Shown here piece by piece: positions 1 to 64,000 of a stretch of DNA of 64,000 nt. Numbering within the stretch: the stretch's first letter is position 1; each line of letters opens with the position of its first letter. Source of the DNA: Ulva prolifera (Eukaryota; Chlorophyta; Ulvophyceae; Ulvales; Ulvaceae). The notes below the pieces were generated by a model, which saw only the letters and a list, made by a program, of their open reading frames with translations, did no database searches and had not been told where the DNA came from. The stretch is taken from contig CM041204.1 of assembly GCA_023078555.1 (NCBI GenBank), positions 3,254,430 to 3,318,429 on the forward strand. The letters are read 5' to 3'. Position numbers and translations under genes: made by a program.

Positions 1-557
1 ACCGCGGCCCTGCAGCTGCAGCGGATATGTGGCAGCATGCATGAGGTCAAGGCCACGTGCAGCCCTGGCTGCCATCGCCAGCTGGCTACAGAGGTGCATG
101 CAGCGACACGGCAGCCAGCCAATGCAGTTCAAGTGCCATGCATACCATGCATGCATGTACGTACATGAGCATGTCACGTGCGCATCGCCTCACCAGGCGT
201 CGTACCTGACCAACCCCCTGGCACAAATGCGGGCGCGCTACACCCAGGGCAACCGCAGATTCGTGCCGCCTTGAAAACGTCTATGGACAGGAGAGCAGAG
301 CGGCCTGAATGCACCAAGCGAGAGTGTTGGCCCCTTCGTGTGACACGGCGTCCATCAGGGGTGGGGCTGCCCGGCACCTCGTGCAGCGATGTGTGCAAAA
401 AAATCCAACAGGTCACACAGCGGCACACGCCCAGCAATCACCGCAGCCGGAGGTGTGAACAGCACAGCATAGAGCACAGCACATGGCAGCCGGCGGAGGG
501 AGCACACCCTCACTGACGCAGGAGATCCCGGAACATGTCCCGGAAGAAGATACCCAT
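1..557. other. Intergenic, downstream of LRR copy 1
   Basis: No gene is supported here. The stretch is dense in TGCATGCA-type words. Its 'ggccctgcagctgc' segment near the left edge recurs near 19334, downstream of LRR copy 4, which fits copies 1 and 4 having duplicated with part of their 3' flanks. All open frames are short and lack recognisable domains. Confidence 0.5.
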
Positions 558-2878
558 TCAAATCCCAGTCTCGTCTACGATTTCCAGCTGCACGCTCGCT
601 GGGGCAACGGCACGGGCAAGGAGCTGCTCCACCTTCAACACGCGCTTCTCGGTTCGCGTCTCCCAGGCATCTTCGCTGTCGTCGCTGTCAGAGACGTCAT
701 CGGTGACGGGAGCCTCGGAGGGGTGGAGGTACACCGTCAGCTGCCGCAGCGCCGGCAGCTCGCCGATGTAGCGCTCCAGCGCCTCCGCCGCGTCGAAGGG
801 GTCGTACAGCGTCAGGGTCAGCTCCCGCAGCGCCGGCAGCGGCCGCGCCGCGAGCCGCCTTACCATATGCGTGTCTCGCTCTGAGGGTGTGAGGAGGAGG
901 TATGTGAGGGCGCTGAGGGCATGCATTGCACCAACGCATGCCACGTCCACCTGGAAGTTCTCTGGGGTGTGGTCCAGCCGCAGCCGCAGCAGGTGTATCA
1001 TGGCCGCAAGTGCCTGTGCGTCAGCTGGGCCGTGCAGGCAGCTCCAGCCATCGATAGACAACACAGTCAGCTGCGTGAGGGTGCTCAGGGCGGCCAGGCC
1101 ATTGTCCCTGAGCCTTGCTCCCCGGAAGTCCAGCTCGAGAGCTTGCAGCTTGTGGTCGCGCAGGCAGCGGAAAAAATCATGCCACGCGGAATCGGACGCA
1201 AGTGACACAGAGAGAGCGTTGACGTGGTCACAGGGGCCCAGGTTCAGCTGAGTCAGCGCAGTTGTGGCCAGCAGCGGCACGATGCGCTGTAGCACGGCAG
1301 GAGCTGCAGCTACAGAGATGTTCTGGAGCTGCTGGAGAGCTGTGAGCGCCTCAGGCAGTGCTGAGGTCAGTGCATTCCAAACACTTCTGTTTCGGCGCTC
1401 ATCTGTGGGGAGGACGGTGCTGAGGCAGCGCAGCTGTGTGAAGGTTGCTAGGCTGCGGACAAGGCGCCCGGCAGCATCTGCAGCGGAGTCTGGTATGGCC
1501 TTCGGAAAGGTTGGAGACTCGCTGAGCTCGAGGCTGGTGAGTGGGGCGCTGAGGTGGGTGAGGAAGGCGGCGCCCAGGTGGAAATCGTCTCGGAAGAGAG
1601 CTGTCAATCGGACCAGGTGCGGCATGCTCAGCGAGGTCGCTGCAGTGAAGCAATCTCGGCGCGTAAGATGGCTATTCGTAGCAACTCGGACGCACAGTGA
1701 GGTCAGGGCTGAGGCTGGGGATAGCATGGCGGCCAGGCAGTGGCGCGGCGGCGCTTCCGCTGCGGCATCTCGCTGGCGCTTCTTGGTGTTGTATATGAGC
1801 TTTCCCATCAGGTTCAACTTGAGATCGCGAAGGTGAGGCAGCGCTGCAAGGGCACGCTGCAGTCTCGTGGAGCTATCTTCGGGACAGATGACGCATCCTT
1901 GGAGGTCGAGCGAGTGGAGGTCGGTGAGAGAGGCCATTGCGGGGAAGAGGTGTTCGTGCAAGATGGACTTGGGGATCGATTCAGACAGAAGAAGGCTGGT
2001 GATGCCTGAGTGACGGTGCAGAACTTGCGCCAGAAACAACCAAACATCTTTGCCGATGCCCTCATTGCACATGGTGGGTTTGTGTCCAGCCACATGGAAC
2101 GACAGCAATGACGGTGAGGACGCTGGCAGAGACGCCAGGGCCTCGAGCGAGGGACCTGAACCAGAGGTAAGAGGCATATTGAACAGTCTCCCCGACGAGA
2201 TCATTGCTGAAAGCACTGCAGAACGAAGGCACATCGGAAAGAAGGCTAATAGGCGGCGGAGGTGCTTAGATTCGAAAGCTGCTGCTGCAAACAGTCGATG
2301 CTGCAGTTGACATGAAAGCCCAGATAAGGCATTTGCGTATTGACCTTGGACTTTCTTCGAGGAGGACGAAAGCGCAGCTTTGGTCAGCTCCCCCGCGGCA
2401 ATGCGGATCCATTGGTCAATGTGACTGTCGTCTAATGCATCTGCGACCTGCAGCAGGAACATCTCAATCAACTGCCTGGCACAGCATTTTCATGATACCT
2501 AAATGATGGAAGTGTCCACATGGAGCTGACACCGGCAAGCGATGGCCAATGGCGCTGAGCAGCATCCAGGAGTGACGACGGGTCAAGGCTTTCGTATGCA
2601 GATGGACGCGCGACCTTCATCGCGGTGCACATCAGCTCGAATGAACGGTTCTGAAACACAGTGTCACTTTCTGAGACAGCGCTGATCCAGCTCTTGAACT
2701 CTGAGAGTGTGACGCTGTCCGGCAGCTTGGCTTCACCGTCAGCCTCGGCCATGCAGGTCAACACACTACTGCGAGACACGGTGCTGCAGTCAACGACATC
2801 GTAGAAGACTAGCTGGCCGGACTTCACGTCGAAAGGCGCGGAGCGCGAGAAGTTCACGGGGTTGTCAATGGCAGGCAT
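558..2878 (-). CDS. SKP1/BTB-like LRR protein, array copy 1 (subfamily A)
   Basis: Two exons: 2615-2878 (88 codons) and 558-2447, joined by a 167-nt GT-AG intron in phase 0; 717 aa. Residues about 1-110 resemble a SKP1/BTB fold: SRSAPFDV-SGQLVFYDVV, then SSVLTCM, LPDSVTLSEFKSWI (like the SKP1 'LPNV...LKKVIQW' strand-helix), and after the intron VADALDDSHIDQWIRIAA (like 'AANYLDIKGLLD'). A helical stretch with RLFAAAAF and LLAFFP follows. LRRs run from about residue 234 (HSGITSLLLS) to near residue 660. A basic-acidic loop, KKRQRD, sits near residue 310. The tail is acidic and ends VQLEIVDETG. No signal peptide or membrane helix is visible. The start is the Met aligning with all paralogues; an in-frame Met at 2905 would add 9 residues. 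An intracellular protein-protein adaptor is an inference; no catalytic motif is seen. Closest to copy 4. Confidence 0.85.
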
Positions 2879-3216
2879 TGCGAGCTTAGGCTGTAACACA
2901 AACAACCGATTCCAGGCGAGAAAACTTGTTGAATGTCACTCATGCACAATCAGTGACCACCCTTGATGTCCACCCAGCTGTGCGGAATGCAACCATACAC
3001 CGTGTATACCTCTCGGGTGTCCACCAGTGACGCAGCGTGGTCGGGTGACTCGGGTCCTGCATCCAACGTGGTTAGGCCAGGCCGTCTGTCTGCATGAAGC
3101 TGATACTTTCAGCCTGACACCGACTCTTGCGGTCTGATCACCTGGCCTCGGTTATACAGACCAGTGAACGGGCATAGACACACTTAGCAGCTGAACTTTT
3201 GTCAATTGTGATCGAC
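2879..3216. other. Intergenic between copy 1 and the LINE
   Basis: This should hold the promoter of LRR copy 1, which reads leftwards. I see no convincing TATA box or repeat, and no gene. Confidence 0.4.
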
Positions 3217-3232
3217 ATGTATGTATGTATGT
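3217..3232. repeat. (ATGT)4 tail of LINE
   Basis: Four perfect ATGT units directly beyond the end of the LINE coding region, taken as its 3' tail on the minus strand. Confidence 0.6.
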
Positions 3233-3292
3233 AGTTACAAAGGACAGAGGCCGGGCAGCGAGCCGTTGCCAGGAATACACACGCAAATCCAC

Positions 3293-4549
3293 TCACGCAG
3301 TCATGGCACTAGGCCGGGCACGAGCACGTACCACAGCTCGGCCGGTGATGCCAGCCAAAGATTGAAGCCCCGCACGGAGCACAAGAGCATTCCCCTTGCA
3401 CAACGCCACACTCAACCGGCGCAGAGCATTCGTCACAAACAAAGCACGGTTCACCTTACCACACCGAGACGCAACCTCCGCCAGCCGATTCAAGTGATTC
3501 ATGGCAGGCCGCCCCAAGCGACCATGCGTCTCATGCGACAACGGCACGAAACTATACGCATCAGGGTCGTACAAACGATAAGCAGTGCGTTTCTGCACGT
3601 CCCGCGTCTCCGCAGCACCCCCGTCCTCGCGGGCCGCACGGCCGCAATAGGAACCAGCACAGGGGTTCACAACCGACACATCTCCTATGCACAAAGGGTC
3701 GCCCGGCGGCATAAACATGATGTCCCCCAGTTTCTCCTGGGCCACTGCCCTGAACACCTCATCCAGCGCCGTTGCCTGCGCGGCAGCGGCCTGCTCCCCA
3801 GGCCCCGCTGGACCCTGACCACCCGGCGCCGCCGCCGCCGCCAGGGCCGCAGCCTGCGCTGCGTCTGGCGCGTGGCGCCCCATGTGGGCGCTGTGTCCAG
3901 CATCGGCGTCGGCGGCCGGAGCAGGCGTAGGTGCCGGCGCCTCGTCCGCGCGCGCGGTCGGCGGCGGCGGCGGGGCTGCAGGCATCGGCGCCGCGGGCAA
4001 GGCTGCCCCACGCGAAGGGCCCGCGACCTGGGAGGCGGGCTGGGGCGGAGCAGGGGGGGGCGGGCCCAACGGGCCAGCATGGATCTGCCTCGATGCGGCC
4101 GCGAGCTGCGCGCGGACGAACGGCGCTGTGCGCGGGATGCGCGTGGATGCCACACACGCGTGGGACCCGATCTCGCGCCATTGTTTTTCAACGATATTGT
4201 GGCGCGAAGTCCAGGTCCCCGCATTGTGTGTGCAATTCATCGCGTGATCGAGATCATGCGGCTGTATGAGAGTGCCACATTCGCAGCGCGAGCCGACCGC
4301 ATTGGGAGGGGCTGGGGACATGCCCAGGAGATACCTGATGCACAGCATGAACTCAATGTCAGTCATGCGCAGCGCCTGGGAGAGCGGCAGGGTGCTCAAC
4401 CAAAGGGTGGCTGCACGGCAAGCACAGCTGCGAAGCCGTGCCAAGTTGCATGCACCCTCGAGCGTGGCGACGTCATGGCTGGCAAGCAGAGCTGCCCGGC
4501 GGCGCAGGGCAACCAACTTTGTGATACGCTGCTGCATACCAGGTAACAC
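3293..4549 (-). pseudogene. LINE C-terminal domain with CCHC-like motif (RT missing)
   Basis: This frame encodes the C-terminal part of a LINE polyprotein. Near 4231-4287 it reads CECG...HDLDHAMNC...RHN, the zinc-binding motif often found after the reverse transcriptase of plant and algal LINEs. A long Ala/Pro-rich linker follows (about 3770-4080). The last segment (NPCAGSYC...SHETHGRLG) resembles the usual end of these polyproteins. No reverse transcriptase motif (YxDD or neighbours) occurs upstream. The frame continues upstream of its first Met and overlaps the endonuclease frame in another phase, so the junction near 4550 looks like a deletion that also shifted the frame. The long Arg-rich frame on the opposite strand is a shadow. 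Confidence 0.7.
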
Positions 4550-6258
4550 CTTGGCGATGGTGTCGCCGCTCGGCGTTGCTGGAATGCTAGCTTGTCAGTG
4601 TCGCTGCCGGTCCGGCAATGTGTCTCATGAAGGGTCCAGCATTCGCGTCTGAGGTCTGCATATTCTTTGTTCCACCATTGCACGCGATGGGTCCGTACCT
4701 GGTGTTTCCCAAAGCATTGCTCTCCTGCGGTACGTAGGATGTTTGCCAGGGCAGATGTGAAAGTGTTGGCAGCTTCAGCATGCGGCATGCTACATGAGTC
4801 CATGTCGTGCAGCAACTGCGCAAGGGGCGCTTGCAGGGCTGTCTCAAATTTTGCGACTGTCTCCTCGTTGTGCATTGCTTTCCTATTCCACCGTTTTTTG
4901 TGTGATCGGGCGCATTTGCGCTTGCTTCTGTGTGTGGCATGTGGCAGTGACAGTGATAGTGTGAGCAGCGCGTGATCAGAGAGACACTGCCCAGCAGAGT
5001 GGATTGCAGGTGCACTGCAACGGTCCCTACATGCAGAGCTCGTCAGACAGTAGTCAACAACAGAGGTGCCGCCGGCATGCATGCATGTCGGCGAAAAGGC
5101 AGTGTGGTTGTGCATGACATGCATATTGCATTGTTCTACCATGTTTATTAGGCGACAGCCCTGTGAGTTACGGAACGTTTCATTATGTAGTGGAATATGA
5201 TGTGAGTTTTGTGCATTCCCAATCCTGGCGTTGAAGTCCCCGCACACAATGATGTGGAATCCCTTGTCAGTCAAGTAGTGTATGTCGTGTGTGAGAGCTT
5301 CCAGCTCAGCAGCAAACCTGTCGCTGTCTGCAGGACGGGCGTGTGCCACCGGCCGAATGTATACACTTCCGATTGCAGTCTTGGTTGTGTGTCTGCCGGC
5401 GCACAATTGTACCCAGGTCGTCTGATGATTTTTCTTGGAACCCCAGGATAGTGTGTGTGTAAGGTGTGACAGTGTGTCTTTCACAATGATGCCTGTGCCG
5501 CCGCCGGTCCTTGTTTGAGTTGTGTATCCCGGAGCACCATATGCAGTATACCCGTGCGCGGCAAGCATAGAAGTTTTCTCTGTGTCCGACAAGTCGCACC
5601 AGGTTTCTTGGACTGAACAAATGTCCACATGTTTTGATGACAGAAATGCACAAACATCCACATGTTTAGATGACAAGGATTGTGTAAACATACCATTCAC
5701 ATTTAAGCTTCCAAGCGTGACACATGTTGGTGCTTTAGATATACCCGCCTGGTTGTCATGTGCAGAGGCGAGAGGTGCAAAGCGGTTGGCCGCGGTTGCA
5801 GGTTCGGTGGTGGTAGGGTGGGGGCGAGCGCGGAGTGGTTTGTTCCGGCCATCGCCTTGTGGATACATCATGTATGTGAGTTCTATTTTGGTAGAGGGAG
5901 CCGTGCGGCAGCCCCGAGGAAGCAGTGCCTCTGAGCATGCTTGGGCAAAAGGAACCACGCCCTGTGCGATAATTTTCGCGATGTCGAGTCTTCTGTAGAC
6001 GGACAACAGGAGGAATGGCTGCCCAGTTGTTTTATTTCTGTGTCGTGTACGGTGGGCGGCCTGAAGCATTGAGAGGGTGGCGCTGTGTGAGGTCACGGAG
6101 AGGAATGCGCCCGTGTGGCAGACAACGTCACAAGGGCCAAAGAAAGAGAACACTACGCGATTCGGTGGCACAACTTGCATCACCTCCTCATGCTCATTGT
6201 GCTGCTGATGCCTTATGCCGGTTTGTTGCATCACAGGCGCGTTCACTGTCTCAGTCAT
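4396..6258 (-). pseudogene. LINE endonuclease (EEP/AP-like) reading frame
   Basis: The frame is open from 6705, but the Met at 6258 is the likeliest start: the part upstream is low-complexity translation of 5' repeats. About 180 residues of unrecognised N-terminal sequence precede an endonuclease/exonuclease/phosphatase domain at about 4950-5715. Visible motifs are GSLNVNG, SVQETW (metal-binding Glu), GGTGIIV, IVCGDFNARIG (catalytic Asp/Asn), TSVVDYCLTS and SDHALLTL (catalytic Asp-His). The domain's key residues look intact; it would nick target DNA to prime reverse transcription. The frame runs out shortly after the endonuclease linker, where a reverse transcriptase should follow. An 11-residue tandem duplication lies between the first and second motifs. 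Confidence 0.8.
5625..5690. repeat. 33-bp in-frame tandem duplication in LINE endonuclease
   Basis: Two diverged copies of a 33-bp unit beginning ccacatgttt at 5625 and 5658. They add 11 residues (SSKHVD repeated) between NVNGM and SVQETW. Confidence 0.75.
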
Positions 6259-6566
6259 AGAGAGTCGTGTTGGAGGGGAGAGGACCAGGCTGTTGCGGTA
6301 CGGATCGAAAACGAGCATGCGCACATGGACAACTACGCACGTGGCTGTGCGACATTGCACCAGCCACCACATACTAGTCAAGCAGACACCAGAATGGGGG
6401 AGGGGGAGGACACCGCCCGCCCCCCAACATAACCACACCATCAAAACAGACCGCGCAGGAGACTGCAACACGTAGCACAGAGAACACTTGACAGCACTTC
6501 CACGTACGGATGCCCAACAAGGGCTCCCCAGCCCAGTGTACCTACGCGGAATACAGAGCAGAGACG

Positions 6567-6670
6567 CCACACACCGGACTGTAGGAGCCGGAACCCAGAC
6601 CAGACACCACACTCCACGACGCACACCGGACTGTAGGAGCCGGAACCCAGACCAGACACCACACTCCACA
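6567..6670. repeat. 52-bp tandem repeat, two units, 5' end of LINE
   Basis: Two nearly identical 52-bp units containing acaccggactgtaggagcc begin at about 6571 and 6623. They sit upstream of the LINE reading frame, where 5' UTR promoter repeats are common in LINEs. Confidence 0.75.
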
Positions 6671-9547
6671 ACACAGCTACTGCCTCGCACCAACAAGCCC
6701 GGCATAAGGCCGGGCGCGCGCTACTCGCGCACCGGACCCGGAGATGGAGAAGTCGCCCGGAAGGGCGTTTTGAATCATGCACTGTGCTTTTGTTGTGAAC
6801 ACTCTGGGCCGGGCAGCTGGCATCGGGACACAGCGGCCGCACGAGTCAGACCCCAAGAGCATTGTGGTGTGCGTGCAAAAAGCAGGACAGGTCATTAACG
6901 TGGTACGCCGTCTTCGGGGGTGGCGGGCTTCCGCCAGCTACGCCCTCAGGCTGTCTACTCGGGAGGGCAGCGAACGAGGCTACTCTTATGAGGCCCTCTC
7001 CACCCTTAATTTGGAGAGCGCGACATAGCACACAGAACCCCCACCGAACCACCCACTTGACCGTGAGCTGCCAGGGACACCCACGTGGGACAAGCGCTTG
7101 GCTCGTACAGCCCGTTTGACCGTGGGAGTTTGCCAGGCACACTCACGTGGGACAAGCATTGGGCGTGCGTCAGGGCATCCGCCGGGATCCCCCCCAGACT
7201 TTGCACGTTTCGCGGTCTGCTCGCCACACACACACAGACTGTGATGACTACAAGTGTATGCACGGGCTCGGGCCTGCGGGCCCAACAACATGCGCTACAG
7301 TCGTGCATCAGGCGTAGCCGCACAGCAAGAACGCTGACGGCACGGGCTCGCGGAGCCTGAACATCGCGGAGCCCGTAAACAAAAGGAAAAGGCACACAAT
7401 AACTGTCTTTGAGCGGCAACATGCCGCGCAGTTCGGCGTCTTGGCATTGCTAGCACAGCCCGAAACTAAACATCGCGGCGCGAGAAGACACACACTCACG
7501 CAGCTACCGTGTGCTCGTGCAACTGCCCGCCAGAATCGGGAATCAGATGTTATAAGCGAGATGGTATGCATTCTGTGGGTGTGAAACGGGCAAAGCATGT
7601 AGAAACAAGCAGTGCGCAATAGTTCGGCAACCACGCAGCACAGCTACGGCGTCGGCAATGGGTGTTGCCGGACCAAGCTGGCCAGGAACGCACAACATAA
7701 CACAATAAAACATCTAACGTGGGATCTGTGAGTTCTGGCACCTGGGATGACTTCTGGTTGCGATAGTTGCCGAGAGTGCCTCGTCTGGACTCGAGCGCAG
7801 CCTCATCGTCGCATCGTCACTGCCCGCGGGCGAACGCCGAAAGACACAAAAAACAGAAACTAAGACTCAACAAGAAAACCTATCTGATTACATACGTAAT
7901 TACATGTGTACAGCACCATTGTATTCCCCTGCGTTACAACATGCGCACATGTGAATGTCATGGCATATCGTTCATGCAAGTGTACAACGTTGTGAACACA
8001 ACTATTGCATGCGGGACCTCGGTAGTGCCGTCATCGTTGAATTCGAGCATGGCTTTGTCACGGTGAAGCAGAAGTCGTGACGGCATGATCATGCAAAGCA
8101 GGCTCACCTGGACCACCCCACGAGCCGACGCCATGCATGGCCGCACGTGTGGAAAATCGGCCGAACCAAGCATTCCATCAGGCCAGCTGTGAGATTACGG
8201 CAAACCACAGTCGCCCAACAACCAAGCTATGTGATGTGTACATGAACTTCTCTGTGGCCTCTCAGAGGCGCCATTGGGACAGTTTACGCTCTCCAAGGCC
8301 CTCTGCCTGCCTGGTTGTTTGACTCTTACGTTCCACCGCGGCTTGCACGCTTGTTGTGGACAACGCTTGTGCACCGCAAATCATTGTAGCTGATCGTGAT
8401 GAACCATGGCCATTGTGACCTACGCGTTGATCGCATTGTGTGCTGCACCCGTGTTCTGTGTGCTGTGGCATCTTTTTTGTGTTCCCAGCCACATGCATGC
8501 TCGGCCGTCAGACATGCGATTGAAGCGCCGTGCATGCACTGTCAGCCGTGTCATGATCGATGACTCTGGAGTTCACAACTCAGATCAGCTGGCATGCACG
8601 CCTCTTCCACCGCATCAACCTGCGTGCCCCAGGCTCGCACATGCAGCCGGGCGGGGTCGCATGGGAGGGAGGTGGGGCTAAAGAAATCCCATGAAGCTGT
8701 GCGGATATCCATCGATGCGGTGACAGAATGGGTGCTGTTGCAGTGGTAGTAGGCACCATGCGGGCTGTATGTGCGTGCATATGCGGCAGTGTGGACGCAT
8801 GTCAGACACTGCTGAGTTGAAGGCTGATGAGGCAGGCGTACTGGATTGCCACATGCATACGCATGCACATACAGGCACGTCCAGTCACTCCAGTGGCAGT
8901 GTGGACTCCAGTGGCAGCGTCCTTGCGGTCAGTGCTGACCGCTGTGGGCTGCGTGTGTTGGCGCATTCACTGGATTCTGCACAACCGATTAAGAACATAG
9001 GGGTGTGGGGATGATTGGGTGAAGCAGACAATAAACAAGAAAAAAGTTTCTGAGCAGCCATGCACAGCAGTCACACTTCTGTCGTCAAGCGGAACCAGCA
9101 CCCTGTGGAGGGGTCGCCACCGGCACCGCGACCAGAGTGGTAATGCGTGCCGCTAGTCGGGGGCGCTGCACGGCCACACCTGCGGCCACACGCAAACCGG
9201 CCAGCCTGGCCAGACAGTCCACCGCTCCTGCTGGCGGCCAACTCACTGCGACCAGAACCCGTCAGCCCGGCGCGCACTCCCTCAATACCAGCTGCGCAGC
9301 ATGCATACACATAACCTGTGACCAAGGGGCCCTCGCCACAGGAGACCACCTATTGTGGGGCAGTGTGGTAATCCAGTGATATGACCGCAATACCACTGGA
9401 TTGCCACGAAAGCTGGGTCCTCTGGGATCTGAGGCTGGCCAGTCCTCCAGCTCCCCCCGTCCGTTTCAGCATTGATCCAACCACTGCCTCTCTGGCCTTA
9501 CGCTGGTCCCGTAAGTTGCCACAGGCAGCATCTCACCACCATCTGTT

Positions 9548-9593
9548 ACATCTGGCTATAGCCAGATGTGTCAGTCATAGCTATGACTGACAC
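9548..9593. repeat. Two abutting perfect palindromes
   Basis: 9548-9569 is a perfect 22-bp palindrome (acatctggcta and its complement). 9568-9593 is a perfect 26-bp palindrome centred on tagcta. They overlap by two bases, and each could form a loopless hairpin. Confidence 0.9.
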
Positions 9594-10869
9594 TGGGCCC
9601 GGGGGGCAGCTCACATGCATGCGAACAACACAGCTCCAGCACAGCGGCGCACGCCCCACGCCACCCCTACATGCACATCTGCACTGGCTATGACGTAATC
9701 AAAGTATCGTAGATGGCGCCACAGTTTCCCAGGTCATGCCCTGGCGGGGGAAGGATATCGGTGCCGGGCACCACTGGTCACTGGCAGCCGCTGGCGAGGG
9801 GGGGCACCAGCCCGTGCGGATTTGAGAATTAGCTGGAGCTGCACGCATCGCCCCATCCCGCCAACAACATGATCACCGCGTTTGCTTGGCAACCGCCCCG
9901 CCTCCATTGGCCGTGGGCCCCTTGCTTCTACATCACGGGGTCGCAAATGTGGAGTGTTCCGAGCGGCGAGCGGCGGCACCAGCCTCAGAGAGCGCGGTCA
10001 TGTTGTCAATGAAGAGGGAGGACAGCACTGCAAAGAAGGGAGGTGTGTTGAACAGGAAGTCCGCAGGCAGTGCGGCTCCGTAGCAATGGCGCGGAGGACT
10101 GCGGCATAACAGCTGCATCAGATGGATACGTGTATCATTGATAGAGGACAGGTCAGAACTATAGCACTGTATGTACGTAGGACAGCTCAGCGCTACAGCC
10201 CCAGCTGCCCCTGGCTGCAGAACTGTGTGCTGTGACACAGCAGCCAACGCGAACAGCATGCATACAATGCATGCATGCACCAGCACAGAAAAGGCGGGCG
10301 GGGGAACGACCAATCGTGGTTCCATGTGCACCAGCATGACCGGGGATGAGATATACCTCAGGGCATTTTCCACACATGATGTGTAGCGCTACACCCGGGG
10401 CAGCCGCAGCAACACGCCTCCCATCCTTGCAGAAGCTGACGGCATGAAAGTAGGCAGTGCCGGCTACATGCGTGCATGCGCGTGCCCTCAGCGTGGCCCC
10501 CCTGCACGCCATGCGCTCCGTCAGCAGTTGGGCTGCTTTGCAGAAGGAGCACAGATGCATCTGCGGTGTGTAACGAGTCTAAAGTCGGCAGGTTCTGCGG
10601 TGGGGCGTGTTCGGCAGGCTAAGAAGCTAAGAAGAGCACACGAGAAGCGCGTCCGCATGATGGACATCTCATGCGAAGCATTGCTGGGGGCAGCGTCGTC
10701 ACAGGCAGGGCTCGTCTTCCGAGGAAGCCACCCCTGCCACTTTCACCAAGTCACTCCCTGGCATGATGACGATGTCAGTGGCCATATGCTCGCCCCCTTG
10801 TGTTTACTTTTGTTGCGAGGGGGCTGTCGTCAAGCGGCCAAGGCATGCCTCAAGTACATGCAAGCGGAA

Positions 10870-11080
10870 CAAGGCGCCGCTGCACACAGCTTGACACCGT
10901 CCGCCAGGAACGCCTGTGCAAAGTCAGCACCGAACTCCACCGCAGTTGACTTTCAGTTGCATGCATACGCGTGGACAGTCACACGGCAATGTGAATCCCG
11001 GTCGCCAGTGGGTGGGTTCACGGACGTACGTGTGGCGGCCGGATGTGATCACAGCATGCCCGCGTCGAGACAGCATGGGG
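10870..11080. repeat. Duplicated 3'-flank block (copy 2)
   Basis: The segment containing 'ggcgccgctgcacacagc' and 'catgcatacgcgtgg' is recognisably similar to 14990-15190 and 38400-38560. Those lie in the 3' flanks of LRR copies 3 and 5. Nearer each gene, a shared 'ggccgacctggaggg' stretch recurs around 11475, 15565 and 38940. Confidence 0.6.
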
Positions 11081-11599
11081 CTGCAACAGCGTCTCAATAT
11101 GTGATGAAGGCTGTCAACTGCGGCGCTCATGCATCACAGCAGGACTCAACGCCGTGATGCCTGTTACAGAGGATGCACATGCACAGGGGCATGCCGACCG
11201 CACACGCACGCCTGGTAGAGAGAGATCTGCTGTTACAGCGAGATCTCGGAACGCACGCGGGCACGCCACATGCGGCTGTTGCAGCGCTGTCATCACACAG
11301 TCGGCAAAATACAGGCAGGCCGAGGGCCATGGGGGCCTCCTGTGGCACCGGGCCTCTGCTCTCAACGCACACCAGTGCGCACGTGCATAAATTCTATCTA
11401 GAATCGACGGCTGCAGCGCAGCGGCCCACTGCTGCTACTGTGACAAAAGCATCGCATCTGAGCGTCATGGGCGTGGCCGACCTAGAGGGCCCCGTGAGTT
11501 CAAGGGTATCACCGAGAATCTTCAGCTTGAGGCCAGCAGTCGGGCTGCGCCCTCGCCGGTGCAAGAGGGACAGGATGTGTTCAGCCAGGGACGTCAGGT

Positions 11600-13919
11600 T
11601 CAGCACCCAGTCTCGTTCTTTATTGTCAGCTGGATGCCCGCATGGGCGGCGGCTTTCGCGAGGCTCTCCTCCACCTCCCGCACCCGCTCCTCGGGAGAGG
11701 TCTCCGAGCCCTCATCGCCGTCATCGCACCAGGGATCGTCATCGTCAGTGGGCTTGCAGGAGGGGTAGAGGTACACCGCCAGCTGCCTCAGCTCGGGCAC
11801 CTTGCTGGAGCGCAGGTAGCGCTCGAGCGCCTCTGCCGCCTCGAAGGGGTCGTATATCGACAGGGTCAGCTCCCGCAGCGCCGGCAGTGGCGTACCATCC
11901 AGTTCCATGACGAGGTCCTCTTCTGGCTCTGACGTTTTGAGCAGGAGGTGTGTGAGGGCAGCGAAGTCCTCCAGAAAGTAGGGGAATTCCTGCGGCACCT
12001 GGAAGCCCTCGCTGGTGTGATCGAGGCACAGCCGCTGCAGCTGTGTCATGTCATAGAGGGCCGCTGTGTCGTCCGGGCTACCCAGGCAGCTCCAGCCATG
12101 GAGGCTCAACGCGGTCAGCTGCGTGAGGGTGCCCAGGGAGGCGAGGCCGTAGCCTGTGAGCTTGACTGCGCGGAAGTCCAGATGGAGAGCGTGCAGCTTG
12201 AAGGAGCGCAAACAGCGGAAGAAGTCGGGCCACTCAGATGCGGCTGGAGAGTCTGTTAGGTGCAGGGTGTCGTCTGGGCTGCACGCCGGGCCTAGGTGGA
12301 GCTGAGTCAGCGCTGTTGTAGCTAGCAGCTGTGCCACGCGCTGCAGTACGGTGGGCGCTGCAGCTATGGAGACGCTCTGGAGCTGCAGGAGAGCCGTGAG
12401 CGGCGTGGGCAGGGCTGACAGCAGTGCGTTCTGTACACTTGTTTTGCGCCGCTCGTCTTTCGGGAGTGTGGCGCTGAGGCAGCGCAGGTGGGTGAAGGCT
12501 GCGAGGCTGCAGAGGAGGCGCCCGGCATCTTCTGCTGCTGAGGGAGGCACATGCTTCGGGATGTTGAGGCCCTCGCCGAGAGTGATGCTGGTCAGGGGGG
12601 CGCTGAGGTGGCTGCAGAAGGCGGCTGAGAGGTGGACATCGCTCCGGAAGAGGGCTGTCAGCTGGACGAGCTGCGGCATGTGCAGAGGCGCAGACGCAGT
12701 GAAGCAGCTCCGGTACCCAGTGAGTGCCCCTTTGTCGACATGGATGTAGAGCGAGGTGAGGGCTGTGACTTTGTAGAGGATGTCAGAGAGGCAGTGGCGT
12801 GGGGATGCTCCTTCCTCGCGCTGGCGCTTCAAGGAGGGGTTGTGCCCGATCCTGAGCTGCAGGTCGCGCAGCTGAGACAGCGCATGGAGAGCTGCTTTGA
12901 GGGCGGATGAGCTCTCTTCATGACACATGATGCAGCCCTTGAGGTCGAGGGACTGGAGGGACGTCAGTGTGGAGACTTGTGATCGAAGGGCTTCGCTGGA
13001 GATGGCAGTGAAGCCTGATGCTGACAAAGAAAGGCTGGTCAGACCAGCGTGGCGTTTAAAAATCTGGGTGAGATACGACCAGACCTGACGCACGATTTTC
13101 TCTCCCCCATGGCTGGATTTGTCATCGTCAACGCGGAGTGACAGCAGAGGTGGTGTGGATGGTGGCAGGGTCGCCAGTCCTCTCAGGGAGGGACACGACG
13201 CAGCATTCAGCTGTAAATTGAATACCGTCTGCGGTGTGATGACACACGCAAGCACTGCGGAACGAAGGCTCGTTGGAAAGAAGTCTAGCAGCAGAGTAAG
13301 CTGAGTCGGTTTGAAAGCAGCTGCTTCATAAATATGGCATTGTAGATTATCTGAAAGCAGCTCCAAAGCCTGTGTAATTTCAGTTTTGTCGCTTTCGCGG
13401 CATGAACGCATCTTTAGTGCCAGAGCTTTTGCCGCGATGTGGACCCATGCGTCGATGTGTTTGTCGTCTACAGCTTCCGCGACCTGCAGTCCTCGCGCCT
13501 GTCATACGGGGCAGTCGAGCATATGGATGCTTGAAAAAAAATGATTGTCAAAACAAACTAGGACGACCTTTTGCGGCCAGCAGAGATGTCGATCCACACT
13601 AGCCATAGATGACATGCACCGTCGGTCGTGGCGGAGAGCGAGAAGGAGGCACGACCTTCATGATGGCGCACATATAGGCTAAGGGCCTACTCTGAAAGGT
13701 GTCATCGCTGTCTGTCACAGCACATAACCACTTTCTGAAGTCGGAGACTGTGACAGACTCCGGCAGCTTGGCTTCACCGTCAGCTCCGGCAACGCAGGAG
13801 AGAACGCTGCTGCGAGCCACGACGCAGGGCTCAATAACGTCATAAAAAATCAATCGACCAGGATCCACGTCGAACGGCGCCGATTGCGCTAAGTACACCG
13901 GGTGGGCGCAGCCTGGCAT
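11600..13919 (-). CDS. SKP1/BTB-like LRR protein, array copy 2 (subfamily A)
   Basis: Exons 13656-13919 and 11600-13483, intron 172 nt, 715 aa. The start MPGCAHPVYLAQSAPFDV matches copies 3 and 5; an in-frame Met at 13937 adds six residues. The SKP1/BTB-like part spans LPESVTVSDFRKWL and VAEAVDDKHIDAWVHIAA. LRRs start near residue 233 (HAGLTSLSLS, then TSLQSLDLKGC). The basic loop KRQREE is at about 307-312. A conserved LSLHGWSCLG occurs in the late LRRs, and YDPFEAAEALERY precedes an acidic tail (DDDDPWCDDGDEG) and the terminal IQLTIKNETG. Copies 2 and 3 are close relatives: their starts are 4.08 kb apart and both flanks are shared, which points to a fairly recent tandem duplication. Open throughout, so likely functional; biochemical role unknown. 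Confidence 0.85.
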
Positions 13920-15691
13920 CGCGCTTGTGTGAGACAAATCTAGATCAGAACGGAGCCGTGCCAGCTCAAACCTGGCGAAGCAGACATGTGGCGGTCGATT
14001 TCACTGCTGTATGCTGTATGCTGTGGTTGACCGCTGAACCAGTACTAGCAGTACCAGGGAGCTAATCAGCTGGCCGCATGCATGCGGCTCGAGGATGTAC
14101 AACGTCAGCGACGCGTTCATTCAAACGTGTACAGCATTATCTCGAGATACTTGGGAGCCGCAAGTGGCGCGAAGTGATGTGCCTTAGACCGCAATCGGAC
14201 ACGGTAACGAAGTTGGGGAGGCAAACTATCACATACCGCATGAATCCCACACACCAGAAGAAACACACACCGCCCGACCAAACCACTGTCGCCAGTCCAG
14301 GCAGAACCAAGATACAGCCGCCCGTCAACATGCCACGCGTACACCAATGCGCCCCAGCACTCATACACAAACAAACGCCCATTGCTGCCGCCGAGGCACA
14401 ATAACGTCTGGCTGTGCGTGTTACATTGCAACAGCAGGCTGCCAGTAGCACTCAGGGCAGTCAACGTTCGCGATGAATGTACGCTGCTGATTGTGTGGTA
14501 TACTTGGGAGACTGGACACGCCGCCCTACACATTGCTAGTCTTGCACCGCCGGGCCGAAGCAGACAGGTGATTGGCCTCCAGCAGCGTGCGCATTGACAT
14601 CATGCATGCAGAGAGGCACGTGAAGAGGTCACACGGCCAGGGATGGCACAACAGCCCCGCTCATGCAACAAAAACGGCTTCCTCAGTGATAGATTTTCCC
14701 AATACAAGTTCATGCAACGCTAGAACCTACATCCATACGGTGGAATTCTACTCTGGTGCATCCCGGAGATGGACACCACATGTGCAATACTTTAGAGGGG
14801 CTGCATCCGGTCCGCCGCACGGACGGCTCATGCATGCGCTCTCGTCCTGCGGCACCTTCCCGTTCCGTGTTCACCACGTCACCCCCATTGCGTGATGGTG
14901 ATGCCTGCGCCCGCATACGCATGCCTTCGAAGGCACCGCGCCTGGCCAAGGGCTTCTGTGGAAACGCCGATCGTCGCTTGAATGCCGGCCGAGGCGCGTG
15001 AGAATGGAGGCGCCGCTGCGTACAGCATGACACCATCAGCCCAGGCACACCGAAGCAATACAGCACAGACGTTCATAGCAGTGAGCCTTGTCTGGCATGC
15101 ACACGCATGGACTCGGCGCTATGCAGGCTGGCTGCCAACACTGGGAGGATTCACAGATGTATGAGTGGTGCCTGCCAGATGCATATGCGGGCACATGCGT
15201 ATGTGACTGCAACATGTGGCTGCGACAGCATATGGATGTAGCACCATATGCGGTGAACCTGTACGAGGCAACACGTGCTGCCACATACAGGTGCTGTGAT
15301 GCATGGGTACCCATGCATCACATCACCATGCTGCGACGAAATGCAATACACAGAACACGTGGGCAACACGGCGGTAGCTCCTGCAGCGCGAGCATGATAC
15401 AGTCAGCAGGACACAGGCAGGCAGGGGGCCGTGGTGGCTACATGCGCTGCCAGCGCCGCCTCGAGCTCCGGCCCCAGAAAGCAATGCTACACAGAGCAAA
15501 CAGTTGCAGGACAGCATCCGGCTGGTGCCAGTGCGGCGAAAGCATCGCACCTGAGCGCGCCGGCCGTGGCTGACCTGGAGGGTCACTCTACGAAACATGC
15601 AGTCGCGACAACAGCGAGCCAGTTGTCCAAGCAAACCCTCGCATGTGCCGGCGAGCCCGGACGTGCCCCGCCAGGAAAGTCAGATTCATCA
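13920..15691. other. Intergenic between copies 2 and 3
   Basis: 13990-14340 is the upstream flank of copy 2 and is similar to 18060-18430 upstream of copy 3 (shared 'atacttgggagccgca' and 'acacgcgtacaccaa'-like words), so the putative promoter was duplicated. 14980-15600 is the 3' flank of copy 3 and is similar to that of copies 2 and 5. No independent gene is seen. Confidence 0.55.
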
Positions 15692-18001
15692 CTAAGTTTC
15701 GTCGATGATGGTCAGCTGGATGCCCGCATGGGCAATGGCTTTCGTGAGGCTCTTCCCCACCTCCCGCACACGCTCCTCGTGAGAGTTCTCCGAGCCCTCA
15801 TCGCCGTCATCGCACCAATAGTGGTCCCCGACAGCCGGCTTTGAGGAGGGGTAGAGGTGCACCGTCAGCTGCCGCAGCTCGGGCACCTCGCTCGAGCCCA
15901 TGTATCGCCCCAGCGCCTCCGCCGCCTCGAAGGGGTCGTACAGCGCCAGGGTCAGCTCCCGCAGCGCTGGCAGCGGCGCACCTTCCAGCTCACTGACCAG
16001 TTCCACTCCCGGCTCTGACGTCTTCAGCAGGAGGTGCGTGAGGGCGCTGCGGTCATGCAATGATTCAACAAATTGCGGCGTCACCTGAAAGCCCTCGCTG
16101 GTGTGATCCAGGCGCAGCTGCTGCAGCTGAGTCATGGCATAGAGGGCCACTTCGTCGTCCAGGCTGCCCAGGCAGCTCCAGCCATGGATGCTCAGCGCAG
16201 TCAGCTGCGTGAGGGTGCTCAGGGCAGCGAGGCCGTAGCCTGTGAGCTTGACTGCGCGGAAGTCCATGTGGAGAGCGTGCAGCTTGAAGGAGCACAAACA
16301 GCGGAAGAAGCCGGGCCACTCAGATGCGGCTGGAGTGTTTGTCAGGTACAGACGGTCGTCAGGGTTGCACGCCGGTCCCAGGTGCAGCTGAGTCAGCGCT
16401 GTCGTGGCCAGAAGTGTCACAGCTCGCTGCAGTACGGTGGGCGCTGCAGCTATGGAGACGCTCTGGAGCTGCAGGAGAGCTTTGAGCGGCGTGGGCAGGG
16501 CTGACAGCAGTGCGTTCTGTACACTTCTCGAGCGTCGCTGATCTTTCGGGAGTGTGGCGCTGATGCGGCGCAGCTGTGTGAAGGCTGCGAGGCTGCGGAG
16601 GAGGTGCCCGGCGTCATCTGCGGCTGAGGGAGGCACGTGCCTAGGCATCTGCAGGCCCTCACCGAGTGTGAGGCTGGTGAGGGGGGCGCTGAGGTGGCTG
16701 CAGAAGGCGGCTGACAGGTGGACATCGTTCTCGAAGAGGGCTGACAGCTGGACGAGCTGCGGCATGTGCAGCGGCGCAGCCGCAGTGAAGCAGCTCTGGT
16801 AGCCGCTAAAGGCGGCTTTATCGACCTGGATGTGGAGGGACGTGAGTGCTGTGACTTTGTAGAGGGTGTCGGCGAGGCAGTGGCGTGGGGGTGCTTCTTC
16901 CTCGCGCTGGCGCTTCAAGGAGGGGTTGTGCCCGATCCTGAGCTGGAGGTCGCGCAGCTGAGGCAGCGCATGGAGGGCTGCTTTAAAGGCGGATGAACTC
17001 TCCTCAAAGAAGATGATGCAGCCCTTCAAGTGGAGGGACTGAAGGGACGTGAGTGTGGAGACTTGTGCCAGAAGGTGTTCGTTTGAGATGGCAGTGAAAC
17101 CCGATGATGACAAGTGGAGGCTGGTCAGACCGGAGTGGCTTCGAAATATTTTTGTTAAATGAGACCAGACATGCTGCGCGACTTGATATCTTCCGTGGTT
17201 GGAGCTGTCATCATCAATGCGGAGTGACAGCGGAGGTGGTGTGGATGGTGGCAGGGACGTCAACGCCTTCAGGGCGGGATACGACGCAGCATTCAGTGGT
17301 AAGCTGAAGACCGTATTTGCTGTGATGACCCCCGCCAGCACTGCGGGATGAAGGCTCGTCGGGAAGAAGTCTAGCAGCAGGGCAAGCTGAGTCTGGTCGA
17401 AAGCAGCTGCTTCATAAATGAGTCGCTGCACTCGAGCTGAAAGCAGCATCAAAGCGTCTGTGATTTCGATCTTTTCGCTGTCGCTGCATGAACGCATCTT
17501 CAGTGCCAGAGCTTTTGCCGCGATACGGACCCATGCGTCGATGTGCTTGTCGTCTACAGCTTCCGCGACCTGCAGCGCTCGCTTCTGAAAGCATCAGAAC
17601 TCAGTCTAGCAACGCCACAACTGTATGAAGAACACGATTGTAGATTCATGCGAGCATCAGCTCTTCGTGGCCAGACGAGCTCCACACTCCTGGACATGCG
17701 CTGACGGTCGCGAAGGATAGCGAGAAAGAGGCACGACCTTGACAATGGCGAGAACGTAGACTAAAGGCCTACTCTGAATGATAGCTTCACTGTCTGTCAC
17801 AGCATGGACCCAATTTCTGAAATCGGAGACTGTGATGGACTCGGGCAGCTTGGCTTCCCGGTCCCCTGCGGCAATGCAGGAGAGAACGTCGCTGCAAGCC
17901 ATGACGCCAGGCTCGACGACGTCATAGAAGATTAATAAACCAGAGTTCACGTCGAAAGGCGCCGAGCGCGAAAAGTACACCGGGTGGGCACAGCCTGGCA
18001 T
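15692..18001 (-). CDS. SKP1/BTB-like LRR protein, array copy 3 (subfamily A)
   Basis: Exons 17738-18001 and 15692-17569, intron 168 nt, 713 aa. It is the nearest paralogue of copy 2 over its whole length: same start (MPGCAHPVYFSRSAPFDV), same VAEAVDDKHIDAWVRIAA after the intron, same KRQREEE loop and LSIHGWSCLG. Exon 1 is more diverged (SDVLSCIAAGDREAKLPESI), and its last codons read VLAIVK rather than MCAIMK. The C-terminus is YDPFEAAEALGRY, a shorter acidic tail and IQLTIIDET. The second exon is fully open with no frameshift. As for its siblings, the fold suggests an intracellular adaptor; no enzyme motif is visible. Confidence 0.85.
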
Positions 18002-18554
18002 TGCGATCGTGCAAAGAAAAGGTAGATCTGAACAGACTGTCAGCCCCGCAGATCGAGCGAAGCAGCTCTATGTACCGCTGTATGCTATGGCCGACCTGTT
18101 CACCACCACTGGGGAGCTTACACGCTATAACTTGCAGGCCGCATGCATGCAGCGGCTCATGTATGGTACGGTGCCAGGAGATGTGCGCTCAATTGAAAGT
18201 CCACGGGACTGTCTTGATATACTTGGGAGCCGCACTTGGCCCACTGCGTTTTTACTTTGACTGACACTGGTGATCCAAGGACAAATTCAGGGAGGCAATT
18301 AGCACCGCAGGAGTAACGCGCGATGGAAGAGAGTATATACACCCCACAACCAAGCCACTAGTACTGGCCCCAGTTTATGCAGATTGAAGACAGAGCGGTC
18401 TGTTAACACCACACGCGCACACCAACACTCCCGCACACCCACCGCCTCCAATGCACACGCAAACCAAGACATCCACGCCGCCGTTCCACATGGCGGCACA
18501 GGCCAGGGCCTTGAAGCCCTCACCGCAAGAGCAGCCGGGGCGCCCCAACTCGCG

Positions 18555-18604
18555 CCCCCCCCCCCCTCCTCTGAGACCCGAAGGGGGGGGGGGGGGGGGG
18601 GGGG
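18555..18604. repeat. C12 ... G22 homopolymer pair
   Basis: A run of 12 C (18555-18566) and a run of 22 G (18583-18604) are separated by 16 bases, so they could pair as a hairpin. The G-run could also form intermolecular quadruplexes. Homopolymer length may be uncertain in the assembly. Confidence 0.9.
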
Positions 18605-18718
18605 CTGATGCGCGAGATTCTGACGCTCGACCAGCTTGTCATGGACTCTGAGCCCACCCTGGTGCAAAGCGACGGTGTGCCAGCCGATTAAGCAGACGGT
18701 CACCACTACAACCCGCAC

Positions 18719-18845
<127 letters not shown>

Positions 18846-19882
18846 GACTGGCACGGACTGCAGTTTCATGCTTGATGTACTAAGAGCCTATGCAATCAAC
18901 AAGGGGACCAGCTTGTGTGGGTCAGCGTCGCATGCATGTCCGCTACTACAAACCAATGCATGCTGACTGCCCATGTCAAACGTGAACGTCACAAATGTTA
19001 CAGAACCCAGCACGAAGGGTTGGACCATGGGAGTCTTATGCGATGTTCGCTTGCACGACTTGAGGCTGCATGCGGTCCGCCTCAGTGGCACGAAGAGCAT
19101 GGCTAGGCGGACTGCCTGCAACCATCATCTAGTTCACACAGATGTTCTTGACTCCAGAGAGGAGGCACACATGTTCACCTGCGTGACGCAGCACCAGCAC
19201 GGTCTTGCATGTGCCACAAAAACCTTCATGCAAACCTACACTGCCATGTTGGCATTAACGAGGCTGCACGCAACGATGCTGTTTTTTGGGGACTCTGCAC
19301 GGCGCCACCCCGCATCAACACGATCTGGCACTGTGGCCCTGCAGCTGCGTCAGATGGGTGGCATGTATGGAGCGAGATGCAGCGCTGTTACCCCTGGCTG
19401 TGAAGGTGCACTTACTCACAAAGCACCCAGGTCACAGGCGTGTACACCGTATGACTACAATCCATGCGCAAGCCGCATCAAAGGGAGGCAGGGGCACATC
19501 ATAGCCACCTCACAGGCACGCCGGTGCGTCGGACCTGCGGGCATCCCTGCCACAGAACAGGCCATGCCATACCCAGGCCAGCCAAAGGATCATGCCGCCT
19601 TGCTGAATGCTGTTTACGGGCAAGCTGGCAGAGCGGCCCCGATACATGAAGCGCCGCCTGTCAGTGGCGGGACGGCCCTGCATGGCGCGCACAGACGTGA
19701 GCAAGGGAAGCAAAGCCGAAAGGTCCCGGGGCAGCGCATGGTTCTTGGTCACTCAAACTGCAGGCGTGAACGTCACAGCAAACACCACAGCACGCGACTG
19801 GCACATAGGCCTGATGCAGAAGCACACCCTCGCCGAAGCAGGTAGCCCTTGGATGTATTCTGTAAGAAAAGGAGCCAACTTA

Positions 19883-22152
19883 TCAAGCAGTCTCATCTTG
19901 AATCGATGACTGCACGCCCGCAAGAGCAGCGGCTAGTGTGAGACGCTGCGTCATCTCCCGCGTCCACTCATCATTATCATCGCTGTCGTAAAGGAGATCT
20001 GGGGAGTTGCGAAGGTGCACCGTCAGACACCGCAGCTCGGGAAGCTGGCCGACGTAGCGCTCGAGCGGCTCTGCCGCCTCAAAGCTGTCGTATAGTGCCA
20101 CGGTGAGCTCCTGCAGCGCAAGAAGCGGACGTGCCGTAAGCTCCCTGACCAGGTCCTCATCTCGCGCTGACGTTTTGAGCAGGAGGTATGTCAGGGCGCT
20201 TAAGGCATGCAGTGAGGTCACGCAAGCCGGCGACACCAGGAACTCCTTACTTGTTTGCTCTAGGGACAGCCGCTGCAGCTGTGTCATGGCCGCAAGTGCC
20301 TGCGCATCAGCGGGGCCGCACAGGCAGCTCCAATCATGGATCTTCAGCAAGGTCAGCTGCGTGAGGGCACTCAAGGCGGCTAGGCCAAAACCCATAAGCT
20401 TTGCTCTGTGGAAGTCTAGATCGAGAGCTTGCAGATTCAGGGAGCGCAGGCACCGAAAAGTTTCGGGCCAGTTGGGTTCAGGTGCAGTCGATCCGTAAAA
20501 AGTGTCACAGAACGGGCCCAACTGCAGGTGAGTCAGCGTAGTTGTGGTCAGAAGCGGCATGACACACTGCAGCACAGCAGGCGATGCAGCTACGAAGGCA
20601 TTCTGGAGATGCGGTAGAGGCGTGAGCTCCCCCGATAGTGATGAGATCATTGCTTCCTGTACGCTGCTTTGGCCGTGTCCATCTGTGGGAAGGACGGTGC
20701 TGAGGTGCCGCAGCTGAGTAAAGGCTGCTAGGCTGCGGAGCAGACGGCCGGCGTCATCTGCCACAGCACCAGGGACGGACTGCGGGCGACGGCGGAACTC
20801 GCTGAGCTCAAGACTGGTGAGGGGGGCGCTGAGGTGGGAGAAGAAGGTGGCGCCCAGACGGATGTCAACGCCAAAGAAAGCTGCCAGACGCACGAGGTGA
20901 GGCATGCGCAGAGGGCTCTCTGCGGTGAGGCAGAATCGGTCCATTCGAGGATTGAACGGATGTAGCGCCGCTTCAAGGTGAAGTGAGGTGAGAGCGGTGC
21001 ACGGGCACAGCATGGCGGCCAGGCAGTGGCGTGGTGTCGGCCCTGGTTCCACATCTCGCTGGCGCTTCAGGGACTCATCACTCTCTCCTACGAGTTTCAG
21101 CTTGAGATCACCCAGCCGAGGCAGTGCATTGAGGGTCTCTTTCAGGTACTTGGAACACTTGCCTGGGTGGATGATGCACCCTCCAAGGTCTAGAGACAGG
21201 AGGGACGTAAGTCTGGCGACTGCTGCAAAGAGGAGCTCGGGCGAGTTGGACTTGAATACACGTCCGGATAGACCGAGTCTTGTCAAGCGTGAGTGATGCT
21301 GCAGAAATCTCGTGAGAGACGACCCAATGTCTTGTCCCATGCCCTCCGCGCACTGGCTATGAACTGCATGAAACGACAGCACAGATGGTGGGCACGCTGG
21401 CAGAGACGCTAGGGCCTCGAGTGCGGGACCCGATCCGGGAGCGAGAGGCATATGTAATGACCTCTCCGACGAGATCATCGCCGACAGCACTACGGAATGG
21501 ATGCACGTTGGAAAAAAGGCTATCAAGCGGTTAAGGTCCTTTGAATCGAACGCAGCTGCCACCAGGAGTCGGTGCTGCAATTGACACGGTAGAACTGCTA
21601 AGCCCTGTACAACGTCTGTTTTGACTGTCTGCGAGCAGTTCGACAGCGCAGTGCTGGCTAGGTGCTTCGCAGCAACGCGGACCCATTCGGTAATGTGGCT
21701 GTCGTCTAAAGCATCCGCGACCTGCATCACAGAAAACTCATCCACAGCCTCACTCCAGCATTAGTTACATGATGAGATGACGGAACATTCGATGTAACGC
21801 AGACACCTGCCAACGATGGTCAAATGCGCTGAGCAGCATGAAGCCGCGTGGGCAGTGATGGCTTTCGTATGAAGATGTAAGACCACACCTTGATCACGAT
21901 GCACATGGTGTTGAACGGGCGATATCGGAATACGGCATCATCCTCTGAGACAGCAGCGATCCAATGCTTGAAGTCAGAGAGAGTGACGCTGTCCGGCAGC
22001 GTGGCTTCACCATCAGCTTCGGCAATACAGGACAAGACGCTACTACGAGACATGACATCACGTTCAACGACATCGTAGAAGACCAGATGGCCACAATGTA
22101 TGTCGAAAGGCGCCGAGCGCGAGAAGTGCACCGGGTTGTCGAGTCCAGGCAT
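19883..22152 (-). CDS. SKP1/BTB-like LRR protein, array copy 4 (subfamily A)
   Basis: Exons 21889-22152 and 19883-21721, intron 167 nt, 700 aa. The protein begins MPGLDNPVHFSRSAPFDI; its domain after the intron, VADALDDSHITEWVRVAA, and 'PALEALASLPA' in the pre-LRR segment group it with copy 1. LRRs begin at HHSRLTRLGLSG. The basic loop is KRQRDVEPG. The conserved Trp/Cys motif is IHDWSCLCGPADAQALAAM. The C-terminus has LYDSFEAAEPLERY and ends VQSSIQDETA with a short acidic stretch (YDSDDNDEW). Fully open. It is the last intact gene before the 13-kb transposon nest, which lies about 1.6 kb upstream of its start. Confidence 0.85.
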
Positions 22153-23132
22153 TGCGAGCTATAGCCGTGAACCGGAAAGTATATCTTCAAGAGCGATGTG
22201 GTTGTGATGAGCTCAATCAATCTATGCAGCAACACTGACTTTGGACGTCCACCCAGCCGCGCCCGTCGCTGTCGGGGTTCGTTACAATAGGTAAGGTGCC
22301 TAAGCCACGGAAAGTTGACCGCCAGTCATGCGCGACAGCACCATCTTCGCCGTCGACCCACGTACACAAGCAAAAGACAAACCGCCGTCGTTTTTCGCGT
22401 TCGCCTAAGCAAATGCTCACATCAATCTCGAGTCATTGAACCAAGTTCAAGCGACGTGGTATTGATGCTGCGCATGGTGCAGCCATCGCGACAGCACCTG
22501 ATTACACCGCCATTGCAATCAATTGCAACTTGCAATTCCACTGTGCTTGGGCTGTCGCCCAGGCCTCTGCGCATGCTTGGCGTGGCTCCGCCGCGCCTGC
22601 ATCGCCTTGCACAACATTTTCGACCCCAAGCTTTCCTAATCTTGCACTCGATTGGCCTGGAATCATGTATCGGCTATAATGGTCGCGTAACGCCGTCGTA
22701 GCTGGTCAGCGCGCGCATGAAAAATCCAAAGGCGCTACTGCCCATTTCGGCATGTTTGATTTGGTTGGCTCGTGGTGGATTCCGTCCGCGCCGGCCAGAT
22801 TGGCTGCACGAAGATGCAGCGATTACGCAATTCTACATATGCGTTGAATCGCGTCGTGGCTGGCGCCCGCCTCGATTGACCGTCGCCGATTAACGAGATG
22901 TCACCCTTCAACCTTACCCATTGTTTCATGCACCGACTGGTCGATCGGTGGCCTTCAGCGCGTGTCCACGCGTCGATTCTGGCACTCATGACCTGGTGTA
23001 CAAAATAAATATAAATTTATGTTCGTCCCGGGCTGTCAGGGCAACTCTAAATTTCACATCAGGATACCCGCTCTGACTTTTCAATTGGCCCGGGGTGTCA
23101 GGTGCACTTTTTTTTGGTGCGCGGAGTGATCA

Positions 23133-23166
23133 GCCCCTCGAGGGGCTAGCTAGCCCCTCGAGGGGC
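23133..23166. repeat. Perfect 34-bp palindrome
   Basis: Two gcccctcgaggggc palindromes share a ctagctag centre, so the whole 34 bp equals its own reverse complement. Confidence 0.95.
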
Positions 23167-23311
23167 GAGCTAGTCCTAGTCCTGAGGGGCTCCTCGCCAA
23201 CGCGCGGCTTACGCCGCGCATTCGCTCGTCGCTCACCATACACGGATCCGATTCGAAGAAAGACTATCACATGCAAGCGCACTCGGAAGAAAGCAAGATG
23301 CATATGCTTAA

Positions 23312-23375
23312 GCACCGCGCGTAGAGGTGATGTAAGATTTAAGCTTAAACCTTACAATACCTCTACGCGCGGTGC
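23312..23375. repeat. 64-bp near-perfect loopless palindrome
   Basis: The two 32-base halves match at 29 of 32 positions. The outer 17 bases (gcaccgcgcgtagaggt and its complement) match perfectly, and the centre is aagctt. Confidence 0.9.
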
Positions 23376-23705
23376 ATCAAGTCCTCTTGTAAGCAGTTCG
23401 GACAAACGGTCAACTTCGGCCTTGAGCATACAAGTTTTGTGAAACCAATTGTATGCGTTGCAACGCATTGCCGGATGGCACTGTCGAAATGACGCCAAGT
23501 CTAACGTGCTAGCCGCCACGTCTGTGCACAGCCACACACCTTATGCAGAACATTCGTCAAGCACCCAAAAAAAAATTTATCGCACTCCGAGCAGTTTTCT
23601 GGGACGGCGCGGAGTACTCCGGTGGAGCTGCTCGCAAACGCGCGGCTCACGCCGCGCATTTTCCTCGTCGCCCACCGGACTACCCCTGCGCTGTCCTAGA
23701 ACGGC

Positions 23706-23713
23706 GTGACCAC
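23706..23713. repeat. Target-site duplication, left (GTGACCAC)
   Basis: GTGACCAC immediately outside the left inverted repeat. The identical octamer lies immediately outside the right one at 36749-36756. Eight bases is the duplication length of hAT elements. Confidence 0.9.
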
Positions 23714-23731
23714 TAGGGCTGTAAATTTAAC
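23714..23731 (+). repeat. Left terminal inverted repeat of hAT
   Basis: TAGGGCTGTAAATTTAAC; a perfect inverted copy ends at 36748. Confidence 0.93.
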
Positions 23732-25045
23732 TTTACCCCCATTTTAACGGGGTTTAAAATGCTATTTTACTTGAAAATTTTTAACCTTAAAACGATTTCG
23801 AGGCTTTAAAGAGGTCATTTTACTTTTATTTTACTTTAACGCATTTTAACTTTAAGGGTGCTTTAAAACCAAAGTTGAAGCCAAAAAGGGCTGCATTCTG
23901 ATGGCATTGACCTCATAGGACAAACATCACTAACAAAGCACGGTGGTCATGATACAACTCCACAGGGCCTATGCCACTTTGTGCTCACCAAGGTGGGCCA
24001 TATAAGTGGGTGAGCCGTCTGCGGGTGTGCCATATGGCAACTTCCGTGTTGAGTGTGTAATGCTTGATTTAATGCTATTCCCATACTCTTTGGGTGCTAA
24101 TAGGTGCGTAGATTTATTGTAGACACCGCTGATGTGCGTTGATGGGTGTTTCAGGTGGTGTGATGGGTGTCAATGGCCCATGCTGTGAGTGAGCCAGATC
24201 CGGGGGTGAGCGTCTTGTGGGTGGGCCCGGCTGGAAACCCCAGCACCTGTCGACTAACTTCGCATTATACATGATCCTGAATGCCAGACACCAACATGTG
24301 CCCCAATGGACACGTGCTGGGGACATTTAAGTGGTCGGTTGCCGCGTGGGTGTCCGAAGTGACCCACGTGCATGGGTGAGTGCAGCTGGGAGGTGTGGGG
24401 CATTGTGGTGGGCATGGTGGCTAGCTTGATCACTCGAGGCTAGCTTGATCACTGCGGCGGGAGGTTTCTGAATGGCCGTATATATGCTCTAGTGCATTCC
24501 CGATGTTTAACATCCGTTTCAGCTGCTTGGCATGCTTAGGAATACGTTTGTACGATTGAACTGGATATCCAGCATATGCATATGCCTGGCGTAAACTCGG
24601 CTTTGCAGTCTGCACGTCTATTCACGTACTCACTCATCAGCCGCAGACGTTAGTCGACCTGAGTGTTCCTACGCAGTTGCAGTTTTGACGATCTGCTGCT
24701 ACGATTGACTGCGATCAGATTCGTTCAGCACGCTCATGTCGAATTGAATCTGTAGCCGTGTATTGGTGTCCGCATGACTTCAAGTGTCTTACTTGATACT
24801 ATATTAGTGACTCGTGCATGCATGGATTTGATGGGCGTGCATCTCGATCCAGATCTCGGCGGGGAAATGCTGCTCGTATAATAGTATGCACATGATGGCC
24901 TCGTTAATATTTAACCCCTTAAATTTCGTCGACGTCGTCCTCGTGCTACAGTGTGTCTGGTCGGGGACACCGGAGTATGCTCCATAGTCTTACCCACTGC
25001 ATGGGCTCATCGCGTGAACTGTCACCGCCAATATAGCTGGGCCGA

Positions 25046-28000
25046 ATGTCTGAAAAACGCGCTCGAGACGCATTCGTAGAGTTAGATCACGGCTGGTTTT
25101 TCTGTGAGGCGTGCGGGATACCGCTGAAGTATACGAAGAATCTCACTCGGCATCTGAGGGCTGGTTACCACGCCGAAAACGTTGCGGGCCTTGCTAACGG
25201 ATGCAACCCCTATCCACTGCCAAATGTGATTACACCGAGGGTATGCAAGTGGGTGCCGCCGAGCCCAGCCGGTGCTGCAACACAGACCACGGGTGTGGCA
25301 GAGCGCTCACCGTCCGGTGGAACAGATGCACTTGGTGTCGACATCCAAAGGAGTCCCCAGGACCAATGTGTTTTTCGGTTGGTAACTCCGCCAGCTGCAG
25401 TGCACAATGAAGACGAAGCAGAGGGGCCACTCTTGCCTCCTCCCACAGTCACTCTGTCCGAACAGTCTGATGCTGATGTCATTGACGTGAAAACGTACGT
25501 CTGGGAGGTTGATGAGGAAGATGAGGTGGATCAGTACAGCAGTTCATCATTGACCGCGTCGGAGGAGGGCAGCATCACTGCGGTGTGTTACTGATGGCTC
25601 TCCTTTGTATTCTGCAGTGGTCTGTAAAATCCGGTCTGTGTACTTCATTTCAAGCGACTGCATTCTCGCTATCATGCAGACCATTGCCGACCTACTGGCA
25701 TTAAGTGATGTTGATGGCCGCCTCCGAGGTGGTGATGATGTTGGTGGCGTGTTGCGGGCCGCCTTGGACTCGGGCTTGCAGATATCTTCCGATATGTCTT
25801 TGGAGGTTCTGGGCGAAGAGCTCCGGGATCGCATGGCTTTGATGAAGGCTGAACAAGAGGGAGAGGGCAAACCGGCACCGCGTATGCACACAGTGAGGTG
25901 GTACCAAGCTAATGCTGATGAACTTGTCACTACAGGCAGCGACATGACGATCCGCCAAGCTTGCTTCTGTCTTGCGTCTTTGAAGCTGCGTGGTGGGATG
26001 ACTGGCCGGTGCATGGACGACATTTGCAGGCTGCTGTCTTACGGAGGACTACTGGGTGGTGCCGTCAATCATATGCCCAAGTGCGCCACTACTGTGCTAG
26101 TACTGTAATCTGCGCCACTTTTGCATGTATCATGCCTCTCACGGGCACATCCACGACCTCCTCTGCAGGTCCCAACACATTGTCGATGGGCTACTTTGCA
26201 TTCAGAGTCCAGATGCATATGCCTGGGATATGTGCGACAATGGTCAATGTCCATCTCTGTATGGGCCCCAGCTTCCACCGGGGGACCGCTTGAAGAGGCA
26301 AGGCGAAAGATGCAAACGGTGCGGGAACTTCAGGTATTTGAAGCGCAACCGGCAGTTGCAAGCTGCCCGAAGGTGTGTTGTCTCGGACGACTCACGTGTG
26401 CATAGTGCTGTCTCATGTAAATCTGACGCAACGTGATCGGGACTCTATCAGCTTGTGCAGTCTGTGCCGCTTGGTGTGCAGTGCCTACGTCTTGAAGTTG
26501 GAGGATGTCATCAATCATTTGTTTGGAGTTGAAACATTCGCAAGGTTTGCCGGGACCCGGACACGAGCATTTCTGGACTCGGATTTCTTTCATCACCTAG
26601 ACAGCAAACATGGTGGTGCCATATCTGCGATGCAAAAACCTGAAGAAGAGGCTCTGGCAGATGCAGGCGCGGGAATGGTGGGGTCCCCCATGCGGGCACA
26701 GTCATCAGGGGCACACGCCCAGGATGATTTAGTGGACGCAGACCCAAGTGATGAGATCATGACAGGGGATGGAGACACGCTTACCTTGTTGTTTGCACTA
26801 TTTGTTGATGGAGTGCAGCTGCACGCCCACGGGAGGGCGACGACGACTGTGGTTGGCCTGAAATGCATGGATTTGCCTGGATTTCTAGTAAATACTGACC
26901 TGTCGTGCTATGCACTGGCATTTATCGGCGGGTCCAAGGAGCCCACTAATCTGTCTGAGATCATGTCTGTCATACTGCTCCAATTCAAGAAGCATGAGCC
27001 CACTGGATGCGCTGCTGCAGATGGTGCGCCGTTTCACAAGCTCATCACTCTCATTGTGACAACACATTCTGCTCTTGTGCATGCTCTTGTCTGCTGTCTG
27101 CTATGCATATGTTTCGTGTATGCTCGACTGCGAAGCTATGCAGCTGCGCTTTTGGTGTTGGCATGCATGATGTACACCATGTCCCCACAATTTGAAATGC
27201 TGCAGGGAAGATTGAGGTCAAGGGTGATCCGATTAAAGTGTGGGACAGTTTCAGAAAGAAGACAAGGACTGTGTTCCCGGTCTTCGTATTCGCTTTTGCA
27301 GACACCCCAGCGAGGCGAAGCTGGAACTTGACATGCGGTGCGACTGGTGGCAGCGGTTGTGACAAGTGTGGCATTCGGGGGACCAGACAACTTCCAGACG
27401 ACGTGGAGCTGAACTGGACAACTTTCATAGGCTACGTACGACCATGCAAGGCTGTCATCTTAAATGCGAACGAGCAGGTCCGAATTCACAGCACTGTTCC
27501 ATCCATGTTGCGATTCACACAGCTCATCACACGCCCTTGCATATGCACGGCATAGTAGCACTATGAGCAGCTGACGAATTGACTACAACCACTGTGGGAC
27601 TTGTGCAGGATTGGGATGAGATCTCCATCCAGTTGGGTAAGAATGGGCAACCAGACCAGGCTGCCCTGGCACGTATTCTGATCACCGACAAGAAGCACCG
27701 CGCGAGAAGTGTGCGGGCTGAGGAGATCACTGCTGGTACGCACATGGCGGTGAAACTGCCAGCTGCAGCACGTGATGGAGGTGCTCTTTCCAGTGATCCA
27801 AACACCAAAGAGCAGCGACGACTGACCCGAGGTGAGTCTCGCCGCATCCATGCCCACCTGCGGACGTGATACCATGTTTACGAGCTGCTATGGTACTGGG
27901 TTGGACATTTGATGATGTCATGGACGTATACCAGCCTGTTGCCATGGTTGCAGAGTGCGAGATTGCGTGGGCCTCGCGATATAAACGAGCTAATGATGGA

Positions 28001-29896
28001 CACTTGGAGATAGGTTGTCGGGGCATCAACCCATTCCAGGCCAGTGGCCTGTTATCCTACGAGTGCGCCTTGACCCTTGCTGTGGTTGGCGTGTGCGGGA
28101 GCTGGGGGTGAATGACATATATGCAATGACTAGGCATTGGTTTGCAGTTTTCAACATACGTTTGTCGAGCCGCTATCTCATTCCATCTTGTACAGTCTCG
28201 TGCGTGGTTTCTTGGATTTGATCTGTCATTCTTCCAATGGATACATTGTAGACGGCCAGAAGTTTTCCCTGTCACCCGATGTCCAAGACCGACTGGATAT
28301 TTTCTCTGACAAAATCCAATACCCGAGTGCATTCAATCGGCGTCCGCCGAAGCTGCGTAGGTAGGCATCCAATTCTGTAAGATACCTATCCATCTATCAA
28401 TTCGGGCCGCATTGAGTGAACCCTGTACGTCGAGTCGTGTAGCGCTGCAGTTCACCGACCTTTAGTGCTAAGTGATACTCTCGCAATGCAGGGGTGTTCC
28501 CATATCAAAGTGGCTTTTTGAAGAAGTGAATACATTCGTTGAAGTCACCGGGGCCGTGTCATTCTACGTTGCTAGGAACGAGGTGCACCCAGGCATTCTG
28601 AAGATGTGGAGTCACTTGCGCAAATTCACTCTGTATTTTTTGCACTATCGACCAGGCCAACACACACATGAACAAGTGTTGGAAGCCCAGCGTGAGATCT
28701 TTCAGTTTGGTGAGTATGCAGAGAAGCACCTGCAGTGCAAAACACTGACTTGTCTGGTTCACCGATGTTTTGCACACATACCGCACCAGGTCATAGCCAC
28801 ATTGCCTGGTGCATTCCTCAGAGAAGATTGGGGAGAGAGACTTGTGCGCCGGACAAAAAGCCGGATCACAGGGCATTCCACGAAGCAGGCGGCAAGGGCA
28901 TCAGCTGCCGTCTGCCTCGCAGAGATGGGGCTGCGTGTCAACCAGCACGAGCAGCCCGGTATCGATGCACCCCTGTTGAGAATTCGTCCACCGCCAAGAT
29001 CAAGACCGTCTGACACAGGCGATGCTTATGGATCTATGTTGCATCAGCTCTTACCCGCCCACACGGGAGACGATGGCGATGAAGTACGTGCACGCATGCT
29101 CCTGCTAGTGCACTGTTTGCATACATAGTGCATGTTATCAGTCACCGAAGATTACCCTATGGCTGTGAATTCCGACTGTGGCCGTGGTGTTCAGGTCAGC
29201 AAGCTGATCAGAGTTCTGGACGCCATGGCAGCAAAGTCGGTTCGAAGCCATCGCGTCCAGGGAGGACTGGAACTTGCGGGCAGACTGACTGGAAAGCATA
29301 TTAGAGGCGAAAGGCACGCTGCTACTGGCAGGTTTGTACACGAGGGTATAACAAAGGCGCCAGAGGTTTTTCATTCTCATGCTGCCACCATCCACTATGG
29401 CTCGTTTGTTGTCCGCACTGCTGCGGGAACGGTCGCGCATGGACAGACACATACTGATCAGTATGTGTATGTTCCTTTCAGATCAGGACGGACTCAAAAT
29501 CCTTGTGTGATGAAGATAAAGCAGTTGGTGGTGGTTAGGCGTGAGGGTATGGGGTGGCCTGACGATGAGGCTAGACTTGCAGTGGGAACGTTATGGGACC
29601 ACCTGGGCATTGGTCGTGGTGTGGGGCTAGAGACATGTTTCAACGACGATCCGAGATTGGGAGCATGTAGCGTTCCTAGGGTGTTGCTCCGGAGTGCCTC
29701 TCGTCGGAGGCTGGGGTATCCTTACGCTGTGCATCTGCATCAATTGCACTGTCCTTGTGTGTATGTTCCTGATCCCGATGGAGACATGTTCATCACCCTC
29801 AGCAAAATGGGTTTCCATGGTAGGCTTGACATGATGTTTGATGCGGGGGTGTCCCAGGCAGAAGACGGTACAGATGACAGTCGATCACCAACGTGA
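25046..29896 (+). CDS. TNP2-like transposase, multi-exon
   Basis: Exons are approximate. 25046-25582 encodes an N-terminal zinc-finger-like FFCEACGIPLKY...HLRAGYH. About 25650-26090 gives TIRQACFCLASLKL, like the TNP2 'LL.LKLKH' segment. 26169-26372 gives AWDMCDNGQCPSLY and CKRCGNFRYL (TNP2 Cys motifs). 26461-27028 holds LFALFVDGVQLH (first catalytic Asp) and LAFIGGSKEPTNL. 27206-27480 has FVFAFADTPARR (second Asp) and CGATGGSGCDKCG. 27608-27830 and 27870-28364 include FVEPLSHSILYSLVRGFLD and FNRRPPK. 28490-29128 has LPGAFLREDWGERLVRR, like the DUF4218-type region. 29132-29896 is a C-terminal domain with YVPDPDG. Motif order follows plant EnSpm/TNP2 transposases, which cut and paste DNA. Several exons end at GT and begin after AG. 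No in-frame lesion is obvious, but splice sites need transcript support. Confidence 0.75.
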
Positions 29897-30160
29897 GGGC
29901 ACCGGTCCATCCACTACAAAGATTGTAGGTAGCTTGGTAACTTCGATGTCACACCAATTTGGCCCTATGTAGCTGTTCGTGAAAGTTTTGCATGGAAAGC
30001 ATGGCACGGTGCATAATCCAGGGCACCAATAATATTGCCTTGATTATAGATCAGAATGACAGTATAGGATGGCACACTTCCGCATCACACAAGTAGGCCT
30101 GCACGGCGGGTGACTAAGCTAGTACCACTTTGCACACCGCCATCGTGTCCCGGGCAGCAC

Positions 30161-30475
30161 GAAAAATGCCATTAAATAAGAGCAGTGTTTGATTGAATCC
30201 GGACAGCTGCATTTTTTTCGGGCAAAGGAGTGACAGAGCCAGCTCCAACAGGCCCAGCAGGTCATCCAAAAGAAACGTAGCGGTCCGGGTAATGGAAGCT
30301 TGATTACTGTCGAAAAATGCCATTAAATAAGGGCAGTGATTGATTGAATCCGGACAGCTGCATTTTTTTCCGGGCACTGGAGTGACAGAGCCAGCTCCAA
30401 CAGGCCCAGCAATTGACTTAAGTCCTATGATATCCAAAAGGATATCCAAAAGAAATTTAGCGGTCCGGGTAATAA
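30161..30475. repeat. 151-bp tandem duplication
   Basis: Copy 1 starts at 30161 and copy 2 at 30312, each beginning gaaaaatgccattaaataag. They share the words tccggacagctgcattttttt and tgacagagccagctccaaca. The second copy carries a short insertion near 30411-30440. Confidence 0.9.
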
Positions 30476-30738
30476 AAGACTCTATATCGATAACACATCC
30501 AATGGCAGCAAAGCCATTTTGCACTTTCCGCTGGACTGCAAATGGGTCGGAGTTGCACAAGCAATAGTGAACAGTGCACCTTTGGCTTACATGTTTGGCA
30601 ACCAAGTAGACTGGCCGCACAGAGACACAAAATACATGACTGAAGATATTGAGCTTACATCCTTTACGGGTGCTTGCGAGCACCTGCCAAGACTTGTAGC
30701 CTAGGCTTTCAAAGCTTTCAACTACCTTTTGGAGCCTA

Positions 30739-30792
30739 ATTCGGATGAGGTTCGGTTTCAGTATTTGTTTTCTCCCGTTCACTCTTTTGTAA
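30739..30792. repeat. Dispersed motif, copy 1
   Basis: About 54 bp ending tttgttttctcccgttcact. Near-identical sequence occurs at 62582-62634, and a shorter inverted copy at 46412-46450. Probably the end of an interspersed repeat. Confidence 0.75.
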
Positions 30793-31458
30793 AGGCCTTT
30801 TGTAGCACGGCGACATTACCGGTGCACTTTTGGAGGATCCATATTCTTGAGTGATACTCTGCAGTACCACAACACAATAAGCAGACACCATCATGTGCTT
30901 CCTCATCTTTCCGCAGAGCTGCAGATCTGAAAGGAAACCATTACAGCCACATACCCGCTGTCTGGAGAAGCGGTAAGAAGAGTAGCTGGCTCTCTTAGCT
31001 ACTTCATCACGTTGGGCGGGACTCAGTGCATACGACGTACTCGCCTGTGTTGGAAAGCTCATCACCGTCTCAAACAAAGAAGTCAAATCCATATGGTGTG
31101 CATTAATAAACGAATCGTGTGGGTAGCTCTTGCCGAGGCACATGTCAATCAGATGATGGCGGTTTCAAGACCTGGTAGCGACTAGAAGTCTGACTTGAGG
31201 CTGAAATGATTCCCATATTCCTGACGGAAATCTGCATACTTCGTATGGGAAATAGATTTCCGGGCGGGATCCAGGTGTGCACACAGCGAGGATATCGCCG
31301 TTAGTGTCTACATGTGCAATTCGCGCCACGAGACAGCGAATTTTTGGAATTCGAAAAGCCATACTCTCGATGGTAGTGTGTAGCGCTTCTGCCATCATAG
31401 ACCGGCGGATCGAAGCCGTAAGAGGTTAGTTGCCGTTCCGTATACTGCACCAGTAGCG

Positions 31459-34147
31459 ATGACAGACCAGAAAGCACCTATCCCTGTGCGCAACCTGACC
31501 GCTCTAACTGTAGTGATTGACGACACAGAAATCCATGTCACGTTGCGAAAGAAGGCCAGCGAGACCTGTAAACAGTATTTTGACGATCGACTAGAAGACT
31601 TCGAGCGTAAGGTGAATAAAGCTACCAGCCGCAGATTCCACAGCGTCGCAGGCATTCCGGCGCTCAGTGACGACAAGGCCCAGCGCATCTTCGAGGATCT
31701 CTATGTGGTTCCCTATGAGGCAAAAGAGTCCTGGATTGGCGTCTCGGCAGGTTCAACCGGCATCATACGCCTGGAGCCTGCACGATCCGGTACGGCGCCT
31801 CCAACCGGCACCAGCTCCAAGAAGGGTAAGGGCTCCAAAGTGATGAGAGTCATCACACCGGTGTGTCCGAACTACAGCCGCCATCGGCTTCGTAATGGAA
31901 CTCCCAGACTGTGGCTTCTACTTCAAGTCAATCGGTAACATTTCGGAAACACTCCGATCAAAGTGTCCACCATGCAGGCAGAGAAACGGATGCACCATGA
32001 ACTGGGATTATTGATGCCCCGTATGACACCAGAGGCATTTATTTACGTCGCGACCAACATGGGAGTGGCGTTCCTGAAGCATGGCCCGTCACTCGCCCTC
32101 GGCGCCGTGATATCGACCCGCATTCGAGCTTTGCTTCGCGACATAAATGTAGATGCGTGGCGCCTTATCGTCGGAGATGACGTGTGTATTGATCTCTGTG
32201 TTCATACGTACAACCTGCTTGGCGGACATATCTGATTGATCAGTTACGGTGGCGTTTGCAGGACCTCGAGGGCCTCAAGCAGCTACGGAATGCTTTTATG
32301 GTGAAGAAAGGAAAGAGTGATGTGATTCGCTTGGTGTACAGCTACATCAAGCGCGTCTGCGAGTTGTCGAACACGCCAAAGGCAGCCGAACAGGCAAAGG
32401 CAGCCTTCAGACACGTTTCGAAGTCCCATGATACCAACAACGGCCGCAAGGTGAGATCATCAGGAGATCTACTGTTGTTATCGTGGGCCCGCCTCCAAAA
32501 GGAGGCTGGCCTGCTTAAAGACATGCTCTCGAAGGAGCCCTGGGAGATGGACGCAGACGCACAAGATGCCATCATGACCGGTCTCCAGGCCTCATTCGAC
32601 AAGGTCAAGGAGGTCGGAGAGTCAGGGCCAGCGTTGCAGGTTCGAATTGAAATGCGGAAGGCTCTGCATGGATTGATCATGTCCGAGTCGACAGACCTGG
32701 TGCGCCCTACCTATGTGTCTTTGATGGGGACAGCTATCCCGCTGACACCCCACTGACGTCGCCCTGACACTGTGTTGAAGCTGTCATCCAATGGGAGTAT
32801 GTCGGCTAAAAGTTGCTTGCCGCAGGCGCTACGAGCTGTGTCAATCGAGTGGGCCAAAACTCTACTGACTGATGATTCCCTGGAGACATACCGAGCGAAC
32901 CATCGATTGGTGGAGGATGTCCAGAAGCCTGCTGCAGAGGTGTCTCAGGTATTCGAAGATCTCGAGTCCTGGTGCCCTACATGGGGTGTACCTGGGGACA
33001 ACTCACGCGAGTCTCCGATGTCTTTCTGGCATGATATTCGGGTACTGCAGCCTCAGAAGGATCAAGACGACAAGCAGCTTCTTTCCAACTACGATGTATG
33101 TTGCCTCGATAAGTTGTTTGCCGCGCTGGGTGACACCGCTGCTGCAGGTTTTCTGGCTTACAGAGATTTGCACAACCTCATGGTGTGGAGAGTGCCACTG
33201 CCTGAATCCTGTGAAGCTCCAAGCGACAAGAGCAAAGCAGCAGAAGAGGACGCAGTGGAGGATCCTTGCTCCGAGGCTGAAGAGGAAGCGACGGAGGATG
33301 CCAGTCTGCAGCTGGCTGACCAAGTGCCGAAGACGACCATTGATGCGGAGATCGTGGGCCCTCGATGCGGCTACCTCAATGTTGCAGGAGTCCTCATGTT
33401 GACCAGTATCCTACCATTCGTGGTGAGATCCCGAACTGATTGCGTGTCCATGAACAGTGTATCGCTGTCACACATTGCCTGCATATGGCATTGCCATGCT
33501 GTCCAACCACCAAGGGAAAATTGGTTGCAGGAGGAGCTGTTCGCCACGCATGGGATGCAGCCACCGCTCAACTTGCAGCATTTCTGCAGCATGATGGGCC
33601 ACACAACACCACTGAAGCCAGGCCCGGTGGTGCGGGACGAAGCAGATGATGACGAAGATGTCGCCCCGTCAGACGAAGACCTTGACTCAAATGCTCTGGA
33701 TGGAGATTGTCAACGGCAGGCTGCTCCTGCAGGCACAAGTGCCAGAGCGGAGCGCACCCGACGCAGAGGTGCTGGCAGGACCGCAACCGCATGCCAGACA
33801 CTGCAAGGATCCTCTGCTACCGCGGCCAGTGCAGGTGGTCATGACGACACCGTGACAACTACTCTTCAGGCAGAGGCATGTCCATCCAATGTTGAAAGCG
33901 TCGCCAACGATCAGGTTTGCCACACTTGCTGCACACCGTATGCTGCCAATGAATAGGTCTGTAGACGGTGTCACCCTGCTCAAAGTTAGTGACTAGGTTA
34001 CAGGGCAGCTCTGTGCAGGAGAATGACCCCCCGGCACCGAGTCTGGCTACCGCGACGATTGATGCAGCAGAGCCTGCAACAAAAAGGAAGCAGCAATCCA
34101 AGGCCAAGAAAGGTACCAAGAAACGATGCAAGAAATCGCACAACTGA
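31459..34147 (+). CDS. Second gene of the nested element, unknown function
   Basis: Not recognised. It starts MTDQKAPIPVRNLTALTVV. Likely coding blocks are 31459-31825, 31878 to about 32200 (internal splicing unclear), 32262-32711, 32826-33913 and 34004-34147. The first block is predicted mixed alpha/beta (ALTVVIDDTEIHVTLRKKA). The third is helical and charged (LKQLRNAFMVKKGKSD). The fourth holds an acidic run (EEDAVEDPCSEAEEEATED). A short Ser/Thr/Asp-rich stretch leads to a final exon with a strongly basic tail (KRKQQSKAKKGTKKRCKK), which looks like a nuclear-localisation or DNA-binding tail. Introns of about 50-115 nt with GT...AG are visible, for example the acceptor ggttacag before 34004. 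By analogy with TnpA of En/Spm it may be an accessory transposition protein; that is inference from position only. Confidence 0.55.
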
Positions 34148-35867
34148 TGGTTGGTATGCTGTCACTGCTTCCACATGATTTGGCCCCACAACAGATACAA
34201 CAACTTCAGGTTTTGATTATGTTGCATGTACACAGCGTGTCCCGGTATGGCATGCTGCCAACACAGGTGAACAACTGCTCTGACTGTCAACGGCATTACT
34301 GGCACTTCACTGAATCTTGTGCATGCAGATTTGATACCGACGTGCCAGTTCCAGACAGGACTGAACATTTTTTTTTTCAACTCCGCGTGTCATCAAGATA
34401 CAGTTCAGGAGGAGAGGTCAGAGGCCAGATGTAGGTTGCTACATGCGCAGACGTAGCTAGGTGGGTCGGCGCGAGCACTGTGTAGTGCTCCATGTGGTTG
34501 TGCAATCACCACTACAGTCTTTGTAATTCATATCATCACCACTACATACCACTGCATGCAGAACTGTGCATATAGCTAGCTGATCATCCAGTGCGAGAAT
34601 GGCCTGTGCGATGTTACACACCTGATCGGCTCACGCTTGCGGAGGTGGCCCACCCTGCCGACTCACCCTCCAATCAGGGAGGAAGGCAGACCCGGTGCAT
34701 GTGCCAGTGCAGGGTGAGCCATATGGCAACACTGCTTGAGACAATCCAATTCGCGCTAGAACCAGTCGGAATTGCCATTACGTTCCACATGATTCATCTA
34801 CGTGCGGGCAATGCGTCCACGAAGAGAGGCCCGGCGACGGGGGTCAACCGCAGAATGGACAGCAGCACGGCTAAGAGCAAGCGATGGCCGACACACAGCC
34901 TTCCCAACGCGCAAAATGCAGCAATAGAAGAATATATTGACGCCACAACGGCCTGGTGATGGCCGGGCGCGGAGTGGAATCCAGAGCATGCGTAGAAGCC
35001 CACCAGTGCAGAGCACTTTCAGCAAGGAAAGCATCATAGTCCATGCCGATCGCTAACAAACAAAGCCCCAAATGGCGCATAGTTGCACACGTATCTTCAA
35101 CAGCATCGATCCCCTTACCTCAGAGGGACCATACAGCCAAACGTGCCGACGGTGTCCCATGGCACGTCAACCAGACGAAACCTCAGGTAAACGCCGGTAC
35201 CAAGTCACAGGGCGAGGAGGAGCCACGTGACGCAAACAATTCAATTATAAGAGTCGTGGCAGCTCCAACTATGAGTGCGCGGCTATGATTCGTAAAAATT
35301 GTCCGCGAGAAGCTCACGTACAGTCGGAACTTGGCCCGGGACTGGAGTCAAGCCTGCAGTCACACATCATCGTAACAGATACATAACGATACTATAAGCA
35401 AGTAGGTCGTGTCTCGGGCGCTCTGGTAGCAGTCTGCACGCTCCTGCGGTGTATATACCCATGTAGGGCGCCCGCAGTGGTATGGCGCGAGCACGTCAAT
35501 AAGCCATAAATCACAGAGATTGAAGCGGGCGGACACCAATACACACCATATAAAGGACCATTGACTCCAGAATGACAATCGCTCGCGGTCCCAGTGGACC
35601 GAGTGAGTGACTTTGGGAAGCGCTGCGATGGCGAGGAGAGACACAGAGGCACGCACAGCAGCACGCCCTGGGCACCTATCGCCCCCGGAACGATTGTATA
35701 GCATTCGAAAGAGTTTAGGCATGTCTATAGACGCTGAATCAGGCCATATGGCCATGTTTCTAGCAACTTTGGGAAACCATCCTTTGTGGCTCACCCGGGT
35801 GGCGCACCCAGGGTGAGCGGTGCAGTTGTACCCCCTGTGATCACAGCACACCTGTTGCTAGCTCCTA
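34148..35867. other. Right subterminal region of nested element
   Basis: No gene is supported. The stretch has GCCATATGG motifs (about 34716 and 35739), repeated gggtgagc/gctcaccc words and the inverted counterpart of the left end (35787-35840). Such repeated subterminal words are typical transposase or TnpA binding regions. The longest frame (minus, 35360-35851) overlaps them and has no domain. Confidence 0.5.
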
Positions 35868-35915
35868 GTACTTAAATCCGTGTGGCTGTGCGCTTGCTCA
35901 TGCTTTGGGAGTCAG

Positions 35916-35924
35916 TTTATAAAC
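35916..35924 (+). promoter_or_regulatory. Candidate TATA box of the hAT gene
   Basis: tttataaac lies 59 bases upstream of the ATG at 35983. The position fits a promoter that survived with the hAT remnant. Confidence 0.45.
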
Positions 35925-35982
35925 TAGAATTCCGTAGCCCGTGTGCACCTGTCATTGATTTGGCAGTGAGCAACTTCAAGAC

Positions 35983-36512
35983 ATGGCACAAGACAAACGT
36001 CCTGCTGCACCTCTGCAAGAGACTGAAAGTTCCGATGAGGCAATTGATTTAAATCTGGCTGATTCGGCAGATGTAGGTGGCTCTAATCTGCGCAGAAAGC
36101 CAGTTGCGACTAATGTTGTGTCTCGTGGTGTTGTTGAAAATTTTGCCAAGCGCGAGAGAGGCTGCCATTGAAATCATGTCTGCGAAGCCCTGCTGTGCAC
36201 CTGTGGAGAGGCTGTGGAATATATTTCTAGACAACTTGACCTCCAAGAGAAGGTCAATGAAAAACAGTACGCTGGCAACGCCATAGTACACCAAAATCAA
36301 CCTCCATCACCTAGGCGATAATGATGCAGCTATTGACGAAATTAGATGTTTTGAACATCTGCTTGGTTCTGCTGATGAAGCGTATGAGGACGGCTCTTCT
36401 GGATCTGGTGTGCCAGAACGAGGGTGCAGTAGCATGTGCCAGTGGCCTGCAGTGTGACAGCCTAGGAGCATCTCCATCGTCGTCAAGTTGCTCAGGAGAC
36501 GCAGATAATTGA
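35983..36512 (+). pseudogene. hAT transposase remnant (N-terminus joined to dimerisation domain)
   Basis: Begins MAQDKRPAAPLQETESSDEA and stays open to 36171. The hAT C-terminal (hATC) signature is found in the next frame at about 36130-36255: AREAAIEIMSA..CCAPVERLWNIF..NLTSKRR, compare 'A..iLs...saapvERlFS...i.skrR'. It returns to the first frame as YAGNAIVHQNQ (the usual final helix), and an acidic C-terminal tail follows in the third frame to about 36450. Several frameshifts are therefore present. The BED finger and the RNase-H-like catalytic core of a normal hAT transposase (usually 600 residues or more) are missing, so this is an internally deleted, inactive copy. Confidence 0.75.
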
Positions 36513-36730
36513 TAGGCGGTGCAACAGGTGTATCTAGGTGGCTGTGGACGTGTTTGTGCCGTGTTTGTTCCGTGCCATTGGCCGAAACTGCCTCCTCGAC
36601 ATGTTGAACAGTTTTACTGGTAAATCAGGAAAACACTAGTTTAAACACGTTTAAAGTAAAGATTTTTTAGCCTATTTTCCTTTTATTTTACTCTAGCTTT
36701 GTTAATTAACGTTAAACCATGCCCCCAGAT

Positions 36731-36748
36731 GTTAAATTTACAGCCCTA
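36731..36748 (-). repeat. Right terminal inverted repeat of hAT
   Basis: GTTAAATTTACAGCCCTA, the perfect complement of the left terminus. Confidence 0.93.
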
Positions 36749-36756
36749 GTGACCAC
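36749..36756. repeat. Target-site duplication, right (GTGACCAC)
   Basis: Identical to 23706-23713. Confidence 0.9.
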
Positions 36757-38952
36757 TACGAGCGGACGTCGGTCTACGCGCACGTGTGCCGTTCAGCCAT
36801 GAAAGCGACCGGAGGCCTCTGGGCTGGTCACATGGACTTTCCAGTCACGCAATCACACATAGATTTCTTGGGCTACACATAGCTATCGATCCTTGACGAT
36901 CCCACTCAGGCTGTATGTTGTCAGGGCTCCGTATCGACACTTTCCTCGGAGGTGCCACTCGGGAGATCACGATGCCATGGTAGGGTGACTGTGCACCCTT
37001 CGTGGCCACACATGGTACACCATTGCGATGCGCTACGCACGATCACGAAATCAGCATGCGTCAGAATGTGATCTGAGGCGCCCCGTACATCAAGTGCATC
37101 ATGCGTCCCGGGCCCCCGATCCAGCGCAGATCCATGCCGCATTCAGGTTTGTCTCTAGGACATCCAGAAGCCCAGGCCCGGCTGGAGCTAGCCATGGCCA
37201 GCGCTTTGCCATAAGGTACATGTCAGCGTGTGCCATGATGTAACTGATAACAAATGTGTGACATATGCGAAATGATGACAATCGCAATTGCTGAAGCTAG
37301 TTCAGACTCCGTCCGTCTGTGTGCACGGATTCAGTGTAGTGCTGTCACAGACTAGCACATCCCTGCTACCGCCCGTAGTTCTTGATAAGCTGTAAACTGT
37401 AGCTGTAGCTATCTCGAGATACCGAGGTGCGTTCTGTCCCACTGCAACACAGCCTCCGCCTCCGCGCGCAGTATGCACATCATGCGCATGATATGGGCCT
37501 GATTTCTGGCTTATCACCAAGGGTTGGAAGGATCTGAGTGCGTAGGTAAGGTATTGCAGCATCAGGCGATTGCGAGCCACTGCCAGTCCATTGAAGACGG
37601 CGTGTGCATGGGGTCAATCGTAGCCCTTGTGGGGAGCCATGCATGCATGCCTGCACAGCAGGGGTGTCTCACGACATGTACGTGTGTACCACTGCAAACC
37701 CCAATTTGTACTGTTGCCTCCCGCTGAAACAACATGTGCTGAAAAATCACTGCCAATAACATCTGCACGGGGACATACACGCGTATGCGCGACGCCTCTG
37801 TGCCACTAATACACTGTCAAGTCAGGTATGCAACACTGGCAATGCACAATGCCGCACATGGAGTGAACCTGCACGGCCACCCCTTCACATCGAGGTACTG
37901 CGTGGCGTTTACTGTGTATTGCTGAAGCACCAATTGATCAGCGGGCTTCACGCATCAGAGTTAATTGAGATCAATCGCATAGTACTGGCTAGGAATTCAC
38001 GATTCTTCCATAGATGCAGGCAGTGCAGAGGTTTTGCAGTACTGTTGGCACACAGCTTGGCCCGCCAACGGCCTGAAGGTACATCACCAGATGAAACACT
38101 CACTTCGCCATTCCACTCCAGCATCGCAGCTACGTCCACAGAATCACGGTCCTGCCTCTCGCAGGAGCCTCGCTGCCATGTGCACTCACGGTGACACTGG
38201 ACTTGTAGCCCAAACCTGGCGTCAAGGCACAGGTAGCGATTCTATTTGCTGGCCGCTTCATCGGATCGCAGAGAAGTGCCGGGACGCTGCACTCGGTCCG
38301 CCGGTCCGGCTGCGTGAGTCGCTCGCCGCTGATGATTGGCCCCACACACTTGCAGCGCCCCAGGGCTGAGCAGTGGCGGACTGGCCAACGCGGCACTGTG
38401 GGACGGCTGCGCTGAGTTTGAGAGCAGGCGCCGCTGCACACAGAACGGCACTGTCAGCCCAGATGCGCCGATACAAACACAGCGCCGCGGGCCGCTGCTG
38501 TGGCATACGAGCTGCATGTATGAGCTGCATGCACACGCATGGGTGACTGCTCGCCATTGTGCAGCCATTGTGCAGCGGGGTGGATTGAGAGGTGTATGTA
38601 TGGCCAGATGCATGCATAGCATGCATGCGCGTGGGAGCAGCACGCGGCCACCACAGTGACCAGTCGCAGCATCCCACAATGTGGTCGAGGCTGCTCATGC
38701 CAGCGCCCACGCATCACACCAGGACACGACCGCGGCCTGCGCTACAAAACCATGCGCGCGACATGGCCATCCCAGCGTTGTTGACTCAAGGCCATCTCAG
38801 ACACTGCCAGCGGCGCCGCCGCCATCAGCACACACAACTGCGCAGCACAGCCGCAGCACAGCATGTACAACGCACTGGTCCCTGGAGCAAGCAGACCCGC
38901 ACCTGCGCCAGCAGCAATGCAGACACGTCCCGGGCGCGGCCGACCTGGAGGG
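36757..38952. other. Intergenic between the transposon and copy 5
   Basis: 38390-38950 is similar to the 3' flanks of copies 2 and 3. Around 37405-37430, 'gtagctatctcgagatacc' resembles the upstream flanks of copies 2 and 3 (14140 and 18210). No LRR coding sequence remains between them. Confidence 0.45.
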
Positions 38953-41475
38953 TCACTCAAATTCAGCCCCCACTATCACGACCTTGAGCCCCTTCCGGGC
39001 TGAGGCTCCGGCCGCCGCCGCAGTGAGGACCGCTTTCGCTCTGCGGAAGAACTCGCAAGCGACGTGGCTATTGTCTGGGATTTCGTCGGTGGGGTCAACG
39101 TCCTCACTGCCGACGGATGAGTCCGAGTCATGCTTAGAGCGAAGCATGTGCACTGTCAGCCGCGTCAGGCCCTCCCGGCAGGAGGCGTGCATCGCCAGCT
39201 ACTCTGCCGCCTCGAAGGGGTCGAACAGCGCCAGCGTCAGCTCCCGCACCGCCGGCAGCGGATCCGCTGTACGGGCGTGCACCACCTCCGCGTCGTTCTG
39301 AGCCAGGACGGTGAGCGCCGTGAGGGCTGTGAGCCAGGACGGTGAGCGCCGTGAGGGCTGTGAGCCAGGACGGTGAGCGCCGTGAGGGCTGTGAGCCAGG
39401 ACGGTGAGCGCCGTGAGGGCTGTGAGCCAGGACGGTGAGCGCCGTGAGGGCTGTGAGCCAGGACGGTGAGCGCCGTGAGGGCTGTGAGCCTGGACGGTGA
39501 GCGCCGTGAGGGCTGTGATCGCGTGCAGCGAGAAGATGCATGATGGCGGCACCTCGAAGCGGGCTCCGCCGGGGTCGAGGCACCGCCGCCGCAGGTGCGG
39601 CATGGACTTCAGCACCCGGCAGTCCGCGGGGCCCCGGATGCAGGCCCAGCCGCGGAGGCACAGCGCCGTCAGCTGCGTGAGGGAGCTCAGGGCGGCGAGG
39701 CCATGCGGCACAGAGCCCGCGTGCTCCATGAGGAGGCGGAGGTCTTGCAGCTGGAGGTGGCTGAGGAGCTGGAAGAGGTCCGGCTGCGGCAGCGGCAGCG
39801 TGCGCGTGCCGTCCATCAGCAGCGGGCACAGGCCGAGCCGGGTGAGGGTCGCCGCGCCGAGCAGCGGCACGATCCGCCGGACCAAGGAACGGTCTGTGGA
39901 GGCAAACAGGCTCAGGGGCTGGCGGAAGAACGTGTGCAGGCTGGGCAGGGCTGCCGTGAGGGCGTCGCGGATGCGGCTGTGGGGGTTCTGGTCTGCGGGG
40001 AGGGCGGCGCTGAGGCAGCGCAGGTGGGTGAAGGCTGCGAGGCTGCGGAGGAGGCGCCCGGCATCTTCTGCGGCTGCGGGTGGTTGGCCGAGGGAGCTGC
40101 CGTGGGATGGTCAGGTCCTCGCTGAGGGTGAGGCTGGTGAGGGGGGCGCCGAGGTGGCTGCAGAAGGCGGCTGACAGGTGGACATCGTCGCCGAAGAGGG
40201 CTGTCAGCTGGACGAGCTGCGGCATGTGCAGCGGGCAGCTGCCGTGAACCGGCTCTGGTAGCCGCTGAAGGCAGTCTCGTCCACCTCGATGTGGAGGGAC
40301 GTGAGCGCTGTGGCTGTGGAGATGGTGTTGGCCAGGCAGTGGCGTGGGCGCGCATTTGCACCCCGCTTGCGCTTCTTGGGGGGCTTGCTTGTGTCTGCCA
40401 CCCTGACTTTGAGATCGCGCAGCTCAGGCAGCGCGTGAACGGCTGCTCTCAAGCTGTGTGAGCGGCCTCTGCGTGCGCTGCCTTTGAGGAAGATGGTGCA
40501 GCCCGTCAGGTCAAGTGATCAGAGGGACGTGAGTTTGGTGACTTCTGGCAGAAGGGTCTCTTGTGAGATGGCAGCGATGCTCAACAAAGACAGAACGAGG
40601 CTGGTTACACCTGAGTGGCGGTGCAGAACTTGCGTGACACACGACCATGCCTCAAGCACGGCTTGCGCTTCGCTCAGGTCGGATCTGTCATCATCAATGT
40701 GAAGTGACAGCAGAGGTGGGGGAGATGGTGGCAGGGAGGCGAGCGCCCGCAGGGCGCCGCACGATGCAGGTGTAAGGGGTACACTGAACGATTTCTCCGT
40801 TGTCATGTATCCTGCAAGCACTGCGGCATGCAGGCTCGTTGGAAAGAAGTCCAGGAAGAGGGGAAGCCGCGTGGGAGCCAAAGCTGCTGCTGCTGTAAAG
40901 ATTCGACTCTGCAGCTCATGTGACAGCAGTGTCAGAGCCTCTACAGTAGCAGCTTTCCTTTCATCGACGGACGAACGCGTTCTGCATATCAGGCCATCTG
41001 CAGCGATCTCGACCCATTCGTCGATATGTTTGTCGTCGAGAGCATCTGCGACCTGCGGAACGCATTTTTGTCAGTGACTTTCAGACTGCTAATGGCATTA
41101 ACCGACGATAGACACGGTGCGACGCAAACATCAGCAGTTCATGGCCAAACGAGCTCCACACAAGTGAAGCTCTATCGCGGATCGCAGTGCGGGACGAGCA
41201 GCAGGAGCAACCTTAATAATGGCGCACATGGAAGGAAACGGCCGCCTCTGAAATGTGAGATCGTCGTCTGCCACAGCAGGGATCCACTTCCTGAAGTCGG
41301 AGACTGTGATAGCTTCAGGCAGCATGGCTTGACCGCCAGCTTCTGCAATGCAGGACAGCACGCTGCTACGGGCCATGACGTCAGATTCAGTGACATCATA
41401 GAACATCAACTGTCCAGAATCCACATGAAACGGCGCCGAGCGTGAGAAGTGCACCGGGTGAGCACAGCCCGGCAT
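38953..41475 (-). pseudogene. SKP1/BTB-like LRR gene, array copy 5, pseudogene (subfamily A)
   Basis: Exon 1 (41212-41475) is intact: MPGCAHPVHFSRSAPFHV, LPEAITVSDFRKWI. Exon 2 starts at 41052 with VADALDDKHIDEWVEIAA. Lesions read on the minus strand are a TGA in 'KLTSL*SLDLTGC' (about 40519), a frameshift after RFTAAA (about 40230), a second frameshift after LTLSEDLTIPRQLP (about 40100), and a TAG inside DPFEAAE (39199). The reading frame resumes after each lesion with recognisable family sequence (PRHCLA, MPQLVQLTALF, LVRRIVPLLGAATL, LRGWACI). A 31-bp minisatellite (39300-39516) replaces part of the late LRRs. The basic loop is KKRKRGAN. The last exon part is GC-rich and ends about 38953. 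Related to copies 2 and 3; not expected to make a full protein. Confidence 0.8.
39300..39516. repeat. 31-bp minisatellite, seven units, inside copy 5
   Basis: Seven head-to-tail 31-bp units starting gagccaggacggtgagcgcc at 39300, 39331, 39362, 39393, 39424, 39455 and 39486; the last has one change (gagcctgg). 31 is not a multiple of three, so three units give a 31-residue period. In one frame it reads LTALTALTVLA, the LRR word from which it seems to have grown. Confidence 0.95.
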
Positions 41476-42659
41476 CGTGAAGTCGACCTGTAGGACTCTG
41501 AGCCGCAGCAGAGCTGAATGAGCGCACAAGGGCGCACAGTGGTGATAACATGTGTCTAACGGCTTGCTCTACGCAGTGTGGCTGATCGCATTGAAAGCTC
41601 AGAATCTGCATGCAGGTAGCCGTACGCATGCACCACTGCAGCTCGAGAAACTATTTCCCAACGCAGATGCTGAACACAGTTGAATGTCACTTGGCCAAGT
41701 GATGTGTCCATACTTGACTGCTGTTTCCAGTTGAGTGTGGTGGGTCAGCGGCTGCTACAGCGGAGATGCACCATCTCACGACTCGAGGTACTCCATTGGA
41801 AGAGCAACAAGTCCAGGGTGGCCTTCTCACCATCAAACCGAACATCACCTGTGGTCGAGCATGTCGTGTCTCCATGCAATTTCACAGCCTCAGTTGCCTT
41901 GGCGTTACAGAGTCCCAGACAACAGCAGCAGCCCCAGAGCAAGGTGCATGCAGGCGTAAGGGCTCGGAGCATGTTGCACATTGGAGGTGGTGCGGACGCT
42001 GATTAGTGGAGGGCCCAAGAGCCGCCACCGATCGAGGGCCGCCACCGAGGGCCCAAGAGCCGCTGGCAGCGTCATCAATGCCTGTCAGGAACTTGGAGTG
42101 CCGGTGCTGGTGCCGGACGGGCCCCGGGTGAGCCGCGGCTCCCGTCTAACCCGCCATTGACGATGCCAGACAGCATTAGACGCCATGACAGCTGCCGATG
42201 TTAACGTTGCTGCGCAGTTGCAGGACGAGAGACAGAGCATTGGGGGCTGGCATCACCAAAAGGCATGCAACGCTTCAACCTATCTGAAACTCAGCCATAC
42301 AGGCATGCAGCCATACAGGCATGATGCCGCTGGCAGACAGTGCACCGCTGTGTGAATCAGGTCGCAAAAGCTCTTGTGGCCAACAGAGCTACCGTCCCGC
42401 GCCGCAAATTGAGCTGCCAGATTGTGTCCAGAAAACGATATCACGACTGCACAACACAACGCTACAGCATACATCACTGGCACTGGTCAAGCTCTAGGTT
42501 TGAATCACCTCGGCGACAACGCCGGTCTACGCAGTCCATGCCCACATACAGCATCATGTATGCATGTATCACGACGCGCAGCAGACCGGGCATTCTTACA
42601 CTATACTTCAACCCAAAGCAGCGCACCCTCAGCCTGAGGCTGGCCCAGCACTCCACAGG
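41476..42659. other. Intergenic between copies 5 and 6
   Basis: This marks the boundary between subfamilies A and B. No gene is seen. A ttaca (TGTAA on the minus strand) at 42596-42600, 60 bases past the copy 6 stop, could be its polyadenylation signal if the organism is a chlorophyte. Confidence 0.45.
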
Positions 42660-45158
42660 TCACAAAAGCACCCAGCCCCTCTGCCACAGCTTGACAGGCC
42701 GCATTGCAGTCTGAGACACCTCAAGCTCTCTACCACTCTTGCGCTTGATGGCATGAACCGCCTCACTGAGGTCATCGAGGGGCCCCCGTGAGCCATCGTC
42801 CCTCAGGGCCAGATCAAGCCGCACCAGCGCTGGCAGCCTGGCGGCAAACCGGCCGGCCCTGCTGACTGTGCCAACTGCAGCAGTGTCGGCAAACCCCTCC
42901 CCTGCCGCCGCCTCGTCGTCTTCATTCCTGGGGCCTGCGAAGCGGCCCCAGACGTCCAGGCCGAGCTCCTGCAGCGCGGGCAGCGCCCCCGCCGGCACGT
43001 GCTCGTCGAGCAAGCCCGAGATGCAGCCCCCTGCCGTGGCGCTCCTGAACACGAGGCTCGTGAGCGCCGGCAGCTCGCCCAGGCAGCGCGCGCAGCCGCC
43101 GCGCAGGTGCCCCGGCAGCCGCACGCGGAGCAGGTGCAGCTGCCGCAGCTGCGTCATGCGGCCCAGCGCCTCACAGTCCCCTCGCCTCGCAATGCACCCC
43201 CACCTATCTAGAGACAGGGCTGTCAGATGAGGCATTCGGGGCAGCGCTGCGAGGCCTACAGGTTCTTGGAACTGATCAGGCGGCGTCATCCGGAGCAGCT
43301 GCAGGCGAGGCTGGGCCAGCTGCGTTAGAAGCGCCCGCCAGTCGGCCCGCTCAGAGCCCCACTGCGACATCGTAACCGTCAGGTCTGTCAGCTGCGTCAG
43401 CGCCGTGGCCATGACAGGCGCCGCGCAGCGCGTCACGGCAAGGTCGGCGTTGAGGTTGAGCGAGGTGAGGCGCGGCAAGGCTGCAATCAAGGTGGCGCAT
43501 CCGGAAGAAACTGCGTCGAGGATGTCGCGCATGTGGTGGTCGTGGGCCTCTGACGGCGTCATCGGGAACGCCATTGGATGATCAGTCGGGGTGGAGAGGG
43601 CTAGCGTCTGCAGCGACGTGAAGGTGGCGAGGCTGGCGTAGAGCATCTGGACGTCTGCCAAGACTTCGGTACACAGAAGGTAGACCCCGTCATCAAGCAG
43701 ATTGAGGGTGGTGAGGGGGGCGCGGAGAGCGCCGAGGATGGATGCACACGAGCGCGTGTGGAAGCTGTGAAACCTGAGCGCGAGCTGGCGCAGGTGTGGC
43801 ATAAACAGGGCACTGGTCGCTGCGAAGGAGCTTGTGGTGTTGTACACTGTGGACAGGTCCAGGGACGTGAGGCCTGAGGCGGCAGAGAGCATCGGCACGA
43901 GGCAGTGCTGCGGGAGCGGCGCAGTCTCGTCGTCGCGTGGGCGCTTGGGAGTGTCTTTGGCGTACAGGGAGATGGCGAGGTGCTGTAGCTGGGGTAGGCA
44001 TTGGAAGGTCTGCCGCAGTGTGGGCAGAAAGTCTGGGCCGATTTTGGTGTGCAGGTGGAGGGACTGGAGGGATGAGAGAGAGGCGATGGCTGTGGCCAGC
44101 TGCTTGAGAGATGCCGGGACGATGGCGGGCAGCGCCATCTGGAGGCTGGTGAGGCCTGAGTGGTGCTGGAGCGCCTGGGCGAGGCATGTGGCTGCTTCCT
44201 CATCAGTAGGCAACCCGGCAGCGACGCGCTCGCTGTGTTCCAAGTCATGGACACTGAGCGATACGAAGGCTGGAGGCGATGCCGGAAGACTCACAAGAGC
44301 CTTGGCTGCCTTCAGTGATTCACTCAATGGCGACACGAGGGTCCTGGTGTGTGAGACAGTGGCTTCCAGCACTGCAGCGTGGTCAAGGCTGGGCAGAAAG
44401 TCAACCACAAGGTGCAGGCAGGACGGATCGATAGCAGCAGCCGCGAACACGCGCCTCCGCAGCGAATCTGAAAGCTCCGCTAAGCCATCAGATATCACTT
44501 TGTGGGCTGGCTCATCGGCTGGAGCGAGTGTTGGTGATTTGCGTCCCTTGTGCCACTGTTGTTGACGGCAACGTGCTGCATTTCGAGCGGTGCTGTGCCA
44601 TAAAATGGTCCGAGGCTCTGACATGTGCTGTGTGTTTAAACATTCAATAGAAAGCACTTCCGGGCGACAGTCCTCGTCAAGATGGGTGGACTCATGAAGG
44701 AGAGTGGCTGCAGCCAACTGAATCCACTCACCGACCCGTCCGTCATCTAGAACATCAGCAACCTGCACAACGTGTGATCTATGATATCACTCGGTGAATG
44801 TGTGGCAATTTTCATTTGCTAGAATCCAGGACAGCGGTAGACTCGAGTGCAGTGGGCCGCTAGCAGCATTCCGCTGCAATCTGCCTGGAGGGCATACCTT
44901 CATCACAGTGCAGAGCACAGAAAACGACCACGTCTCAGCCTCTGTTCTAGCTGCATTTCCTTGCCTCAGCCACGTCTTGAACTCGGCCAACGTAACGCTG
45001 TCGGGCAGAACGGCTTCGCCTCCAGCCTCGACGATGCACGACAGAACGGCACTCCTAGCCATAGCGCTGGAATGGACAACATCGTAGAAAATCAATTGAC
45101 CCGAGTACGCATCAATAGGAGCAGATTGTGTCAGGCATACAGGACCGTCGAACGCCAT
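42660..45158 (-). CDS. SKP1/BTB-like LRR protein, array copy 6 (subfamily B)
   Basis: Exons 44898-45158 (87 codons) and 42660-44762, intron 135 nt, 787 aa. Subfamily B start: MAFDGPVCLTQSAPIDAYSG, then SAVLSCIVEAGGEAVLPDSV and VADVLDDGRVGEWIQLAA. It carries about 40 extra residues after STHLDEDC (to PAHKV), absent from copies 7 and 9. They could be an acquired insertion or an unrecognised small intron. The helical segment has DSLRRRVFAAAA and DFLPSLDHAAVLEAT. LRRs begin near residue 288 (HSGLTSLQMAL). The basic loop KRPRDD is at about 360-365. The variable segment before ILDAVSSG is short (MTPSEAHDHHM). Late LRRs show LSLDRWGCIARRGDCEALGRMTQLRQLHLL, quoted here as its conserved W/C and LxxL pattern, then LQELGLDVWGRF. 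The C-terminus after ELEVS differs from its siblings (RPVKLWQRGWVLL). Confidence 0.82.
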
Positions 45159-47542
45159 CTTGATGCAGAGACCTGCCGCGCAAAGACTGTCGAGTATGCT
45201 GAATCTGGAGCGGCACAGTCGATCAGGCAGATGTGCCTGCTATCAGCGCGCCCCATTGATTTCGTCTCGGAGCTAGAGTGCATGCGTCGCAGCTCTGGCT
45301 TGTAGCTGTCAATGCATTACAGTGAGGAGGGGTATCCCTCCCGTGAGCGGATCATCCAAACCCACCGATCTGTATCACCGAGTCGACAAAGCACAAGATA
45401 TTCAAGATTATCAATGTTTTCGAATGGCAGAGGTATGGCAAAAGCGAGCATGAAACCCAGAATCATGCACCCTATCACAGGACAACAGGGTCACAATCAC
45501 TCACCGTGGGACAAACATCATCTTAACGATGCGCCCACCGCTAAGGCGAACAGCCTGATGAGTTCCAGCCACGCTCTGCGGATGTCCTACATATACGTGA
45601 CACAAGCCTACACTTGCAGCCTGCAATGACATCCGAAATAGCCAGGCGTTCCTGCATCTGCGATGTACACCGACATCACCTGCAGCAGAGTTGAGTCGCC
45701 CTGCAGAATCTTCAGAGCTGCCATCCAGCGATTTTACCTAAATCGTCAGAGCCGTTCGATACGATCGGCCCCCATGACCCGGCACTGCCGGAGACCTGCG
45801 AGTGCTGCAGACCGGTCTGCAGCATGATGATCACCTGATGCATGAGCATCTGCAGCTGGGCGTCAAAACTTCTATCGCCCAACCTCAATGACGACTGCGG
45901 CCCTTCCTTGCAGGGCAGCTGCGTGTGCTAATAGTAACAGCCGAGCTGCTGGAGCTCTGGCGCCATGCACCCTGCGGCCAAGAGCACAAGTGCATGCTGC
46001 AGCGGCTGCAACTGGTGATACTTGACGGGCTCTCTCGTCCGCGTCGATGCCCGCCATCCGGGCAACCTCCCAGCTGCGGCGCCCAGCATGCGAGCGTGGG
46101 CAGCGTTACGACTCGAGGTGCGCACGTGCATGACTCATGGACCGCAGATGCCACATGCATGGGTCGCCGAGGCGCAGTGCGCACGTGCGCGGGTGCGCCA
46201 ACCCTGCCATGTTGAGGTCTTTGCAAAGATCTATGGCCTCCCAAATACCAAGCAATTAACAGGTCAAATGAAGTGCCACAGTGGTACTCGGAGTTGATCA
46301 GTAGCGGCTGCACGTCTGAGTCCACCTCTGAGCTTTTTGCTGAGGCCTAGGCGTGGTGTTCTGCACTGCGCCTGGCATAAGCGTGTCACCTTCCGGGTGC
46401 TGATTATTTACTAAAAGAGTGAACGGGAGAAGACAAACACCAAAACCGTTTCGGGTGCTGATCGTGAAGGCTGGTGCGCGTTTCGTGGCAGCGTGTCTGC
46501 ATTTGGAGGTCAGTTCCACAATAGTGGCGTGACCCACTGCAGTGCCGTAAACATCGAAGATCTTTACTGTATCACGATGTCGTTCATGTGTGCAGCCGAA
46601 TGCCGCCGACTTGAGGGCCTGTGCAGATGTCACCTGCCGCTGAAGGAGCCGTGGACAGGCCTAGCATGTACCTGTACACTGCTAAATACGAGTTCAAATC
46701 ACCACCGCGGGCTGGCGCCGCCTACACCCAGCTGCCTGTGACAAGCGGTGTGCTCACCACAGCATGACCACCCCGCGAAGCGCCGTCATGCGGCCGACAT
46801 TTGGTGCGGGCCAACTCCCCGCGCTCACAGCGTGCAGGGGGGCCATGGTAGCAGCCTTCAGGTTAGTTCACCAGCAGGCAACACGTGCTCTCACAACAGC
46901 ACCCAAATGCGGCATGCATACAGACTGCTTAGTGGCGTATGCTTGCTCCATGCTGACTCTGCACGATTCCAGGATTTACGGCCCATGCTTGTGGCTGGCT
47001 GTTGTCGGCACAGTGCTGAGCATGCGCAGGTGCAGGAAGAGAGCTCACATCTTTGCGATCTCCAGGCAGCGGGAATCGCAGTCGAGTCATCACAGCGCTC
47101 AAGACAACACGCAATGCATGCCTGCACCCACCGGCATCTAGAGCACCGATGCGCTGTATAGCATGTTTGACGGCAGACCCTTTGAGCGGACTAGCTACTG
47201 CCGTACATCGCACAATATGTCACCGCCTGACATCCATGGCCAAAGTCGCATTTACATGGCACGCCGCAGGCTGCAGCCTGCATCACTGGGCAACCGCCAC
47301 TGGGCCTCAGACTGCATAGCTGGTCGGTCCCGGCGCCGAGGTATGCAGATCCACGAGCATCTGCAACCGCAGGATCACGGAGAACGACACAGCAGACCGC
47401 ACCAGCCACATCTGCCCTGGAGAAACACACAGGTTCAATGCACAGCAGACCGCACCAGCCACATCTGTCCCGGGGTAACTGCTTCTCACCTGCTCCCCGG
47501 CGCACAGGCCCCGATCGCACCCCGTCCCCTCTGCAAGTGAGC
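45159..47542. other. Intergenic between copies 6 and 7
   Basis: No gene is supported. It contains an inverted copy of the dispersed motif (46412-46450). The words agaccgcaccagccacatctg occur twice, near 47395 and 47445, as a short tandem duplication. Confidence 0.45.
46412..46450. repeat. Dispersed motif, inverted copy
   Basis: aaaagagtgaacgggaga followed by acaaacacc is the complement of the ends at 30792 and 62634. Confidence 0.65.
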
Positions 47543-50041
47543 TCAGAAGGGCAGCTCCCCAAACTGTGACACCTCAAGCCCCCTGGCGGTCTCGCGGTCA
47601 TCGTCACGCAGCAACTCACTGCGGTCAACGCCTGGCCCAGCTGAGCCATCGTCCCGCAGCAGCAGATCGAGGTGCACAAGCGCTGGCAGCCTATTGGCAA
47701 AGTCGCGTACGCTAGTCATCGTGTGGATTGCAGCAGACTCGCCATGACCCACTGCCTCTTCCCCTGCTTCCTCCTCCCCCACTTCCTCCTCTACAGGTGC
47801 CCCCTCCTCCTCCACTTCGTCGGCCTCCTGCCCTTGATCCCCTGCCTCGTCCTCCTCGTCCTCTTCCTCGTCCTCCCCTTCAGCAGCATTCCGATCGAAG
47901 CGGCCCCAGATGTCCAGGCCGAGCTCTTGCAGCGCAGGCAGCGCCCCCTCCGGCACGTGCTCGTCCAGGAAGCCTGAGATGCAGCCCCCGGCCGTGGCGC
48001 TGTGGAACAGCAGGCTCGTGAGCGCCGGCAGCGCGCCCAGGCAGCGCGCGCAGTCGCGCCGCACCGCCAGCGGCAGCCGCATGCCGAGCAGGTGCAGCTG
48101 CCGCAGCTGCGTCATGCGGCCCAGCGCCACGCAGTCCTCCGACCTCGCCACACACGTCCAGGCGCCCAGGGAGAGGGCTGTGAGGTGCGGCATCGCAGGC
48201 ATTGCGGCAAAGCCCGGAAACCCAACAGACGAACATCCATTCAGCATGACTTTGAGCCGCTGCAGCCTGAGCCGAGCCAGCTGCTCAAGAGTCGGTCGCC
48301 AGTTGCCGCGCTCGGAGTCCCAGCGCGACAGTGTGGCTGTGAGGGCCGTCAGCTGCGTCAGCGCGGTGGCCATCACCGGCGCGGCGAGGTGCATGACCGA
48401 GACGTCGGTGCTGATGTTGAGGGAGGTGAGGCGCGGCAAGGCTTCGAGGGTGGTGGGGACACCTGAGGACACTGCGTCCAGGATGACGCGCGTCCGGCGA
48501 TGGGGGGGCTGCGGCGCCGGCGTGCGGCACTGCCGCATGAGCTCAAACAGGCTGGCAGGGTTGATGCTCATGCCCTGCTCTGCTGACATTGTTGGAATTC
48601 TCTCGCGCATCCGCTGCATGAAGTCGCCAGAGTCGTCGTCCCATGGCGTGGCGAGGGCCAGCGACTGTAGCTCTGTGAACGAGGCGAGCATGGGGAAGAG
48701 CATCTGGACGAGTTCCACGAAGTCTGCTGGCAATTCTAGGTCGTTGTCGTGGAGGATGTCGAGGCTGGTGAGGGGGGCACGGAGGTTGGCGAGGATGGAC
48801 GCGCACGACAGCATCTGGGAGTTGCCACAGTCGAGCACGAGCCGCCGCAGCTGTGGCATTTCGATGGTGCTCTCGGCTTTGACGCGGCACTCGCTGTCGC
48901 CCACTGCCACAGTGGAGAGATCCAGAGATGTGAGGCCTGTGGCAGCAGAGAGCATCGGCATGAGGCTGTGCATGGGTGCTGAGGCTCCGTCATCGTCGCG
49001 CTGGCGCTTGCGGGTGCCATAGGAGGAGATCGAGATGACAAGGCGCTGCAGGTGAGGGAGGGCGTGGAAGGTCTGCTGCAGCGTGGGCAGGCTGTCTGGG
49101 CCGATGCTGGAGTGGAGGAGGAGGTACTGGAGGGATGCGAGAGAGGCGATGGCTGGGGCCAGCTGCTTCAGAGCTGTCGAAGTGATGCATGCTAGCTTCA
49201 TTCGGAGGCTGGTGAGGCCTGTGTGGTGCTGGAGCGCTTGGACAAGGCATGTGGTTGCTAGCTCAGCTGCGGGTGACTCAGGCGTGATGGGCTCTTTGAA
49301 GTTGAGGTCGTGGACATCGAGGGAGAGGAAGGACGGAGGCGATGCCGGAATTGATGGAAGAGCTTTCAGTACCTTCAGTGATTCACGCAGAGGAGCGTTG
49401 AGCGTCATCGTTTCTTTGATGGTGGCTTCCAGCACTGCAGCGTGGTCACGGCTGGGCAGGACGTCAAGCACACGGTGCAGGCACGCTGGACTGACAGCAG
49501 CAGCTGCAAACACCCGCCTCCGTAGCGAATCTGGAAGGTGCGATAAGCTGTGAGACGCCTCATCCGGGCTGGCATCCCCAGCAAGACAGGCAGTCTCAGG
49601 AAGGAGACTGTCTGCGGCCAGCTTGACCCACTCACCAACACGTCCATCATCTAGAACATCAGCAACCTGAACAATGTGCGACACATGCTGTATCTGAGGG
49701 CAAGGGTGGCGGGCTGTGAACACTAGAAGCCAGAGCAACCACATAATCTTGAGAAGTGGACGCTGCAATCTGGAAGGCCCTACCTTCATCACAGTGCACA
49801 GCAGAGAAAACGTCCACTTCTTGGCCTCTGCAACCGTTCTGTTCCCTTCTTTCAGCCACGTCTTGAACTCCGCCAGCGTAATACTGTCGGGCAGAACCGC
49901 TTCACCTCCAGCCTCGACGATGCACGACAGCACCGCGCTCCTAGCGATAGCGGTAGAGTCGACAACATCGCAGAAGAGTAGCTGCCCTGAGAAGGCAGCA
50001 AGAGCGGACCGCTTTAGTTTCACAGGACCGTCGAAACCCAT
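47543..50041 (-). CDS. SKP1/BTB-like LRR protein, array copy 7 (subfamily B)
   Basis: Exons 49784-50041 (86 codons) and 47543-49666; 793 aa when spliced. The 117-nt intron (49667-49783) is a multiple of three and free of in-frame stops, so the whole locus reads as one 832-residue frame. The sister genes and the conserved GT/AG sites argue that it is removed. Start MGFDGPVKLKRSAL; VADVLDDGRVGEWVKLAA; LPDSLRRRVFAAAAV. LRRs begin near residue 234 (HTGLTSLRMKL). The basic loop KRQRDD is at about 306-311. The variable segment before ILDAVSSG is long (about 45 extra residues, MRERIPTMSAEQ...RQCRTPAPQPPHRR). After LQELGLDIWGRF comes a roughly 50-residue, almost purely acidic stretch (EDEEEDEEDEAG...) found in no other copy. 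Ends GLEVSQFGELPF. Confidence 0.85.
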   Translation of the reverse strand: MGFDGPVKLKRSALAAFSGQLLFCDVVDSTAIARSAVLSCIVEAGGEAVLPDSITLAEFKTWLKEGNRTVAEAKKWTFSLLCTVMKVGPSRLQRPLLKIMWLLWLLVFTARHPCPQIQHVSHIVQVADVLDDGRVGEWVKLAADSLLPETACLAGDASPDEASHSLSHLPDSLRRRVFAAAAVSPACLHRVLDVLPSRDHAAVLEATIKETMTLNAPLRESLKVLKALPSIPASPPSFLSLDVHDLNFKEPITPESPAAELATTCLVQALQHHTGLTSLRMKLACITSTALKQLAPAIASLASLQYLLLHSSIGPDSLPTLQQTFHALPHLQRLVISISSYGTRKRQRDDDGASAPMHSLMPMLSAATGLTSLDLSTVAVGDSECRVKAESTIEMPQLRRLVLDCGNSQMLSCASILANLRAPLTSLDILHDNDLELPADFVELVQMLFPMLASFTELQSLALATPWDDDSGDFMQRMRERIPTMSAEQGMSINPASLFELMRQCRTPAPQPPHRRTRVILDAVSSGVPTTLEALPRLTSLNISTDVSVMHLAAPVMATALTQLTALTATLSRWDSERGNWRPTLEQLARLRLQRLKVMLNGCSSVGFPGFAAMPAMPHLTALSLGAWTCVARSEDCVALGRMTQLRQLHLLGMRLPLAVRRDCARCLGALPALTSLLFHSATAGGCISGFLDEHVPEGALPALQELGLDIWGRFDRNAAEGEDEEEDEEDEAGDQGQEADEVEEEGAPVEEEVGEEEAGEEAVGHGESAAIHTMTSVRDFANRLPALVHLDLLLRDDGSAGPGVDRSELLRDDDRETARGLEVSQFGELPF

Positions 50042-51875
50042 CTTCAGCTTCGGACACGGAGCAGTGGTTCCAAGACTGAGTCACGCAAATGAATAAAAAC
50101 GCACAACAGGTCAAGCTGAGGCTATGTGCGAGCGAAAGTCGCCTTGGCCTTGGCTCAGAGCCTGTCAGCGTTTGCATGTAGCTTTGACTGGTGTCCAGTA
50201 ATGCATTGCAATGGCAGCTTGTGTGGTCGTCACCTCAGAGATAAGTAACAGCATTCTGTAGGTTTCACGAAAGGATAAAGGACAGGGCAATCGCATGGCA
50301 GAGCAGCATCATCAAGAACAAGGTCTTGCATCCCACAGCATCCGAGTGAAAATCATTAAAAATGCACTCACGCAGAGGAGTACTGTACAACTTGATCTCA
50401 CAGCGGGAAATTGCATAGCTGGGAGGGCCAAGGGGGGGGGGAGGGAATGAGTTGACACCGCGTTGTCTCTGGCGTACGGGATGGTATGTGCTGCGAGGCT
50501 GTGCGCCAGGCTGCTGGGTGCGCAGTGGGTCTGTGTGAGGGTTAACCCACAATTGGTCCAGGCGGGGGGTTGTGGCAGGTGGCCAAGGCGCGCGCCGCGG
50601 GCGAGGCTGCATCGTGGACCCACGCCGGTGACTCGGAGCCGGGATGGGTGCACGTTTTGGGAGTGGGACCGTGTGTGTGGGGGTCAGAAGGCGGGGTTTC
50701 GGGTGCCTTGTGGGGTGCAGTCTGAGTACCTGGGCGGGCGCAGGCTGTACCCTTTCAAACAAGTTGTTCAATAACATTAATATTGGGCCGCAGCGTGACC
50801 GAAAGCGGGCACGGTGCACCGCAGCCACGGCCGGTGCCACCGCAGGGGCCAGCATTGCAACGACTGATTGAGTGTTGTCTCATGCCGGTGCCTGCGTGCG
50901 GGATACAGCAGGCGGTCCCACTGGGTGCAAGCAACAATTAAATATGTTTTTGGGTCTACTGCCCTGTTTAATGCTGGTTATAGATTTGACCAAGTTGGAC
51001 CGGTTCAATGTTTAGCGGTGGCCGGTGACAGTGGTCCAACTACTTAGCGGTGTCTGGCAGACTGGTCCAATAAGTAGCGGTATCAATAGTTCGCGGTGAT
51101 ACGGTATGTAGGTGTGGTAGTGTTGTTGGCGGTCTGGGTGTTCCTGTCGGTTGTTAGGGGGCGCTGTGGGTGTTGCATGCGCTGGTTACGGCTTTGGCGA
51201 GGCTGCATTGGACCGGGTTGGTGGTTGTGTTCCTGCGATGCTTGCTGCTTTCGCGGTGGCGCCCGCCTCGCTGCCTTTGTCCGTGTTGCAACTCAAGCAC
51301 ATCACCAATGCCCAGGCTGCTGGAGAAATGTTGACCTCGCAAATCACCCCACGGGGGCTGGGCGCCTTGATCCAGCTGCGTCGAGAGGTGCATGCAGCTT
51401 CCTGGCCGTCGCCAGCCTGCAAAGCCCTGGCCTGCTGGCCGGCGTGCGCTGCGGCCGGTCATGCTGCGTCCACAGCATGCTGCGTCCACACTGTGGGTTC
51501 CACAGCATGCGCAGGGACAGCAGGCCTCACACCGGAGCACCGGTGCCCGGCACAAGGCACACATGCGTGCCTCACAGTGTCGTGCATGTCGATCTCTTCA
51601 TGGCATATGCTGGTCGATTTTGAACCCAGGCAATTTCAGCAGGTTCCTGTGCTTGTTGTGCTGAGCAACCGCAAGAGAGAGATGACATCCATTAAGCTGG
51701 ATTCGCCGACAGACGATGAGACACCTGAAGACACACAGCCACACGTACCCGATGTGACAGACAGCGAGCGAATTGACGGCCTGCACTGCACGATACGGGG
51801 CCTGGGGGGCTCCGGCTTCGGCATGGGGAATTGCTGCATGATCTCAGAAAAGCCTGGTCACCGTGACGTAGTCCA
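50042..51875. other. Intergenic between copies 7 and 8
   Basis: Replaces the missing 3' part of copy 8. It includes degenerate repeats of tggtccaa...ttagcggt near 50990-51100. The proline-rich minus frame at 50265-50855 shows no domain and is not called. Confidence 0.45.
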
Positions 51876-53487
51876 CCCCTTCCCATCATTGCTGCCAGCA
51901 TGCCCATCGCCGACGGCGAGGGCAGCATACTCCGTATTCGCCGCCTTGTCTCGGCGGAGTTGTCATCGATCGGGGTGGCAAGGGCGAGCGACTGCACGCT
52001 GTGAATGTGCACACTGTGAATGTGGCGAGCATGGTGAAGTAGACCTGGACGGCGTCGATGACTTTCACAGGCACTGAAAGGCCTCTGAAATTGTGGTTGA
52101 GCATCTCGAGGCTGGTGAGGGGAGCGCGCAGGTGGACGAGGACGGACGTGCACGAGAATATGTGCATGCTGTCAAAGCTGATTGTGAGCTGGCGCAGCCG
52201 CGGCATGTTCAGGGCACTGGTCGGTTCGATATGGCATAAGTCGTGGCCCACGGTGGAGAGGTCCAGGGAGGTGAGGCCTGAGGCGGCAGCGAGCATGGGG
52301 ACGAGGCAGTGTGAAGGGCCGCTCTCTTCATTGCGCTTGCGCTTTCGGGTGCCTTCGGTGGAGAGCGAGATGGAGAGGTGCTGCAGGTGAGTGAGGGTGT
52401 GGAAGGTCTGCTGCAGTGTGGGCAGGCTGTCTGGGCCGATGCTGGAGTGCAGGAGGAGGGATTGGAGGGATGTGAGCGAGGCGATGGCTGGGGCCACCTG
52501 CTTCAGAGATGCCGACGTAATGCACGGCAGCTTCAGGTGGAGGCTGGTGAGGCCTGAGTGGTGCTGGAGTGCTTGGCCGAGGCACGTGGCTGCTTCCTCA
52601 GCTGCAGCGGAGTCGGGCGAATCAGGCTCCTCCAGCTCATCATCATGGACACGGAGGGAGAGGAAGGACGCCGGTGATGCCGAAATTGATGGCAGAGCTT
52701 TCACTATCGTCAGTGATCCACGAAGGTGCGCCTTGAGCGTCCTAGATTCTGTGATGGTGGCTTCCAGCACAGCAGCGTGGTCATGGCTGGGCAGAAGTCA
52801 AGCACACGATGCAGGCAGACTGAGTTGACCGCCGCAGCCGCCAACACGCGGCTTCTTAGCGGATGTGGCACCTTCACTAGGCCCTGGGACGCCTCTTCCT
52901 GGCTGCAGTGTCCTGCGACGTAGTTGGACCCTGGAAGGAGTCTGGCTGCAGCCATCTCAACCCACTCATCAACACGTCTATCGCCTAGAACATCAGAAGC
53001 CTGAACACGGTGCCTCATGTGAAAAGTCTGAGGGTACGCGCAGTGATTTCTTGGTACAAGAAGACACGACCACCGGAGGCGTCCCTCCCTCAAGCCGACG
53101 GTGCACCTCGTAGATGGGTGGAGGCGCTACCTTTGCGATGTGATGAAGGTAGCGCCTCCACCCATCTACGAGGTGCACCGTCGGCTTGAGGGAGGGACGC
53201 CTCCGGTGGTCGTGTCTTCTTGTACCAAGAAATCACTGCGCGTACCCTCAGACTTTTCATTTCGCTGCGTCTTCTTTGGTTGCGTTTCCATCTTTCATCC
53301 ATGTCTTGAACTCCGGCAACGTGAGGCTGTCGGGCAGAACCGTTTCGCCTCCAGCCTCGACGATACACGAAAGCACGGAGCTTCTAGCGACGACGTTGGG
53401 ATTCACGACATCGTAGAAAATCAATTGACCTGCGTAGGTCTCAACAGGAGCTGATCGTGTCAAACACACAGGACCGTCGAAGCCCAT
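51876..53487 (-). pseudogene. SKP1/BTB-like LRR gene, array copy 8, pseudogene (subfamily B)
   Basis: Exon 1 begins at 53487 (MGFDGPVCLTRSAPVETYAG, LPDSLTLPEFKTWM). It stops at a TGA immediately after DAAK, where a perfect inverted duplication (53020-53259) starts. Exon 2 begins about 52998 with ASDVLGDRRVDEWVEMAA. It has a one-base loss at about 52798 (LDFCPAMTT instead of LDFLPxxDHAA). It continues as MLEATITESRTLK through HSGLTSLHLKL and KRKRNEESGP. A small tandem duplication of ctgtgaatgtgcaca near 52000-52028 then shifts the frame again. Similarity ends near 51876 in the variable segment, so the late LRRs and C-terminus are lost. At least four separate lesions make a functional protein unlikely. 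Confidence 0.8.
53020..53259. repeat. Perfect 240-bp inverted duplication in copy 8
   Basis: Arms 53020-53133 and 53146-53259 are 114 bp each and identical as reverse complements; the spacer is 12 bp. The left arm, read on the minus strand, is the gene's own intron 1 from AAG|gtagcg onward. The right arm is an inverted copy of it, placed in the end of exon 1. Confidence 0.95.
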
Positions 53488-55050
53488 CTTCGCCTTGAAG
53501 CACAGATCTACCGGTACCGGCAGAAGAGCGTCACGCATGCAAATATGAGCAACAACAGGCAGATGCTTTGTTATAATCACCGCGTCCCAACTGCCTTGGC
53601 CCCGCGCTGGTCAGCATCCACTCGCAGCTCTGCCTCAGATCTCAGGTATCTGTGAGACAGGCGTCAATGCATTGCAACGAGGCACTGGCAGGTGCGTACA
53701 TCCGAAAACGGCGTTCTGTATCCGTAACCTAGACAAAATTGAAGAACACGGCCAAGACATGACAGAGCTCTGATGTTGACAGTCAGGTATGACAGGCGCA
53801 ATCATCAACAACAATCCACGCTGTCCGCAGTCAAACGGACGAGAACGGCTGTCTATTGCAACCGAGTGAGTCACAGCGGGACAAGTGATGCTCCCACCAC
53901 TGCAGCAGACACTCTGGTGTGCAGGAAGTGCTTGTGCCATGGGCACTGTCTGCAGTATTGTGAGAGCGCTGGCACTGCAACCTGGCAGCATGGCGGCAAG
54001 CATGATCAGCAGCTCAGCTCGGAAATGGGTTTGCCTTGCTCGCAGGGAAGTGGCTTGAGTGTGTGCATACATGCGTGCACAGTGCGGCGGCGAACTCATC
54101 ACGCATCCTTCAGCCGCCCAAGGTCTTGACCCCAGTGCGGATTGTGTGAGACAAGACAGCTCCGCGAGCGCCCGCATACAGTACGTGTGTGTTTGCTGGA
54201 TGCACAATGCTGTTGCCGAGGCGTGCGCATGCTGCAAGTGTGCGATGCCCGCATTTGAGGGCATCAATGCTACACATGCGCCGCAGTGGCGCCGTTGCTG
54301 TGCTTCACCATAACTGTGGTGCCGCACAGGCACCATTCTGCCTGCGAGAGGATTGGTGTTTACGGAGGGGTGCATGTGTTGGGGCGGGACCGCCTGCATT
54401 CGATGCGGCTGGCCACACCCCCCCACACACGAAGGCCCTGCTCTTAGATGTGAACTTGGCATGGCGGGACGTGGAATTCATGACATGTGCATGCTTCATG
54501 TCTAGTGTTGACCATGTGGGACTCCACGGTAGCCTCTCTTCACCATTTTCAGGCTACTGTAGACCTGTTCCTCGGTTGACCATACTCGGTGCTGAGCAGC
54601 AGGAGGAGCAGCAGCAGCCGGGCAGCTGCCATAGCATCACCAACAAATCATGACAACATTCAAGACACGAAGTCGTACATTTCCGGTGTGTGTGGCAGCT
54701 AGTGACGCAGCGCTCTGCGCTATGTCCGTTGTAGAAAATATCACCGATACAGCTGCCACCAACTATTGCAAATTGGGCTGCACAGCATCCCACACGGCCC
54801 AATAATTACATCAAATGTACAACGACAGGGCACACCACAATCTACAGCACTCCACAACCCCCACTGCACCTCAGATTCCACGGATGAAAACCCTCAGAAC
54901 CTACGCCGGTCTGAGTACTGACATCAACATGCAGGTGCACACACAGGGCAGCATATCAATGCGGACCAGCTAACTCTTCCCATGCAACACACACCCAGGC
55001 CAGCCCAACACCCCACAGGTCATGCTAACAGCCAGCCCCTCTGGATCAGC
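53488..55050. other. Intergenic between copies 8 and 9
   Basis: No gene is seen. The last 60 bases ('cccacaggtcatgctaacagccagcccctctg') resemble the 3' flank of copy 6 near 42650-42690, so subfamily B also duplicated with its 3' flank. Confidence 0.5.
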
Positions 55051-57509
55051 TCAGAAGGGCAGCTGCCTGTCATGCGACACCTCCACCTCTCTGCCGCTCT
55101 CACTCCCGCGTTTGATGTCAAGAAGCAACTCACTGAGGTCATCCTCTGGCCCATACGAGTCTTCAATATGCTCTAAGAGGAGATCAAGCCGCACGAGCGC
55201 TGGCAGCCTCTTGGCAAAGCGGCCAACACACACCGTCGTCTCCACTGCCGGAGTCGTGTCATACTCCATCTCCTCGCTTTCATCCTCATCGTCTGCAGGA
55301 TTAAACCACTTGAAGCGGCCCCAGATGTCCAGGCCGAGCTTCTGCAGTGCCTTCAGCGCCCCCGCCGGCACATTCTCCTCCAGCACGCCCGATACACACC
55401 CCTCGGCTGTGGCACTCTGGAACACGAGGCTCGTGAGCGCCGGCAGCGCGCCCAGGCAGCGCGCGCAATCACCACGCAGGTCTGTCGGCAGACGGACGCC
55501 GGCCAGGTGCAGCTTGCGCAGCTGGGTCATGCGGGCGAGCGCCTCGCAGTCATCCAGGCTCGCCAAACAGGCCCAGTCGGTTAGGGACAGGGCCGTCGGG
55601 TGAGGCATCAGGGGCAGCGCGGCGTGGCGTGGACTGTCCATATGAGTAAGTTTCAGCAACACCTGGAGCCGCTGCGGGCGTAGCTGGGCCAGCAGCTGTG
55701 GAAGCGCTGGCCAGGCGCCCCACGAGGGCGTCCAGCTGTAAAGCGTGAGTGTGAGGGCCGTGAGCTGCGTCAGCACGGTGGCCATCACCGGCGCAGCCAG
55801 GAGCATCACGGAGACGTCGGCGCTGAGGTTGAGGGAGGTGAGGCGCGGCAGGGCTGCGAGGGCTGTCGGGACTCCGGAAGAAGCTGCATCGAGGATGATG
55901 CGGGTCTCCGGTTTGTGGGGCCGCGGTGTCTCCAGGGGGTCTGGCACCGGGCCCTGGTGGGTGCTTGGCGGACGTACGTTCGGCGCTCGCCGCTCTCTTG
56001 ATGCTTGGAGTGCCATGGCACACCGCTGCATATCCTCAGCGGAGCTGTCATGCACCGGCGTGGCGAGGGTGAGCGTCTGCAGCGCAGTGAACATGGCGAG
56101 GCTGGAGAACAGCTTCCTGACGTAGTTCACGAACGGCGGAGGCAGTAAGATGCCCTCGTCGTGGAAGATGTCGAGGCTGGTGAGGGGGGCGCGGAGGGCG
56201 CCGAGGATGGACGCACACGCGAGCGTGTGTGTGCTGTCAAGCTGGATCTTGAGCTGGCGCAGCTGTGGCATGTGCAGGATGCTGGTTGCCTGAAACTTGC
56301 ATGCTGGTCCGCAAAGGGCGAGCTGAATTAACAGCGGGCGGGATGTTTCACGCACAGAGAACAGCTCCAGGGACGTGAGGCCGGAGGCGGCAGAGAGCAT
56401 CGGCACGAGGCAGTGTGACCGGAAAGGACCGCTCTCGTCATCGCGCGTGCGCTTGCGTGTGCCTCCTGAGGAGAGCGAGATGGAGAGGTGCTGCAGGTGA
56501 GGGAGGGCGTGGACGATCTGCTGCAGCGTGGGCAGGCTTTCTGGGCCGAAGCTAGAGTGCAGGGGTGCAAGAGGAGTGCTGGAGTGCAGCAGGAGGGACT
56601 GGAGGGACGTCAGAGAGGCGATGGCTGGGGCTAGCAGCTCGAGAGGCACCGAGGTCATGCACGGCAGCTTTATCTGGAGGCTGGTCAGGCCTGAGTGGTG
56701 CTGGATTGCTTGGGCGAGGCATGTGGCTGCTGTCTGGGAGGAAGAAGACGGGTGCATGATATGATGATCGTGGGAATGGACGTTAAGAGAGAGAAAGGAG
56801 GGAGGCGATGCTGGAATTGACGGCAGAGCTTTGGCTATCTTCAGTGATACACTCAAAGGCGCCTCGAGCGTTTTGGTATCTGTGATAGTGGCTTCCAGAA
56901 CAGCAGCATGGTCATGAAAGGGCAGGAAACCGAGCAAACGGTGCAGGCAGTCTGAGTCGACGGCAGCAGCCGCCAACACGCGTCTCCGTAGCGGATGTGA
57001 CAACTTCGCTAGGCCATCGGACGCCTCTTGCGGGCTGCAGTGACCTGACACGTATCTGGACGTAGGGAGTTTGGATACAGCCAGCTGAACCCACTCACCA
57101 ACACGTCCATCGTTCAAGACGTCGGAAGCCTGAACAGCGTGCGGCATGGGTCTATTTGAGGGTAAGTATAACGGGTTGAAAATACTGGGAGCCAGGACAA
57201 GCGCAGACTTCTGTGCAGCGGACTCTGCTGTCAAGGTGGACGCGCTACCTTCATAACAGTGCAGAGCAAAGTAAATGCCCACTTTTTCGCAGCTGACTTC
57301 TTCACGTTGCCATGTTTTAACCACATCTTGAACTCCGACAAAATCAAGCTGTCGGGCAGAACCGCTTCTCCTCCAGCCTCGACGATGCACGACAGCACGG
57401 CGCTCCTAGCGACAGCGCTGCTATCGATGACATCATACAATATCAGCTTACCTGAGTAGGCCTCGAGAGGAGCAGAATTCGTTAAACACACAGGACCGTC
57501 GAAGCCCAT
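55051..57509 (-). CDS. SKP1/BTB-like LRR protein, array copy 9 (subfamily B)
   Basis: Exons 57249-57509 (87 codons) and 55051-57129, intron 119 nt, 779 aa. Start MGFDGPVCLTNSAPLEAYSG; after the intron ASDVLNDGRVGEWVQLAV, where Ala-Ser replaces the Val-Ala of copies 6 and 7, as in copy 8. Then HPLRRRVLAAAAV and GFLPFHDHAAVLEATI. LRRs start near residue 235 (HSGLTSLQIKL). A small in-frame duplication gives LLLHSSTPLAPLHSSFGPESLP where siblings have LLLHSSIGPDSLP (quoted to show the pattern). The basic loop is KRTRDD. The variable segment before ILDAASSG is proline-rich (RPPSTHQGPVPDPLETPRPH). After LQKLGLDIWGRF a short acidic stretch (DDEDESEEMEY) follows. It ends VEVSHDRQLPF. Fully open; first gene of the array in transcription order. 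Confidence 0.85.
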
Positions 57510-58770
57510 CTTCAGCTTTGCTTGACAGAGATAGTGTTCACGTTCAAGGCCTGGAACGCGGATGCAGATCTATTGCAAGTTGGTGCGATATCTCCCGAAT
57601 GTTCATGGATGTGTTTATAGCTTACCTGGTGAGACAGATCTGCTGCTCGGCGAGGCGTGTTGCCCGATTTGAATTATCTGACCTCCTTATCTCCCGCGGC
57701 GAGGGGGCCATTGTCGTGTTCCGGTACTGATATGTCATCGCCAAGAGGAGCAACGGCACTGTACTCGTGCCGCAGCGAAGTTGTTGAATGCGAATCAAGC
57801 ATTGACGTGTGCGATATGCGCTTTATCCCTCACAATGCTTGTCTCGGGTCCGTGCATCCTTGATCGTTGATCAGCCCGCAGGCCGAAGGAGTGCAACCAG
57901 GCGACTCGAGTCTGAACATATGGTCGCAGACAATGCTCGGATGTCTCGTCTGTATCACTGCGGCTAGCTACGGGTGTGCCTCCGGATACACGACAGAGGC
58001 TCTAGCCATTCCGACCCACTAGTACTGGACCCAGAGTTGTGCATTGCTTCTTGACCTCAAACAAGCAGACGCCTGGAAGGTAGTCCTTACAGCCTCTGTG
58101 TAAATGTTAAAGGGGACAGCGTGGGTTGTGTGTGCTCTAGAGAGCGAGGCTACATGTAGACAACTGCAGCCAGGACATCGGTGTGGATGAGGATATGCAT
58201 TTAAAGGCACTGAGGGTGCAAATTTTTGTAGAATTATCTTCACCGAATGATGCGATGTGAACGTGTGCCGCTTTCGAACTCGAACATCACGTATCAATCT
58301 GTGTCATCACTCATGCGGGCACGCTTGCACTGCGATCATCTGTCCCCTGGTGGACTACATTCCTCTCACGCCAAGCATGATCTTCATGTTGGGCTGCTCA
58401 CGTGGTGGCGGTCTGCCTGCATGATTTCTTGTTTCGTGAACCTGCACACCTGTACATGAACAAGCAGGTCCTGCATACAGAGCAGGATGGTCCAGCCCAA
58501 CGCAAGCCATGCTGACCAGAGTCGAGTAAATCGGTCTTGCTCACTCCAGCTTGTATGAGTGCACGTGTAGAATCAAGAGGCATGAATGTTTAGCCATCGC
58601 TCCTGCAACACGGTCCACTGCCCAGCCAAACATTTCTAACAGCGTTGTTGGAGCAGGGCATGCACTGCAATCTGTGGTCCTACTGGGCTCAAGAGAGTGA
58701 CCTTGTGAACAAGGGCGATCATAGCAATGTGATACATTTGCACAATACAGCTACGCTCGCGTCACATGCT

Positions 58771-58910
58771 TTCACATTTCTAGGTACTTCAAGCCACCCG
58801 CTGTTGCACCGGGTGCTCTCGTTTCACACTTCGAGGTACTTCAAGCCACCCGCTGTCTCACCAGTGCTCTCGTTTCACACTTCTAGGTACTTCAAGCCAA
58901 ATGCTCACTG
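58771..58910. repeat. 51/52-bp tandem repeat, about 2.7 units
   Basis: Units begin ttcacatttctaggtacttc (58771), ttcacacttcgagg (58823) and ttcacacttctagg (58874), each followed by tacttcaagcca. Confidence 0.9.
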
Positions 58911-59681
58911 TGGCACTTGGCAAGTGCAACAGATCAGCTCTGCAGCACCTACCCTAGCCAGCAGCGCACAGCTGCAGCAGGTGCTTCATCATGGCCAACA
59001 GGCGGACAGGTCACATGGCATCGCACTGGGCCCCTGCTCATGACTGGAGGTGTGCGTGACTGCACCTTGTAAAGCGCACACAGTGCGATTCACCAGCTCC
59101 AGTGCTTTCGTTCCGCAGCTCCAATGCCCTCGCGCGTGTCCAGTCGGGCGCCCCACTGGACACGGCGGCGCGGCAGCCCCTTGAGGCCCGGCGCCGGCAG
59201 CATCGGCATGCCAATGCTGCCCACGGCAACCCTGCCGTCCTCCATGACCTGCCGAAGACGAGTAGGGCTTCAGGCCTCATGTCAAGGTGGCCGTGGTGGC
59301 TCATAGAGGCGCGCCGCCTCCACACGAGGTCCCAGTCAGACCCTGCAGGTGGACGCAGGCCCCACAGCAGCGGTTCGGGGCATGGGGGTTAGTTTTGGGT
59401 CGTGCCGCCGCATCGCTGATGAGACGGATCGACGGGGACAGCAGTGTGGCTCAGGCAAGCCCCTCCCATGAAGGTATACCTACGTAGGCCCGGCACACCT
59501 GGCACGCCGCGGCAAAAACGGCATGTGTACAGCGCGCCAGGAACAGCCGACCCGGCAGCGTGAGACAGCGCGTAGTGCGCATGGCAAAGACACGCGTAGT
59601 GTGCATGGTGAGGTAGTCCCCACAGGGGGCTTCTGAGCACAGCGCAGCAGCTCCCACACAACACAGCATCCCTGCAGGCCC

Positions 59682-59769
59682 ATTGCACGGCAAATATTTA
59701 TATTTGCACGGCAAATATTGGTTGAATAATATTATATTTGCACGGCAAATATTGGTTGAATATTCAACC
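59682..59769. repeat. AT-rich tandem repeat ending in a palindrome
   Basis: gcacggcaaatatt occurs three times (about 59684, 59706 and 59740), twice followed by ggttgaat. The last copy closes with the palindrome ggttgaatattcaacc at 59754-59769. Confidence 0.9.
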
Positions 59770-62581
59770 GATGACAGCATGGTCCACACCACATCAGAAA
59801 CACAGAATGACAGAAGAGCTCAACGCTTTGGTACCACGATCGATGGATTCATCACTCGTCATTTGTGCTTCCAGTCGATAAGGCACGCATACATGCACAT
59901 GAATCGTAACAGCATCGCTGGTACATCACGGTTTGTCCCTGTAGTCATGGGTCTGATGTGAAGAGCATCATCGTGTGCTAACGTGCAGCATTGACCTAAC
60001 AACTGACATTTCAAGTCGCCAGGATGCTCGTGTTACTTGTCTGCTGTTCTGTACTGATGATCGCAATTTCGGACTGGTGTGCATCAGGTTTGCCGACGGC
60101 TGCCTGCAGCTCAGCCCAGGGCGCGGGCAGACACCTTGAGTGTTGATGCTAGAACGCGTGAGACAAACGCACATATATATGACAGTGCGTAAGGCCATTG
60201 AAAGTCGCCGTGCCACCCTCTGTGGGTTTATGTCGACTGCGACCTCAACATTTGCGCGGCTGCCAACAGATAAGCGACAGATCAATCTGGAAGGGGCTAC
60301 AAAGGCAGCTTATGAATCATCCTTGTCACCAATTCAGCGTCTCCGGATGATTCGTTGTTGGTAATGCCGACTTTTGCCTTTTTGGATGGCGAGCCGATGG
60401 TTTTGACGTTGGTGTGCCCGTCGGGCCCTGGTGCCTGGGCTGTCACATGTGTACAAAGATCATACGTCAGGCTGTTTCGTCTTGACAGGCATGATTCTGG
60501 CTTCGGCAGTTTATGGTCGCAAACTCCACGGCGCTTCTTGTGTGGTTTGTTGAGCACACCACATATGGCATGTATCGCCACAGGAGCACTACCATTGGCA
60601 ACTGCGGCAACCGGGACTGGCCGAGGCGTCCAAAACGTTCTACGTCAGATCAAGCTGGCCAAGAAATGGCAGGGGCACGAAAGCATTATAAGCAGGCCAA
60701 TGGGCGAGCTACAATGCAGTACGCAATGTACATCAAGTCACCAGCTCCACCACAATAGTCATCGCCACCGATTCCCTCAGAATAACATGTAAAAAAACTT
60801 CCATCTGCCAGCGCCTGTGTTGCCAACATACTGGCCGGGCAGCGCTCTAACACAGCACCTGCACCTGCACCAGCAGAGATGTGGCACAGCACTGACCCAT
60901 GCGCATGTGTCATCATGCTGCCATGGCCGCACAGCACTCCCAGGTGCGCCTCAGGCGCGGTGAGGCTGCCGGCCTCTTGTCATTCAGCTGTCACTTCCTG
61001 CTGGCGTGCTGTCAGCTGCACCACGACTGCTCCTCGCACCACCACCTCAAGTTGAGGTCCACCCCGCAACAAGAATGCAGACATGCAGGGCTGCAGCACA
61101 TGGTCGCAGCAGCAGGATAGACGCACCCGTGCGGCGCGTCGCCGCCAGTGTTGGGGCGCTTTGCAGCATTTCCAGGGCTGCCACCCAGAAACCAGGCGTG
61201 AATATTCGGATTTGTTGCATATGATGGGGCCCGATGGCCCAACGCTGGCCGCTGCTGAGCCAGACATGCTTTGCCTGTGGCCACGGTGGCCTCACGTGGC
61301 CTCGGTGTCCCGAGCTAAGGCCTGCCGATGTGCACAGCTGAGCCACATGCCGCACACATCACATGCGGGTTGTGGCAGCGCTGGTGGTCCGTATCAGGTT
61401 GTCCCTGTAGCCATGTGAGCTGTGACTGCTACTGTGGCAGCCGGCTAGAATGCGGAAGGCGAGGATCGCCAGCGTGGCACACATCCTTCGCCCCTGAGGC
61501 CGCTCCTCAGCAGAGTTTTGTGAGCTGAGCCGGTGTTCTGTGTGCCACATCCAGAGATCATGCCTGCATGCTGCGAGCTGTCCGTTGTGATCCGGCCTGG
61601 CGACCCAACATGTTCGCTGCAGGGCAGCTGCCCCTGACAGCAGCGATGTCTGCTGCCCCCTACAGCAGTACGGGGGAATGACACGGTGCCTACATATAGC
61701 ACTGCTGCAGCCGGGAAGCACCTACATCGACATGAACCTCGTAGCTCCTGCAGCTGTGCAGCGGCGGGATACTGGTGGCCTGGGCGTGTGTAGCTGAATT
61801 GCTGAACCTGTCAAGCGACCGCGATTCCCCTGCAGTGCAGCTGCGACACTGCCTGCCTCGTTGCAATGCATTGGATCCGATGCGGTCCTCGCAACACACG
61901 GAAAATGTCGAAAGCAGCAAGTTCGAATTCACCTGAATTCACCTTAAGAATTCTCATTGCAAGGTGTACTTGGCCACCAGCGTTGACCAGTGTCAACACA
62001 CTGAGGCCGCCCAACATGTTGCATCGCCCCCAACCCGGCACACGGGTGCACCAGCATGCTGGTCGTAGCTACGACTACAGCTATAGCTATAGACTTCCAT
62101 ATGACGCTGCAGGCGGGCTGTTGCTGCAGCTGTGCGCGATACGTGGCACACGCAGGACGCGCGGCGTTGGAGCAACATGGAGCGGCCAGGCTGGAGACAG
62201 GCGCCAGGTGAGTCGCGCACTAGTCGCCACGTGGCATTCAAATTGGTGCACCGAATGCCGGCCGTACGGGCGCGTGTGCCCGTCGACGTTTCATGCGTTG
62301 TTCACACAACAATTGGCCAAAATCGTTCGATCGCGGCTTAGGCCTGTACAGCGCGTCGATGATCAGGTCCGACCTCGAGTCGAGGCGGGTGCCATGATAG
62401 GTACTGCTCCGAGTCCAGAGATTGAGGAAAGAGTTGCTGCCAGTGGGAGTGCACGCGCCATGGTCAGGCGCATCATATGATATGCCAGTGTGGACCCACT
62501 GGCATGGACTGCGAGCTTCCACTGGCCGAGGAGTACTAGTCCGACTCGAGTCGTCAGTAAGGACTGAATCAAGTTAACGTG

Positions 62582-62634
62582 ATTCGGATGCGATTCGGTT
62601 TCAGTGTTTGTTTTCTCCCGTTCACTCTTTTGTA
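62582..62634. repeat. Dispersed motif, copy 2
   Basis: Differs from 30739-30792 at only a few bases over about 53 bp. Confidence 0.75.
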
Positions 62635-63577
62635 ACACTATCAAGGTTACGTGCAGATCTTCGAAGAGCGCTGTATCTCGAGCTAGAAGATCTAGATCGA
62701 CTGCGATCATGAATCGATTCACGTGAATCGCGATCATCATGATGGTCCTGTATGGCGGAGGGCTGTACATATGCGTGGCCATCATGTCTGCTGCGGGGTC
62801 GTGCTGCATTGCAAAAGTGTGTGAAAGAGGTGGCCAACGTGGTCGCCGTGGATGCGAGCAGCGCGCTGCAGCGTGGCCACGCGTGTCACCGGATTTGAAA
62901 ACTGTAAAGACTAGTGGCCACAGGGCCACAGTCGCGTCCGTCACGTCATCGCTGAACGCCAAACGACATGACAACGTGTTGCTGCGACACTAGTACTTGC
63001 GAGTGCGTTCAGCCTCGTGTGCTACATACATACACTGGATTCATCAAACTGTTTGTTCCGAGACTCATGATCAGCGATGATCATCAAGTAGACCTGCAGG
63101 GCCACGTCTATACCACTGCGAGTGCAGAGGTTGAAAGCATGGAGAGGGGCAATGCTGTCTCGACTCGGATGTCTTGTCGGCTGTCGCCCGGCACGCCATT
63201 TTCCTTGCACGTGACAGAAGAGGTGAATGTCCCAGTGTGACGATACGTCACATGCATGGCTTAGAGTGTTCTGGAAGCCTCCGGAATGTCCCGTCAGTCC
63301 ACGTGACCGTGGCTGGCAGTACGGGACTCTGTTAACAGTGGTCGCCAGTCTCGTCCTGCTGACGCAGGCGGGCCATCGAGGCACTGCTCTGGAATTCTCC
63401 AGAAGCATTGCAAATGTCCGGCGTATAGGCGGACACGATGGGAGCCTCTGGTGTGTACGGGGTCAGTGTGCTGAGCACAGCGCACTGTGGCAGGTGTCGT
63501 ACACAGGCTAGCTTACAGTATATAAGCAGCTGGACCTTAAAGGGTAGACGACAGATCTCACACTCCATGTCTCTTGA

Positions 63578-64000
63578 CTAACAGTCTTTACAGTGGTATC
63601 GGTGATCAGGTCCATAGACAGTACGATCGACAACACACCGTTTATGCTGAACTACGGACAGAATCCGGACACGCCAATCGCTCTATACTTGCGAAAAGCG
63701 AATCCAGCAGTAAATCAGTTTGTTGGTAAATGGTCGGAGCAGCTGCAGCTGGCAAAGACTTGCATAGCGGCAGCACAGTCAAGGCAGAAAGCCGCGGCTG
63801 ATCGCCGCAGGAGGCCAGCAGAGCCGCTTGAGGTGGGTGATCAAGTACTGGTCAGTATTAAACATTTTCGCATAGAAAAGGGGCTTAAGCTTAAGCTCGC
63901 ACCGCGATGGCTAGGACCATTTCGTATCACGGAGGTCATTCAAGTTGGCACGCATAGGCTGAGCTATCGTTTGCATTTGCCTGCGCCCTTGCATCGGAAA
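63578..64000 (+). CDS. Ty3/Gypsy polyprotein fragment: integrase C-terminus
   Basis: The frame is open from 63578, just after a TGA, to the window end. It reads STIDNTPFMLNYGQNPDTP, the end of the integrase core, where 'T.fspF.l.yG..P.tP' is the family signature. A helical linker follows (WSEQLQLAKTCI, RQKAAADRRRRP), then the SH3-like C-terminal domain: GDQVLVSIKHFR, LKLAPRWLGPFRI, YRLHLP. This part guides insertion of retrotransposon cDNA. The HHCC zinc finger and catalytic DDE core, as well as protease and reverse transcriptase, should lie upstream but are absent. The copy is therefore 5'-truncated or interrupted; an acceptor-like ctttacag at 63586-63593 leaves an intron possible. The rest lies beyond the window. 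Confidence 0.8.

Follow-up and report, generated by a model that had tools for sequence, protein, structure and literature searches.

The locus raises the question of whether a stretch of the Ulva prolifera genome encodes a family of proteins that joins an adaptor-like N-terminal module and a leucine-rich repeat (LRR) recognition module in one chain, and of what kind that N-terminal module is. The whole stretch analysed, referred to here as the window, is 64,000 nucleotides long. Nine copies of exon 1 were found in it, all on the minus strand (Table 1), and the nine-copy tandem family with a common gene structure that had been proposed from the letters of this DNA (hereafter the sequence-only reading) was thereby confirmed. 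In particular, exon 1 comprised 86-88 codons in the eight whole copies and its 3' end read AAG|GT in 8/8 of these; it was followed by a phase 0 intron of 117-172 nt and by a second exon whose first residues were (V/A)(A/S)(D/E). The N-terminal 110 residues singled out by the sequence-only reading span exon 1 and reach about 22 residues into exon 2. The shortest intron, that of copy 7 (117 nt), contained no in-frame stop, and exon 2 of copy 6 carried about 53 additional residues near its start, which are possibly a second intron.

Table 1. Features of the nine window copies. The higher coordinate of each exon 1, and of copy 8, is the start of that copy.
Feature	Position	Strand	Basis
Copy 1 exon 1 (SKP1-like module, first part)	2615..2878	-	exon-1 copy search
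Copy 1 exon 2 (module end, helical middle, LRR), open	558..2447	-	open frame
Copy 2 exon 1	13656..13919	-	exon-1 copy search
Copy 2 exon 2, open	11600..13483	-	open frame
Copy 3 exon 1	17738..18001	-	exon-1 copy search
Copy 3 exon 2, open	15692..17569	-	open frame; Pfam LRR_14 5.7e-13
Copy 4 exon 1	21889..22152	-	exon-1 copy search
Copy 4 exon 2, open	19883..21721	-	open frame
Copy 5 exon 1	41212..41475	-	exon-1 copy search
Copy 5 exon 2 region (stop 40519, 31-bp array)	39064..41052	-	frame analysis
Copy 6 exon 1	44898..45158	-	exon-1 copy search
Copy 6 exon 2, open	42660..44762	-	open frame
Copy 7 exon 1	49784..50041	-	exon-1 copy search
Copy 7 exon 2, open	47543..49666	-	open frame
Copy 7 LRR body, 17 predicted strands (model residues 212-797)	47651..49408	-	predicted structure
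Copy 7 basic loop RKRQRD	48995..49012	-	model residues 342-357, within a loop of low confidence
Copy 8, broken (foldback insert, frameshift, truncated match)	51908..53487	-	frame and match analysis
Copy 9 exon 1	57249..57509	-	exon-1 copy search
Copy 9 exon 2, open	55051..57129	-	open frame

Exon 2 was open in 7/9 copies, with 612-707 codons, and the window holds seven open genes and two broken ones. The pseudogenes and variable insertions that had been anticipated were both observed. Copy 5 reached a stop after 177 codons of exon 2 and contained a 31-bp tandem array at 39299-39518; it is probably a pseudogene, the alternative being a further intron. Exon 1 of copy 8 was interrupted by a foldback element, a frame shift was present near 52790, and the match ended near 51908. 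Close to the window copies, part of a LINE was observed, as was a foldback element.

The family extended well beyond the window. Because 95 of the 111 genome matches listed had E <= 4.4e-7, the family is not a product of chance; with the 16 weaker matches left out, it numbers at least 95 copies, 4 of which have a stop inside. Of the 95, 86 were on contig C9, where the arrays had 23, 19 (one reversed), 11 and 8 members and the remaining copies formed smaller groups. A further two copies were situated immediately to the left of the window and, together with the nine inside, form an array of 11. Altogether, approximately 118 exon-1 matches were distributed over three tandem clusters, with the C9 type accounting for 95, C5 for 16 and C4 for 7, and the splice junction was kept in 54 of the 59 loci examined. 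In 33 of 43 copies, the nearest relative was a member of the copy's own cluster, as compared with a mean of 9.3 and a maximum of 23 in 2000 label shuffles. Local tandem duplication was the main source of the copies, some of which were lost.

The predicted structure and Pfam agreed that the body consists of repeated beta-alpha units in a solenoid of the ribonuclease-inhibitor type, as the sequence-only reading had held, and the helical middle that it had described was also present in the predicted structure, at modest confidence. Within the LRR, a basic loop of the form KR[QPT]R was kept in all seven open copies; it may direct the protein into the nucleus. The structural matches of the LRR, among those listed, included the LRRs of NLRs and of RNase inhibitor, and Foldseek ranks 1, 4, 6 and 8 were the LRR-F-box ligases 7sa1, 2p1m, 3ogk and 2p1q, with low TM-scores of 0.24-0.28 by query length. 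A fusion of SKP1, F-box and LRR with the F-box in the helical middle was rejected: the hhalign score of that region was 11.4 vs 60 shuffles reaching 15.9, and no F-box match was obtained at E <= 1 in the window frames. Pfam likewise gave no NB-ARC or NACHT match for the ten window frames scanned (E <= 1). Viral relatives were also sought; 21 stretches fitted the patterns and none was confirmed.

The N-terminal module was more difficult to place. Structure predictions, which had been suggested for both the N-terminus and the full protein, gave a mean pLDDT of 40.6 for exon 1 and, in the full-length model, values under 50 for residues 1-56 and under 60 for the N-terminus. No SKP1 or BTB match was found by Pfam in two window exon-1 frames or five main-family N-termini; Skp1_POZ gave none at E <= 10 in these five and four divergent N-termini, and seven sister or bridge N-termini matched neither SKP1 nor BTB. 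L010 alone exceeded the Skp1_POZ cut-off (23.0 > 21.9). Direct scores of the family against the SKP1 profile were at shuffle level, and the score against BTB (PF00651) lay inside the shuffle range (hhalign 10.6 vs 60 shuffles reaching 17.1). Additionally, the family profile did not raise the genome's own SKP1, elongin C, three BTBs or L088 above decoys, it scored L010 and L085 at E 0.04, below the HMMER inclusion threshold, and a profile of eight N-termini found a stathmin-like chain as its sole match in the PDB (E 0.0012). On the profile scores, a canonical BTB identity had no support and a direct SKP1 match was not significant.

A link to SKP1 was instead found in two steps. The family profile matched a sister group on contigs C4 and C1 (hhalign probability 56%), and the sister group matched SKP1/elongin C (22%), with 0/300 shuffles as high in either case; both hhalign profiles are thin. 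The second match was about as strong as that between SKP1 and true BTB domains in this analysis. Moreover, one gene on C4 had its intron at the same position as the family, carried the SKP1-like motif AADYLDD and had LRRs further downstream. These comparisons indirectly support an SKP1-type origin of the module via an intermediate group; of the SKP1/BTB fold originally proposed, the SKP1 part has support through the intermediate profiles and the BTB part has none.

The C-terminal F-box-binding domain of SKP1 (PF01466) was matched twice in the genome at E <= 10, each time within the true SKP1, which lies on C3. The position equivalent to SKP1 Tyr109, which we take to be a key CUL1 contact at the cullin face, was Tyr or Phe in 0/46 distinct copies, and the sister gene L085 on C4 has Tyr there (AADYLDD); a search of the open-licence literature found no paper on the role of SKP1 N108/Y109. 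The genome has three cullin loci as well as SKP1. Cullin binding by the N-terminal module is a plausible hypothesis.

The family had been described as rapidly evolving recognition proteins. Copy gain and loss are clear, but the substitution pattern did not follow this description. The dN/dS ratio was below 1 wherever computable (nine pairs), at 0.20-0.39 for exon 1 and 0.41-0.66 for the LRR, with exon 1 below the LRR in 9/9 computed pairs. When the copies were compared on the LRR model, exposed beta-strand residues were no more variable than exposed helix residues, and a hypervariable concave LRR face was not seen.

SKP1 is the partner of F-box-LRR proteins (FBXL, TIR1, COI1 and D3), in which SKP1 and the LRR are two chains linked by the F-box, whereas the Ulva family showed no F-box signal. 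BTB proteins such as BTB-Kelch and BTB-MATH are one-chain CUL3 receptors; the Ulva proteins resemble them in apparently combining an adaptor with a recognition module in a single polypeptide but differ in that the N-terminal module has no BTB profile match. To our knowledge, LRR is not a usual partner of BTB. NLR immune receptors likewise form large tandem LRR families with pseudogenes, and their LRRs were among the structural matches, but the nucleotide-binding domain was absent from the ten window frames scanned.

The PEX1 family of Protochlamydia has 73 members with an N-terminal BTB (all but three) and a C-terminal LRR, and these bacterial proteins are proposed to be secreted effectors (PMC4209131). 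The resemblance to the Ulva family lies in an N-terminal POZ/BTB-type module, putative in Ulva, that shares its chain with a C-terminal LRR, and in the large family size reached by gene birth and death; in contrast to PEX1 with its recognisable BTB, the Ulva family is spliced and eukaryotic, lacks a Pfam BTB and has a module nearer to SKP1/elongin C. The assertion that adaptor and LRR are separate polypeptides in known systems does not hold, and the one-chain combination of adaptor and receptor is already known from BTB proteins and this BTB-LRR family. In the trypanosome TbCul-G complex, an Skp-1 paralogue occurs together with three LRR proteins; these have no F-box and are proposed by the authors as client receptors (PMC12816148). 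This pairing resembles ours by description, homology not being implied, but its components are separate chains, whereas the Ulva modules share a single chain in a large tandem family. For a diatom, the consulted portion of a further report gives tandem LRR families and BTB families, not as one chain (PMC7335047), and no SKP1-LRR or BTB-LRR gene family in an alga or protist was found by title or abstract among the open-licence papers listed. Judged by sequence, the Ulva family appears to be an SKP1-type, eukaryotic and tandemly expanded version of the one-chain adaptor-receptor design.

We give an even chance to the reading that the family encodes a single-chain protein with an SKP1/elongin C-type POZ module, a helical linker and a ribonuclease-inhibitor-type LRR, the first serving in docking and the last in recognition. 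The POZ module would consist of exon 1 and the first part of exon 2, and the short linker would join it to the LRR with its KR[QPT]R loop. The conserved N-terminal module would dock on a partner common to the copies, for which a cullin scaffold or a further POZ module is the most plausible candidate, each copy's LRR would take a different ligand or substrate, and a role in ubiquitination, with nuclear localisation via the basic loop, could follow. The module might instead serve dimerisation or assembly rather than cullins, in which case the protein would be an immune-type sensor or an LRR scaffold with no role in ubiquitination. POZ folds often dimerise, the Tyr109 position is not kept in the family, the F-box-binding domain is missing and the LRR is similar to those of NLRs and RNase inhibitor; the tyrosine is nevertheless kept in the C4 sister gene and the genome has cullins and SKP1, and we consider this account possible but rather unlikely.

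The SKP1 likeness itself could be due to chance, with the N-terminal 110 residues forming an unrelated small alpha/beta domain. The low-confidence models, the shuffle-level direct score and the absence of a Pfam SKP1 match in the main family and sister group would fit, but the two-step profile chain, which was on a par with the true relation between SKP1 and BTB, the L010 score and the C4 gene with the common intron position and AADYLDD speak against it, and we regard it as quite improbable. We are still more doubtful that the tandem copies reflect largely neutral birth and death on a contig prone to duplication, few of them being functional. The concentration on one contig, the nearest relatives within clusters, the two broken window copies and the nearby LINE fragment and foldback element agree with such a history, although the low dN/dS in both exon 1 and the LRR, the kept splice junction and the conserved KR loop do not.

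On the single-chain reading, the proteins may be one-piece receptors that act in protein disposal or in defence. A bolder version, which we think unlikely, is that SKP1 rather than BTB became the front end of a repertoire of one-chain cullin-ligase receptors (approximately 118 matches, mostly on one chromosome) with an LRR and a nuclear-targeting loop, taking the place of NLRs or F-box-LRR proteins in intracellular or nuclear recognition. If the single-chain reading is right, one eukaryote would have fused what other lineages build from separate chains, SKP1 and F-box-LRR, and multiplied the fusion to about 100 copies, mostly on one contig. The family would then be a further one-chain adaptor-receptor case beside BTB proteins and chlamydial BTB-LRR proteins, and a natural system for asking what an SKP1-type module requires for cullin binding.

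The nine paralogues in the window are all encoded on the minus strand. As the sequence-only reading had proposed, they share one gene structure: in whole copies, a short phase-0 intron separates an exon 1 of 86-88 codons from a long exon 2. Copies 5 and 8 are broken, in line with the pseudogenes expected, and the other seven are open; two more copies adjoin the window on its left. The perfect arms of the foldback element in copy 8 suggest that it is a recent insertion.

The genome comprises 88.9 Mb in 44 contigs. A single exon-1 query returned 111 rows, of which 95 at E <= 4.4e-7 were tallied and 16 weaker ones left out; the family counts are lower bounds (at least 95). A stop was present in four tallied rows. 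Contig C9 (5.68 Mb), to which the window belongs, carries 86 of the 95; the larger arrays comprise 23, 19 (one reversed), 11 and 8 copies, and smaller groups account for the rest. Paired copies within the 23-copy array share score and identity, which suggests recent segmental duplication. Among 59 partly overlapping loci rows examined, the family motif was preceded by a GT donor and an in-frame acceptor in 54 (46 distinct); 5 failed this pattern. The nearest relative lay within the same cluster for 33 of 43 copies in shared clusters, compared with a mean of 9.3 and a maximum of 23 in 2000 label shuffles.

Features in the window and at further genomic loci
Location	Strand	Feature	Details
4396-6720	-	LINE-type endonuclease reading frame	Exo_endo_phos, 1.3e-15
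6570-6669		52-bp repeat, 1.9 copies	within the LINE-type frame
22300-38000	+	lower-GC stretch with reading frames	weak matches only: C2H2/BED finger, DUF3645, OPA1_C
39299-39518		31-bp unit, 7.1 copies, 99% alike	copy 5, LRR-coding region; unit length not divisible by three
53020-53259		foldback element, ~240 bp	copy 8 exon 1; two perfect 114-bp arms
C9:2.427-2.567 Mb		copy pairs equal in score and identity	e.g. 2438497/2536161, 2482658/2557631
C5:9.00-9.10 Mb		more divergent cluster	16 rows at E <= 5e-8
C4:2.44-2.48 Mb		further cluster	7 rows at E < 1e-8
C2:4190908		L010, divergent SKP1-like gene	

The proposed SKP1/BTB-like N-terminus gained indirect profile support for SKP1/elongin C, and none from structure prediction or Pfam. 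The exon-1 model had a mean pLDDT of 40.6, and neither the main-family N-termini tested nor seven sister and bridge N-termini matched Pfam SKP1 or BTB. A PDB search with a profile of eight N-termini matched only a stathmin-like chain, and direct comparison of the family and SKP1 profiles scored at shuffle level. The putative SKP1/elongin C-type assignment goes through an intermediate sister group. The sister profile (five N-termini, four from C4 and one from C1; L010 excluded) gave hhalign scores of 30.6 against the family profile (51 rows) and 26.4 against seven SKP1/elongin C sequences, with hhalign's own probabilities being 56% and 22%, respectively. These scores were attained by 0 of 300 column shuffles at each step; ten real decoy profiles scored <=18.5 against the family or sister group, and SKP1 against three BTB domains of the same genome, as a yardstick, scored 25.2.

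Additionally, one C4 gene had an exon-1 donor position identical to the family's, followed by a 744-nt intron and an exon starting AADYLDD, which resembles AADYLDA of the genome's elongin C and AANYLNI of its SKP1; LRRs were found downstream. L010 exceeded the Pfam Skp1_POZ cut-off; LRRs were not recognised by eye in its downstream frames (1.5 kb). With the family profile, L010 and the C4 sister L085 scored above 1600 shuffled decoys, yet with an E of only 0.04, while the genome's own SKP1, elongin C, BTBs and the locus L088 did not exceed these decoys. SKP1 is also present as a separate gene, as probably is elongin C.

The dN/dS values of nine of the 21 possible pairs among the seven open copies, which are not independent, were 0.20-0.39 for exon 1 and 0.41-0.66 for the LRR. 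Exon 1 was lower in all nine, although nearly level in copies 2 and 3 (0.39 vs 0.44). In the 22 codons after exon 1, the pair of copies 1 and 4 was an exception (0.52) and two pairs were saturated. Exposed strand residues showed no excess variability over exposed helix residues. A KR[QPT]R[DE] motif, a putative nuclear localisation signal, occurred in all seven open copies, in a low-confidence predicted loop between LRR strands. A loose KR pattern matched 34 of 56 loci rows; six resemble chance reads and three repeat other rows, leaving 25 distinct copies. KR-rich stretches were also found in LRR frames downstream of one C5 and one C2 exon 1, and candidate downstream LRR frames on C5, C2 and C4 scored above 300 shuffled decoys against the window LRR profile.

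BTB proteins combine adaptor and receptor in one chain. The earlier statement that in known systems SKP1 and F-box-LRR proteins are separate polypeptides is thus not right as a general contrast. A BTB-LRR architecture has been published, in a 73-member Protochlamydia family with an N-terminal BTB, present in all but three, and LRRs (PMC4209131). In trypanosomes, one cullin is reported together with a Skp-1 paralogue and three F-box-less LRR proteins, each a separate chain (PMC12816148), whereas here the putative module and LRR would share a chain. The Ulva family would differ from these systems in its putative SKP1/elongin C-type module in one chain with the LRR, its spliced eukaryotic gene, its KR loop and an expansion concentrated on one contig.

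Since the genome contains three cullin loci, a cullin would be the natural candidate docking partner. Against this, the family lacks the SKP1-type F-box-binding domain, and none of the 46 copies has the tyrosine that makes a SKP1-CUL1 contact; it is retained in one C4 gene. The main rival is POZ-driven assembly without a ubiquitin function. As for docking itself, the combination of a more constant N-terminal module with a more diverse LRR suggests that the module may dock on a partner common to the copies, while the LRRs of different copies would bind different ligands.
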